A stretch of DNA of 64,000 bases from Tetraselmis striata. Lineage: Eukaryota; Chlorophyta; Chlorodendrophyceae; Chlorodendrales; Chlorodendraceae. The translations under genes were made by a program, and so were the position numbers. Below are positions 1-64,000 of this stretch, one piece after another (the stretch's first letter is position 1; each line of letters begins with the position of its first letter). A model generated the notes under the pieces. The model was not told where the DNA came from. It made no database searches and saw only the letters and a list, made by a program, of their open reading frames with translations. The stretch is from positions 124,001-188,000 of the forward strand of contig VCJN01000841.1 of assembly GCA_006384855.1 (NCBI GenBank). Reading direction: 5' to 3'.

Positions 1-799
1 CCCCCCCTTCCCCTCCCCCACTTCATCTGCCATCCCGCCCCAATGCCCTCGGCCCTCCGCCCTTTTCTTTCTGTTTGGGTTTTAAATGACATGGTATACT
101 CACTGTTCTAGTGGCTTGCCAAACACAGCAAGATGCTAACCTCGCGAGGATTGTCAACGGTTAGCCAGTCGTTCCGTGTTTCACTGTCTTTCTGTCAAGA
201 CCACGTTGATCAATGGACCACGTTGACCAACATGGATTGCCCTGGACGGAAATTTCGGTGGAGTAACTATATTTTATATGATGCGGCTGTGTTAATTATC
301 TTCTGCTTCGGTTTGTCTTTAAAGTTCTGAGGATTAAGAACCGTCTTATTGTGTCATCAGTGCTGAGACGCGATTATAACAAATTTGTGGAGTAGTGTAA
401 GTATTATGCGATCTTGTTAGCAGTTGTTCTTACGCTCGCGATGCTGCATTGATCCAAAACCATGCTTGTAGATAATCTCGCATTACATTATATTGCACTA
501 GTCTGTAATCGTCTCCCTGACACACAAGCCCACAAGCGCGCAAAGCCCCCCCCCCCCCCCCCCCCCCTTCTTCCCCCTCGTTCTCTCTCTTGCCCGCAAA
601 TAATGAGACGTGCGGTCATTGGCAGTATCACCCTATCAGATGTCATCTTTGCAAGACATGGGGGCAACATGGTTAGGGCTTCATCCCTTCATGTTGTCAG
701 TGTTTTGAGCTCTGCACTGTGCAGCGCATCGCAAGTGCTGTCATGTGTGTTGTTGCACTGAATGCCCCCTGGCCTTTGTTCTTCTTCGCTGCTGGACAG
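1..799. other. no gene resolved; upstream or intronic sequence
   Basis: I find no convincing exon here, although the gene starting at 800 must have upstream exons or a start somewhere to the left. Short open frames have no domain character. A C-homopolymer of about 22 nt lies at 546-567, the first of many in the window. Confidence 0.5.
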
Positions 800-3763
800 G
801 TGGTGGGCCCCGATGCGCCGCTGCGCATGCTGTCCATGGCGGCCGACTTTTTCGATCACGCCGCCTCGCAGTGCCAGGTGGCCCCTGCGCCTGGCGACGT
901 GCGCCTCGTGCTGGAGGCTCTCCTCGACCTGGAGGTGACTCAAACCCTTGACCTAAACTGCAATCCTTAAACCGTGCTCTTGCAGTCGTTGCTACTAGCA
1001 CACGAGTTCAAACCATTATGGCGGCTAAATCGTGCGACTACCCGCGCGGCGCCGCACTGCCGGCGGTAGTTGCGGCAAGTACTGGTTCACAGCTTTTAAG
1101 CGGCTTGTGGTGCTCTCCTAGTACTGCTTTTTGCGGTGAATTTGTTACTAGCACAGGTACGTAACTACAGCGGATGACCTCAGTGAGAGCTCCCGGTATC
1201 CCTACCATGAGACCCACGAACTTTCGCCGACTCAGGCCTTCCTTGGACCCCAGCTCGACCCCCGGATTACAATTACACGTTGGTCCACGCCTATACCACT
1301 GCGCAATTTCCCTTCGGGGTTTGAATGATGCGATGGTCGAAATGGCTAGGCCTAACCTACAATGGCACGTCGACGAAGGCGTCCCTGATGTCTTGCATGT
1401 GCCTAGGTCACTACCTGGTCATACTCGTTTCCGGCCCTGGTCCGGGGGGACTGTACAAGCAACTAGGAGAATATACGCACCGATACATTTATTCCTATCA
1501 TAATATATCATGAGACGAAGCGATGACCATTGATGCCGGAGACAGTAACCGTACAGGCGTTTCTAATCGCAAAAATGGGCATCGTGCAGCGGCGCTACTA
1601 CTGTGATATTGTGATACGCAGGGTCATTATCGAAAGATTGGACGACGACGTAATTTGTGACGCGAACATGCATCGTCCACGTGATCGAAAATACAGTACC
1701 CTAAACATCGTTTTGTAGAACTAGCTTAGTGTTGCTGGAATCTGGCGCCTGCTGATTGCTCGTGTACGGCTGCAATGATAATGCTGCGCGTGCGGGATTG
1801 GAATCCGACTCTGAGCTTGGATCATTACAAAGGACGAACAGGAGGAGGCACTGCCAGGAGCCTCCGGCCGCGCTCTGACAACCCCCTTCTCTGCCTTCCT
1901 TTGGCCTCCGTGTAGGACGCGGTGCAGCTGTCCGCGGCGGCGGAGCTGCTGCCGAGCTTCCCCAAGCTGGCGGAGAGCCTGATGCAGCTGCTGCACGGCT
2001 CGGGTCGGCTGGGCGCGCTGCAGGACGACATCATCGCGGTGCTCTTCCTCCTGGCGGCGGCGGACTGGAAGGTGCGGCTCACGGCGTCCTCCAGCCACTG
2101 CATATCCCGGCACACTTGCGGATGTACGGATACTGTATGCGTGTGTTTATGCAGGATGGGAATGCGGATAGCTGTTGTCTTTATCAGTCTTGCAGCCTGC
2201 GCTTTGGCGCCGGTTTGGGGGGCAAGAGGTCTCTGCCTTGAGGCGCTTCCCGCTCGGACCTCAAATGGTCGCATAAGCATCCATATGCATGGGACAGGGT
2301 GCAGCGTCAGTTGTATGTATGCCGGCGGCGCGTAATATGCTGCGTTTGGCCGTATGCATATCTCTGCCCGGCGCAGCATGAAGCTTAACGGGCGGGCGGT
2401 TCATGATTTTGGGGGATTGGGGCTTATCAATCATCGTCACGTATAATAAACCAAACGCCCTAAACTCTGACAGCAACTTGTCCCCCGGGTCAGAATAGAG
2501 TATGATGTGCGGCGGTGGTAGGCACGACGTAAAGTTTACTTTAAGCTGCGCAACGACCGATTAGAACGAGTACCGTGCTGCTCTAGCATCTTCAGACCAT
2601 TGCAGATTCACGGCTGATTTCTGCTGTTTTGGCCCTACCTCAATTTGTAGGCATCCTCAATCATGCGGCCTCGCCTCCAATTTCCCCCACCATGCTGTCT
2701 AGACCAACCCAAACTCCGTAAGCGGCCAGCCATCCCTTCTCACACAGCATGCCGTGCCGCCCCCTACCTCCAGGCCTTCTCCGCGTTCGCCCACGGCTAC
2801 GTGGAGCAGCTGAACGAGGTGCAGTACGGCGGCGAGGCGCAGGCGGAGCGGCGCGCCACGCTGCTGCAGCCGTTCGACGCGATGCTGGCCGCCGGCGGCG
2901 GGGAGGGCCCCGACGGCCTCACCTTTTCCAAGGGCGTTCAGCGGTGCGTCGGTGCTGCCGCCACCAAGGCCACCCAAAATCGACTCGCAGCGTGCTGACT
3001 TTCTGCTTTCCGCCGCCCAAGCCGAGATGTTATAAGGGCCCACATTGGCTGCCTATGAGGACCAAACTTTCCCATGACTGTCGACCAACGCCTTTACGAG
3101 TCTCAAGCTCCCCCCCCCCCCCCCCCCCCCACCTCGGGCTCGGCCACCAGCGGGTCTGCCACCCGCTGCCGACACCCGCTCACCGGTTGCGCTTTGACGC
3201 TATGAGATTGCCCGTACACTGTTTCCGTCCTTGTAGACGCTATCATTCTAACTTCCCACCATTTCCGCGCTGTAGTTCCTACTTTGTGGTGTACGGGTGC
3301 CTGCATACCTATGAGAACCAGCAACCGAAGCGTGGGATCCGGGCAGAGTACCACCTATTGGGAATTCGCTAAAGCTCCGTCTATTTTCGTCGTCTAGGTG
3401 ACTTCCTCTGACAGGTGCAACATGTTCTCATTGTCGGAGTTCTTATCACCATAAGCAATTATCCTCGTACCATGTCATTATTTCCACACCCCGCTCCAAA
3501 GGTGTTTAGATTAGCACGAGGACCGCCCGACCTCAATTTCCCATCATGCTCAGTCATTCACCTTGCACGACGATTCCATGTGTGCCTCTTCCCGTGTATT
3601 CATCCCATGATGGCACTGGCGTGCGGTGCTTGCATCTGGCTGCGGCTGCCGTGCGCCATGATTTAACACCCCGTACTTGGTGGCTGAATCACTGTGCCGC
3701 GCTGCCCCTCACAGGTTCCTGAACGACGCCAAGCACTTCGAAGGGCAGTCCCGCATCATCTGA
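800..3763 (+). CDS. unidentified alpha-helical protein, 3' four exons (5' part not found)
   Basis: Four exons join in frame: 800-934, 1916-2071, 2774-2943 and 3715-3763, each bounded by AG/GT. The last exon begins with one base that completes an Arg codon and ends at TGA 3761-3763. The visible C-terminal part is about 169 residues, Leu/Ala-rich and mostly helical, with segments such as LRMLSMAADFFDHAASQC, AELLPSFPKLAESLMQLL and AFSAFAHGYVEQLNEV; it ends FLNDAKHFEGQSRII. The look is that of a HEAT-like or importin/exportin-type helical repeat tail, but I do not recognise the family. Introns are 0.7-1.0 kb, and the last holds a C-run at 3110-3130. Coding status is strong because four consecutive splice junctions keep frame; function is unknown. 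The start codon was not identified, so the entry is partial at the 5' end. Confidence 0.72.
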
Positions 3764-4780
3764 GCGGGGTAAAACACCCTCCTGCTGCCCTGTTGCAGCG
3801 GCATGAGAACGAATCTCTCGTCCACTTAAGTACTTTCGGAATCTTTGAATATTCATGTGGAATGCCGGTAGCGAGACGGGCTGACGTGATGCTCCGCATC
3901 GCCAGCAGTAGGCTCCCCTCAGGCCCCGGGTTATTTCATGCTGCACGCAATGATGTAACTTTCTGTATGGTGCCTGCAGGAGAACAGCCAATCCGTTTCA
4001 CCTCACGCCCCACATGCTGCATGCTGCTATGTTGACATGCCAGCGCCTTCTGTCTCCCTACCTCTGCTCTAGCTCCCGCCAGCCGTTGAGCTTTACCCTC
4101 TACCATACTTGATGTCATGCAGCAAAGGTACATCTGATTTTAGTACAGCATGCCATCAGCAAAATAATTATCATAGGTAGGCAGGTGAGGTGTAAGTCGC
4201 CCAGCACAAGCAAGCAGGGCTGATGAGGGTGACTCAGGGGCGTCACCTGACCCCAACTAGGTGGAATTATCATATGCTGTCTCGTTGCTGCTGACACTGG
4301 AAAGGCGGCCTGCTTTAGTTATTAGATGTCATTATTATTTGATCCGAAACCATGACCCCGGCGGACCTGCTACTGGTTTCTGCCCTGCGTGCTCGAGCTC
4401 GAACTTGTCGCCGCCTCGCGTGATGCCCCGAAACCAGTACCTACGGCGACCTTCCGCCATAACGGGCGGTAGTCGATACCAGCATAGGGACTGGTACTAG
4501 GGGACGAAGCCCTCCGACGCGACCGTAGCGCCCATATAAGTCCCTGCCCTGTAGCGATACAGCAGTAGTACGCCGGGGCGTCTCTAGGTCTTCATGTTAC
4601 TGTAAAAAGCCAGCCAAGCATTCACCTGGCCGGGTCCGCGGACGGTGCGCGTCGTCCGTCTCAGCATCGTTCAACGAGCAGGACGGCCCGGCTACCCGCC
4701 CGCGCGCCCGCCGCGGCTGTGTCAAATACACGAACACTTGCGTGTGAAATACACACGCTGCAGTCCAGGGTTTGTGGGCG
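3764..4780. other. intergenic, nothing recognised
   Basis: This is the spacer between the 3' end of the helical-protein gene and the start of the RING-CH gene. It holds short open frames only, with no clear exon or RNA. It should contain a terminator and the promoter of the next gene, but I see no diagnostic motif. Confidence 0.5.
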
Positions 4781-7061
4781 ATGGCGTCCAGCGGGGACGA
4801 GGCCGAGGCGGGAGGGGCGCCCCGCTGCTGCCGCATCTGCTACGAGCCCGCGCACGAGGGGGGCGGCGGGGCCGAGGAGGGGGGCGAGGGCGAGCTGCTG
4901 GCGCCCTGCGACTGCGGGGGCTCGCTGCGCTGGGTTCACCGCGGCTGCCTGCGGCGCTGGCAGGCCGCCGTGCTGCTGGGCGGCGCGCCGGCAAGGCCGC
5001 CCGGCGAGGGGGGGGCGCGGGAGAGGCGGCATGCGGTGTGCGGGGTGTGTGGGGCGCCCTTCTCGCTGGCGCCGCCTTCCAGGTGCGCCCACAGCCTCCG
5101 GTAACCCAGTCGGGCGAGCAAGTGCAGCTGCGCAGGCCATCTTTCTACCGCATTGCTCTCCGAAAAGAGAGCAAAGTAAACATGCTTTGTCACAGTGTTC
5201 GAAAAGTCATCAACTACGTAACCTATATCCATATGTCTATACTCTCCTGATTCAGTTCTGTGGCGAGATATATCTATCTATCGCAATCGTTATCCTTATA
5301 TATCCATATTGCATGTTGTTTATCCATGTATGTATATACCCATAATCTTACATGAATACAATAAATAATCAGATACTCAACCCAGCTTTACCTCGACGAA
5401 TCGCATATAGACCAGCATCTGTCTTTGCGGTTGGGCTGCTCCCGGGCTTGCGGGGGAGGTGGGCTGAGCGAGAGCCGTCCCCCACGCCAGGGAGGCGATG
5501 CTGCGCGAGCAGCTGGGCGAGCCGCTGGTGGCGCAGCTGGTGCCGGGGGCGCTGCTGGTGCACACGCCGCACCCGCCGCTGCCGGACGCCGCGGCCGCCC
5601 TGCCGCCCATGATCCTCACGCTGCTGCGCCTGAAGCGCGCGCACTGGGAGCGCGGCGTGTACCTCGTCACGGGCGCCACGCCCGGGGAAGAGGGCGACGG
5701 CGAGGCGGTCGTCACGGCGGTCAACCTCACGCGGCCAATGGCTCCCGAGGGGCAGGAGCCCACCGGTGAGGCTGCCCCGCCTCCTTGACACTGAGCGACA
5801 ACTGTCATCTTCTAATGACGACGTGTCTTCATCTTTACTTAATACCCCAATCACAGCCGCTTTAATGGTATTTGCCGGTCAATTCACCATGTCCGTGTTC
5901 GATTATGAGCACAAATGTTTAGTTTGACTCGCCGCCCGCCTCCGCTGCTTCAGGCGAGCATGTCTATGTGCCCTCCGCGCAGCCGCACGTGACTGACCAC
6001 CTGCTGTCGGCCGACACCTCCTCGGCGCCTCATCTCCCCCCTCGTCCCAACCCGTGTTTTAAAGAAACCCGCTTCATCGCAGCGAGGGGCCGTGTGAGGT
6101 TAGGCGCATAGCCGACGTTTGGGTGCTGCCAACAATTTTCACCGGATGGCGGCTGCACTGGCAGGCTATCGCCCCCTCCTTGCTGTAATATCTGGTAGTG
6201 GTCGTGTGGCCGGGGGCGGGGGGGGGGGGGGGGGCGGGGGGGGGCACAGCAGCTGGGGCGCGTCGCTCTGTCGCTGAGCCGCTTCCACATCATGATCCCG
6301 CCGCCATGGCCACACGTCACGCTATATCAAACTGTGTGACATTGGGGGGGCGTGTGCAGGGAGGTCGAGCATTTAGATTTGGGGAGAGAATTGTGCATGA
6401 CGTAGGTGACATGCGCATTGCGGTGCATGCGGTCGACCAATAGTGGCGCGGGTAGCTTATAGCTATTTCTCACAATTCGGGGAGTCCGGTGGGCCCGGAG
6501 GCTTGTCCCATCCTGTTCATGACCACCAAGCCACGACAAGCACGTGCCGCTGCTGCATTGTCATTGGACCGCCGCCTCAACCCGCCCCTTCGGCTGCGCC
6601 ACACAGGGGAGCGCCGCGGCTGCGAGCTGCTGCTGTCCTACGAGGGCGTGGCGGCGGAGGTGGCCTTCTTCAACGGCGGCCCGGTCGACTGGTCCAACGC
6701 GCGGCTAGCCGCAGCCCCGGCCCCCGCCTCGGCCACTCTCTCGCCCTCAGCAGATGCGGGGGACGGGCCGATGACCCGCCTCACGCTGCCCGCCGACGTC
6801 GGCGAGGCGCTGCTCGGCCCGCTGCGTGACTTGAGCGGGGCGTTGGCGGACGCGGACGCCGCGGGGCCCCATCGGGTGCGCGTGTTCTGCGGCTACGGGC
6901 GCTGGGGCTGGGTGCAGCTCCTGGCAGAGTTTGCGCGCGGCGACTGGGGGGTCTGCCCCGCGGCACTGGCCGACGTGTTTGCTGCCGAGCCCGAGAGCCT
7001 GTGGGCGCACGTCAGGGAAGGCCGGCACGTGCTTTACCCACCATGTGCGGCAGGAGCGTAG
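4781..7061 (+). CDS. RING-CH zinc finger fused to YqgE/AlgH (UPF0301, DUF179)-like domain
   Basis: Three exons (4781-5082, 5491-5765, 6607-7061) join in phase to give 343 aa. The start is the ATG at 4781. Residues 17-94 form a RING-CH (RINGv, C4HC3) finger: Cys17/Cys20 (CRIC), Cys43/Cys45 (APCDCGGSLRWVH), His53, Cys56, Cys87/Cys90 (CGVCGAPF). This class is typical of MARCH-type E3 ubiquitin ligases, but no membrane segments follow. The remainder resembles YqgE/AlgH: GALLVHTPHPPLPD near residue 118, VVTAVNLTRP (family glNRP-like), FFNGGPVDW (family GGPV) and CGYGRWGWVQLLAEF followed by a W-rich tail (family GYaGWgpgQLe.E...W). The biochemical role of YqgE-like proteins is unsettled. The fusion suggests a soluble E3 with a YqgE-type partner-binding module (inference). 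A G-run lies in intron 2 (about 6217-6244). The RING call is very safe. The YqgE call rests on four ordered motifs. Confidence 0.85.
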
Positions 7062-7699
7062 CGGCATGCGCCTTGCGGGCCCTTGTGGAATGATCATCGA
7101 AGCCAGTCAAGGCTGAATTGACGCCTTCCTAAGCTATATTCTAATTGGACATTTCAAACTCTATATCGGCGCGTAGACTGCACATGCCAGCTGTGTCGCG
7201 GCACAGCTACATGGACCCGGATAATAGGGCCGGCTCGGCCCGTTGCATGTGAGCCCTCTGAAGGCCGATGAACCCTAAATTAAACTCCATAGAAGGCAAG
7301 GCATTGGTACGAGGCCCAGGCAAAGCGCCCCGTCCGCCCAAAACGGGCCGGATGAGTGCTACCCACCCGGCAAAGAGTGGGGGCAACCCGTGCGTGTGGG
7401 TGCATCACCCCTGGTGCAGACGACGTGGTGGCAAAGTCGCACAGCGTCGCGTCCATAAAACCCGGGAGTGCGGTCCTCGGGGGATGCAGGGCGGGAGTGG
7501 CATCGCACGAAAGCACATTGAAATCGAAAGTGAATCGCAATACGTCGACTTGGAGTTCTGCTCTGCCTAAGCCAAGTTGGTGTGTGAGCCCGCTTTTGTG
7601 GCGCATGGTGACTTGCTACAATCCTTTGGTTGCGAGGGGAAACCCGCCCCCAGTGAGCAGCATGAGCAAGATCACACGGCTGTTATCACTAAGGGCACG
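7062..7699. other. intergenic, nothing recognised
   Basis: This is the spacer between the RING-CH/YqgE gene and the first triplicated unit. Open frames overlap on both strands without splice-consistent exons or domain motifs. Confidence 0.45.
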
Positions 7700-9804
7700 C
7701 CACGCCCATCATCAGCAGGCAGGCCCTCCAGGCTGGATGTTGGTCCACATCGGCCTCTACACCGATATGCGCATCCGCTCTGTACATGATAGAATGCAAT
7801 GTTCGCTCGTGCTGCGTTCCGCCTGCCCTGCGCCTGATAGCCCTGATTGGCAAGTGTAGCGGCAGAATGCAGCCAACCGAGGCTGAGTGTATTGTTCTAG
7901 CTTGGTCCGGCCAGAAGTGAATCCAGATGAGCGATGCTGTGTTTGGATATCGACTGCGGCGAAAATAGGGACCACATGTGCGGCTGACGGCTTGCTGCTG
8001 TCCGGGTGAATGCGGCCAAATGCGAGAACCGCCAAATCTGACATTTTTTGCTTTTTGATACGGGTACATATTTTCGGGTTCCGTTGGCAGTATGAAAAGC
8101 TCGCTAGGTCCGGTCCCGGCCTGTCCAAGCGCGAGTAGTCTAATAACAATGGGAAGGTTTCTTGTGCGCCAGTGGGGAGTGAAGGAATTCAGCGGTTGTC
8201 AATCCCATCCATACTTTCGGCCTTCAGATTAAGATTAACGGACACGGCCAGAATCGGTACAAACTGAAAAAGGGTCCATTCTGAGACGACCCCACAACGT
8301 CTGAACATACACTTTCTTACTGCCGCTTTCTTATTCCCCCCTCGCAGAACCAGTAGGAAAAGCACTCGTCACAAAAGGGGGGACCAACAGGATCCGCACA
8401 CCTGCTGTCCGGTTGGAATCTCGGCAATTGGCTAATAGAGGCCGCACAATATGGAGTCGTCAGCTCTAGTGTCGCCATCGGCTTTATCGTGTGCCGGGCA
8501 GAGTTCCAAATTTGCACCGAACCGCCCCCCCCCCCCCCCCCCCCCATCCCACCCTGGTACAAGGGCCCATGAGCGTGCCGATGCAGCGACATGACAGGAA
8601 ACAGCCCTGCTGGTGGTCATTGCCCGGCCTCTGTGGCCGAATGATCCGCCTGGACAAGTGGCTACATGCATCAGCCATTTTGGCTGGCCATGGTTCCCAT
8701 TTGGGTTACTTCTTGATATCATTTTGGTTGGCGGTTATTCTTGGAGATGGTGGTGTTTTTGTTCCTGACTGTGTTGCTACCAGCACATGTGATCATCATC
8801 ATCATCACACTGCATCTCCCGCCGCCTCACACACCATGGCGCCGTAGCCCCTCCTTTCTACAACTGCCTTCCTGCTGCTGCTGATGCTATTTCGAGGGTG
8901 TAAGCTTGCTTACTCGCTCATAATTGTTCTTGGCTGGGACATAAAAGGGGCTGGACTAGTGCTAAAGGGTATCCCCCTCACCTGCGCCCCCCCCCCCCCC
9001 CCCCCCCTCCCCCCCCCCTCATAGCACCGTCTCTTCTCCCTGAGCTGCTGGAGTGCTACATCGACAGATGCGCCGACGTGGAGACCCGCGGCAGCAGGGC
9101 ATTGGTTAGTTTGAGTAGTAGATGACAGGGGTTAGTAGTTACTAGAACGCCACCCACCAGCCCGGCAGCATTCAGCCGCCAGCCCAACAGCGCACCCCCA
9201 ACACGCAGCGCCACATCACCACATCTCCCCCAGCAGCCACCGGCAGTGGCCGGAGGAGTGTGGCAGGCAGGCATGGCGGTGGGGTGTGCCCTAGGACTGC
9301 TGTCAACCAACAGTCATGCAGCAGTATGCTAAACAGCTGCAAGAAGAGGGCTCTCCAGTGAGACTGGCACCCCCCACAAGCTCTTATTAAGCTCCTGCCC
9401 CCCCCCCCCCCCCCACCCCCACCCCACCTTGCCCTTTAGGGGAGTTGCTGCCTAGCCTCACGGCTCGGCGCAGCATAGCGGCAGGAGCTCCTGTCCCCCA
9501 TCGTGTAACCACACCCCCCCCCCCCCCCCCCCCAATTTTCTTCAAAGCGTCGGACTTGTGTTTCAACAATTTCTCACGCGCTAGTCTCCCCCATAGTCCC
9601 CAGCCCCTGCCAAAAGCCACGGAGTTGCACTTGTCGGCGCTGCACAACACCCGATGATGCGCGCCTTTCACGACTCCTGCTCAGCGACCAGCGCGGCATT
9701 GCCCTCCACCAGCGCCTTCTGGAACGCCGGCCGCTCCGTCATGGCCCGCTGCAGGTGCTCCGCGACAGCGCGGTCTGCTCCGCCTGCTGCCGCGTGTAGG
9801 GCCC
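7700..9804. repeat. segmental duplication unit A: block related to GST 3' flank
   Basis: Sequence from about 7.7 kb matches, with indels and point changes, the blocks at about 20.0-22.66 kb and 31.6-33.75 kb and the block at 60.79-62.28 kb. Shared landmarks include the stretch around 7726-7960 (gcagaatgcagccaacc), the ATCATCATCATCACACTGC stretch near 8794, and the GST exon remnant at its right end. Relative to the 60.8-kb block, units A-C contain about 0.7 kb of extra sequence (8886-9617 here). C-runs occur at 8525-8545, about 8989-9018, 9401-9414 and 9513-9532. I see no gene apart from the GST remnant. Confidence 0.8.
9668..9804 (-). pseudogene. GST last-exon fragment, copy A (frameshifted)
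   Basis: The minus strand reads the last ~45 codons of the GST at 62143-63818 (GPYTRQQAEQ ... FQKALVEG ... AEQES, stop at 9668-9670). A single base is missing in the GTCACGG-type stretch (present as gaccag on the plus strand in the intact gene and in copy C), so the frame breaks after GPYTRQQAEQTAL. Homology stops abruptly at the ggccc near 9804. This is a duplicated gene end, not a functional gene. Copy B carries the same one-base loss. Confidence 0.85.
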
Positions 9805-11251
9805 TGGACGTATTCTTTGTGAAATGAAAAATCGTCCCAGAATATTAGCTACGTGCACCTCTACCTGCCCAGCTGCCCCGCCTTTGGGCTGGCGCTGGTG
9901 GCAGCGGCAGAGGAGGAGCTGCACGGCGATGCCGTGCCGGCCGCTTAGTGCCCCCCGCCCCCGCCCCCACCCCCCCACCCCGCGCCCTGGATGCCATGCG
10001 GCCTGCGGCACCGTGGGAGGGGGGGCAGAGGGACAGTGGGGGGGGGGGGGGGGGGACTGTGCCCAACAGCGACGAACAGCCTTGTAGTTGCTGGCCAACT
10101 TTGACGAGTTAACCTTCGACATGCCCCTAGTAGGAGAGCAGATGGAAGGCTCAGAGTGTAGCACCTGCCAGACACCTCGAAGCTATGGGACTGGTCGCCT
10201 CTGCCTTTACATATAAATATAATCGCAGCGTAGATGCACCAGCGCCACCCCCCATCCCTCAATTAATCAAATAGTATCTCTCGACAGCGGACACAAACGC
10301 AATCAAATATGTCACGTATTGCACGACAGCAATGTATCATTGCATCGTGTCAGTCTTTGCTGCTTGCTGACAAAACAATACGGCTGGGGGGCGGGCGATG
10401 ATAGAGAGCCGCGTGGGTCTGCGCTAAATGGTCACATGGCACTCCCCACACCATAAGGGCCAGAGCATACAGGCTGGCTGGCAAGTGGATGCTGCTCCCG
10501 TGATCTGGTGCCATGGACGTGACAAGACAGCAACAAGCACTTCCGCACATGTGGGGGTGTAAGGAACGGGCATGTGGGGTGGCGAGGGGTGATCGCCCCT
10601 ACAGAAAGGTGGAGCCGCCAATTACTCCCTACTAATGCCGCCAAAGAGAGCAGTGGAGGCGTGGGTCATGGCTGTGCCTCAGAGACAACGCATGCTGGGG
10701 GCTGGAGCGCTCACAAAGAGTATGTAGCCGAGTTGCATAGTGTGAGGGGCAGTGGCAGGGAGGCTTCCCCTAAGATGGTGCAGTGGAGGAACCCGGGAGG
10801 GCACATGAATGTGCCATGCGATGAGTCGTTGTGCGTCACCTGGATGAAGCCATCTTTGGTGTGCTGGTGAGATCTACCTTTTTTCTTGAACGCGGGGGGG
10901 GGGGGGGGGGGGGCGGGGGCTGAAGGTACCGCAGTGGCAATCTTCAGGCATCGGCACTGGCCGGGATGTATCTTCATGCAAGTTTCAGCGGCTCACACGT
11001 GAAATGCCCTGACGGACTCATGGTGCATGCCCATGAGTATTGCGGCGAACACGCATGATAGACACAGCCATTCAACATTGCTGGGGTGAAGATAAGCTCT
11101 TGGTTGCTTGAGCTGCACATCACGAGAGCTGCCAGCTACTCATGAAAAAGGCTGTACTTAGTATGGCACCTTGCGTCACTGTATGGCCAGCTTCAGGGGT
11201 GGGTGGAATCTATGGCAATGGTGAGATGATTACATTGCATGACCAAAACAA
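9805..11251. other. duplicated spacer of unit A between GST fragment and NLR-A 3' end
   Basis: The spacer is paralogous to 22664-24299 and 33747-35202. The plus strand at about 9850-9947 looks coding in all three copies (VHLYLPSCPAFG...LVAAA.EEELHGDAV), which may be an exon remnant of an unidentified gene. No start, splice partner or continuation is evident. C/G runs lie at about 10037-10055 and 10896-10913. The 3' UTR of NLR-A should lie at its right edge. Confidence 0.5.
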
Positions 11252-14200
11252 TCATGCTCGGACAGAAATTGCTCGATGGCCATGTTCCGACCTACGGGTG
11301 TTCAGTGATTGTTCCCAATCCTGCAGCACTGTGCACCCCTCAGCCCCCAGCGCCTCACCTGCAGCAACAGCAGTAGCGCCGTACCGCAGTCAAGACCCAC
11401 CACCATCTGCCGGCCCCTCCCCACTCAGCACCAGCAGGCATGCAGCGCGAGAGGGAGGGGCAGGGGAGGGGCTGGCAAGTGGACGCACCGTCTAGGTACA
11501 GGGTTTGGAGCGCCTGGTTGTAGTGCCAGGTGCCGTCGCTGCCCTGCCGCGGGGTCAGCGCTTCCGCCAGCGCCTTGGCCCCCTCATCTCCGATATTGGT
11601 CCCTGCAGCACCAGCAAGCAGCGTGGTGGCGCCACAGTCAGACTCATCACCTGCCTGTCCCTCCCCACTCAGCACCAGCATGCATACAGCAGCGAAGGGA
11701 GGGGCTGGCAGGGAAGGGGCTGGCAAGGGGACGCACCGAATAGGTCTAGGGTTTGGAGCGCCTGGTTGCAGCGCCAGGTGCCGTCGCTGCCCTGCCGCGG
11801 GGCCAGCGCCTCCGCCAGCGCCTTGGCCCCCTCATCCCCGATGAAACTGCCTGCAGCACCAGCAAGCAGTGTGGTGGCGCCACAGTCAGACTCATCATCT
11901 GCCTCCCCCTCCCCAATCACCACCATCAGGCAAGCAGCAGGGGAGGGAGGGGCAGATAAGGGGACGCACCGTCCAGGTACAGGGTTTGGAGCGCCTGGTT
12001 GCAGTGGCAGGTCCCGTCGCTGCCCTGCCGCGGGGCCAGCGCCTTCGCCAGCGCCTTGACCCCCTCATCTCCGATCCCATTCACTGCAGCACCAGCAAGC
12101 AGTGTGGTGGCGCCACGGTCAGACTCCGCATCTCCCTGCCCCTCCCCAATCAGCACCAGGTGGCTGGCAGAAGGGGAGGGAGGGGCAGGCAGGGGCTGGC
12201 AAGGGGACGCACCGCGCAGGTCTAGGTTTTGGAGCGCCTGGTTGACATGCCAGGTCCCGCTGCTGCCCTGCCGGGGGGCCAGCGCCTCCGCCAGCGCCTT
12301 GGCCCCCTCATCTCCGATCCCACTGTCTGCAGCACCAGCAAGCAGTGGTGGCGCCACGGTCAGGCTCATCATCTACTTGCCCCTCCTCGCCACTCAGCAC
12401 CAGCAGCCATGCAGCAGCGGAGCAAGGGGGGAGAGGTGGGGGGGGGGGGGGGGGGGGGGGGGGGGCGGGCAGGCAGGTGCTGGCAAGCACTGGGGTGGCT
12501 GAACGCACTGAACAGGGTCAGGGTTTGGAGCGCCAGGTTGCAGTGCCAGGTCCCGTCCCTGCCTTGCTGCGGGGCCAGCGCCTCTGCCAGCGCCTTGGCC
12601 CCCTCATCTCCGACCCCATTGTCTGCAGCACCATCAAGCAGTGTGGTGGCGCCGCAGTCAGACTCATCATCTGCCTGCCCCTCCCCAATCAGCACCAGCA
12701 GGCATGCAGCAGGGGAGGGAGGAAAGGGCTGGCAAGTGGACGCACCGTCCAGGTACAGGGTTTGGAGCGCCTGGTTGCAATGCCAGGTCCCGTTGCTGCC
12801 CTGCTGCGGGGCCAGCGCCTCCGCCAGTGCCTTGGCCCCCTCATCTCCGATCCCATTGTCTGCAGCACCAGCAAGCAGTGTGGTAGCGCCACAGTCAGAC
12901 CCATCACCATCTGCCTGCCCCTCCCCAATCAGCACCATCAGCCATGCAGCAGGGCAGGAAGGGGCAGGGCAGGGGCTGGCAAGTGGACGCACCGTCCAGG
13001 TTCAGGATTTGGAGCGCCTGGTTGCAGTGCCAGGTCCCGTCGCTGCCCTGCCGCGGGGCTAGCGCGCCCGCCAGCGCCTTGGCCCCCTCATCCCCGATGA
13101 AACTGCCTGCAGCACCAGCAAGCAGTGTGGCGGCGTCGCACTCAGACTCATCATCTGCCTGCCCCTCCCCACTCAGCACCAGCAGGCATGCAACAGGGGA
13201 GGGAGGGGCAGATAAGGGGCTGGCAAGGGGATGCACTCGTGAAGTGCAGGGTTTGGAGCGCCTGGTTGCAGTGCCAGGTCCCGCCGCTTTCCTGCTGGGG
13301 AGCCAGCGCCTCCGCCAGCGCCTTACCCCCCTCGCCTCCGACACCATTGTCTGCAGCACCAGCAAGCAGTGTGGTGGCGCCATAGTCAGACTCACAATCG
13401 GCATGCTCCTCCCCAATCAGCAGCAGCAGGCATGCAGCAGGTGGAAGAGGCTGGCAAGGGGACGCACGGCGGAGGTCCAGGGTTTGGAGCGCCTGGTTGC
13501 ACTGCCAGGTGCCATCGCTGCCCTGCCGCTGTGCCAGCGCCTCCACCAGCGCTCTGCCTGCCTCCGGATCCACTTTATAGCCTTACAATTGCATGGAAGC
13601 ACGCCGTCAGTCCCGCTGGCGAGCAGCCATGCGGATAGAATCATCATGTAAAGGCTGCATCTCTGGGAGACATGGTGCTGTCAGCCGGCCCATTCATCAC
13701 TCACCCCTTAATGCCAATGAGCAAATGTTGGCATTCAATGACCAAGCACCATCCAGCGACTGCACGGGCTCCAGCCACGCAGCCACCGCATGCACCACAG
13801 CCAACCCGGTGCTCTCGGCTTCCCATGATGCACCTGGGGCACAAGTGTTACCCACACATCAACTTGTCATCCCCTTCAGCCACCAAAGGGCCACCACAGG
13901 CACCCTTAGCCTTGCACCCATCGATGCAAAATTCGCACAAGCAAGCTCACCTCCTGGAACCTCAAGCTTCAGGTGCGCATCTTCCTGCTTGGTGACGTAG
14001 TTAGATAGCAGGCTTGCAGCCAGCCACGCGTAGTCCGCCCCCTTGCCATTCTCTCCCGCCCATGCATGCACCGCGCTCAGCACGTCATGGAGACGCTGGC
14101 TGTCGATGTCCATGTGGTCCGCCCTTGGAGGGCCCGGCGGGACGGTGAGACCCAGGTAGCTGCACGTGCGCTGCATGTCCTCCTCCCTCTCCAGCACCCC

Positions 14201-16901
14201 TCCGGCCCACAGTATCTGCGCGGCTCGACTTGCCATGCCGCGGAGCCCGGAGCAGGCGTACTTTCCAGCCTGTTTTCTGTCCAGCAGCCACTCCGCCACA
14301 GACCTGTGGTCCAGGTGCCACACCCCGGCGCACTGGCTCATGTACCCACCCAGCTCCAGCTCCAGTGAGGTTTCCAAGTCCTGCATAAAGCCGCGCCAGC
14401 CGGAGAAGCGCACGGTGTCGTACAGGGCCGCCGTTGATAGCGGCTGGGCGTAGGGCAGCGGCGCAACCACAGCCTCCAGGATGGGCTGCAGCTGCTGAAA
14501 CGTCTTCAGTGACACTTGTTCCTTGAAGCGCTCCCTGTAGAGCTCACTCAGACCCTTGGGCAGGCCCTTGGTGTCCGCAAAGTCTGTGCCGCCATTATCC
14601 GGCTTGTCCATGCAGTCCAGCGCAAACACAAGCCACCGGAAGCTGATCTCTGCGCGCTGCAGAAACTCCCCCAGCAGCTGCTCCCTCAACTTCTCCCGCC
14701 TGCCATGGCTGCCAACCCGGCTGTCCACGCACGCCTCCAAGCAGCGCCTCAGATGTTGTGACCCCTCCAGGCGGCGATCAAGAAATGTCCGCAAGTCTTT
14801 GCAGATGCTGTCTTGATGCTGCTCGTCTTCCGAGTTGAGCGATACGTCCTTCCACTTGCAGCAGACCAGCCTGTACCGCCAACAGAGGCAGGCAGCCCCA
14901 ACTCAATCCCAACGTTTTTCTCTGCGTTTCTGCCCTCAAGCAGTTCCATATGTCATTGTTGCAAGAAAGAAATACAATTGACTCAGGAGGTGTGGCACGG
15001 CTTGACCTGCATGCCTCGTCCAGCTGCTGTTTAGCGCCTACAACGTCTAGCCTGGATGAGCACACCATCTTCAACCAGGGAAGCTTCCCGCTCAACAACA
15101 GCTTGTCCAGCTTGTGCAGCAGCCCCAGAATGGTGTGGTCAGAATCGAGGAGGGCCGCCTCGTCCAGAGCGTCGACCACAATCAGCGCCACCTTGCCGCC
15201 CTTCAGGAATCCAGGTCCATCTTTACCATACAGCTCCACAAGAGGTTTGTGCACAGCAAACTCGATGGCGTCCGAGCAGCCGCCGCCCCTCCTCAGGGCC
15301 GCTTCTGAAAACATTGCCTGCAGGTTTGAACTGCTCTGCAGCTTGCGGCAGTACTCTGGGAGGCTGGTGGCCAGCATGCTGGCCAGATTGCAGACAAAGG
15401 CGGCTGGATTAAGGGATCTCGGCACGTCGTAGCGACAAAAGTGTTGCGCCACCACTGTAATATTCTGGCGCCCTCCCGCGTGACTCCAGCCCCCGGCTCC
15501 CCAGCAGAGCTCCTCCATCACGACAGACTTGCCGAATCCGGCCGGTGCAGTCAGCAGGACAGAAGGCCGGCCCTCCTGGTTCAGCTTCTGGAGCAGCTGG
15601 TCAATCAGCCACCCACGCTGCACAACAATGCCAGGTTTGTCGTTGCGTTCCTTGTGTCGGAAGTCATTGGTCAAGAAGGGCTGAAGGAAATTGAGGTCCG
15701 CGACAGGACCCGGCATGGATGACTCCTGCGCATGCAGCAGAGGTCCTTGGCTTTTGGGTTGGACCGATCAAGATGACACCTGCAGCATCAGTTGCATGAC
15801 CGGACCATGTGCACAAAGCTCCCCACCTTGTGGCTCTCAAATAAGCAGTCCAGCTCCGCAGCTTGCGCAGCACCGCTGAAACTACGCAGCAGGGCTCCCA
15901 GGACCTGCAGCCCGTGCTCTGCCCTGGAGATACCAAAATACACATCTTCTCCGTCATGCATTGTTGGGTTGCGCGTCTTCCTCACGTATCTTTGGACCTT
16001 GTTGAACAAATCTTCCGCGATGCGCCCAGCTTTGTGAAGCGTCCCGAGTATTTGCCCAGCTCCAGAGCAGCCAAGTATGTCCACCCCCTGCTGGTGCGCA
16101 ATGCTCTCCAGGACGCGCTCCACCTGGTTGCAGACGTCCTGCACGAGCTTTGTTGTGCGATGTTGCAGGGACCCATGGTCCAGCACGCTCTTTCGGGTAT
16201 TCCACTTCTGCAGGACCCATGATATGTAGATGGCGGCAACATCCTGCGATAGTGGCTGCATGCCGCTCTCCAGCCGCTGCACTTCCTCCTCTGCCGCTTG
16301 TCTGACCTTCAGCGCCGAGGCAACAACGCCTGGCTGCAGCGGGTCCAACTGATTCCGGTCGATCTCCTTGTCCCCCCAGGTCCAGCTCCCCACCTCAGCA
16401 TCAACTTCCGCGACGCCATTGTCCACCAGCTTGCAGTGGCCATCAAACCGCCACTTCTTCTTCGTCTGTGCCATGGCCAGGCCAGCGTAGCGAACAACGC
16501 CGCTGTCTGTTGCCTCTGTCCACGTCCACCATCCCTCGCTCGCAGTCTTCTGCTTCCCTTGCCCTGCAGAGCAAACCCTGTGAGCACATTGGCTCGCGCA
16601 TAACATCTAATTGTGTATTGGTGCAGCCAGGCGTACAGAACATCTCCTCACGCGCCCACTCAGCCACCGCAGTCGGGCGGACGGGGCTATGCGCACCACC
16701 AGGCGTCGACGCCTTGCTAGTCTTGGTGCTCTCACATGACTGCCCAGTGCTTGTAGCTGCCCCAGCTGGACTGTGACCGACTGCCACCGGCTGCTCCAGC
16801 TTGGACTGGTTGGGGTCTTGCTTCGGGGGCGCCTCCCCGTCTACCTCAACCGCGCCGGGCTTGCTGACCATCCCTGCCTGCTCTGCGCTTGAGTCTGCCA
16901 T
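11252..16901 (-). CDS. NLR-like protein: HEPN-type helical domain, NACHT NTPase, nine RI-type LRRs (copy A, intact)
   Basis: Deduced exons on the minus strand are 16901-16652, 16563-15827, 15725-15007, 14870-13951, then nine 114-nt LRR exons from 13581 to 11489, and a last exon 11358-11252. All junctions keep frame (3759 nt, 1252 aa). Residues 1-83 are low-complexity and charged. Residues 84-329 hold a Trp-rich start (EGWWTWTE, GSWTWGD) and a helical region with RNPTMH near 281, an R-x4-H motif as in HEPN RNases. The NACHT exon has Walker A APAGFGKS near 390, Walker B VALIVVDALDEA near 510 and a VCSSRLD sensor-like stretch. A helical post-NACHT exon follows, then LRRs of the form IGDEGAKALAEAL...NQALQTLDL, and the tail LRDWEQSLN-like. 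NLR proteins of this class usually sense ligands through LRRs and signal after NTP-driven oligomerisation. That role, and RNase activity, are inference here. It is an animal-type NACHT-RI architecture rather than plant NB-ARC. Confidence 0.86.
11489..13581 (-). repeat. array of nine LRR exon cassettes (about 244-bp period), copy A
   Basis: Each unit is a 114-nt exon (38 codons, one LRR) plus an intron of about 130 bp. Exons start after ..GCTGGTGCTGCAG and end at G|GTGCGTCCCC-type donors, all phase 1-1, so units can be gained or lost without breaking frame. The conserved word tttggagcgcctggttg (plus strand) marks units near 11504, 11752, 11987, 12229, 12523, 12764, 13011, 13251 and 13485. Intron sequence is conserved along with exons, pointing to recent tandem duplication or conversion. 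The intron near 12437-12465 is expanded by a G-run. Confidence 0.9.
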
Positions 16902-17770
16902 GCTCCCCGCTTGCTGGCCTGCACTTCCTCAGATCATCTGCCTTGCAGGAGTGCTTTAGGTGCAGTTCCTGCGGGGTTTGCCGTCAACAGAAGGTTCATC
17001 GAATCCGTCCCTAGCAGCAGGTATGTGAGGGCCGCAGGGATGAGGGGGACGAGAGGGGGGGACGCATGCTAGCACACAGACAAATGGGAAGTGCATCCTC
17101 CAGCTAGAGCGTGCATCCTACAGTAGCAGAGATAACGTATGGAGCAGCCGCGAGGCTGCAGGTTTAGTGACACTGGAAAGGTATGTGCTGCCAGCAAGTC
17201 ATGCGGGGTAAGCCAGTCTTTGCCACCACCACAAAGCGGCCACATAGCAGATAGTAAAATAAAGGCGAAACCAAAGATTTTCTGACTTTTCCCCAACTTT
17301 CTTACTGTCGCGCAGCCAGTCAATCGAGGCGGCGCTGTACTTGGGCCACGGCATGTCGCTTGGTGAATGCATAGGCAGTCAACGCATTGCGGGATGTAGC
17401 GTTACGCCGACTGAACCGACAATCAAATCCCTGTAAGGCGTGTGAGCACCCTTCGCCATTGCGAGACTCTCTCAGTGGGCGGGGCTGGCTCCCTACCAGC
17501 CTGGCAGCAACTACACCGTGCAGCGGGGACAGAGCAATGACCACTGCTGTAAGATGACGACGCGTAACGCCGGAAATGACCGGTGCACTCACACAAGAAG
17601 ATACTAGACTCGAAATTGAACTTCGACCGTCAGCAAGGGCCTGCTAACAATCTCACAGCCGGGTTTCGCCACTCATCGTGTATGTCGTGGTCAGCAAGCA
17701 GTGTCGACCCAGAAAATAAGTTGCTACCCTAAAATACCTCCTCTCTCCTGCTGCTCCCTCATAGAGATTT
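16902..17770. other. 5' flank of NLR-A
   Basis: About 870 bp lie between the NLR-A start codon and the shared intergenic block. It should hold the promoter. I see no canonical TATA or initiator at a convincing position and no gene. The sequence is absent from copy C, where the block edge lies about 30 bp from the start codon, and also from copy B. Confidence 0.5.
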
Positions 17771-19990
17771 TGTCTACAATGCGTGCTGCTCACCCAGCCC
17801 ATTCCCTGGCATGTAGTCCCCCCCCCCCCCCCCCCCCCAGCCACCTCGCACACACATGCACCACACATCCGCACCGCGCAGCCACTCACCGGAGATGCAG
17901 CAGGACCACCAGCCGTGCAGTCAGGGAAGCTAGCTCTACACCACCTGCAGCGGCAGTCCCACGGATGTCATTGCCACCCCTGCTACGCGCAAAGTGGCCA
18001 CGGGGGGCGTGTTAGCCTGCTTCAGCGCGAGTTGGCGCCCACCAGATCAGAATCGCTTTTATCCCCCCCCCCCCCCCCCCCCCCCAAATTCACAACCTCT
18101 CACCCCTTTCGTGCTCCCTGCACTAAGCCTTGGTGGCAGGGATACATGGGTTGCATGCCATACATAGCATATCTGACGCTGACAGTGAGGTTTTCTGAAC
18201 TTAGAAGTGCGATGTTCAGAGTTCATCAGGCTGCGCGGTGGCATGCAGAACAGGCGGGAGGCTAGGTGTGCGGCAGCCCTGGACATACAGTCCGCGCCGC
18301 CGGACTGTTCTAAAGGGTTTGCGAGTGGGACGTCGCTGGCACCGCCCACACAACGCAACGCGACTACGGGTACGATGTCACAGTAACATGTCCTTCGCTC
18401 AATCACGGTTGTCGCGGAGCCAGGCCGAGGGGGTGGCAGGATCGCTATAAGGCTCGTTGCCCAGCGTGAAGTGTTTTACACTGCTCAAGCACAGCGGCAT
18501 GCCGTTACCCTGGGGTGACCGGCCTCGTCCGGCTTCACCTGCTGTAAGCAACAAATCGAGCCCCTGTCGGACGCGCAGTCTGTACCCGTGCTGTGCTCGG
18601 CACCCTCATCCGATGGGCGGTAGTGACGTAGTGACGATGGCAGCAGTGCCGTGCGTTTTCCCCCAGGGAAGGCGGCTGCGGCGGTGGGGGTGCAGGCCGG
18701 GGCGGCGGCGCGCGCCCGTACTTTAGCAGTGCTGGTGGTGAATATTTCGTCGGACGACGATGAATAAAAACGCTGCGCGCAGATCCGCCTTCCCGCCCGC
18801 CCGGCGATCCTTGGGTGTGACGGGGCGCGTGAGCAGCTCCCCCCCCCCCCCCCCCCCCCCCAAAAACCCCGGGCCGGCGGGTCTGGGACCAGTTTTCAAC
18901 CATTTGCTGCGTCTCTACGACAGCCAACCACGAATAGTTAAAGCAGCATTCCACTGGACGATTAGTCGTCGTTACCTGTAGCATACGGAAAGGCGGAAGC
19001 CGGAAACCCCCACCTGGCTGCCTGCGCTGGGTAGAGACGTAGAGACGCTCTGTCACTTGCTTTTTTGAAGCCTCCCGCAAGAGCATTTGGAGGTCAGCAG
19101 TGGCAGAGTTTCGTTCCAACTCGGGAACTTTCATCACCGTCTAAAAACACTGCTATTGAAATCCCCGGCACTGAACACGAAAGGTCTGCTCTACCCCTCC
19201 GGGCGTCGGCCCATTCGAGTATACTGCGAGTTGGAGCAAGCAGACTGTTCTGGGAGTGCGACAAAGAATACCTGTGCAAAAAAAAACGAGGCAATGTGAG
19301 GTAGTGCATCCAGCTGAACCATGCTGCGCACCTGGCGGCCAAGGAGTAGACAATATACTGCATGCTGCGTGGCAAGCAGGCTGCTGTCTGCTAGGATCAG
19401 ATGGACGAAATCAACAGCTTCACACCCCCGGGGCTGCGGGGGGTCAAGGGGAAAGGGCATATGCGATGCTGGCTGGCTGCTATCGGAGACAGGAGACTGG
19501 CAGCAAGGTCTTCGGCATTGTCTGGGTAAAGATGGCGTCCATACCAAGGACTATGCTAGCCGGCTCACCGGACGCCGCCTCAGCCTCCCTGCTTTCTTCG
19601 CTCAGAATGCGCCGTGTGCTGACTATTAGCAGTCAGCCTCAGCTCCGAGGGAGCTGGTCCTGCACTCGATGTCCATTCGCTCACTGGAAAGCACTCTCTT
19701 GCAAGGCACCGGCGGATCCTTATCCGGCGGGTCGTCTCCCAGGGGGGTATCACCTTTTTACCAGCTGCTTGGCGGTGGGTGATATAGTGTGTATTTTGGT
19801 CCCACAGCAAGATGCACCAGTCGCTGGCGCTAGAGGACGAAGCCGAGTCCTTGCGCTAATAGATAATTTAGCAAACTCAGCGCTGCAACGCCTGTTTTTC
19901 ACATGTAGGCATACAAGTTGGTAAATACATACGATATCGGCAACGCTACGCTACATTGCTAGTTTGCACAGGGAGTTGCATCAGCTGGTG
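17771..19990. repeat. shared intergenic block (R2), copy A
   Basis: Nearly the same sequence recurs at 29316-31580 and, as a short remnant, at 40398-40830. Landmarks are the stretch around gctagctctacaccacctgc (17930), the word ggcatgccgttaccctgggg (18497), and cttcacacccccggggctgc (19420). It runs directly into the GST-derived block of unit B. C-runs are at 17819-17838, 18063-18085 and 18840-18860. Long open frames (19256-19924 plus) are not conserved in frame in the second copy, so I do not call a gene. Confidence 0.8.
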
Positions 19991-21136
19991 GACATAGGTA
20001 TTATATGTACTAAATGAATAGTACAGTTTAACATGTCCATCCTTGCACAATGCAGCCACCCGCAGGATCTCCCCCTCCTGTGAATGCCTCCTTTGTCCAG
20101 GTGATGCGGCACATCAAGGGACCGGAGGCCCTCCAGCCAAGATGCTAGTCCACATCGGCCTCTACATGGATATGAGCATCGTCCGCTTTGTACATGGGAA
20201 AATGCAGTGTTTGCTCGTGTTGCAGTCCGCCTGCCATGCGTCTGATGGTCCTGATCGACAGGTGCAGTAGCAGAATGCAGCCAACAAAGACTGAGTGTAT
20301 TGTTCTAGCTTCATCCGGCCAGAAGTGCATCCAGATGATTGATGATGTTTGGACAGCTACTGCGGCGATAGTAGGGACCACATGTATGGCTGACGGCTTG
20401 CTGCTGTGCGGGTAAATGCAGTGAAATGCGATTACCGCCAAATTTGAAGTTTTTTACTGTTGGATACGGATGCATATTTATTGGGTTCCGTTGGTAGGAT
20501 TAAAAGCTCGCTATGTTCGGGCCGGGCCGCCCAAGCGCGAGTAGTTTAGTAACAATGGGAAAGTTTCACGTGCACCGATGGGGGGCGAAGGAATTCAATG
20601 GTGATCAGCTATCCAGTCTTGCCCCCTTCGAATTTGGATAAACGGAAACGGACCAGAATCGGTACAAACTGAAAGACGGCCCATTCTGAGATGGCCCCAA
20701 AGTCTGAAGCACACACTTTCTTCCTGCCCCCTCGCAGATCCAGTAGGAAATAACACTTGGCACACAAGGGGGGATCGGCAGGATCCGCACACCTGCTGTC
20801 CGGTTGGAATCGCGGCAATAGGCGAACAGAGGCCGCAAACTACGGAGGCATCAGCTCTAGTGTCACCATCGGCTGTTATCATAGAGTTCCAAATATGCAT
20901 CTAACCCCCCTGCGACGCGGGCCCATGAGCGTGCCAATGCAGCGACATGACAGGAAACAGCCCTGCTGGTGATCATTGCCCGACCTCTGAGGCAGGACAA
21001 TCCGCTTTAGTAAGTGGCTTCGTGCCTTATCAATTTTGGCCGTCCATGTTGGTTCTCCTCTGGGTTAGTTCCTGGTATGTTGGTTGGCATTGTTTCTTCT
21101 GGAGATGGTGTTCATGTATCTGTGTTGCTACCGGCA

Positions 21137-21980
21137 CATCTGATCATCATCATCACACTGCTTCTCCCGCCGCCCCACACACCATGGCGCCGTAGCCCCT
21201 CCTTTCTGCAACTTCCTGCCTGCTGCTGCTGATGCTATTTTGAGGGTGTAAGATTGCTTACTCGCTCATAATTGTTTTTGCCTGGGACATTAAAGGGGCT
21301 GGACTAATCCTTAAGGGTACCCCCCTCACCTTGGACCCCCCCAGTAGCTTCTCTCTTCTCCCTGAGCTGCGGGAGCGCAACATCGACAGATGCGCCAACG
21401 TGGAGACCCGCGGCAGCAGGGCATTGGTTAGAATGGTAGATAACAGTGGTTCGTAGTTACTAGATGGCCATCCGCCACCCGGCAGCATTCAGCCGCCAGT
21501 TCGGCAGCGCACCACCATCACCACAAATAGGGACCACATGTGTGGCTGCTGTGCCAAATTTGAATGCGGCCAAATGCGACAACCGCCAAATCTGACATCA
21601 TCATCACACTGCATCTCCCGCCGCCTCACACACCATGGCGCTGTAGCCCCTTCTTTCTACAACTGCCTTCCTGCTGCTGCTGATGCTATTTCGAGGGTGT
21701 AAGCTTGCTTACTCGCTCATAATTGTTCTTGCCTGGAACATTAAAGGGGCTGGACTAATCCTTAAGGGTACCCCCCTCACCTGCCTCCCCCCCAACCCCC
21801 CCCCCCCCTGGTAGCACCGTCTCTTCTCCCTGAGCCGCTGGAGCGCCACATCGACAGATGCGCCGACGTGGAGACCCGCGGCAGCAGGGGATTGGTTAGT
21901 TAGAATGGTAGATGTCAGTGGTTCGTAGTTACTAGATGGCCATCCGCCAGCCCGGCAGCATTCAGCCGCCAGCCCAACAG
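21137..21980. repeat. internal tandem duplication in unit B
   Basis: A stretch of about 0.4 kb (from the ATCATCATCACACTGC words to gcagcattcagccgccag) occurs twice, at about 21137-21500 and 21597-21980. Units A and C have it once. The join near 21525-21595 also contains a short scrambled piece of the upstream sequence (ggaccacatgtgtggctg and caaatgcg words). Confidence 0.7.
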
Positions 21981-22526
21981 CGCACTCCCACCACGCAGCG
22001 CCACATCACCACACCTCCCCCAGCAGCCACCGGCAGTGGCCGGAGGAGTGTGGCAGGCAGGCATGGCGGTGGGGTGTGCCCTAGGACTTCTGTCAACCAA
22101 CAGTCATGCAGCAGTTAGCTGAATAGCTCCAAGAAGAGGGCTGTCCAGTGAGGCTGGCAGCCGCCACAAACTCTTTGTAAGCTCCCGTCCCCCCTTTCCC
22201 TTTAGGGGTTCTGCTGCTGAGCCTCATGGCTCGGCGAAGCATAACGGCAGGAGCTCCAGTCTTGTATCGTGGAACAAGAGACCCCCCCCCCACCCCCACC
22301 CCACCTTGCCCTTTAGGAGCGTTGCCGATGAGCCTCACGGCTCGGCGCAGGATGGTGGCAGGAGATCCTGTCCCCCATCGTGTAACAACACCCCCCCCCC
22401 CCCCCCCCCCCCCCCTTTTCTTCAAATCGTCCCCCCCCCCCCCCCCCCCCCCCAGTCCCCAGCCCCTGCCAAAAGCCACGGAGTTGCACTTGTCGGCGCT
22501 GCACAACACCCGATGATGCGCGCCCT

Positions 22527-22663
22527 TCACGACTCGCGCTCAGCGACCAGCGCGGCATTGGCCTCCACCAGCGCTTTCTGGAATGCCGGCCGCTCCGTCA
22601 TGGCCCGCTGCAGGTGCTCCGCGACAGCGCGGTCTGCTCCGCCTGCTGCCGCGTGTAGGGCCC
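22527..22663 (-). pseudogene. GST last-exon fragment, copy B (frameshifted)
   Basis: This is the same fragment of the GST terminal exon as in unit A, with stop at 22527-22529 and the edge at the ggccc near 22663. It shares with copy A the single missing base that breaks the frame after QQAEQTAL. The shared lesion suggests A and B derive from one another after splitting from C. Confidence 0.85.
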
Positions 22664-24299
22664 TGGACGTATTCATTGTGAACTGAAAAATCGTCCCAGA
22701 ATATTAGCTGCGTGCACCTCTACCTGCCCAGCTGCCCCGCCTTTGGGCGGGCGCTGGTGGCGGCGGCACAGGAGGAGCTGCACGGGGATGCCGTGCCGGC
22801 CGCTTGGTGCCCCCCCCCCCCCCCCCCCCCCCCCTCCACCCCCCTGCGCCCTGGACGCCATGCTGCCTGCGGCGCCGTGAGAAGGGGGAGGCAGAGGAGG
22901 CTGTGTCAAACAGCGAGGAAGAGTGTTGTACATTTGCCAACTTTGACAATGAATTAATCTTTGGCATACCCGTAGTAGGAGAGCAAGTGGAAGGCTGAGA
23001 GTGTAGCACCTGCGGGACACCTGGAAATTATGGGACTGGGCGCCTATGACTTTACATATAAATATAGTCGCAGCGTGAATGCACTAGCGCCACCCCCCAT
23101 CCATCAACTGATCAAATAGCAGCTGTCGACAGCCGACACAAACGCAATCAAACATGTCACGAACTGCGCGACAGTAATATATCATTGCATCGTGTCAGTC
23201 TTTGCTGCTTGCTGACAAAACAATATGGCCGGGGGGCGGGCGATGATAGAGAGCCGCGTGGGTCTGCACTAAATGGTCACATGGCACCCCCACACATGCG
23301 GGCCGGAGCATACAGGCCGGCAACCCCGTGGATGCTGCTCCCGTGATCTGATGCCATGGACGTGACAAGACAGCAACAAGCACTTCCGCGCATGTGGGGG
23401 TGTAAGGAACGGGCATGTGGGGTGGCGAGGGGTGATTGCTCCTCCAGAAAGGCGGAGTGGTCGACTACTCCCTGCTAATGCGGCCGAAGAGAGCAGTGGA
23501 GGCGTGGATCATGGCTGTGCCTCAGAGACAACGCGTGCTGGAAGCTGGAACGATCACGGAGAGCAAGTAGCCGCGCTGCGTAGCGTGAGGGACAGTGGCA
23601 AGGAGGCCTCCCCTGAGATGAATGGACATGCAGTGGAGGAACCAACGAGGGCAAATGATTGTGCAATGCGATGAGTCCTTGTGTGTCACCGTGACGAAGC
23701 CATCTTTAGTGTGCTGGTGAGATCTACCTTTTCCTTGGGAGGGAGGGGGGCATGACAGTACCGCAGTGGCAATCTTCGGGCATCGGGACTGACAGGGAGG
23801 TCTCTTCAGGCAAGTGGCAGCGGCTGACACATGAGATGCCCTAGCGAAGCCATGTCGTTTCCGCCCTAAGAAGCCATGTCGTGTCACATCCTCACATGTG
23901 GGGATGGATGGTGAGGAGGAGAAGGGGGTTGTGTCACCTGCATGAAGGGCCGGTCGTCATGTGGCAGCGCCCCCAGCACGACGCTCCGCTCCGTGCTGAA
24001 CACCTCGTCTGAAATGCACTGACAACTCATGGTGCACGCCCATGAATCTTGCGAGGAACAAGCATGATACATGCAGAAATTCAACAGTGCTGCAATGGAG
24101 ACAAGCTCTTTTTGGCTGGGGCCTGCACATCATGATAGCTGCCAACCGTCTTTGCTTGAGCTGCACATCGCAAGAGCTGCCAGCCACTCATGACGAAGGC
24201 TGTACTTGGTATGGCAGCTTGCGTGACCGTGTGACCAGCTTCAGGGGCGGGTGGAATCTACGGCAATGGTGAGATGATTACATTGCATGCCCAAAGCAA
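22664..24299. other. duplicated spacer of unit B with a private ~170-bp insert
   Basis: This spacer is paralogous to the spacers of units A and C. Between about 23840 and 24010 it has an insert absent from both. On the minus strand the insert reads like a bounded exon: after ..TTGTCAG, frame ISDEVFSTERSVVLGALPHD then DRPFMQ, then GTGACAC. The source gene is not recognised. C-run at 22811-22834. Confidence 0.55.
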
Positions 24300-24535
24300 T
24301 CATGCTCGGACAGAAATTGCTCGATGGCCGTGTTCCGACCTACGGGTGTTCAGTGATTGTTCCCAATCCCGCAGCACCTTGCGCCCCTCGGGCCCCAGCG
24401 CCCCACCTGCAGCAACAGCAGTGGAGCCGTCCCGCAGTCAGACCCACTATCTGCCTGCCCTTCCTCCCCACTCAGCACCAGCAGGCATGCAGCAGGGGAG
24501 GGAGGGGCAGATAAGAGGCTGGCCAGTGGACGTAC

Positions 24536-27500
24536 CGGCCAGGTACAGGGTTTGGAGCGCCTGGTTGCAGTGCCAGGTCCCGTCGCTGCCCTGCCGCGGG
24601 GCCAGCGCCTCCGCCAGCGCCTTGGCCCCCTCATTTCCAATCCCACTGTCTGCAGCACCAGCAAGCAGTGTGGTGGCGCCACAGTCAGACTCATCATCTG
24701 CCTGCCCCTCCCCACTCAGCACCAGCAGGCATGCAATAGGGGAGGGAGGGGTAGGAAAGGGGCTGGCAAGGGGACGCACCGAACAGGTCCAGGGTTTGGA
24801 GCGCCTGGTTGCAGTGCCAGGTGCCGTTGCTGCCCTGCCGGGGGGCCAGCGCCTCCGCCAGCGCCTTGGCCCCCTCATCTCCGATCTTGCTCCCTGCAGC
24901 ACCAGCAAGCAGTGTGGTGGCGCCGCAGTCAGACTCATCATCTGCCTGCCCCTCCCCACTCAGCACCAGCAAGTATGCAGCAGGGGACGGAGGGGCAGGG
25001 GAGGGGCTGGCAAGGGGACGCACTGGTCAGGTGCAGGGTTTGGAGCGCCTGGTTGCAGTGCCAGGTGCCGTCGCTGCCCTGCCGCGGGGTCAGTGCCTCC
25101 GCCAGCGCCTTGGCCCCCTCATCTCCGATCTTGTTCACTGCAGCACCAGCAAGCAGTGTGGTGGCGCCACTGTCAGACTCATCATCTGCCTGCCCCTCCC
25201 CACTCAGCACCAGCAAGTATGCAGCAGGGGACGGAGGGGCAGGGGAGGGGCAGGGAAGGGGACGCACTGGTCAGGTGCAGGGTTTGGAGCGCCTGGTTGC
25301 AGTGCCAGGTGCCGTCGTTGCCCTTCCAGGGGGCCAGCGCCTCCGCCAGCGCCTTGGCCCCCTCATCTCCGATCCTATTCTCTGCAGCACCAGCAAGCAG
25401 TGCGGTGGCGCCGCAGTCAGACTCATCATCTGCCTGCCCCTCCCCACTCAGCACCAGCAGGCATGCAATAGGGGAGGGAGGGGTAGGAAAGGGGCTGGCA
25501 AGTGGGCGCACCGCCCAGGTACAGGGTTTGGAGCGCCTGGTTGCAGTGCCAGGTGCCGTCGTTGCCCTTCCAGGGGGCCAGCGCCTCCACCAGCGCCTTG
25601 GCCCCCTCATCTCCGATCTTGCTCCCTGCAGCACCAGCAAGCAGTGTGGTGGCGCCGCAGTCAGACTCATCATCTGCCTGCCCCTCCCCACTCAGCACCA
25701 GCAGGCATGCAACCGGGGAGGGAGGTGCAGGAAAGGGGCTGGCAAGGGGACGCACCGCCCAGGTCAAGGGTTTGGAGCGCCTGGTTGCAGTGCCAGGTGC
25801 CGTCGCTGCCCTGCCGCGGGGCCAGCGCCTCTGCCAGCGCCTTGGCCCCCTCACCTCCGATCCCATCGCCTGCAGCACCAGAGGGCAGTGCGGTGGGGCC
25901 ACATTCAGACTCATCATCTGCGTGCTCCAACCCAATCAGCAGCAGGCGGCATGCAGCGCGGGAAACAGGGCCAGGGCAAGGGGATGCACCATAGAGTTTC
26001 ATGGTTTGGAGCGCCTGGTTGCAGCGCCAGGTCCCGTCGCTGCCCAGCCGCGGGGCCAGCGCCTCCGCCAGCGCCTTGGCCCCCTCATCTCCGATCTTGT
26101 TCCCTGCAGCACCGGCAAGCAGTGTGGTGGCGCCACTGTCAGACTCAAAATCTGCCTGCCCCTCCCCACTCAGCACCAGCAGGCATGCAGCAGGGGAGGG
26201 AGGGGCAGGGAAGGGGCAGGGAAGGGGACGCACTGGTCAGGTGCAGGGTTTGGAGCGCCTGGTTGCAGTGCCAGGTGCCGTCGTTGCCCTTCCAGGGGGC
26301 CAGCGCCTCCGCCAGCGCCTTGGCCCCCTCATCTCCGATCCTATTCTCTGCAGCACCAGCAAGCAGTGCGGTGGCGCCGCAGTCAGACTCATCATCTGCC
26401 TGCCCCTCCCCACTCAGCACCAGCAGGCATGCAATAGGGGAGGGAGGGGTAGGAAAGGGGCTGGCAAGTGGGCGCACCGCCCAGGTACAGGGTTTGGAGC
26501 GCCTGGTTGCAGTGCCAGGTGCCGTCGTTGCCCTTCCAGGGGGCCAGCGCCTCCACCAGCGCCTTGGCCCCCTCATCTCCGATCTTGCTCCCTGCAGCAC
26601 CAGCAAGCAGTGTGGTGGCGCCGCAGTCAGACTCATCATCTGCCTGCCCCTCCCCACTCAGCACCAGCAGGCATGCAACCGGGGAGGGAGGTGCAGGAAA
26701 GGGGCTGGCAAGGGGACGCACCGCCCAGGTCAAGGGTTTGGAGCGCCTGGTTGCAGTGCCAGGTGCCGTCGCTGCCCTGCCGCGGGGCCAGCGCCTCTGC
26801 CAGCGCCTTGGCCCCCTCACCTCCGATCCCATCGCCTGCAGCACCAGAGGGCAGTGCGGTGGCGCCACAGTCAGACTCATCATCTGCCTGCCCCTCCCCA
26901 CTCAGCACCAGCAGGCATGCAGCAGGGGAGGGAGGGGCAGGGAAGGGGCTGGCAAGGGGACGCACCGCCCAGGTACAGGGTTTGGAGCGCCTTGTTGCAG
27001 TGCCAGGCACCATCGCTGCCCTGCCGGGGAGCCAGCGCCTCCGCCAGCGCCTTGGCCCCCTCATCTCCGATCACACTGTCTGCAGCACCAGCAAGTAGAG
27101 TGGTGGCGCCACAGTCAGACTCATCATCTGCCTGCCCCTCCCCAATCAGCACCAGCAGGCATGCAGCAGGGGAGGGAGGGGCAGGGGAGGGGCTTGAAAG
27201 GGGACGCACCGTCCAGGTCCAGGGTTTGGAGCGCCTGGTTGCAGTGCCAGGTGCCATCGCTGCCCTTCCGCGGGGCCAGCGCCTCCGCCAGCGCCTTGGC
27301 CCCCTCATCTCCGATCAAATTGCCTGCAGCACCAGCAAGCAGTGTGGTGGCGCCACAGTCAGACTCATCATCTGCCTGCCCCTCCCCACTCAGCACCAGC
27401 AGGCATGCAGCAGCAGGGGAGGGAGGGGCAGATAAGGGGCTGGCAAGGGGATGCACCGTCCAGCTCCAGGGTTTGGAGCGCCTGGTTGCAGTGCCAGGTG

Positions 27501-27814
27501 CCGCCGCTGCCCTGCCGCGGGGCCAGCGCCTCCGCCAGCGCCTTGGCCCCCTCATCTCCGATCCCACTGTCTGCAGCACCAGCAAGCAGAGTGGTGGCGC
27601 CACAGTCAGGCTCATGATCTGCCTGCCCCTCCCCAATCAGCACCAGCAGGCATGCAGCATGGGAGGGAGGGGCAGGGGAGGGGCTGGCAAGGGGACGCAC
27701 TGGTCAGGTGCAGGGTTTGGAGCGCCTGGTTGCAGTGCCAGGTGCCGTCGCTGCCCAGCCGCGGGGCCAGCGCCTCTGCCAGCGCTTTGCCTGCCTCCGG
27801 AGCCACTTTATAAG
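24536..27814 (-). repeat. array of 14 LRR exon cassettes, copy B
   Basis: Units of about 244 bp carry the word tttggagcgcctggttg (or close variants) near 24550, 24797, 25039, 25283, 25527, 25770, 26007, 26248, 26492, 26735, 26984, 27226, 27474 and 27719. Exons remain 114 nt, phase 1-1, with consensus GCTGCAG acceptors and GTGCGT/GTGCAT/GTACGT donors. The array is free of homopolymer expansions in its introns, unlike arrays A and C. Confidence 0.9.
25261..26861. repeat. higher-order duplication inside LRR array B
   Basis: The segment 25261-25895 recurs at 26227-26861 with no difference that I can find by eye, an offset of 966 bp or four cassettes. The two copies diverge sharply after the GGGCAGTGCGGTGG word. 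This fits a recent multi-unit unequal exchange or gene conversion. Confidence 0.8.
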
Positions 27815-29315
27815 CTGAAAATGGCATCGAAACACGTCGTCAGTCCTACTGGCGAGCAGCCATGGGGATATAACCATCATGTAAAGGCTGCATCTCTGGG
27901 AGACATGGTGCTGTCAGCCGGGCCATTCATCACTCACCCCTTAATGCCAATGAGCAAATGTTGGCATTCAATGACCAAGCACCATCCGGCGCCTGCACGG
28001 GTTTCAGCCACGCAGCCACAGCATGCACCACAGCCAACCCGATGCTCTCGTTTTGCCACAATGCACCTGCGGCACAACGTGTTGAGTGTCACCCACACAT
28101 CAAGTTGCCAGCCCCTTCAGCCACCAAAGGCACCCATAGCCTCGCACCCTGAGCCTCGCACCCATTGATGCAAAATTCGCAAAAGCAAGGAGGTGACCTG
28201 CTGGAACCTCAAGCTTCAGGCGCGCATCTTCTCGCTTGGCGACATAGTTTGACAGCAGGCTTGCAGCCAGCCACGGGTAGTCCGCCCCCTTGCCATTCTC
28301 TCCCGCCCATGCATGCACCGCACAGAGCACTTCATGGAGACGCTGGCTGTCGATGTCCATGTGCTCTGCCTTTGGAGGGCCCGTCGGGACGGTGAGGCCC
28401 AGGTAGCTGCACGTGCGCTGCATGTCCTCCTCCCTCTCCAGCACCCCTCCGGCCCACAGTATCTGCGCGGCTCGACTTGCCATGCCGCGGAGCCCGGAGC
28501 AGGCGTACTTTCCAGCCTGTTTTCCGTCCAGCAGCCACTCCGCCACAGACCTGTGGTCCAGGTGCCACACCCCGGCGCACTGGCTCATATACCCACTTAG
28601 CTCCAGCTCCAGTGAGGTTTCCAAGTCCTGCATCAAGCCGCGCCAGCCGGAGAAGCGCACGGTGTCGTACAGGGCCGCCGTTGATAGCGGCTGGGCGCAG
28701 GGCAGCGGCGCAACCACAGCCTCCAGGATGGGCTGCAGCTGCAGAAACGTCTCCAGTGACACTTGTTCCTTGAAGCGCTTCCTGTAGAGCTCACTCAGAC
28801 CCTTGGGCAGGCCCTTGGTGTCCGCAAAGTCTGTGCCGCCATTATCCGGCTTGTCCATGCAGTCCAGCGCAAACACAAGCCACCGGAAGCTGATCTCTGC
28901 GAGCTGCAGAAACTCCCCCAGCAGCTCCTCCCTCACGTACTCCCTCGTGTCCTCCCAACAGTCATCGCTGCCAACCCGGCTGTCCACGCACGCCTCCAAG
29001 CAGCGCCTCAGATGTTGTGACCCCTGCAGGCGGCGCTCAAGAAATGTCCGCAAGTCTTTGCAGATGCTGTGTTGATGCTGCTCGTCTTCCGAGTTGAGCG
29101 ATGCGTCCTTCCACTTGCGGCAGACCAGCCTGTACCGCCAACGGAGGCAGGCAGCCCCAACTCAGTCCCAACGTTTTTCTCTGCGTTTCCACGCTCAAGC
29201 AGCTCCATATGTCATTGCTGCAGGAAAGAAATACATTTGACTCAGGAGGTGTGGCACGGCTTGACCTGCATGCCTCGTCCAGCTGTTGTTTAGCATCTAC
29301 AACGTCTAGCAACGT

Positions 29316-31580
29316 CTACAATGTGTGCTGCTCACCCAGCCCATTCCCTGGCATGTAGCTCCCCCCCCCCCCCCCCCCAGCCGCCTCGCACACACATGCA
29401 CCACACATCCGCACCGCGCAGCCACTCACCGGAGATGCAGCAGGACCACCAGCCGTGCAGTCAGGGAAGCTAGCTCTACACCACCTGCAGCGGCAGCCCC
29501 ACGGATGTCATTGCCACCCCTGCTACGCGCAAAGTGGCCACGGGGGGCGTGTTAGCCTGCTTCAGCGCGAGTTGCCACCGGGTCAGAATCGCTTTACCCC
29601 CCCCCCCCCCCCCCCCCCCCCCCCACCCCCAATTCACAACCTCTCACCCCCTTCGTGCTCCCTGCACTAAGCCTTGGTGGCAGGGGTACATGGGTTGCAT
29701 GCCATACATCGCATATTTGACGCTGACACTGAGGTTTTCTGCGAAACTGTGATGTTCAGAGTTCATCAGGCTGCGCGGTGGCATACAGAACAGGCGGGAG
29801 GCTAGGTGTGCGGCAGCCCTGCACATACGGGCCGCGCCGCCGGACTGTTCTAAAGGGTTTGCGAGTGAACGGGGGGACGTCGCTGGCACCGCCCACACAA
29901 CGCAACGCGACTACGGGTACGATGTCACAGTAACATGTCCTTCGCTCAATCACGGTTGTCGCGGAGCCAGGCCGAGGGGGTGGCCGGATCGCTATAAGGC
30001 TCGTTGCCCAGCGTGAAGTGTTTTACACTGCTCAAGCACAGCGGCATGCCGTTACCCTGGGGTGACCGGCCTCGTCCGGCTTCACCTGCTGAAAGCAACA
30101 AGTCGAGCCCCTGTCGGACGCGCAGACTCTGTACCCGCCCTTGTACCCGTGCTGTGCTCGGCACCCGCATCCGATGGGCGGTAGTGACGTAGTGACGATG
30201 GCAGCAGTGCCGTGCGTTTTCCCCCAGGGAAGGCGGCTGCGGCGGTGGGGTTGCAGGCCGGGGCGGCGGCGCGCGCCCGTACTTTAGCAGTGATGGTGGT
30301 GAATATTTATAGACGGAACGGACGACGATGAATAAAAACGCTGCGCGCAGATCCGTCTTCCCGCCCGCCCGGCGATCCTTATTATTGGGTGTGACGGGGC
30401 GCGTGAGCAGCCCCCCCCCCCCCCCCCCCCCCCCCCCCGGGCCGGCGGGTCTGGGACCACTTTTAAACCATTTGCTGCATCTCTACGACAGCCAACCACG
30501 AATAGTTAAAGCAGCATTCCACTGGACGATTAGTCGTCGTTACCTGTACCATACGGACAGCCGGAAGCCGGAAACCCCCACCTGGCTGCCTGCGCTGGGT
30601 AGAGACGCTCTGTCACTTGCTTTTTTGAAGCCTTCCGCAAGAGCATTTGGAGGTCAGCAGTGGCAGAGTTTCGTTCCAACTCGGGAACTTTCACCGTCTA
30701 AAAACACTGCTATTGAAATCCCCGGCACTGAACACGAAAGGTCTGCCCGACGACTCCGGGCGTCGGCCCAATCGAGTATACTGCGAATTGGAGCAAGCAG
30801 ACTGTTCTGGGAGTGCGACAAAGAATACCTGTGCAAAAAAAAACGAGGCAATGTGAGGTAGTGCATCCAGCTTAACCATGCTGCGCACCTGGCGGCCAAG
30901 GAGTAGACAATAGACTGCATGCTGCGTGGCAAGCAGGCTGCTGTCTGCTAGGATCAGATGGACGAAATCAACAGCTTCACACCCCCGGGGCTGCGGGGGG
31001 TCAAGGGGAAAGGGCATATGCGATGCTGGCTGGCTGCTATCGGAGACAGGAGACTGGCAGCAAGGTCTTCGGCATTGTCTGGGTAAAGATGGCGTCCATA
31101 CCAAAGACCATGCTACCCGGCTCACCGGACGCCGCCTCAGCCTCCCTGCCTCCTTCGCTTAGGATGCGCCCTGTGCTGACTTTTAGCAGTCATCCTCAGC
31201 TCCGAGGGAGCTGGTCCTGCACTCGATGTCCATGCGCTCACTGGAAAGCACTCTCTTCCAAGACACCGGCAGATCCTTATCCGGCGGGGCGTCTCCCAGG
31301 GGAGTATCACCTTTTTACCAGCTGCTTGGCGGTGGGTCGTATAAGTAGTGTGTATTATGGTCCCACAGCAAGATGCACCAGTCGCTGGCGCTAGAGGACG
31401 AAGCCGAGTCCGTGCGCTAATAGAGAATTTAGCATACACAGCGCTGCAATGCCGGTTTTTCAGGCACGTGTAGGCGTACAAGTTAGTAAAGAAAGAAGAA
31501 ATCGGCGACGCTACGATGCTAGCCTGCACAGGGAGTTAGAGCACCAGCTGCAAAAGCTGGTGGACATAGATACTATATGT
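29316..31580. repeat. shared intergenic block (R2), copy B
   Basis: Second copy of the 17771-19990 sequence, joined on the left to the truncated NLR-B and on the right to the GST-derived block of unit C. C-runs at about 29361-29378, 29597-29624 and 30411-30438. No gene called. Confidence 0.8.
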
Positions 31581-33746
31581 ACTAAATGAAAGTACAGTTT
31601 AACATGTCCATCCTTGCACAAAGCAGCCACCCGCAGGATCTCCCCCTCCTGTGAATGCCTCCTTTGTCCAGGTGATGCGGCACATCAAGGGACCGGAGGC
31701 CCTCCAGCCAAGATGCTAGTCCACATCGGCCTCTACATGGATATGAGCATCGTCCGCTTTGTACATGGGAAAATGCAGTGTTTGCTCGTGTTGCAGTCCG
31801 CCTGCCATGCGTCTGATGGTCCTGATCGACACGTGCAGTAGCAGAATGCAGCCAACCAAAGCTGAGTGTATTGTTCAAGCTTCATCCGGCCAGAAGTGCA
31901 TCCAGATGATTGATGATGTTTGGATAGCTACTGCGGCGATAGTAGGGACCACATGTGTGGCTGACGGCTTGCTGCTGTGCAGGTGAATGCAGTGAAATGC
32001 GATTACCGCCAACTTTCAAACTTTTTACTTTTTGATACGGGTGCATATTTATTGGGTTCCGTTGGTAGGATTAAAAGCTCGCTATGTTCGGGCCGGGCCG
32101 CCCAAGCGCGAGTAGTTTAGTAACAATGGGAAGGTTTCACGCGCACCGATGGGGGGCGAAGGAATTCAATGGTGATCAGCTATCCAGTCTTGCCCCCTTC
32201 GAATTTGGATACACGGACACGATCAGAATCGGTACAAACTGAAAGACGGTCCATTCTGAGATGGCCCCAAAGTCTGAAGCACACACTTTCTTCCTGCCCC
32301 CTCGCAGATCCAGTAGGAAATAACACTTGGCACACAAGGGGGGGCCGGCAGGATCCGCAAACCTGCTGTCCGGTTGGAATCTTGGCAATAGTAGAACAAA
32401 GGCCGCAAACTACGGGGGCATCAGCTCTAGTGTCACCGCCGGCCGTTATCATAGAGTTCCAAATATGCATCTAACCCCCCTGCGACGCGGGCCCATGAGC
32501 GTGCCAATGCAGCGACATGACAGGAAACAGCCCTGCTGGTGATCATTGCCCGACCTCTGAGGCAGGACGATCCGCCTTAGTAAGTGGCTTCGTGCCTCAT
32601 CTATTTTGGCCGACCATGTTGGTTCTCATTCCGGTTACTTCCTGGTATGTTGGTTGGCAGTGTTTCTTGTTGGGATGGTGTTCATGTATCTGTGTTGCTA
32701 CCAGCACATGTGATCACCATCATCACACTGCTTCTGCCGCCGCCCCACACACCATGGCGCTGTAGCCCCTCCTTTCTGTAACTCCCTCCCTGCTGCTGCT
32801 GCTGCTATTTTGAGGGTGTAAGGTTGCTTATTCGCTCATAATAGCTTATTGCCTGGGACATTAAAGGGGCTGGACTAGCCCTAAAGGGTACCCCCCTCAC
32901 CCGGGACCCCCTGGTAGCACCGTCTCTTCTCCCTGAGCCGCTGGAGCACAACATCTACAGATGCGCCGACGTGAAGACCCGCGGCAGCAGGGCATTGGTT
33001 AGTTAGAATGGTAGATGACAGTGGTTAGTAGTTTCTAGATGGCCATCCGCCAGCCCGGCAGCATTCAGCCGCCGGCCCGGCAGCGCACCACCATCACCAC
33101 ATCTCCCCCAGCAGCCACCGGCAGTCGCCGGAGGAGTGGGGCAGGCAGGCATGGCGGTGGGGTGTGCCCTAGGACTGCTGTCAACCAACAGCCATGCAGC
33201 AGTTAGCTGAATAGCTGCAAGAAGAGGGCTGTCCAATGAGACCGGCAGCCCCCACAAGCCCTTTTAAAGCTCCCGTCCCCCCTTGCCCTTTAGGGGTTCT
33301 GCTGCTGAGCCTCACGGCTCGGCGAAGCGTAACGCCAGGAGCTCCAGTCTTCCATCGTGGAACAAGAGGACCCCCCCCCCCCCCCCCCCCCCCCCCGTCC
33401 CCCTTGTTTTTTAGGGTGTTGCCGATGAGCCTTACGGGTCGGCGCAGCATAGTGGCAGGAGATCCTGTCCCCCATCGTGTAACAACGCCCCCCCCCCCCC
33501 CCCCCCCCCCTTTTCTTCAAATCGTCCCCCCCCCCAGTCCCCAGCCCCTGCCAAAAGCCACGGAGTTGCACTTGTCGGCGCTGCACAACACCCGATGATG
33601 CGCGCCCTTCACGACTCCCGCTCAACGACCAGCGCGGCATTGCCCTCCACCAGCGCCTTCTGGAACGCCGGCTGCTCCGTCATGGCCCGCTGCAGGTACT
33701 CCGTGACCAGCGCGGTCTGCTCCGCCTGCTGCCGCGTGTAGGGCCC
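31581..33746. repeat. segmental duplication unit C: GST-3'-flank block
   Basis: Third copy of the block, closest to unit B over 31606-32990. It ends at the GST exon remnant. C-runs at about 33371-33396, 33487-33510 and 33527-33535. Confidence 0.8.
33609..33746 (-). pseudogene. GST last-exon fragment, copy C (frame kept)
   Basis: The fragment reads through to the stop at 33609-33611 without the one-base loss seen in copies A and B (TALVTEYLQRAMTE ... FQKALVEGNAAL). It is nevertheless only the 3' end of the exon: homology stops at the ggccc near 33746 and no upstream GST sequence follows. It is a duplicated remnant, not a gene. Confidence 0.85.
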
Positions 33747-35202
33747 TGGATGTATTCATTGTGAACTGAAAAATCGTCCCAGAATATTAGCTGCGTGCAC
33801 CTCTACCTGCCCAGCTGCCCCGCCTTTGGGCTGGCGCTGGTGGCGGCGGCACAGGAGGAGCTGCACGGGGATGCCGTGCCGGCCGCTTGGTGCCCCCCCA
33901 CCCCCCCCCCCCCCCGCCGCGCCCTGGATGCCATGCTGCCTGCAGCGCCGTGAGAGTGGGGAGGCAGAGGAGGCTGTGTCAAACAGCGAGGAAGAGTATT
34001 GTACATTTGCCAACTTTGACAATGAATTAATCTTTGGCATACCCGTAGTAGGAGAGCAAGTGGAAGGCTGAGAGTGTAGCACCTGCGGGACACCTGGAAA
34101 TTATAGGACTGGGCGCCTATGACTTTACATATAAATATAGTCGCAGCGTAGATGCACTAGCGCCACCCCCCATCCATCAACTGATCAAATAGCAGCTGTC
34201 AACAGCCAACACAAACGCAATCAAATATGTCACGAACTGCGCGACAGTAATATATCACGGCATCGGGCAGTATTTGCTGCTTGCTGACAAAAGAATAGCG
34301 CCGGAGGGGCAGGCGATTATAGAGAGCCATGTGGGTATGCGCAAAATGGTCACATGGCACTCCCCACACATGCTGGCCGGAGCATACAGGCTGGCAACCC
34401 AGTGGGTGCTGCTACTGTGATCTGGTGCCATGGACGTGACAAGACAGCAACAATCACTTCCGCACATGTGGGGGTGTAAGGAACGGGCATGTGGGGTGGC
34501 GAGGGGTGATTGCTCCTCCAGAAAGGTGGAATTGTTGAGTACGCCCTTGTGCCACTGAAGAGAGCAGTGGAGGCGTGGATCATGGCTGTGCCTCAGAGAC
34601 AGCGCGTGCTGGGGGCTGCAGCGCTCACGGAGAGCATGTAGCCGAGCTGCGTAGCGTGAGGGACAGTGGCAAGGAGGCCTCCCCTGAGATGGATGGACAT
34701 GCAGTGGAGGAACCAACGAGGGTAAAATGATTGTGCAATGCGATGAGTCCTTGTGTGTCACTGTGACGAAGCCATCTTTAGTGTGCAGGGTGTGCAGGTG
34801 AGATCTACCTTTTTCTGGGGGGGTGGGGGGGGCGGGGGGGGGGACGCAGTTGCAATCTTCGGGCATCGGGACCGGCCGGGAGGTGTCTTCAGGCAAGTTG
34901 CAGCGGCTGTCGTCTGAAATGCCCTGACAGACTCATGGTGCATGTCCATGAGTCTTGCGAGGAACACGCTCGATACATACAGCAAATCAAGATTGCTGGG
35001 TGAAGACGGGCTCTTCTTGCCTGAGCTGCACATCACGAGAGCTGCCAACCGTCTTTGCTTGAGCTGCACATCGCAAGAGCTGCCAGCTACCCATGAAAAA
35101 GGCGGTACATAGTATGGCACCTTACCTGGCTGAATGGCCAGCTTCAGGGGCGGGTGGAATCTATGGCAATGGTGAGATGATTACATTGCATGCCCAAAGC
35201 AA
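33747..35202. other. duplicated spacer of unit C
   Basis: Paralogous to 9805-11251 and 22664-24299, including the coding-like plus-strand stretch just after the GST remnant. No gene or RNA recognised. C/G runs near 33897-33915 and 34818-34843. Confidence 0.5.
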
Positions 35203-38200
35203 TCATGCTCGGACATAAATTGCTCGATGGCCATGTTCCGACCTGCGGGTGTTCAGTGATTGTTCCAGATCCCGCAGCACCTTGCGCCCCTCGGGCCCCA
35301 GCGCCTCACCTGCAGCAACAGCAGTGGAGCCGTCCCGCAGTCAGACCCACTGCCATCTGCCTGCCCTTCCTCCCCACTCAGCACCAGCAGCCATGCAGCA
35401 GGTGAGGGAGGGGCAGGGGAGGGGCCAGCAAGGGGACGCACCGTCCAGCTCCAGGGTTCGGAGCGCCTGGTTGCAGTGCCAGCTGCCGTCACTGCCCTGC
35501 CGCGGGGCCAACGCCTCCGCCAGCGCCTTGGCCCCCTCATCTCCGATCCCATTCACTGCAGCCCCAGCAAGCAGTGCGGTGGCGCCACAGTCAGACTCAT
35601 CGCTAGCCTGCCTCTCCCCACTCAGCCATCAGCAGGGATGCAAGAGGGGAGGGAGGGGCTTGAAGGGGGGTGGTTAGGGGACGCACCGGCCAGGTGCAGG
35701 GTTCGGAGCGCCTGGCTGGAGTCCCAGGTGCCGTCACTGCCCTGCCGCGGGGCCAGCGCCTCCGCCAGCGCCTTCGCCCCCTCATCTGCGATCCCATTCA
35801 CTGCAGCCCCAGCAAGCAGTGTGGTGGCGCCACAGTCAGACTCCGCATCTGCCTGCTCCGCCCCACTCAGCACCAGCAGGCATGCAACCGGGGAGGGAGG
35901 TGCAGGAAAGGGGCTGGCAAGGGGACGCACCCGCCAGGGCCAGGGTTCGGAGCGCCTGGTTGCAGTGCCAGCTGCCGTCGCTGCCCTGCCGCGGGGCCAG
36001 CGCCTCCGCCAGCGCCTTGGCCCCCTCATCTTCGATATCGGTCCCTGCAGCACCAGCAAGCAGTGCGGTGGAGCCGCAGTCAGGCTCATCATCTGCCTTC
36101 CCCTCCCCACTCAGCACCAGCAGGCATGCAGCAGGGGAGGGAGGGGCAGGGTTGGGGCTGGCCAGGGGGCGCACCCCACAGGTCCAGGGTTTGGAGCGCC
36201 TGGTTGCAGTGCCAGGTGCCGTCGCTGCCCTGCCGCGGGGCCAGCGCCCCCGCCAGCGCCTTGGCCCCCTCGCCTCCGATCCCATTCACTGCAGCACCAG
36301 CAAAGCAGTGTGGTGGCGCCACAGTCAGGCTCACCATCTGCCTGCCCCTCCCCACTCAGCACCAGCAGGCATGCAACCAGGGGGGGGGGGGGGGGGGGGC
36401 AGGGAAGGGGACGCACTGGACAGGTCCAGGGTTCGGAGCGCCTGGTTGCAGTGCCAGGTGCCGTCGCTGCCCTGCCGCGGGGCCAGCGCCCCCGCCAGCG
36501 CCTTGGCCCCCTCATCTGTGATCCCATTCACTGCAGCGCCAGCAAAGCAGTGTGGTGGGGCCACAGTCAGACTCACCATCTGCCTGCCCCTCCCCACTCA
36601 GCACCAGCAGGCATGCAGCAGCAGGGGAGGGAGGGGCAGATAAGGGTCCGGCCAGGGGACGCACCGGTCAGGTCCAGGGTTTGGAGCGCCTCGTTGCAGC
36701 GCCAGGTGCCGTCGCTGCCCTGCCGCGGGGCCAGCGCCTCCGCCAGCGCCTTGGCCCCCTCATCTCCGATGTAACCGCCTGAAGCACCAGCAAGCAGTGT
36801 GGCGGCGCTACGGTCGGACTCACCACCATCGGCCTGCCCCTCCCCACTCAGCACCAGCAGGCATGCAACCAGGGGGGGGGGGGGGGGGCAGGGGCAGGGA
36901 AGGGGACGCACCCGCCAGGGTCAGGGTTCGGAGCGCCTGGTTGCAGTGCCAGGTGCCGTCGCTGCCCTGCCGCGGGACCAGCGCCTCCGCCAGCGCTCTG
37001 CATGCCTCCGGAGCCACTTTATAGTCTTACAATTGCATAGAAGCAGGCCGTCAGTCCCGCTGGCGAGCAGCCATGCGGATAGAACCATCATGTAAAGGCT
37101 GCATCTCTGGGAGACAAGGTGCTGTCAGCCGGGCCATTCATCACTCACCCCTTAATGTCAATGAGCAAATGTTGGCATTGAATGACCAAGCACCATCCAG
37201 CGACTGCACGGGTTTCAGCCACGCAGCCACAGCATGCACCACAGCCAACCCGATGCTCTCGTTTTGCCATGATACGCCTGCGGCACAACGTGTTGAGTGT
37301 CACTCACACATCAAGTTGTCAGCCCCTTCAGCCACCAAAGGCACCCATAGCCTCGCACCCATCGATGCAAAATTCGCAAAAGCAAGGAGGTGACCTGCTG
37401 GATACACAAGCTTCAGGCGCGCATTTTCTTGCTTGGCGACATAGTTAGACAGCAGGCTTGCAGCCAGCCACGCGTAGTCCGCCCCCTTGCCATTCTCTCC
37501 CGCCCATGCATGCACCGCGCACAGCACGTCATGGAGACGCCGGCTGTCGATGTTCATGTGTTTCGCCTTTGGAGGGCCCGGCAGGACGGTGAGGCCCAGG
37601 TAGCTGCACGTGCGCTGCATGTTCTCCTCCCTCTCCAGCACCCCTCCGGCCCACAGTATCTGTGCTGCTCGACTTGCCATGCCGCGGAGCCCGGAGCAGG
37701 CGTACTTTCCAGCCTGTTTTCCATCCAGCAGCCACTCCGCCACAGACCTGTGGTCCAGGTGCCACACCCCGGCGCACTGGCTCATATACCCACCCAGCTC
37801 CAGCTCCAGTGAGGTTTCCAGATCCTGCATCAAGCCGCGCCAGCCGGAAAAGCGCACGGTGTCGTACAGGGCCGCCGTTGATAGCGGCTTGGCGCAGGGC
37901 AACGGCGCAACCACGGCCTCCAGGATGGGCTGCAGCTGCTGGAAGGTCTCCAGTGACACTTGTTCCTTGAAGCGCTTCCTGTAGAGCTCACTCAGACCCT
38001 TGGGCAGGCCCTTGGTGTCCGCAAAGTCTGTGCCGCCATTATCCGGCTTGTCCATGCAGTCCAGCGCAAACACAAGCCACCGGAAGCTGATCTCTGCGCG
38101 CTGCAGAAACTCCCCAAGCAGCTCCTCCCTCAACTCCTCCCTCAGGTTCTCCAAAGAGTCATCGCTGCCAACCCGGCTGTCCACGCACGCCTCCAAGCAG

Positions 38201-40364
38201 CGCCTCAGATGTTGTGACCCCTCCAGGCGGCGGTCAAGAAATGTCCGCAAGTCTTTGCAGATGCTGTCATTATGCTGCTCGTCGTCCGAGTTGAGCGATG
38301 CGTCCTTCCACTTGCGGCAGACCAGCCTGTACCGCCAACGGAGGCAGGCAGCCCCAACTCAATCCCAACCTTTTTCTCTGCGGTTCCACCCTCAAGCAGC
38401 TCCATATGTCATTGCCGCAAGAAAGGAATACAATTGACCCAGGAGGTGTGGCGCCGCTTGACCTGCATGCCTCGTCCAGCTGCTGTTTAGCGTCTACGAC
38501 GTCTAGCCTGGATGAGCACACCATCTTCAACCAGGGAAGCTCCCCGCTCAACAACAGCTTGGTCCAGCTCGTGCAGCAGCCCCAGAATGGTGTGGTCAGA
38601 ATCGAGGAGGGCCGCCTCGTCCAGAGCGTCGACCACAATCAGCGCCACCTTGCCGTCCTTCAGGAATCCAGGTCCATCTGTACCATACAGCTCCACAAGA
38701 GGTTTGTGCACAGCAAACTCGATCGCGTCCGAGCAGCCACCGCCCCTCCTCAGCGCCTCTTCTGAAAACATTGCCTGCAGGTTTGAACTGCTCTGCAGCT
38801 CGCGGCAGTACTCTGGGAGGCTGGTGGCCAGCATGCTGGCCAGATTGCAGACAAAGACGGCTGGATTAAGGGATCTCGGCCGGTTGTAGCGACAAAAGTG
38901 TTGCGCCACCACTGTAATATTCTGGCGCCCTCCCGCCTGACTCCAGCCCCCGGCTCCCCAGCAGAGCTCCTCCATTACGACAGACTTGCCGAATCCGGCC
39001 GGTGCAGTCAGCAGGACAGAAGGCCGACCCCCATGATTCAGCTTGTGGAGCAGCTGCTCAATCAGCCACCCACGCTGCACAACAATGCCGGGTTTGCCGT
39101 TGCGTTGCTTGTGTCGGAAGTCATTGGTCAAGAAGGGCTGAAGGAAATTGAGGTCCGCGACAGGGCCCGGCATGGGTGACTCCTGCGCATGCAGCAGAGG
39201 CCCTTGGCTTTTGGGTCGAGCTCATCAAGATGACACCTGCAGCATCAGTTGCATGAACAGACCATGTGCACAAAGCTCCCCACCTTATGGCTCTCAAATA
39301 GGCAGTCCAGCTCCGCAGCTTGCGCAGCACTGCTGAAACTACGAAGCAGGGCTCCCAGGACCTGCAGGCTGTACTCTGCCCTGGAGATACCAAAATACAT
39401 ACCATCCAAGTCGTGCGCAGTGGGGTTGCGCGTCTCACTTACGTATTTATTGACCTTGTTGAACAGATCTCCCGTGATGCGCCTAGATTCGTGCAGGGCC
39501 CCAAGTATTTGCCCAGCCCCAGAGCAGCGGAGTATGTCCACCCCCTGCTGGTGCGCAACGCTCTCCAGGACGCGCTCCACCTGGGTGCAGACATCCTGCA
39601 CGAGCTTTGTTGTGCGATGTTGCAGGGACCCATGGTCCAGCACGCTCTTTCGAGTATTCCACTTCTGCAGGACCCAAGATATGTAGATGGCGGCAACATC
39701 CTGCGATAGTGGCTTCATGCCGCTCTCCAGCCGCTGCACTTCCTCCTCTGCCGCTTGTCTGACCTTCAGCGCCAAGGCAGCAACGCCTGGCTGCAGCGGG
39801 TCCAACTGATTCCGGTCCATCTCCTTGTCCCCCCAGGTCCAGCTCCCCACCTCAGCATCAACTCCCGCGATGCCATTGTCCACCAGCTTGCAGTGGCCAT
39901 CAAACTGCCGCTTCTTCTTCGTGTGTGCCATGGCCAGGCCAGCGTAGCGAACAACGCCGCTGCCTGTTTCCTCTGTCCACGTCCACCATCCCGCGCTCGC
40001 ATTCTTCTGCTTCCATTGCCCTGCAAAGCAAACACTGTGAGCACATTGGCTCGCGCATAACATCTCATTCTGTACGCCTGCAGCCAGGGCATGTCCTCAC
40101 GGGCCCACTCAGGCAGCGCAGTCGGGTGTTTGGGGTATGCGCACCGCCAGACGACGACGCCTTGCCGGTCTTGGTGCTCTCACACGACTGCCCGGTGCTT
40201 GTAGCTGCCCCAGCTGGACTGTGACCGACTGCCACCGGTTCCTCTAGCTTGGACTGTTTGGCCTTTTTCTTTGGGGGCGCCTCCGCCCCTGCCGTCGCCT
40301 CGTCTGCCTCAACCGCGCCGGGCTCCCCGGCCATCCCTGCCAGCTCTGTGCGTGAGTCCGCCAT
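35203..40364 (-). pseudogene. NLR-like gene copy C: HEPN-type + NACHT, frameshifted, seven LRRs
   Basis: Exons parallel copy A: 40364 leftward (exon 1), 40020-39284, 39182-38463, 38326-37395, seven LRR exons 37025-35442, terminal exon 35309-35203. The HEPN-type motif is RNPTAH, Walker A APAGFGKS and Walker B VALIVVDALDEA are intact. Relative to copy A the NACHT exon has one extra base near 38560 (cttggtcc against cttgtcc on the plus strand), so the frame leaves the family sequence after LGLLHELDQ and stops at 38487-38489. The expected product is about 560 aa, without LRRs. Exon 1 is also one base shorter than in A before the donor. An alternative donor ten bases upstream (CTGA|GTGGGC) would restore phase. 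Whether C is dead or makes a truncated HEPN-NACHT protein is open. Confidence 0.8.
35442..37025 (-). repeat. array of seven LRR exon cassettes, copy C
   Basis: Units of about 243 bp lie near 35459, 35702, 35944, 36187, 36430, 36681 and 36925 (word ttcggagcgcctgg or tttggagcgcctgg). Splice signals and phase match arrays A and B. Two introns carry G-runs (about 36380-36398 and 36873-36888). Confidence 0.9.
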
Positions 40365-40397
40365 GCTCCCCCGCTTGCCGGGGCCTGTGCTTCCTCA

Positions 40398-40830
40398 GAC
40401 GACCAACGAGCAGTCAGGGGAGCTAGCTCTACACCACCTGCAGCGGCACTCCCACGGATGTCAGTGCTACCCCTGCTATGTAGAAAAAGGCAAGGGGGGC
40501 GTGTTTGCCTGCTTCAGCGCGACCTAGCGTCCAGCAGACCAGAATCGGCTACCCCTTGCCCCCCCTTGCCCCCCCCCCCCCCCCCCCCCCCCCCGGCCCC
40601 CCAAACCTGACATCCTCCGTGCTCCCTGCACTGAGCCTTGAAAGCAAGGCTACCTTGGTCGAATGCCATATAAAGTATATCTGACACTGTTTTCCTCAAC
40701 TCAGAAGTGCGATATTCAGAGTCCATAAGTGTGCACGGTGGCATGTGCAGAGCAGGCGTGCGGGAGGCGAGGTGTATGGCAACCCTGGACATACACTCCG
40801 CGCCGCCGGGCTACTAGAAAGGGTTTAGAC
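40398..40830. repeat. R2 block remnant at the right edge of unit C
   Basis: Sequence from agctagctctacaccacctg to the C-run at 40571-40594 and on to the ggaggcgaggtgtatggcaa region matches 17925-18300. Compared with unit A, roughly 1 kb between the NLR start and this point is missing, so R2 lies almost against the NLR-C start codon. Confidence 0.7.
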
Positions 40831-42288
40831 TGCTCAGTGCTCACGGGTTTAGACAAACACGGTTTAGGCATGCCGTTACTCGGGGGTGACAGCCTCGTCC
40901 GGCTTTACCCACTGAGCAGCAAGTCGAACACCCGTCGGACGCGCAGACTCTGCTCTTGCCCTTGTGCCCGTGCTGTGCTGCTCTTATCGGCACCCTCCCA
41001 ATCTGCGGTGGTGGCGCAAGGGCACCGTGCGAGCACGGCTTAAAAAAAACGGGGAACCGCGATTTATTGCGGCGCGACGACGGCGGAACATCGCTCTGGA
41101 TATTAACAAGATCTCAATTCAAAAGGGTTGAGACTGCTCACGCACGGCGGCATGCCGTTACTCGGGGGTGACAGCCTCGTCCGGCTTCACCCACTGAGCA
41201 GAAAGTCGGACGTCGGACGGACGTCTGTCGGACGCGCAGACTCTGCCTTTACCCTTGTGCCCGTGCTGTGCTGCTCTAATCGGCATCCTCCCGATGGGCG
41301 GTGGTGGCGCAAGGGCACCGCGCGAGCACGGCTTAAATAAACGGGGAACCGCGATTTATTGCCGCGCGACGACGGCGGAACAGCGCTCTGGATGTTAAGG
41401 ATTAACAAGAACTCAATTCAAAAGGGTTGAGACTGCTCACGCACGGCGGCATGCCGTTTCTCGGGGGTGACAGCCTCGTCCGGCTTTACCGGTTTACCCA
41501 CTGAGCAGAAAGTCGAACACCCGTCGGACGCTCAGGCTCTGCTCCCGCTCTTTTACCCGTGCTGTGCTGCTCTAGTCGGCACCCTCCCGATGGGCGGTGG
41601 TGGCGCAAGGGCACCGCGCGAGCACGGCTTAAATAAACGGGGGACCGCGATTTATGGCCGCCCGACGACGGCGGAACAGCGCTCTGAATATCAACAAGAA
41701 CTCAATTCAAAAGGGTTGAGACTGCTCACGCACGGCGGCATGCCGTTACCTTGGGGTGACCAGCCTCGTCCGGCTTCACCTACTGAGCAGAAAGTCGAGC
41801 ACCCGTCGGACGCGCAGGCTCTGCTCCCGCTCTTTTACCCGTGCTGTGCTGCTCTAGTCGGCACCCTCCCGATGGGCGGTGGTGGCGCAAGGGCACCGCG
41901 CGAGCACGGCTTAAAAAAAACGGGGAACCGCGATTTATTGCCGCCCGACGACGGCGGAACAGCGCTCTGAATATTAACAAGATCTCAATTCAAAAGGGTT
42001 GAGACTGCTCACGCACGGCGGCATGCCGTTACTCGGGGGTGACAGCCTCGTCCGGCTTCACCTGCTGAGCAGAAAGTCGAGCACCCGTCGGACGCGCAGG
42101 CTCTGCTCCCGCTCTTTTACCCGTGCTGTGCTGCTCTAGTCGGCACCCTCCCGATGGGCGGTGGTGGCGCAAGAACACCGCGCGAGTACGGCTTAAAAAA
42201 ACGGGGAACCGCGATTTATTGCCGCCCGACGACGGCGGAACAGCGCTCTGGATGTTAAGGATTAACAAGATCTCAATTCGTCGCGCGA
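40831..42288 (+). repeat. tandem array, five copies of a ~283-300-bp unit
   Basis: Each unit contains ggcatgccgtta (40867, 41150, 41448, 41738, 42021), a gtgacagcctcgtccggctt stretch, a gtcggacgcgcag stretch, cgatgggcggtggtggcgca, and ends with cggggaaccgcgatttatt and caattcaaaagggttgagac. Single diverged units occur in R2 at about 18470-18780 and 30010-30350, so the array probably expanded from R2 sequence in unit C. I see no coding capacity or tRNA-like fold. Confidence 0.88.
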
Positions 42289-43469
42289 AGATGGCTGATG
42301 CTACCAGGTACACTAAAACCAGGTGTACATTGCATGAGATTGCGTCGGGGTCCTGGGCTTGATTGCGGCTCGAGAGCGTGCTCGCTGCCTCATCAGACGG
42401 CGCAGATTCGTCCGCCATACCGTTGCCGAAGCTGCACAGCATGTCTGCGGATCATCACCCTCGCCACATCACGTGCACGGGTGGCCCGGACTGAACACTG
42501 CGTAGTGCATCATTATTATTCGTACATCAGTGCTTTTTGGAGGGGCTGGGCGCCTGGGCCACCCTCAATTGATAAAAACTCAGTATATTACAGTGTTTGC
42601 TCGAAGTGGCCCCTGCCGCACAGTAGTTTTGGCCAGTCTGAGATGCCGGCTCTCGCTTCATCGACATTCAGTATTAATGAGGAAGAGCAGCGAATGCCTC
42701 AGACCTGGCTCAATTCGCGTAGGGTGAGGTGGGCGGGAGCGATTAAAAAGCCGGAACTGAACCGGATCTTGCAGACCTCCTAACTATTTGTAGTGGGATA
42801 GCCGAGGCCCCTACGACCCCCGCGGCCCACAACACCCTGACCTAGTGTCGGTTGATCTTCCTCTTCCGCCACTTCTGCGGTTGTGTCCCCTTTGGAAGGC
42901 AACGCTTCTTCCGCTGGTTCAGCTGTCGCAGCAGCTGTCGGAGGCGTTGCCATGACGTACAGGGAGTACGCTACCTGGTACAGCAGGTAGTTTTAAAAAA
43001 ATTAAAAATTATTCGTAACGCCGCCTGTAAGCGCAGAGCGCGCGAAGCGCGCGGCCGTGCCGCCCCTTCCAATAAAAACATTATTTCGCCACTGTCACCA
43101 CAGCTCCGAAGTCGCCTGAATATATTTTTTCGCCTACGACCGCTGCGGCGCGGGCTCGGGCGTTCCTTCAAGCATCTGACTTGAATACATTGATAACCCA
43201 TTTAGTATATCAGCTAAGTCGCGGCCCTAACACATGGACGTCGGGGACTGTGCGGTTATTAGATCGACGACTAGCTAGGGCAAACGTGGGCTACCTGAGG
43301 GGGCGCATCTTCCACTTGAGTGGAGGTCACTAGCCGCTCGCGATGCCGCTAAACTACAGTAGTATTAAAGGATCGATGTGGGCGCGTTACGGCATCGTCA
43401 GCACGCACTAAAACCTGGAGCATAATTATATTTCCATGCGTATTATAATATGCGTCAAACCCGTTGCCA
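42289..43469. other. unassigned sequence between satellite-like array and retroelement remnants
   Basis: Short open frames with no domain signature. A small A/T-rich patch at 42990-43015 precedes a GC palindromic stretch (agcgcgcgaagcgcgc, about 43037). No gene called. Confidence 0.4.
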
Positions 43470-43870
43470 CGGTACGGTGCGGGTGTCCCCGCGGGGGTTG
43501 TGGCCGGGCTACACATTATGATACAATTACGCACCCGAGTATTTCCCACTGCTGCCCGCCGATTGGCCCGAATTCATGCCAAGCAAGAGCAGCTCCTTGA
43601 ATACTGCCCTGCATGTGGCAGGGTTAAATCTGAGACTATCGAACATATGTTGGTGGAGTGCCCGCAGTGGGGGTATCACCGTCATAATTTGGGGTTGTTA
43701 GTTCCGGAGTTTAGGAATTTCATTAGTAGTAAGGTTATTGCGTCAACACCCGAGGACTTAACTGCCTTTTTGGGGGCGGGGGCCCCCTCCGCCCTTCACG
43801 GCGCCCTGGATTTTACTAGGAATGGGAAAATTTTCCCTATGGCATCCGGCCCTCTCTTACAGTGCCTTGT
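43470..43870 (+). pseudogene. non-LTR (LINE) retrotransposon 3'-end fragment
   Basis: The plus strand reads LRTRVFPTAARRLARI, then YCPACGRVKSETIEHMLVEC followed by PQWGYHR. The CPxCG...ETxEHxLxEC pattern is the C-terminal zinc knuckle found after the reverse transcriptase (and RNase H) of LINE elements. No RT core precedes it in the window. The open frame then runs into unrelated sequence at about 43870. Decayed fragment. Confidence 0.7.
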
Positions 43871-43879
43871 TGTAGCACA

Positions 43880-44705
43880 TGTATCGCACTCCCGAAATGC
43901 TTTGCTCCGCGGGTTGGGGCTTGCATATCACCTACAAGGAGCTCAAGGCTGCGCGGTACGCCGTGCTCACATTCCTCGCGGAGCTGCGAGGTCGACGGGT
44001 GCTGCTCCACAAGGACAACATGGGTGTGGTCCACGTTCTCGCCAACCTCACCTCCCGATCCCCTCTGCTCATGACGGAGCTGCAAAAACTGTGGTTTATC
44101 CTTGACTCCAACGGCATCTCCATCCGTGCGCGCTACATCAAGACCACGGCGAACATTTGGGCTGACCGCCTCAGCCGCGAAATTGACCACGACGACTGGG
44201 CGTTCAACCTACGCCACTTCAACCACATGGGACAACATCCGGGGGCGTCACACCATCGACCGCATCGCTACCATGGATAATACGAGGCTCCCGCGCTACA
44301 AGGCTCCTGCTGGCGTTACCCTTGCAGCAAGGCCACCGACAGCCTGCGCCTCTCCGATGGCGCATGGCGTCGTGAGGACAACTGGTGCAGCCCCCCTGGG
44401 GCCTCATTGACAATCTCGTCATCAAACTTCACACCTGTGGCGGGGCGGCCACCGTCATCGTGCCCTACTAACCCGACCGCGGGTGGCACCATCGCCTCTC
44501 AGAAATGGCATCCGAGGTGGTTGTCTTCCTGCCCTCTTCGCGCCGGGCCGCCTCGGCGTGCGCACTGGCGTCGGTCCTCCTAAGTGGCCAGTGGTCGCCT
44601 TCCGGCTCCCCCTTCGGAGCCGGTACCCGGCCGCGGAACTTGGAACGCCCCTCGTCTGCCCCTCGGACCGGCCGGCGCCCTTCTGCGTCGTGCCCCAAGT
44701 AGATT
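43880..44705 (+). pseudogene. DIRS-type RNase H / methyltransferase-like fragment
   Basis: The frame from 43879 (GWGLHITYKELKAARYAVL, ELRGRRVLLHKDN, NLTSRSPLLMTELQKLW, TTANIWADRLSREI) parallels the RNase H of the intact element at 57.4-57.8 kb. It then shifts frame and continues as HTIDRIATMDNTRLPRY, REDNWCSPPWGLIDNL, AATVIVPY-stop-PDRGW and LGVRTGVGPPKWPVVAFRLP, the same order as the methyltransferase-like part of the intact element. An in-frame TAA replaces the family Trp and at least two frameshifts are present. It is a second, older relative of the YR element, truncated at both ends. Confidence 0.78.
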
Positions 44706-47590
44706 GAGCTCGGCAAACCACACAGCCCGGAAAAAGGGCAATTACTGAGTCAAAATGGGCACATTTCTGGACTCAAAATTACCCCCCCTTAACTCAATTT
44801 TGGACCCCTTTTGGGGGGTGCAAATTTGAGTTACGCCTAGTACTGTACGAATGTACTATGAAACTGAGCTTTGACACATTTCTCTTCTTGCCAACACTGT
44901 ACGAGGTACTATTCACCTAGCTAGTGAAATTGACCTGCACTATGTAATACACATCTGTCCACAGCCCTTTGACGAGATGCGTCGCTACCCTTCCATGCTA
45001 ACCGTTTTTGCCTCGAATGCTACTCCGCCACTGAGCTTTTCACTCATCTACCACTCGCATGCACCCTCGCGCTTGTATTCTTCGAGGCATCTTCACGCTT
45101 TTCGGTGCACAACAACATGGCAGACCGGCCTCGCATAGCAAAACGCGCCTCTGCCCGCTTGCAGAGTCTTGTGCCGGGGGCATATGCGGCTGCACTTGGT
45201 TTTGAACCAACGAGGGCTCTCGACACACTGCTAGTGACCCCCATGGCGCAAGTTTCTCCGCATATGCACTTGCGTTCGGGCAGGAGGGCGTCCCAGGCGC
45301 CAATACCCACGACTCAGCCCAAGAGGCCCCTGCCTGCTGCCGAGCGGTGGGCAACATCGAAGCGGACCGCCATGGCATGCATGGGGCCGGAGATTCGCAG
45401 CCTTCGCCTCACCGTGAGCCTCAGCCTGCTGACCCCCAGCCTCAAGGTGTGCCACCTTTGGACCCTTTCCCAGGAGCGACTCCAACGGTACGCGGACTCG
45501 CATCTTCGCTCGTATCTCTCATCAGGGCGCCGTGGGCTGCGTAAAGCGCACCTCGCCGTTGCGCATCTACTCGACATGAGTGGTGACACCCGCCCCGTTT
45601 CCCACCCGTTTCGTGTTTTCGTCCTTGTCTGCCAACGATCTCTAACACCTCACGATCCGCAGGGGTCAAGGAATCGATCGAGCCGTTGATGAGGGGCTTC
45701 AACTTCGGGCATAGAGCATGTGGCACGCCGTCATCGTCGCATGGCTTCACCGTCGTGTGCGACACGTTGTAATAAATGCCCAACTTTTTCCCGATGATGT
45801 TAACGGCTCGTAGTCTCGCTGCTCATCCGGCATTACTCCGGCAAGCGTAGACCTTCGACGGCGTAGGAAGGATGCCATACGCGCCCGTTAATTTGGCTTG
45901 CATAAAGGGCGTTTGAGGAAAGAAATGCACCCGCGAGCCTTACCTTTGCAGCGCCAGATCGGTGGACGTACCGTCATTTTTCGCTGAAGTCGAGAATATC
46001 AATCTTCAAGTCCTTGTACGACTCCCACTCTCTTATTCCATCGACAACCGGCATTGACCACTCATCATCATGTCCTCCTGACTTCGGAGCTTCGTGTTCT
46101 CGTGACGGGACGCTGGTAGAAAGCTGCGTGCGAGGCGGTAGGCGAGTCGGGGTACGGGTTGGGGTTGTGGCTTTTTGCCCAAACTTTGGCGGCGTCGCAA
46201 GGGCTTCATGGCCTGCGGGCATCCCCCCCTCGAAAGGTAGACGCCTCAGATTGAGCTGGATACTCCCGGTCATTAGGCCCGACGGTTGCTTCCTGTCCAG
46301 CGCTGCCATGTGTTGGAGTCGCACTACTTGGTGGAACCACCGGAACCTCAGCCACGGAGCGGTCGACGAATCTAGCTAGCCAGCAAGCCCCGTGCCGTAT
46401 CGGCACCAAGCGCAGATTCCGTACGCTGCAACATTGACCACGCGCGCTCAGAATTGACCTTCATGTACTTAAACATGCCCTCGATATGCTCGCCATTGGA
46501 CCCCTCCGAATTTGACATGGCTATCAGGTAGGAGGCCTTTGGGGCGCGGCCCAGGCGTGGCGAGTGATCCATGCCGTTGCGAAAACCGTTAACGCCACAA
46601 TATGGAAGCCGCGATCGTGCCACGCAAAGATCCCAGTACTTAATGCAACTGTGCGAAACGCTAAGTTTGTCCTTTCACTACAACGAGGTTTGGGTCACTC
46701 TGCTCGGATTAGGGGCTCAAAAACAGAGCCAAAATCCGAGCATCGTGATACAGTACCTTTGTGCTCGCGTTTTGGCCCCCTCCCGTCACGTGGCCATGCG
46801 ACGATTGTTGACTCGCCGAGCCGCGTACTTTGCGGCAAGTGCATGCATGTGCGAGTACCTGTACATCCCGCGTCGTTGTCGTCCCCGCGTGCCGCGGTCT
46901 TGTCACTGTACCCGCAGTTTTGTGAATCCTTCGACCGTTTTGATCACGTTCTGCCGCTGATGCTCCGCCGCAGCAAGCAGCAAGTCAGCATGCGCGCTAG
47001 TATGGGATACATCCCGCGTCGTCTCCGCGTGACACGGTCATGTCACTGTAGTTTCGTCTAATCCCTCGAACCTTTGATTATGTTTGGCCACTATTGCTGG
47101 CTCCGCCGCGAGCAGGTATTGCGCGCAAGTCATCACATGTGCGCATGCGGCGACCATGGTCGCCGCACGCGCATCAACAGCATCAAAGACATGTGGGTAC
47201 GGGTACTGCCAGTTGTGGCGTCAAGATGAGTAATAAAGCTAGACACCAGGAATCAAGACCGTTGCGGGGCCTTAAAATCTAGGTCCCGCCTCGCGATGAT
47301 CCGACACCGTATTGTCTTTTCTGGTAATGTCGCCGCCTCATCACTTGGAGTCATGCTGCGGCGACACTGCTACCGTGATGTCTCCGCCATCTCGTCGTAA
47401 ACCTCGCCACGAAATCCTACACTTCGCCCCGAAACTTCAGCGAGGGCTTAATTGTAGGTCTTCTGGTGCCCTGTTTGGGACTGCGACCATGGTATGAAAC
47501 CCTAGCCAATCAGGTGCCCTATCGGGTTGAACCACGTAGCGCATTTGCGCCTCCTTCGCCGTCTTCACCATCTGCCAGCCCGTTGGGCTG
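44706..47590. other. unassigned, probably decayed mobile-element sequence
   Basis: Open frames of 80-195 codons occur on both strands (for example 45105-45689 plus, 45974-46324 minus and 46372-46623 minus) but none has a motif I recognise. The minus-strand frames sit downstream of the Ty3/gypsy integrase and could be its 3' end. A degenerate direct repeat of about 147 bp starts at 46862 and 47009 (acatcccgcgtcgt ... tgtcactgta). Confidence 0.4.
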
Positions 47591-47599
47591 CGGATGGTA

Positions 47600-49860
47600 T
47601 GGCAACGGCTTCAGATGATCGGTGTTGTGCTCCACGAGGAGAACGTGGAACCCGCCGCTGAATTCAATACCACCGTCGGTACATACACACCTCGCCGGGC
47701 GCCGCGATGCACGCCAACACTCTCTCCTCGAAAGCGTGCCGTATGTTGTCTACCTCCTCGGTGCGCAGCCTCACCAGCTCCACCCACTTGTTTGCTCGCC
47801 GCTTCCACCATCACCAACACCCAGACGTTCCGACTGTGACTGGCCTCAAAAAGCCCCACCAGGCCAATGGTAGAACATGCGAGCGGTGATGAGGCTGCCT
47901 TCGGTCGGCCGGTCGAGCCGCCGGCTCGATGCTGCAGCCTATCGCAGTCCGGACACGCCTTATTCTTGACTTGAGCAACATCCTCCACCCTCCCCAGCCA
48001 GAAATATGAAGCGGTGATCACACTGCGCGTAGCCGATCCCGCTCCAAGTGGCCGATCTTGACATGCACATTCATAATCACGGGGTCCCGCTCACTGGGTG
48101 GCTTCTCGGTGCGTGCCGTCCTTGTGTACATACTACAGCAAGATGTCGTCCCTCCACGTGTAGCGGGCGTACGACGGCGGCATGTTGATGTTGCCTGCAT
48201 GTAGCTCCGCCATCGCCTCCGCTTCCACTGACGAATCGCCTCTCCGCGGTTCGGCCGACAGCTTGCCGGTAGCCGCCACTATGTCGCCGCCAGCCGCGCC
48301 CGCTTGGACGGCGCCCAGCACTTGCCGTCGCGCCCACGCTGACAGCTCCGGTGGCTGGTTGCTCAAAGCCGCCGCACAACAATAGGCCGTCGCATGTCGC
48401 ACGCATTTTTTCACCGATGAAAAATTACCGCGTCCATCCACCTTCGATGGGCCACCTTCCGCGGGGCCCCGGCTCAGACAATCTGCGTTGAAATGGTTGA
48501 CGCCCTGTCGGTAGTGCACCACGACGTCGTACTCGCTGAGCTGCATCGCCCACCGCGCCAACATCCCGCGAAGTTGAGCTGTGCTCATCAGCCATTCCAA
48601 AGGCCGGTGATCTGTCACCACACAAACTGCCTCCCAAACAAGTAGTATCTGAACTTGTCCATGCCATACAACATTGCAAGACACTTACCCTCATAGCTGG
48701 CGCAGTTCGGATCCGCGCCTTGGCAGTGCGGCTCGCGAACTCCACCACGTCCCTCATCATCCAATTGCGCCAACACAACGCCGAATCCAGGTCCACTGAA
48801 TTCAGTGTGGCGGATGCAAGGGCGCCTTTACGACAGTTCTGTTCAGCGCGGGGGCTGAAACCATGTCTGCCTTGAGCTGCTTGAAGGCATGTTGTTGCTA
48901 CGGCCCCCACTCCCACGGCACTTAGCCGGTAAGCTAGTAGGTCAGCCACCTGTTGGATGAAGCCCACCATGCCAAACAAGCGCCGAAGCCTCGCCACGTC
49001 AGTCGCCGGCGGCATCTCCACCACCGCCTCAACCTTGGATTGCTGTGGAAATACTCCTTCTTTGTCCATCCAATGGCCCCAAAAAGCTATCTGCCTCATG
49101 GCCATGCACCCCTTGGCGGGCGCCAGTCTGATGCCCGCCTTCTCAAGCCTCTGCAAAACCGTCTCCAAATGCTGAAGGCGCTGTTGGAACACCTCAGTCT
49201 CGCTCATCTCGCCTGTGCATGAAAAGACACAGATGTCGCCGGCATAAACTGCCATAAATAACAGCAAACTCATCCGAGGGTTTCATCCATAACGCGCTGT
49301 CATGCTTGGCTAGCGTTCTTGAAGCCCATCAACATCCGGCCCCACTCGTACAGCCGGTCGCTGCCCCAAAAGGAGTCTTGTGTCTATCCACCTCCGCGAT
49401 GGGCAGCTGATGAAACGCAAAATTGGCGTCAAATCCGATGTACATCCTAGCACCCACTACCTTGCCAACTAGCTTGTCGGTCTTGGGCATGCAGTACGCC
49501 CATGAATTATTGACACATTTCAGCGGGCGGGCGTCCAAGCACACATGAATCCCGGTCCAGTTGCCGCTGTCGTCCTTCTTTGGTGGGCACACCACCGGGA
49601 TGCTGTAGGGCGATCGCGGATCGCCCCCGCCTCCGACGGCTCCTTGCACTAGATGTTGTCCACCAAGTCCCACTCAGTCGTGTTGAAGCTGTACTTGGGT
49701 CGCTTGATGGGCTGAGCGTTGGTCGTCGGTATCCGAAACTCCTGGTGCTTGAGGACTGGTTAGTCACTGACGGACCACACCCGCACATCATCCTAGAAAC
49801 CGTCGCACAGCTCCTCTAGCTCCCGTTGCTGTGCAGCACTGCCTTCCCGCCCGCACCGCC
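47600..49860 (-). pseudogene. Ty3/gypsy pol remnant (RT, RNase H, integrase)
   Basis: Reading leftward on the minus strand: EFRIPTTNAQPIKRPKYSF with interrupting stops (pre-RT region, about 49.85-49.65 kb); YSIPVVCPPKKDDSGNW, VCLDARPLKCVNN and YIGFDANFAFHQLPI (RT N-terminal motifs); VYAGDICVFS, in place of the YxDD box, near 49.24 kb; IAFWGHWMDKEG (RT thumb); VVTDHRPLEWLM and VVVHYRQGVNHFNADCLSRG (RNase H, 48.7-48.45 kb); GHLERD..ASYFWLGRVEDVAQ and CPDCDRLQHR (HHCC zinc finger of integrase, about 48.15-47.9 kb). Several frameshifts and stops and the degraded YxDD box make it inactive. LTRs were not found by eye. Confidence 0.82.
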
Positions 49861-50178
49861 AGAGCTTGCCGGGATCCCTCAGACTGGGAACATCCTCCAC
49901 ATGGACATTCATGCTTGCCTGCGTGTAGCCGGAAGTGGCCCATGTGGCAGCACTACTCCGTCGGCAGCACTACATCCCTCAGCCCCGCCGCCATCCGTCA
50001 CGTTGGCGCCGAAAGCTCGTCGTTCCACCTTGCTGCGGTAGCGAGTGCTCGTTTGCACCACCACCGCCACAAATATGGCCAACACTGCAGCGATACTTGC
50101 CAAGACAGCTCGCCTCGCTGAATTGCATGCAGACGCGCCGCCCACCCACATGAGCAGGAGCCATCAGCACAGCGCATG

Positions 50179-51200
50179 TCAGGACAGTTGTTGCCACGCT
50201 CTCTCGCAGGATTTCTGCATCTTGCGATGCCCCCTTCTCCGTTGCTCCGCATGCTGAGCTGCCTGGGCAGCCCGGGCTGCTCGCGCCACCTCCTCCAGGT
50301 CCCTCAGTCGCACATGAACAAGAGCTGCCCGACGATCCCCGAAAACACTGTGTAAGCCCATGGAATCGCCGATGAGGCGCTCATGGTCCGGTAGCGGTAT
50401 GTCGTGAATCACGCCCGGCTCGTAGCCGAAGAGCTCCTCCTTCATGTGGACAGTGAGCCGCTCCCACTGGCCCATGTTAATGTTGAACAACATGCCAGCC
50501 CCGTGGCCGGAGTAGGCCTCTGAGCCCGTTCTCGCCAAGACCGTCGGCCACACCCATAGATGTCCCGGTTTGTCACACGCACTCCGCTCGGTGGTGTCGG
50601 CAGATTGACGTGGGCCGCATGTGCGATGGTAGCACCTCTCGCAACAGCCGCAGTCGGGCTGCATGTCCGCCCGCTTCTCCCAAACCCTCCTCAGTCTCTC
50701 GATGTCTCCCATCTTGGTCCGGAACTGTCGCACTCGGTGATGATTGGCTCCACAGCCCACCTCATCGATCACCGGTACGCTCCCAATGATCTTCTTGATG
50801 TATTTCTCACACTTCTTGATACAGGGTCTCTCGTCGCCGCTCATGTCCATGGTCTCCAGCAGCCACCCCACGCCGTTGGGCTGCTTCTCCTCGAGCAAAA
50901 CTATGAACTCGGCCACGTGAAAGAGCAAACGTGACCTCCGGTCACGCAATCCCAACGCGTTGCGGTTTGCTCTGCTCATCCATGGGCTTGGCCAGCCGCA
51001 TTCACTACGTCCATGCGTGATAGGCGTCTCATGTCCTCCACCATGATCGCCGTGATGTCCTGTGGGAAGGAGTCCCATCCTAATCAGCAAGGGCGATGTT
51101 GTTGCGGCAGAAACTGCTGGCCGGCTGCCAATTGTGTGAGCCACATCATGCCTTCAGTGTGTGCACATGGCGGATGGCTTCGGATGCTTGTCTCAACACT
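50179..51200 (-). pseudogene. C5-cytosine DNA methyltransferase-like domain of a retroelement (inactive)
   Basis: A 321-codon minus-strand frame carries, in order, GWPSPWMSRAN (motif IV, where GWPCQ is expected; the catalytic Cys is replaced), WLLETMDMSGDE (motif VI, ENV-like), GANHHRVRQFRT (motif VIII), WPTVLARTGSEAY and ERLTVHMKEELFGYEPGV (target-recognition/IX-like region), and GDSMGL (motif X, GNS-like). The upstream part continues in another frame (SFPQDITAIMVEDMRRL then SRMDVVNAAG), so an indel lies near 51000. It is collinear with, and about 0.3 kb upstream of, the Ty3/gypsy pol remnant on the same strand. Retroelements that captured cytosine methyltransferases are known in charophytes and dinoflagellates. 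Membership of one element is inference. Confidence 0.75.
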
Positions 51201-51733
51201 GACAAGACTGGTGTTCAGGCCAATTTCGAGCCTCTGGGCGTGTCTCTTCAGGTGGAGGCGGCGGCTCGGGACGCACGCATCGCGGTGCTCCTGTGTACCA
51301 AGGAAGGCAAGGGCGGCGCCGATGCGGCCGGTGCTGCGCCGGGCGCCAGGCGGTTGCTCAAGCGGGGGCGGCCTGCCTATGCTGGGAGTAGGTTGTCCAA
51401 GTGGTCCCGGAAGATGGAAGCGTAGTGCACGATGACAGACGTGCGGCCGGCGCTGTGACACGGCATTGTGTAGCAATATGCATGAGGTGTTGTGGTGCCC
51501 AACAGATGCGTAGCTTTGCCCTACACAATGCCACGTTATGTTGGTGCCGCCCACAGTTGCGCCTACCTCGTAGGCCCGAGAGAAGGAAAAGGGGAGTTGG
51601 GAGGGGGCGTTGTCTGCTCATCACGTTTTACAGTGTGAACAAGCGCGGCGCTTTTATCGGAAACTCGGGCCTAGCCTAGTACATGTCCTTATATATGCCC
51701 TTATACATGCGCCTATAAAATATGCCTACCAGA
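51201..51733. other. spacer between methyltransferase remnant and the 828-aa gene
   Basis: Overlapping short frames on both strands without motifs. The region includes the 3' flank of the minus-strand gene ending at 51734. Confidence 0.4.
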
Positions 51734-54700
51734 TTACCGTCTGCCTTGGGAGTCTGTGGCTGTGCTATTGTCCAACAGTGTCCGCTGGTACATGTTTATG
51801 AGGTCGTCCAGGAGCTCTTGCTCGCCATCATTGCTGCTTTGCGGGACCTCTGGGCCGCTGCTGCCCGCAGCCCTGCTCTGGCTGCGCAGTTGACGGCCGC
51901 CGGCATAGCCAGAGACACCACTGCTCGACTTTCCGGAGCGAATAGCTCGGTAGTCGGCGAGCAGCTCGCCCAGTGCCTGGGAGTCGGATTCGGCTAGGCG
52001 CGCATCTTCCAGCTGCGTCAGCAGCCCGGTGAGTGCGGCATCCGCGCGCTCCAGCAGCTCCCTGCGAAGATCGCCGCCATCAGAGAAGGCGTGTTTCTGG
52101 CGTTTTTGCCAGTCGGTGTAGTGGTGCGCTGCGGTTTTGTGGAGCTCGTCCTTCAGCGCGATGTATTCCTTGTAAAGTTGCATCTCCCCCAGCATGCCTG
52201 TGCGCTCTCCCAGCGAATACAGCAGCTTCAGGAACTTCGGTATCAATTTTGCGGGCTTTGTCCCTGATGGATAGCATCCGATGGAGCACGCCCGACATCA
52301 GCTTGCGCAAAGGACGTAATCGTTAATGTACATGGCGGGTGTGTATATCATGCAGCTTGTAAGCAGCGGTGGTGCGAAAGCGAATAAAGGTGAGTGTGTG
52401 TGTGTGTGGGGGGGGGGGGGCAGCATCAGAAAACTTGTCGAGTGGCAAACTCACTCCCTCTAGTGGACTGGTCCACTTGGTCCTGGTGGGATGCTAGGTT
52501 GCGGATCTCGACTAAGTCTTTTGCTTCCGGGAAGAGCATGTCCTTTGGGGTGGCTCCTGAGTCAGGGTCCTGGAGTTTGCAGAGAAAATTGCAGACAAAC
52601 ACAGGGTCGCGCCACCGCGGGCACAGCAGCAACACTGCCTCGATGTCGGTGAGTTTTGCCGGACATTTGCCGGCGCAGTTCAGGCGTGGGAGCAGCTTCT
52701 GCTTGCAGTAATCCAGCTCACTGAGGGTGGATGAATCGCTTGGAATCTCCGTGAACATGCAGAGCTCTGCGCCCTTGGACTCCCGCAGTTCGAACTTGTT
52801 CTTGGTGTTGATGCATTCCCGGATATGCCTCATCAGTTGACTCACGACACTATTGCCCTTTTCGGCGTTGTCATGTTGCTGGGCACAGGCTATAAGAAGC
52901 CGCTGGATGACTCGAAGCGTAAGGTCAATGGCTCGCAGGGTCATGTCCAGATTGGTAACACCACAACCATCGGCCTTGAAGTCCAGTCGCTTCTCTGCCA
53001 GAAAGTTCCGAGGTGTTGTTCCCATGGCCTCCCACTGTGGTCGCAGAGTATCATTTAAGCTTACCAGCCGCCATCGAGGCACAACAACAATCTTGATTTG
53101 CTGCGTGAGACGCTCTGGCTCCTGAACTCGGGGACTCTCGAAAGCCTCAGCCACTTTTGGTTTGGCGTCGGAGCGTGGCAGCCGCTCGCTCTCATTCCCG
53201 GAACCACAGTTGCCAAAGCGGGTCCACAACGCACGCACCACAAACTGCGCTTGTAGGGGAAGAAGGTCCTCTGAGGTGGGGTCTGGGCACTGAGTCGGAC
53301 ACTCTTTCACCAATTCCTGGAGCTCTTGAAGCTCGGTCTTCAGCCTTTCTTTCTCCTTCATCATGCTCCTATTCTCGGGGACCATAGAGCGCTCGCCGTG
53401 AAGGCGGTCAAATTGCTCCACCATGCCGCGTAGCCCTCTCCAGTGTATTTCAGCCGCTTGAAGCAACTCACCAGTCGCAGCGCGGAGCCATGCAGGGCAG
53501 CTGTCTGGCATCTTGCGCGCATCCTTGATCCGCAGACAGTCCAACAGACCCCTCAGTGACTTCATGATGAGGCGCGCCGATGTTGCCTGCATGCCATACA
53601 TACACACATCGCCATGGTGAGCTGGTCATGCACTGTGTGCCAAGGGAATCATAATGGGATTGGGTCAGTGAGGACGGCAGCCGCGCGAGACGACCATCAA
53701 CATTCGAATTTGAAGCTGGGACATACGAAGTGCTCATCTCAGTCATTTCTAGCTGTTTGACGGTCGCTGGGCGCTGCATGCTTGGGCTCACCTCCCTGCG
53801 AAGGATTGCCCCGCGATGGTTCACAAAATCGCCGGCGCCATCCACTACCACCTCATCAGCATCGATAGCCACTGTTGCGGTTCTGTGGTAGAAGTAGTTG
53901 ACAAGCTGGCGAAGCTCAGAGGCATGCTGCGCTACATCCTTGGATTTGTAGTATGACGCGCGGTGACGATTCCTGTTGACAGCTGCAATGTGATCCAACA
54001 GCTGCCTGACATCCAGCATTGCTTTTTTGATGGGGTAAAGCGCGTCCAGAAGCGCGATTGGGCTGTTTTCGTTCACAGCAAGGGCGATACTCTCGCCACG
54101 AATGGGCACCTCCTCCCCAAATTTTGCTATTTCCAGACGCAGAGCTGTCATCTTTGAGTCGGGCGAGGAAGCGCAGCCGGCGGAGTGGATCAATGTGTAC
54201 ATGATGAACCACCGAAGGCAGCACGCCTGCATTCCGGGACAGGGCATAAGACCCCGCCCTGTGCAGCAGCTGACAGGTTGCCACACTCCCGTACCCTCAC
54301 CCTCACCCTCACCCTGGCAGTGTTTTTGGGTGACGATTTCACTCCGGTTCCCGGTGTTGCACACGTTCGGTACAATGAGTTGAAAGCAAGGGTGTCAAGT
54401 ACCGCACCGTCTCGTCAAGGGTCTTCCGGACAAGCTCAATGTGCCGAGCCGTGTATAGGTCGTGCCCGAGACCCAGCACCTCGCGCAGGTTCGGTGTGTT
54501 TGGGACGCGGGGAGCTCGGGGGAGGAACCGTTTCGCCCTTTTCGCGGGCTTGTCACTGGGGCTGGCGCCGTCGCCGTCGCGGCGCCCACGCTTTGCAGCT
54601 CCACCGGTGCGTACGTTGAGCATGGCGTCCGGCATCGCAACGTCATCAGCCCGCTCTTCCCAGTGTTCTGGCGCCGGGTCGTCGCCAAGTTGTTCGACGG

Positions 54701-54797
54701 CGTTGCTTGGCGGCTGGGGTTTGGAATTAAAGCCCCACGCAGAGCCCTCATGCTGCACTTTCAACGCGGGCTTGGCCGCCACTTGCCTCGCGCTCAT
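51734..54797 (-). CDS. unidentified 828-aa protein, four exons, C-terminal R-N-x3-H motif
   Basis: Minus-strand exons 54797-54408, 54226-53792, 53586-52455 and 52263-51734 join in frame (2487 nt). Donors are ACG|GTGCGG, GAG|GTGAGC and GGGA|GTGAGT; acceptors end in CAG. The start is ATG 54797-54795, close upstream of the next element. The N-terminal exon is Pro/charged-rich with a basic cluster (DKPAKRAKRFLPRAPR), a plausible nuclear signal. Later exons are helical with a Lys/Glu coiled-coil-like stretch (MKEKERLKTELQELQELVKE). RNLASH near residue 640 resembles the R-x4-H motif of HEPN domains and of the NLR genes in this window, but one motif is weak evidence. The last exon adds KLIPKFLKLLYSLGERTG and a Ser/Gly-rich tail. 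No family recognised. Intact splicing and frame argue for a live gene. Confidence 0.68.
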
Positions 54798-54933
54798 TGC
54801 CAACAAAGATGCACGCTATCGTTAGTGTCCGACCCGCCCGCTATACATCACAGGTTCCTCAGGCGACTTCGCAGTGTCGTGTCTTGCTGTGTAACGTGAC
54901 CGAGTCGGGCCAGGCACACCAGACAGCTGATAT

Positions 54934-55111
54934 ATGGTCAGATGTAGTCATCTAGAGGTTTACAGTACATTAGCTATGTTGTACTGCGCACGACCCCCGA
55001 GGTCGGCGCACGGACTAAGGCCTGCCGGCCCGCACCAGCACTATGACCTGAGGGATCCACCCTCGGGCACAGGCACTCTCTGCTTTGCGCTCGCCTCAAC
55101 CGGCTCGCGCA
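54934..55111 (+). repeat. split direct repeat A1
   Basis: Left copy of the 178-bp A repeat, starting ATGGTCAGATGTAGTCATC and ending CCGGCTCGCGCA. It matches 59537-59714 throughout by eye, which indicates recent insertion. Confidence 0.93.
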
Positions 55112-55156
55112 AGCAGTCTCGACTCTAGCAGTCGAGCAGAGTGTCATGCTTACTCT

Positions 55157-56197
55157 ATGCCGACTCGGACCCGAGCCTCAGCCTCCCGAGACGCTACACC
55201 TTCCCCACCCCGCGACAGCAGGATGCCCCCTCGCCCTGTACCGGAAGACGCCTTAGCGGACGACGCCCCGGGCGTCGCCACGGCGGCATCTGTCGCGGAA
55301 TTGGAGAAACGCCTGACGGCCCAAGCGGAAGCCCTGGAGAAGCGGCTGGCCGGGCAGTTTGAGGCTGCTACGGCTGCCTTGCTCGCTCGACTCGCCCCCC
55401 CCACTAACCCGCTTCCTCCCGAAGGTACCCAGCCAGCCAACCCCGCGGGCACGCCTGCGCCCGAGGGTGGTGAGCAAGGAGCGCGAGAGCCCCTTCCTGC
55501 TGAGCTAGACGCACCCGACAACGAGCTCGAGTACGTCGACTTTGCCTACTACGGCCGAGTCATCCCCCCCGGTCTGGAGCGCCCCCCGCGCGACGTCGAC
55601 GAGCCCCGCTTGTGGACCCTGACCGACGACACCGCCCGCGCCCTCGCGGATAAGCGGAGTCAGGCAGCGTACGACGAATACCTGCACCTAGGCTGCTATG
55701 CCTTCTTCAGTAGCTGCGCCAACGAGGCGATGCGCTGCGCTCTGGAGTCGCTTTCGACCGAGTCTGCTACGCCGGCAGTCAAGGCTGCGGCCCTTGCCGA
55801 GCTCCGCGCCTGCTACCGCACCCACCTGGCGACGGAGGAGGCCACCCGTTCCCGGTTGGGCTACCTCCAGCTCGCCAAGAATGGACCAACGGCTACAGAG
55901 GCGGACCGTGTTTTCGCCGAGCTCGCCCACGCAAAGTTCTGCACCCCACGGCGCATCGCCGTGTCCGGGCAACTCGACCAACTCCGCCGAGCGTTCGACG
56001 ACAAGACCCTCGAGATCAGCCTTTCCGCAGCGGGCAAGGCCCGTGCCGCGGCCGCGTTCGCCAAGGCTACCCCCGACAAGCCCGCCCCCACGGAGTCCGC
56101 CGAGAGGCGCAAGCAACGCGAGCAAGCCGCTGCCGCACGGAAGGCCGCAGCGACAGCCGCAGCGTCCGACAAGGCCAAGGCGAAGGTCACCAACTGA
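55157..56197 (+). CDS. gag: gag-like ORF1 of the YR retrotransposon
   Basis: 346 codons from ATG 55157 to TGA 56195-56197. It has a Pro-rich N-terminus, a coiled-coil-prone stretch (AELEKRLTAQAEALEKRLAG), a conserved-looking central part (EYVDFAYYGRVIPPGLERPP, LHLGCYAFFSSCANEAM) and a highly basic Ala/Lys-rich C-terminus suited to RNA binding. It precedes the RT frame by 46 bp. There is no zinc knuckle. Assignment as gag is by position and composition. Confidence 0.72.
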   Translation: MPTRTRASASRDATPSPPRDSRMPPRPVPEDALADDAPGVATAASVAELEKRLTAQAEALEKRLAGQFEAATAALLARLAPPTNPLPPEGTQPANPAGTPAPEGGEQGAREPLPAELDAPDNELEYVDFAYYGRVIPPGLERPPRDVDEPRLWTLTDDTARALADKRSQAAYDEYLHLGCYAFFSSCANEAMRCALESLSTESATPAVKAAALAELRACYRTHLATEEATRSRLGYLQLAKNGPTATEADRVFAELAHAKFCTPRRIAVSGQLDQLRRAFDDKTLEISLSAAGKARAAAAFAKATPDKPAPTESAERRKQREQAAAARKAAATAAASDKAKAKVTN

Positions 56198-56243
56198 CGG
56201 TGTGGCCCGCCGCGCCGACTCCTGTACGCCTACCTCCCTCTAC

Positions 56244-58245
56244 ATGCGACACCGCGTGCGGAGAAGATGGCGAGACTGGGAAAGCATCGGCGCGAGCGGG
56301 CAAGTCTTGAGTTGGATCCGCCAAGGGGTCCGGATACGCTTCAAGAACGGGCGACGCCCTCGCCCCTACAACCACGGCGTCTCTATGCGCGACGCCACTC
56401 AGGCACAACTGGATTTCATGGCTACAGAACTGCCCCGCTTCGAGGCGATTGGCGCGTGGGAGCGAGGACACTGCAACAAGTGGGTATCCAGAATGTTTCT
56501 GGTCCCCAAACCCGGCACCAACAAATGGCGCCTCATCATCGACCTACGGGAGCTCAACAAGTGGTGCAAGACTTTCACGATGTCCTACGAAACGCTCAAG
56601 CACCTGCGGCACCTGGCGCGCGCGGGAGATTGGTTCGTGTCGATGGACCTGGCCGATGGCTACTACGCCCTTGGGATTCGGGAGGAGGACCGCGACTTCT
56701 TTACCGTGAACTACCGAGGGGAGCTGTGGCGACTTGCGTGCCTACCGATGGGTTGGACAGGCTCGTCGTTAGTACTACTTCTGCAAATTGACGGCGGCCT
56801 TTACGGACTACCTGCGGACGCCTCTGAAGCAGCGCGACCCAGCGTTGCCGCCCACGGCCCCGTCCAAGCCTACTCGCCGTTTCCTGCGCAACACTCGCTG
56901 GCGGGGCGAGCGGCTCCTACCCTATATGGACGACTTCCTTTTCCTCGCGGACTCCCGCGAGGCAGCCCTGGAGCTACGCGTCAGGTTAAGCGCCTTGCTG
57001 GACCGCCTGGGCCTACTGCGCAACCCCAACAAGGGAGTCTGGGAGCCCACCCAGGTCGGCCCTCACCTGGGCCTGATCATCGGCCTGAAGCGCGGCGAGT
57101 TCCGCGCCCCCGAGGAGAAGCTCATCACTCTAGCCAAGGCCGCCCGTTCGCTCCTTGGCCGCGCAGCCTCCAACAAGCGCTGGCTCCCAGCTCGGCAGCT
57201 GGCGTCCTTTGCGGGCAAGGCGCAGTTCCTGTACTTGGCAGTTACGCCGGCCCGTTTCTTTTTGCGGGAGCTGCACTGCGTCCTCGCCACCCGGCAGGGC
57301 TGGGGCGGGCGCGTCAAGATGACAAACCAGCTGCGCCGCGACCTAGAGTGGTGGACCCAGGTACCTGCGCAGCACAACGGTCGCTCTATGTTCAAGCCTG
57401 TGGAGACCGCGTATCTGCACGCGGACTCCAGCTCGTACGGATGGGGGGCTGTGCTCAACAACAACAGCGCTTACCAGGCGCGCGGCTTCTGGTACGCGGA
57501 CGACCGCTCGCGTCACATCACGTGGAAGGAGCTTCGCGCGGTACGTCACGCGGTCGAATCGTTCCTGCCCCAGCTCCGAGGACGGCGCGTCTTACTGCAC
57601 GAGGACAACACGGCCGTAGTGGCAGCGCTGACCAACCTTACCTCTCGGTCGCCCGTCATGATGGAGGAGCTCCGCAAGCTGTGGCACCTCCTGGATATCC
57701 ACGACATCTCCATCAGGCCCCGGTACATCCAGTCTGCAGCCAACGTTTGGGCGGACCGACTCAGCAGGGAGCTGGACGACTCCGACTGGCAGCTCAATCC
57801 GCGGATATTCGCGTACCTGCAGCGCTTGTGGGGTCCGCACACCGTCGACAGATTTGCGTCGATGGAAAATACGCAACTTCCACGGTACAATTCCCGCTGG
57901 CGCGACCCGCATTGCGAAGCGGTGGATTCTCTCCATTTGCCGGACGAGTTCTGGCGCAGGGAGCACAATTATTGCAATCCTCCGTGGGGGTTGTTGGACG
58001 ATTTGGCGGACAAACTGCGACAGTCGGGCGCGGCCGCCACGGTCATCGCACCGCACTGGCCAGGACGGCGTTGGTACCAGCTGCTGCAAGACCTCGCCAC
58101 CGAGACGATTGTCTACCCGCCTACCCGCGACCTCTTCTTTCCTGGGCGGCGGGGAACGCGCGCGGGGGTCGGACTGCCCGGCTGGAGCGTCGTGGCTTTT
58201 CGGCTGCCACGCCGGCATGGCTGCACCTCCGCCGTGGCTCGCTAG
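56244..58245 (+). pseudogene. RT - RNase H - methyltransferase-like ORF of the YR retrotransposon, one frameshift
   Basis: Frame 1 of the protein starts at ATG 56244 and shows KWVSRMFLVPKPGTNKWRLI, DLRELNKW, VSMDLADGYYALGI (RT motif A) and LACLPMGWTGSS. At about 56769-56773 one extra base (ttag before tactacttctgc) moves the frame; the continuation YYFCKLTAAFTDYLR then runs to TAG 58243-58245. The RT active site LPYMDDFLFLAD is intact. RNase H follows (ETAYLHADSSSYGWGAVL, HEDNTAVV, ANVWADRLSREL). A DIRS-type N6-adenine-methyltransferase-like region closes the ORF (VDRFASMENTQLPRY, YCNPPWGLLDDL with an NPPW box, VIAPHWPGRRWY). Apart from the single shift the ORF looks healthy. Confidence 0.85.
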
Positions 58246-58274
58246 GCCGGGCTGTGACCGTACAGCCGTCGCTG

Positions 58275-58322
58275 CAGTACGGTGTGCAGTACGGTGTGCA
58301 GTACGGTGTGCAGTACGGTGTG
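58275..58322 (+). repeat. 12-bp tandem repeat (cagtacggtgtg)x4
   Basis: Four perfect copies followed by a degenerate fifth. It lies just after the RT-ORF stop and upstream of the YR start, and would encode QYGV repeats in the YR frame. Confidence 0.95.
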
Positions 58323-58409
58323 CAATACCCGGGCCGCCTGTCCCACACTCGACGCGCGCGCTACCGGCTTGCGGCGCGCGCCGGCTCGGAGGCGCCCTGG
58401 TCGGCATCA

Positions 58410-59480
58410 ATGGCGGCCGAGCTCCGGTCCTTGTTGGGGACCGACGACGTTGGTCAAGCGGCACTCGGGTTGCTTGCGGGTTCGCTGGCGGCCGGCACCT
58501 ACCGCAACTACGACAGCGGCATGCGCTCTTTCGCTACTTTCTGCGAGCAGGAAGGCTTACGCCCGCTGCAGGCTACTACCAGCACAATCGTCCGCTACAC
58601 TGCCTGGCTAGGCATGCAAGGTACCGTCGGCGCGGAGTCCCTTCAACAGTACTACTCGTCCATCAACAAGTACTTCCGCGACCATCAGCGCCAGCCTATC
58701 GCCCTCGGCGAAATGGTAGCCGACGCGCGCCGCGGCCTGGCTATCCAGCAAGAGCGTCTTGAGGCGGAAGACGTCCGCGTCGCCCTACCTGCGCCCGTGG
58801 CGGCTGGCATCCTGGACACCGCGATTGGATTTCGGCAGACATTGGTGTGGGAACCCGCTAATATTGCGGACATCCGCGCTTTCAGAGCCGCGCTCGCGAC
58901 GATTACGGCGTACGTTTTCCTGTGCCGCGCGGAGTCCGGCATTAGCTGCGAGACCGGTGATTTGGTGGTCGACCGGCCGTCCGGAAGCATTCTACTGTCC
59001 GTCCGCAAACAGAAAGGCGACCAACGTACGAGGGTTTCCGCTAAGCCCCTGATAAATCTGCCCATCGCCGCCGTTCCGGACTTCGCTGACTTGCTGGACT
59101 GGTACACCGTCAGTCGCGACGCCTACTGCCGCCGTTTCTACGGCGCCAGCCCGCCGCCCAAGTTCTGGAGCATCTCCCCGCTGGAGTCTTCCGCCACTTG
59201 GTCGTTTTCAGCCACTCTTACCGAGTGGTTGCGGGAAGCCTACCTGGCGGCAGGCGCCCGTCCTCCCACCGGTTTCAAGTGGACATCGCACAGTTTACGC
59301 AAAGGTGCCGCTTCCGCAGCAAGCTGCGTCGGCGTCCCCTTGCCGGCCATCAAACACATGGGCGACTGGTCGAAGAACAGCGAGGTGGTCACCGGGAAGT
59401 ACATCGACCCGACCATGCGCCCGACTCCTGCGGCCTGGAGGTTCTTCGGTTGGCTCGTCCCCGTCCGGCCGCCGGCCTAA
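58410..59480 (+). CDS. tyrosine recombinase of the YR retrotransposon
   Basis: 356 codons from ATG 58410 to TAA 59478-59480. The same frame is open for long upstream, so the true start is uncertain. The N-terminal core-binding part (GLLAGSLAAGTYRNYDSGMR, YTAWLGMQG, SLQQYYSSINKYFRDHQRQP) is followed by a catalytic domain: Arg in VFLCRAESG, Lys in VRKQKGDQR, HSLRKGAASAA (H-x-x-R), HMGDW and the nucleophile Tyr in TGKYIDP. All catalytic positions are present. It would integrate the circular DNA copy at the ATG core. Same strand as RT. Confidence 0.9.
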   Translation: MAAELRSLLGTDDVGQAALGLLAGSLAAGTYRNYDSGMRSFATFCEQEGLRPLQATTSTIVRYTAWLGMQGTVGAESLQQYYSSINKYFRDHQRQPIALGEMVADARRGLAIQQERLEAEDVRVALPAPVAAGILDTAIGFRQTLVWEPANIADIRAFRAALATITAYVFLCRAESGISCETGDLVVDRPSGSILLSVRKQKGDQRTRVSAKPLINLPIAAVPDFADLLDWYTVSRDAYCRRFYGASPPPKFWSISPLESSATWSFSATLTEWLREAYLAAGARPPTGFKWTSHSLRKGAASAASCVGVPLPAIKHMGDWSKNSEVVTGKYIDPTMRPTPAAWRFFGWLVPVRPPA

Positions 59481-59511
59481 GCTTCCTGTGCTAGCCTTTG
59501 GCTTTCGTCTC

Positions 59512-59539
59512 TGGCAAACAGTGCCTCCTTGGGTAAATG
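59512..59539 (+). repeat. split direct repeat B1
   Basis: 28 bp, TGGCAAACAGTGCCTCCTTG followed by GGTAAATG, found again at 59810-59837. It abuts A2 and shares the ATG with it. Confidence 0.9.
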
Positions 59540-59714
59540 GTCAGATGTAGTCATCTAGAGGTTTACAGTACATTAGCTATGTTGTACTGCGCACGACCCC
59601 CGAGGTCGGCGCACGGACTAAGGCCTGCCGGCCCGCACCAGCACTATGACCTGAGGGATCCACCCTCGGGCACAGGCACTCTCTGCTTTGCGCTCGCCTC
59701 AACCGGCTCGCGCA
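59537..59714 (+). repeat. split direct repeat A2
   Basis: Internal copy of the A repeat, 4603 bp from A1. Confidence 0.93.
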
Positions 59715-59809
59715 CCCACCCACCCTCAGCCATCTTTTGCGCTAGGAGACACCCAGGCCAAGCCTGTGGTTCTTGTCTTAGCCTTCGATGTAAGCGAGCT
59801 GACATTCTT

Positions 59810-59837
59810 TGGCAAACAGTGCCTCCTTGGGTAAATG
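59810..59837 (+). repeat. split direct repeat B2 (right end of element)
   Basis: Right-terminal copy of B. The sequence after its ATG (ctctattgc) differs from that after B1, marking the element edge. Confidence 0.88.
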
Positions 59838-60183
59838 CTCTATTGCACATATGATGCAGCCCCAGTAGCCGACGGCCACTCAAGTTGCGCAGTTTCCCGC
59901 AGCGGCTTGGCTTTATTGGGGCTGATACCTAATTCGTATTTTTATTTATTACTTATTAGGCTACATGGTACGACAACCAGTAGCGACTAATCCATACCCG
60001 ATAGACACGATGCGACGTGCATATATAACTTATGTACGGTATGTAGCGTCTATATATTATTTATTATTACTATATATTATTTTAAAGATCATATATACAG
60101 ATATTAAATAATACGCTTGCGCACTCACCCAGGGCTTTCCGTACCTCGATCGCTGCCTAAGAGCCATATCATACGGACATGGC

Positions 60184-60274
60184 GTCATCAGATAATCATG
60201 TCATCAGATAAATAATCGCACCGGAGCGTGCCACGTCGTAACTGATGACATGCCCCGCACCGCTATCTGATGAC
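60184..60274. repeat. gtcatcagata repeats, direct and inverted
   Basis: gtcatcagata at 60184-60194 and 60200-60210, inverse tatctgatgac at 60264-60274, and a shorter inverse actgatgac at 60241-60249. Potential hairpin or protein-binding cluster. Confidence 0.75.
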
Positions 60275-60620
60275 AGACCCGCGTGTGTACTGTACTGTAC
60301 TGCACACGGGGGCATTTCCAAATCGAACGGCCGTCGTACAGGCGCTGCAAGGGTTTCACTGTTGCCAGTCCTGTCCGGGGCGAAAAATACGTAAATAATT
60401 ATTATGACGAAACCCTCGGCACCGCGTAAAACAGTCAAAAGTACTAATAAGGGCTTTTGGGACAGGATTGCCATCTACACTGCACCTGTAGCTTGTGTGA
60501 ACTACCCGTAAGTAAAGGCGCTTTGAACCCCAAGAATTCAGAATTCCAAAGCTGTAATCCTAAATGAATTCCATTTGTAGATAAGTACCCTTTGGCGTCC
60601 TATAGCAGCCTGAATTCCAA

Positions 60621-60694
60621 GTGACACCCCACCCCAAGGATTTGTAATCTGCCACTGTCCCAACCTAAATACTTGTCTGGGGGTGGGGTGTCAC
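60621..60694. repeat. perfect 15-bp inverted repeat with 44-nt loop
   Basis: gtgacaccccacccc (60621-60635) pairs exactly with ggggtggggtgtcac (60680-60694). Adjacent bases do not extend the stem. Confidence 0.9.
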
Positions 60695-60789
60695 TACATG
60701 CGCATTTCAGGGTATTTTCAGGGCAGAGGCAGAGGCATTTTCGATATCCTTGGGGTCAAGTTATTTCTAGCTTGCATGGGTTCATAGGG

Positions 60790-61588
60790 CACTACCAGCT
60801 GCAAAAACTCGTGGACATGGATACTATGTATACTACACGGCTAGTGTAGTTTAATTCGATAGCCCATCCTTGCACAATGCAGCCACCCGCAGGATCCCCC
60901 CCTCATGTAAATGCATCCCTGTATACATGTAATGTGGGGCACATGAAGGGGGCCATAGGCCCTCCAGCCTAGGTGCTGGTCCACGTTGAGCTCCACACCA
61001 ATATGTGCATCCACTCTGTACATGAGAAAATGCAGTGTTTGCTCGTGCATACCGCTTGCCCTGCGTCTGGTAGTCATAATCGGCAAGTGCAGCTGCAGAA
61101 TGCAGCCAACCAAGGCAGACTGTCGCGTTCTAGCTTCGTCTGGCCAGAGGTGCCTCCAGATGCTGTGCAGATTTAACTACTGCGGTGAAAGCTGGGACCA
61201 CGCGCATGGCGGACGGCCCGCTGTGCGGATAAATGCGGTAAAATGCAAGAACTACCAACTTACAAACCTTTTCACTTTGATCCCGCTGAATTTGTAACTT
61301 TTTGGGGTTCTGTTCGTAGTTTGAAAAGCTCACTATGTTCGGTCCGGGCCGCCCAACCGCGAGTAGTTCAGTAACAATGGGAAGCTTCCGCGTGCACCGA
61401 CGGGGAGTGAAGGAATTCAACGGGTATCAATTATCCATCCTTTCCGCCTTGAACTTAAGATGAACGGACACGACCAGAATCGGTACAACTGCAAGAAAGT
61501 CCATTCTGAGATGACCCACAAAGTCTCAGGTATACACTCTCTTACTTTCCCCTCGGCGCCCGTTGGAAAACAAACTTACCATAGAAAG

Positions 61589-61622
<34 letters not shown>

Positions 61623-62281
61623 AGGACCCGCATACCTGCTATCTGGTGGGTATCTCCGTGAAGAGCGAACAGAGACAGCAAACTACGGGGGCATCAGCTG
61701 CAGTGTCACCGTCGGTTGTTGTCGAATACCGGCTAGAGTTCCAAATTTGCATCTAACCCCCCTGCTACGTGAGCCCATGAGCGTGCCGATGCAGTGTCAT
61801 GACAGGAAACAACCCTATCGGTGATCATTTGCTCGGCGTCTGTGGCCGGATGATCCGCCTGAAGAAGTGGCTATATGGCTCATCAGCTAATTTTGGCCGG
61901 CCATGTTCGTTCTCATCTGGGTTATTTCCTGATATTTTGGTTGGCGGTTATTCTGGGAGATGGTGTTCATGTTTCTGTGTTGCTACTAGCACATGTGATC
62001 ATCATCATCACACTGCTTCTGCCCCCTCCTCTCACACCATGGCGCTGTAGCCCCTCCTTTCCATATCTCCCTCCCTGCTGCTGCTGCTGCGGCCACAGAG
62101 TTCACTAGTCGGTGCTGCAAAACACCTGATATTGCGCGCCCTTCACGACTCCTGCTCAGCGGCCAGCGCGGCATCGCCCTCCACCAGCGCCTTCTGGAAC
62201 GCCGGCCGATCCGTCATAGCCCGCTGCAGGTACGCCGCGACCAGCGCAGCCTGCTCCGCCTGCTGCCGCGTGTAGGGCCCG
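60790..62281. repeat. GST 3'-flank block, likely source of the block in units A-C
   Basis: This block is homologous to the left part of units A, B and C but here continuous with a complete GST gene, whereas in A-C the GST exon is cut at the same point (ggccc near 62281). It lacks the ~0.7-kb segment present in A-C after the CTGCTGCTG run. A 30-nt G-run lies at 61592-61621. Confidence 0.8.
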
Positions 62282-63818
62282 CCGTCATCGGGGTCGTTCC
62301 CGTGCGGCAGCTGCCCGTTGTACTCTTCCTCCAGGAAGCCCATCGTCTTCATGTACAGCAGCGGGTAAGTGAGCGCGATGTCGACCACTGTGAAGCTGTA
62401 CCCCATCGCGAAGCTGTATCCGCCGGAGAGGAAGGCGGCCAGGCTGGGCAGCACGCGCTCGCGCCACAGGCGGCAGCCCCACTGGAAGCACTCCGCGATA
62501 TGCGGCTGCGACTGATAGCACTCGAGCGACACCTTGCCGTGCGTGAAGAGGAGCTTCAGGGCAACATCCTGCTCAGGGGGCGGGGAGGCAAAACGTCACC
62601 TGCGTGCTCAGCTCTGGCCACACCACAGAGGAAGGCTACAGTGGGCTTGCCGTCGCTGGGTGCGGTACAAGCAGGCAGCATGGCTGGGAATCCTGGAAGC
62701 CTGAAATACGAAATACTGTCGCCCCGTGCACCAACAACCAATTTTGAAGCGACTAGTTAAAGATCTTAAAAGGATTCACCCCTCGCCCCGCTTTCCCATC
62801 TCTCTCTCTCTCTCTGTGTATACATGGGCTGTAGGTAGCTGAATTAAGGGCGCATGGTTAGACTTCTACTGATGATACAACAAAGTACTATTTGGATGTC
62901 GTCCTTGATGAGACTGCACGGGGCAGGAGCACGGGTGCCAAATCGTGCGGTTACCGGCACAAGCACTGCAGCTGACAGCAAATGGCACGGATATATGTCA
63001 TGCTAGCCAAGGCGAATTCACATCACATTCCCACTGCTAGTATGGAGCGACGTTCCAACATCCGGAGGTCCACAGTGTAGCCTCGAGCAATTGGGAATTC
63101 AGAACTTGGAAACCCAATTGCTACGCGGGGGCCTGTGCCCTCAGACTGCGTGTACCCCCGTGGAACACACTGGTCTGCACAGTGGCATAAATATTCCAGA
63201 AAATCAATCTAAGTAGCAGGACGACAGTACCCCAGGGCATCACCGCATCCCCACATTGGGCAACACAGCCTCCAATCAGCATCCTCGAGTGTTATGACTG
63301 GATACCGCAGATGGAAAAAAAGCGAGGAGGGAGCAGCCCCCGAGCGATCGTGTGCAACGAATTGGGGATGATGGTGACGGGCGATTTCGCAGAGGGGGAG
63401 GCACGGGAGCACAGCTGCGCGTGGAGTCCCTTGGGGTTTTCACCTCCAGAGTGGTGGTGGCGAAATACAGCAGGCGGTCCGCGCGCGCCTGCTCCTCTGG
63501 AGTGTCGAAGGGATACAGTGCTGGGTGGCACTTCTTGGCAACGTAGACGATGATGGCGGACGCTTCCGAGAGCGAGAGGTCGCCCGCCGCCAGGGCGGGT
63601 ACCTGCCCCAGCGGGTTCAGTGTCGGAAACTCCGGCGGCACGCGCCCCTGCCGCGGGTAGGTCGCCCGGAACTCGAAAGACACGCCCGCTTCGTGCAGTG
63701 CCCACAGCACCTTGAGGCCTCGCGAGGGCCACGGATCGGCGCTTCCCACCGGCACGTCGTACAGGACCATCGGAGGGATCACGGCCTCTGGGACCGCAGG
63801 CCGCGGTGGTGACGACAT
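62143..63818 (-). CDS. glutathione S-transferase, two exons
   Basis: Exons 63818-63444 and 62568-62143 (stop 62143-62145) join at phase 0 (CTGGAG|GTG donor, GAGCAG acceptor) to give 266 aa. The thioredoxin-like N-terminal half has VLYDVPVGSADPWPSRGLKV, a YPRQG loop, LNPLGQVPAL (cis-Pro region) and LSLSEASAIIVYVAKK (the E/S glutathione-contact motif). The C-terminal helical half includes GYSFTVVDIALTYPLLYMK (the GST N-capping/D motif) and TRQQAEQAALVAAYLQRAM. Expected role: glutathione conjugation or peroxide detoxification. The class is not resolved. The frame is open upstream of the chosen ATG to the window edge, so an N-terminal targeting extension is possible. The intron is 875 bp and holds a (TC)n stretch near 62801. 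The 3' part of exon 2 is the piece copied into units A-C. Confidence 0.87.
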
Positions 63819-64000
63819 GGCTGCAGCCGTGGAACCGCTACGAGTACCAGCGTATCCCGGCGTGCTGCAATCCGTCAAGAACACACGGGCGGCTCTGCCG
63901 ACGAAGCGGCACGGCGCGGCAGCGCAGCACCCAGAGCCGATGACAGTACTGGTAGCTAGCGCCAATTCCCCGTGATGCTTGTGCTGCCTCCGGTGGCCTC
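63819..64000. other. 5' flank or N-terminal extension of the GST gene
   Basis: The minus-strand frame stays open from the GST ATG up to 63965 with Ala/Ser/Arg-rich residues (VGRAARVFLTDCSTPGYAG), which could be an organelle transit sequence or untranslated leader. No ATG is visible in it. Confidence 0.4.

Follow-up and report, generated by a model that had tools for sequence, protein, structure and literature searches.

Brown algal ROCO genes were reportedly studied by Zambounis et al. in 2012, in a work cited by Teng et al. in 2024. In these genes each exon encodes one LRR with constant length and phase, the LRR exons are intensely shuffled, four concave residues are under diversifying selection, and the proteins are proposed to act as immune receptors (Teng et al., 2024; PMC11378527). 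Some fungal NLRs, including HET-D/HET-E, show high conservation among their internal repeats; they are STAND receptors with near-identical repeats that evolve in concert, vary in number and combine a few hypervariable codons with fixed ones, and their pseudogenes contain intact repeats (PMC4986451, PMC1805685, PMC12222747). In vertebrate NLRs, e.g., NLRP3, the LRRs are encoded by modular, frame-preserving exons of fixed length whose border lies at a fixed place in the β-sheet (PMC6642158). In addition, NB-ARC/APAF1_C proteins have been described from Tetraselmis striata and Ulva; two of the four come from T. striata, and these STAND-type NTPases carry NB-ARC and a winged-helix-like domain (PMC8891106).

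Here we describe a locus of related design in the marine green alga T. striata. The window, i.e., the whole stretch of 64,000 nt that was analyzed (contig VCJN01000841.1), carries on its minus strand three tandem paralogues, P1, P2 and P3, with 9, 14 and 7 LRR cassettes (Table 1). A fourth paralogue, P4, with 17 further cassettes is located elsewhere in the genome.

With the ROCO genes the T. striata genes share one LRR per exon with constant length and phase, an excess of change at the expected concave sites and the proposed role as immune receptors. However, ROCO proteins contain a ROC-COR GTPase, for which no Pfam match was obtained in seven open frames of the locus, their exons have 72 nt, phase 2 and another LRR length, and brown algae are a lineage unrelated to T. 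striata (PMC11378527). By analogy, the T. striata cassettes may work like those of ROCO, which does not imply membership in that family. Concerted evolution together with hypervariable codons, as in the fungal NLRs, was found in the cassettes of P1–P4, and intact repeats in damaged genes are likewise shared. The repeats of the fungal proteins are WD40, ANK or TPR, LRRs not being found in that survey (PMC4986451, PMC1805685, PMC12222747), whereas in T. striata every repeat is an LRR with its own intron. Repeat number differs here between paralogues of one genome. The fungal threshold of more than 85% identity over 100 residues lies above the mean unit protein identities calculated here without first units (0.76, 0.81, 0.79 and 0.84 for P1, P2, P3 and P4). 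The T. striata cassettes resemble NLRP3-type exons in their constant length, in keeping the frame and in the fixed place of the border within the β-sheet. NLRP3-type exons, however, comprise 171 nt for two LRRs, or encode one 28-residue LRR, and belong to proteins with a NACHT domain proper; homogenized introns are not mentioned in the passages of PMC6642158 considered. The NB-ARC/APAF1_C proteins represent another NTPase family, and neither NPHP3-type NTPases nor LRR exon arrays are mentioned in the excerpts of that paper (PMC8891106). Our literature search found nothing on this STAND-LRR cassette family, the green algal NTPase paper covering another T. striata family.

Table 1. Positions of the P1, P2 and P3 features in the window.
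Feature	Positions	Strand	Basis
P1 exon A, N-terminal domain, RNPTMH motif (HEPN candidate)	15827..16474	-	open; frame and splice sites compatible with exon B
P1 exon B, NPHP3-type STAND NTPase, Walker A APAGFGKS, Walker B ALIVVDALDE	14877..15725	-	PF24883 and exon model
P1 exon C, winged-helix (TANC1-like) domain	13918..14818	-	PF25521
P1 divergent first LRR exon, 129 nt	13705..13833	-	exon model
P1 array, 9 LRR cassettes	11489..13581	-	profile, splice sites and exon model
P1 exon 3' of array	11252..11358	-	exon model
P2 remnant, end of NTPase region and winged-helix region	28100..29310	-	similarity to P1; PF25521 28.9 bits
P2 array, 14 LRR cassettes	24536..27814	-	profile; 14/14 exons open, 114 nt
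P2 internal block duplication, units 5-8 / 9-12	25050..26900	-	offset 966 bp
P3 exon A, N-terminal domain, RNPTAH	39284..39931	-	motif
P3 NTPase open frame, shortened	38487..39173	-	differs in length by one base from P1 and P4
P3 winged-helix region	37300..38250	-	PF25521 30.1 bits
P3 array, 7 LRR cassettes	35442..37025	-	profile and splice sites

From their predicted domain order, i.e., N-terminal domain, NPHP3-type STAND NTPase, winged helix and RI-type LRRs, P1–P4 appear to be NLR-like genes of the STAND/NLR receptor type. The STAND-type P-loop NTPase scored above the PF24883 (NPHP3_N) cut-off in P1 (40.9 bits, cut-off 24.8, open frame 14778-15716) and P3, and in P4 via a genome search. The winged helix C-terminal to it exceeded the PF25521 cut-off in P1 (33.2 bits, cut-off 27, open frame 13859-14794), P2 and P3. 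When a 273-residue piece of the P1 array, representing the C-terminal repeat sensor, was compared with solved structures, LRR chains were returned (best E 4.1e-12), with ribonuclease inhibitor at E 4.6e-8 and NLRP3 at E 2.9e-6. Neither NACHT (PF05729) nor NB-ARC was matched at E≤0.01 across the seven open frames in Pfam, which sets the genes apart from the animal NACHT type. Exon A of P1 agrees with the database model P0001, which after the array joins exons near 9998 and 9724 rather than the 3' exon of Table 1. The model also omits one LRR unit; this was not taken as evidence for splicing, as the model runs through intron sequence as well and the omission was judged a prediction artefact.

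In the protein searches the best ~8000 candidates each were scored. Four matches were obtained with P1, two of them weak and the others being the database models of P1 and P3 themselves; the NTPase-winged-helix pair likewise gave four, namely a 378-residue relative (57% over 46%) and three weak matches. Among the matches listed, whose counts are lower limits, a genome search with the cassette DNA placed it on two contigs only and therefore gave no sign of a second haplotype.

HEPN domains are defined by the motif R-x4-6-H. An RN-x3-H motif is present upstream of the NTPase in P1 and P3 (Table 1), in P4 (RNFLAH) and in the C1892 paralogue (RNAIMH), and this motif makes the N-terminal domain a HEPN candidate. 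The motif was not clearly present in C1638, C1660 and C284; RNSEVH in C1638 and C1660 lies within a linker-like stretch and was not counted. In Pfam nothing exceeded the cut-off for the N-terminal domain, with no HEPN-type match in P1 and P3 and, in P4, a HepT-like one below the threshold (E 0.057). The comparison of the domain with solved structures returned weak matches only, and its AlphaFold model (two window sequences) had a pLDDT of 41 and was left out of the fold search. A genome search with the P1 N-terminal domain gave three matches (P1, P3 and C1892), P4 not being among them, and in the P1/P4 alignment of this region the RN-x3-H motifs did not line up.

The LRR exon profile gave 33 rows over the whole window, 30 of which are the minus-strand units; the three others (5-7 bits, E 0.3-0.9) lie elsewhere and were discarded as noise. 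Exon starts were taken from the profile position and exon ends set 114 nt further on, and the intron end of the last units of P1–P3 was defined by the terminal acceptor. In P1 the 114-nt exons start at 13581, 13350, 13106, 12859, 12622, 12326, 12083, 11850 and 11602. All 30 exons of P1–P3 are 114 nt long, phase 1-1 and open, and the donor lies exactly at the 114-nt end in 30/30 of them and in 17/17 exons of P4. The donors of the four genes are GT (46/47) or GC (1/47), all 47 acceptors are AG, no stop occurs in the 47 exons and all 47 cassettes are symmetric. Each cassette thus consists of one exon of constant length, encoding a 38-residue LRR, and an intron of ~130 nt with variable length (117-182 nt). 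Independently, Tandem Repeats Finder reported a period of 244 at all three arrays (scores 1814, 5060 and 2327). The copy numbers, the unit of ~244 bp and the 114-nt phase 1-1 exons given in the preliminary description were thereby reproduced. P1 has in addition one divergent 129-nt LRR exon before its array, and an equivalent stretch precedes the P2 and P3 arrays. The claim that the intron is as conserved as the exon also held, with exon/intron identities of 0.813/0.849 in P1, 0.875/0.896 in P2 and 0.853/0.836 in P3, the introns being as similar as the exons both within and between the three arrays.

In a tree of all 47 units one split is fully supported (100/100), which separates the 17 P4 units from the 30 units of P1–P3. 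Among the latter the first units cluster together and so do the last ones, whereas interior units are mixed: turnover takes place inside the arrays and the ends are stable. The unit counts differ although the winged-helix exons of P1–P3 are only dS 0.06-0.09 apart. In P2 the duplicated block is identical for ~600 bp; units 5 and 9 as well as 6 and 10 are identical including their introns, and units 7 and 11 do not differ in the residues that their exons encode. The tree and the 966-bp duplication support the proposed gain and loss of whole cassettes, as differences between paralogues of one genome.

The variability of exposed LRR positions had been suggested as a check, and an excess of change was found at codons 1, 3, 36 and 38. 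First and second codon positions were compared with the introns of the same units by pairwise counts, irrespective of unit relatedness or recombination, in 27 of the 30 P1–P3 units and 16 of the 17 P4 units; the first units were excluded because their first codons adjoin the divergent LRR exon. In P1–P3 the four codons differ by 0.571 and the introns by 0.130, a ratio of 4.4 (bootstrap 3.6-5.6), and in P4 the ratio is 4.1 (bootstrap 3.2-5.2). The four codons exceed the introns in 342/351 unit pairs of P1–P3 and 116/120 of P4. Per gene the ratio ranges from 2.9 to 5.3, with a wide bootstrap for P3 alone (2.9, 1.4-4.7). When all 38 codons are ranked by variability, these occupy the first four places in P4 and four of the first five in P1–P3, and 39 different residue combinations occur in 43 junctions. 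Since the four codons were picked after all arrays had been seen, P4 serves as a replicate rather than a blind test. They are expected to encode outward β-strand residues, and the LRR consensus and a homologue model place them on the putative concave face. In that model, of the Cymbomonas protein P0010 (mean pLDDT 61, used for strand placement only), the strand spans the equivalents of 36-38 in 7/10 repeats and only 36 in 3/10.

These observations could also come from a decaying cluster, in which P2 and P3 are pseudogenes with unit numbers drifting in dead DNA and only P1 and P4 matter. P2 resembles P1 from the equivalent of 15051 onwards only and has neither the N-terminal domain nor the two Walker motifs (the flank 29314-33101 at P2 matches 17772-21525 upstream of P1), and the P3 NTPase exon has a one-base frame break compared to P1 and P4. 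The view that the paralogues differ mainly in repeat count is therefore incorrect. In the winged-helix exon dN/dS is 0.82 between P1 and P2 and 0.50-0.55 in the remaining pairs of P1–P3. P3 has, apart from the variable codons, no more silent than amino-acid change (0.064 amino-acid, 0.059 silent). However, none of the 21 LRR exons in P2 and P3 is interrupted or deviates in length, amino-acid change outside the variable codons of P2 is lower than silent change (0.046 and 0.096), which may predate the damage, and fungal NLR pseudogenes are described to retain intact repeats via exchange with active loci (PMC1805685). Decay as the whole explanation is a serious but doubtful possibility. Given the apparent damage to P2 and P3, a plausible full receptor is seen only in P1 and, to the extent that it was read, in P4.

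It is quite improbable that the array serves mainly for alternative splicing, with isoforms arising from skipped exons, as is reported for human NLRP3, and turnover at the gene level as a side effect. The symmetry of all cassettes would allow it, and splice variants are reported for the similarly designed ROCO genes (PMC11378527, excerpts), but splicing by itself leaves the excess change at four codons unexplained. Ordinary tandem exon duplication under relaxed constraint, with exposed residues varying freely and nothing being recognized, is very unlikely: inspection by eye of eight further LRR proteins obtained in the protein search shows variation in the same strand columns, but the neutral rate is a ceiling for this process and the four codons exceed the intron rate in each of the four genes. 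The unit counts are highly unlikely to be an assembly artefact; arrays of similar tandem units are prone to collapse or expansion, but units of one gene share on average only 72-82% protein identity, the 47 units comprise 45 different sequences and only the P2 block is near-identical enough for suspicion. Least credence is given to a mutational hotspot or templated mutagenesis at the exon edges, with selection secondary. Variation does occur at the two ends of the exon, the variable codons also have more synonymous change (codon 2 included; pS 0.358 versus 0.128 in P1–P3, 0.409 versus 0.093 in P4) and two P4 intron bases near the acceptor vary (0.49 and 0.33), but codon 37, flanked by variable codons, has a diversity of 0.07 at the first and 0.00 at the second position in P1–P3 and none at either in P4, the last seven intron bases of P1–P3 are constant and the first eight do not exceed 0.21, and the exons of three unit pairs of the fresh P2 duplication have no encoded difference.

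We consider it likely that these genes encode STAND/NLR-type receptors with an RI-type LRR sensor built from equal cassettes, and the sequences support a recognition domain diversified through cassette exchange and selection on outward residues. Cassettes would be duplicated, deleted and exchanged, presumably via unequal crossing over or gene conversion, and the reading frame would be kept because every exon is symmetric. Exchange would homogenize introns and scaffold residues, and selection for new binding surfaces would retain and spread changes at the outward β-strand residues. As the splice junction is predicted to cut the β-strand and codon 1 itself, joining different cassettes would also give new half-strand combinations. 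The LRR sensor may recognize a ligand, the receptors may act in defense or in distinguishing self from non-self, and the candidate HEPN domain may cut RNA as its output.

A wider reading, which we regard as unlikely, is that T. striata has a genome-wide recognition repertoire on exchangeable repeats. It would comprise STAND-LRR genes with LRR exon cassettes, for which truncated genes like P2 would act as donors, and a second set of STAND-WD40 genes with long open frames and hypervariable repeat positions. Fast change of array length, or flexible splicing, would make clones of the same strain differ from one another, and a nuclease end of the HEPN type would turn recognition, perhaps of DNA viruses, into RNA decay and cell shutdown.

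The design of similar repeats, unit exchange and selection on few contact residues is already documented in the ROCO genes of brown algae and in fungal allorecognition genes. Its presence in a green alga and on an NLR-like protein suggests repeated origin. Because each repeat has its own intron, the T. striata locus contains a built-in neutral yardstick, against which selection on the binding residues of each single unit can be measured; repeats within one exon offer no such possibility. The locus makes receptor diversification testable in T. striata, a single-celled organism for which a virus is known (PMC10120064).

Searched with a profile of the LRR exon, the whole window gave 33 rows, of which 30 are minus-strand units in arrays of 9, 14 and 7, carried by the tandem paralogues P1, P2 and P3; the other three, at 5-7 bits, were discarded as noise. 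The three arrays have an identical period of 244 (Tandem Repeats Finder), and the limits 11489 and 37025 of the preliminary description fall exactly on the end of the last P1 cassette exon and the start of the first P3 cassette exon. A fourth paralogue, P4, on contig C1963, has 17 units, each of 114 nt. Exon starts were set by the profile and a donor was then sought 114 nt downstream. In all 47 units, 17 of them from P4, a donor was present at this distance, the exon phase is 1-1 and no stop was found. Donors are GT in 46 units and GC in one, and acceptors are AG throughout. The cassette introns measure 117-182 nt, thus exon length is held while intron length is free. The cassette sequence between the exon ends, IGDEGAKALAEALAPRQGSDGTWHCNQALQTL, is little changed among units. 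Four of the 47 introns (after P1 units 1, 4 and 6 and P2 unit 8) have a length divisible by three and no in-frame stop and could therefore be retained without a frame shift; the intron sequence after P1 units 1 and 4 is read through in the database model of P1.

Two loci of this green alga (class Chlorodendrophyceae) correspond to JGI Tetstr1 proteins, P1 to P0001 (TSEL_009788) and P3 to P0002 (TSEL_009790). The P1 model runs from 16474 to 11252 in 14 exons and encodes 1219 residues, in the order N-terminal domain, NPHP3-type STAND NTPase (PF24883), TANC1-like winged helix (PF25521), a divergent LRR, nine 38-residue LRRs and a terminal segment. The database model begins farther upstream and ends on sequence near 9998 and 9724. 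The LRRs are of the ribonuclease-inhibitor type, and ribonuclease inhibitor and NLRP3 are among the solved structures matching them. P1, P3, P4 and a distant paralogue on contig C1892 all have an RN-x3-H pattern in their N-terminal region, where the C1892 paralogue is 24% identical to P1; in the genome search the P4 region was not matched by that of P1. The pattern fits HEPN nucleases, and profile and fold searches gave no confirmation of this candidate domain.

The claim that the three paralogues differ mainly in repeat count fails, as P2 is truncated and P3 has a broken NTPase frame. The similarity of P2 to P1 starts only at the equivalent of 15051, and the upstream flank of P1 (17772-21525) recurs directly upstream of P2 at 29314-33101, so that P2 lacks about 2.7 kb, including the N-terminal domain and both Walker motifs. 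In P3 a one-base length difference in the NTPase exon, absent from P1 and P4, breaks the frame; the database model bridges it by omitting part of the NTPase, and it could be a sequencing error. Without a receptor front, P2 may be dead or a cassette store. Fungal NLR pseudogenes retain intact repeats according to excerpts of PMC1805685, which suggests the store role.

A genome search with the winged helix gave eight matches, namely P1-P3, P4 at 66% identity and four at 33-37%. Cassette DNA was matched (at least 47 matches) only on the contig of the window and C1963; the C1892 paralogue carries a short array of spaced repeats sharing a core with the cassette, and in those on C1638, C1660 and C284 the LRR exons are few in number and irregular. 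The flanks 7721-11010, 20126-23842 and 31697-35047 are repeated along with the genes, hence the cluster stems from tandem duplication of gene plus flank.

As previously described, introns are as alike as exons within and between P1-P3 (exon identity 0.81-0.88, intron 0.84-0.90). Towards P4, intron identity drops to 0.70-0.71 while exon identity is still 0.79-0.82. The likeness therefore reflects recent common origin and homogenisation of units, and conserved intron function is not its cause. In a tree of the 47 units, with support below 80 on 19 of 42 inner branches and the bootstrap not settled, P4 units split from those of P1-P3 (100/100), the first units of P1-P3 form one group (100/99) and the last another (98/98), and interior units are mixed. 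P2 contains a block duplication with an offset of 966 bp and about 600 bp identical. Since dS of the P1-P3 winged-helix exons is only 0.06-0.09, unit numbers from 7 to 14 arose over a short distance.

Four codons vary strongly: 36 and 38, which lie where an exon ends, and 1 and 3, where the following exon begins. The general LRR consensus is LxxLxLxxNxI, by which we take these four codons to be the outward beta-strand positions. Pairwise comparisons of 27 P1-P3 units, first units excluded, gave differences at first and second positions of these codons in 0.571 of comparisons, at 0.072 in codons other than 1, 2, 3, 36 and 38, and at 0.130 in introns. The excess expected at exposed residues was thus observed, with a ratio to the intron of 4.4 (bootstrap 3.6-5.6), for codons selected post hoc, related units and pairwise counts that ignore recombination. 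Per gene the ratio is 4.3 in P1, 5.3 in P2, 2.9 in P3 (bootstrap 1.4-4.7) and 4.1 in P4. The four codons are the top four of 38 in P4 and four of the five most variable in P1-P3, the fifth being codon 2. Codon 37, a leucine flanked by variable codons, has diversities of 0.07, 0.00 and 0.27 by position in P1-P3 and none in P4. At the junction, the last seven intron bases of P1-P3 are invariant and the first eight reach at most 0.21; those of P4 are mostly invariant, with 0.49 and 0.33 at five and four bases before the acceptor's end. Silent change is also elevated in the variable codons. Among 43 junctions, 39 different residue combinations at 36, 38 / 1, 2, 3 occur.

In a model of a homologue from Cymbomonas with the same motif (mean pLDDT only 61), which resembles ribonuclease inhibitor and NLRPs, the predicted strand spans the equivalents of 36-38 in seven of ten repeats and only 36 in three. 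In Cymbomonas tetramitiformis proteins P0005, P0006, P0007 and P0010 the LRRs often recur at 34-residue intervals and, as judged by eye, combine a constant scaffold with strand positions that vary, which suggests similar sensors in another green algal lineage.

In excerpts of the respective papers, every LRR in brown algal ROCO genes has its own exon of 72 nt in phase 2, four concave sites are under selection and splice variants occur (PMC11378527), vertebrate NLR LRR exons preserve the frame with a border fixed in the beta-sheet (PMC6642158), and fungal NLR repeats show concerted evolution, differ in number among isolates and carry selected codons paired around a fixed one (PMC4986451, PMC1805685). 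The Tetraselmis striata genes combine features of all three on a green algal STAND-LRR protein; no earlier report was found in open-licence papers. Most likely the system works by cassette exchange and selection on contact residues. Unequal exchange would gain, lose and mix cassettes with frame and fold unharmed and would homogenise scaffold and introns, while differences at contact residues would be retained through selection for new partners. Because the junction splits both the strand and codon 1, the joining of cassettes would also recombine half-strands.

Further features of the window and STAND-WD40 loci of the same genome
Feature	Location	Strand	Remarks
AlgH-like (DUF179) gene match	6489-7061	+	near window end
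Tandem repeat, 282 bp, 4.9 copies, 89% matches	40867-42258		adjoins receptor cluster
RNase H region of retroelement	48133-48684	-	
Retroelement, presumably DIRS-like (named from domain mix)	55085-59480		weak reverse transcriptase and RNase H below cut-off; phage-integrase SAM-like over cut-off
12-bp tandem repeat	58273-58328		within the 55085-59480 element
Glutathione S-transferase N-terminal gene match	63276-63965	-	near window end
STAND-WD40 loci L054-L063	contigs C2605, C1590, C2061, C116, C985, C1221, C544, C2068, C2711, C551		read in part

An NTPase-family search of the genome gave 22 matches, of which 13 fall in long frames (818-1489 residues); of the 13, ten were read for WD40 repeats as 3.5-kb loci. 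All ten contain at least two WD40-type repeats, which are 42 or 44 residues long and highly similar within each gene. Over 32 repeats, positions 6 and 24 are fixed, while 14 residue types occur at position 5, 12 at 23, nine at 4, eight at 7 and six at 25. In Podospora, codons 7, 9, 25 and 27 are reported as selected in excerpts of PMC1805685; the two pairs here (5, 7 and 23, 25), each flanking a fixed residue, are likewise set 18 residues apart. With alike repeats and few variable positions, these genes resemble fungal HET-E type NLRs. T. striata thus appears to possess two kinds of diversified STAND receptor, with rates against a neutral yardstick for the LRR kind only.
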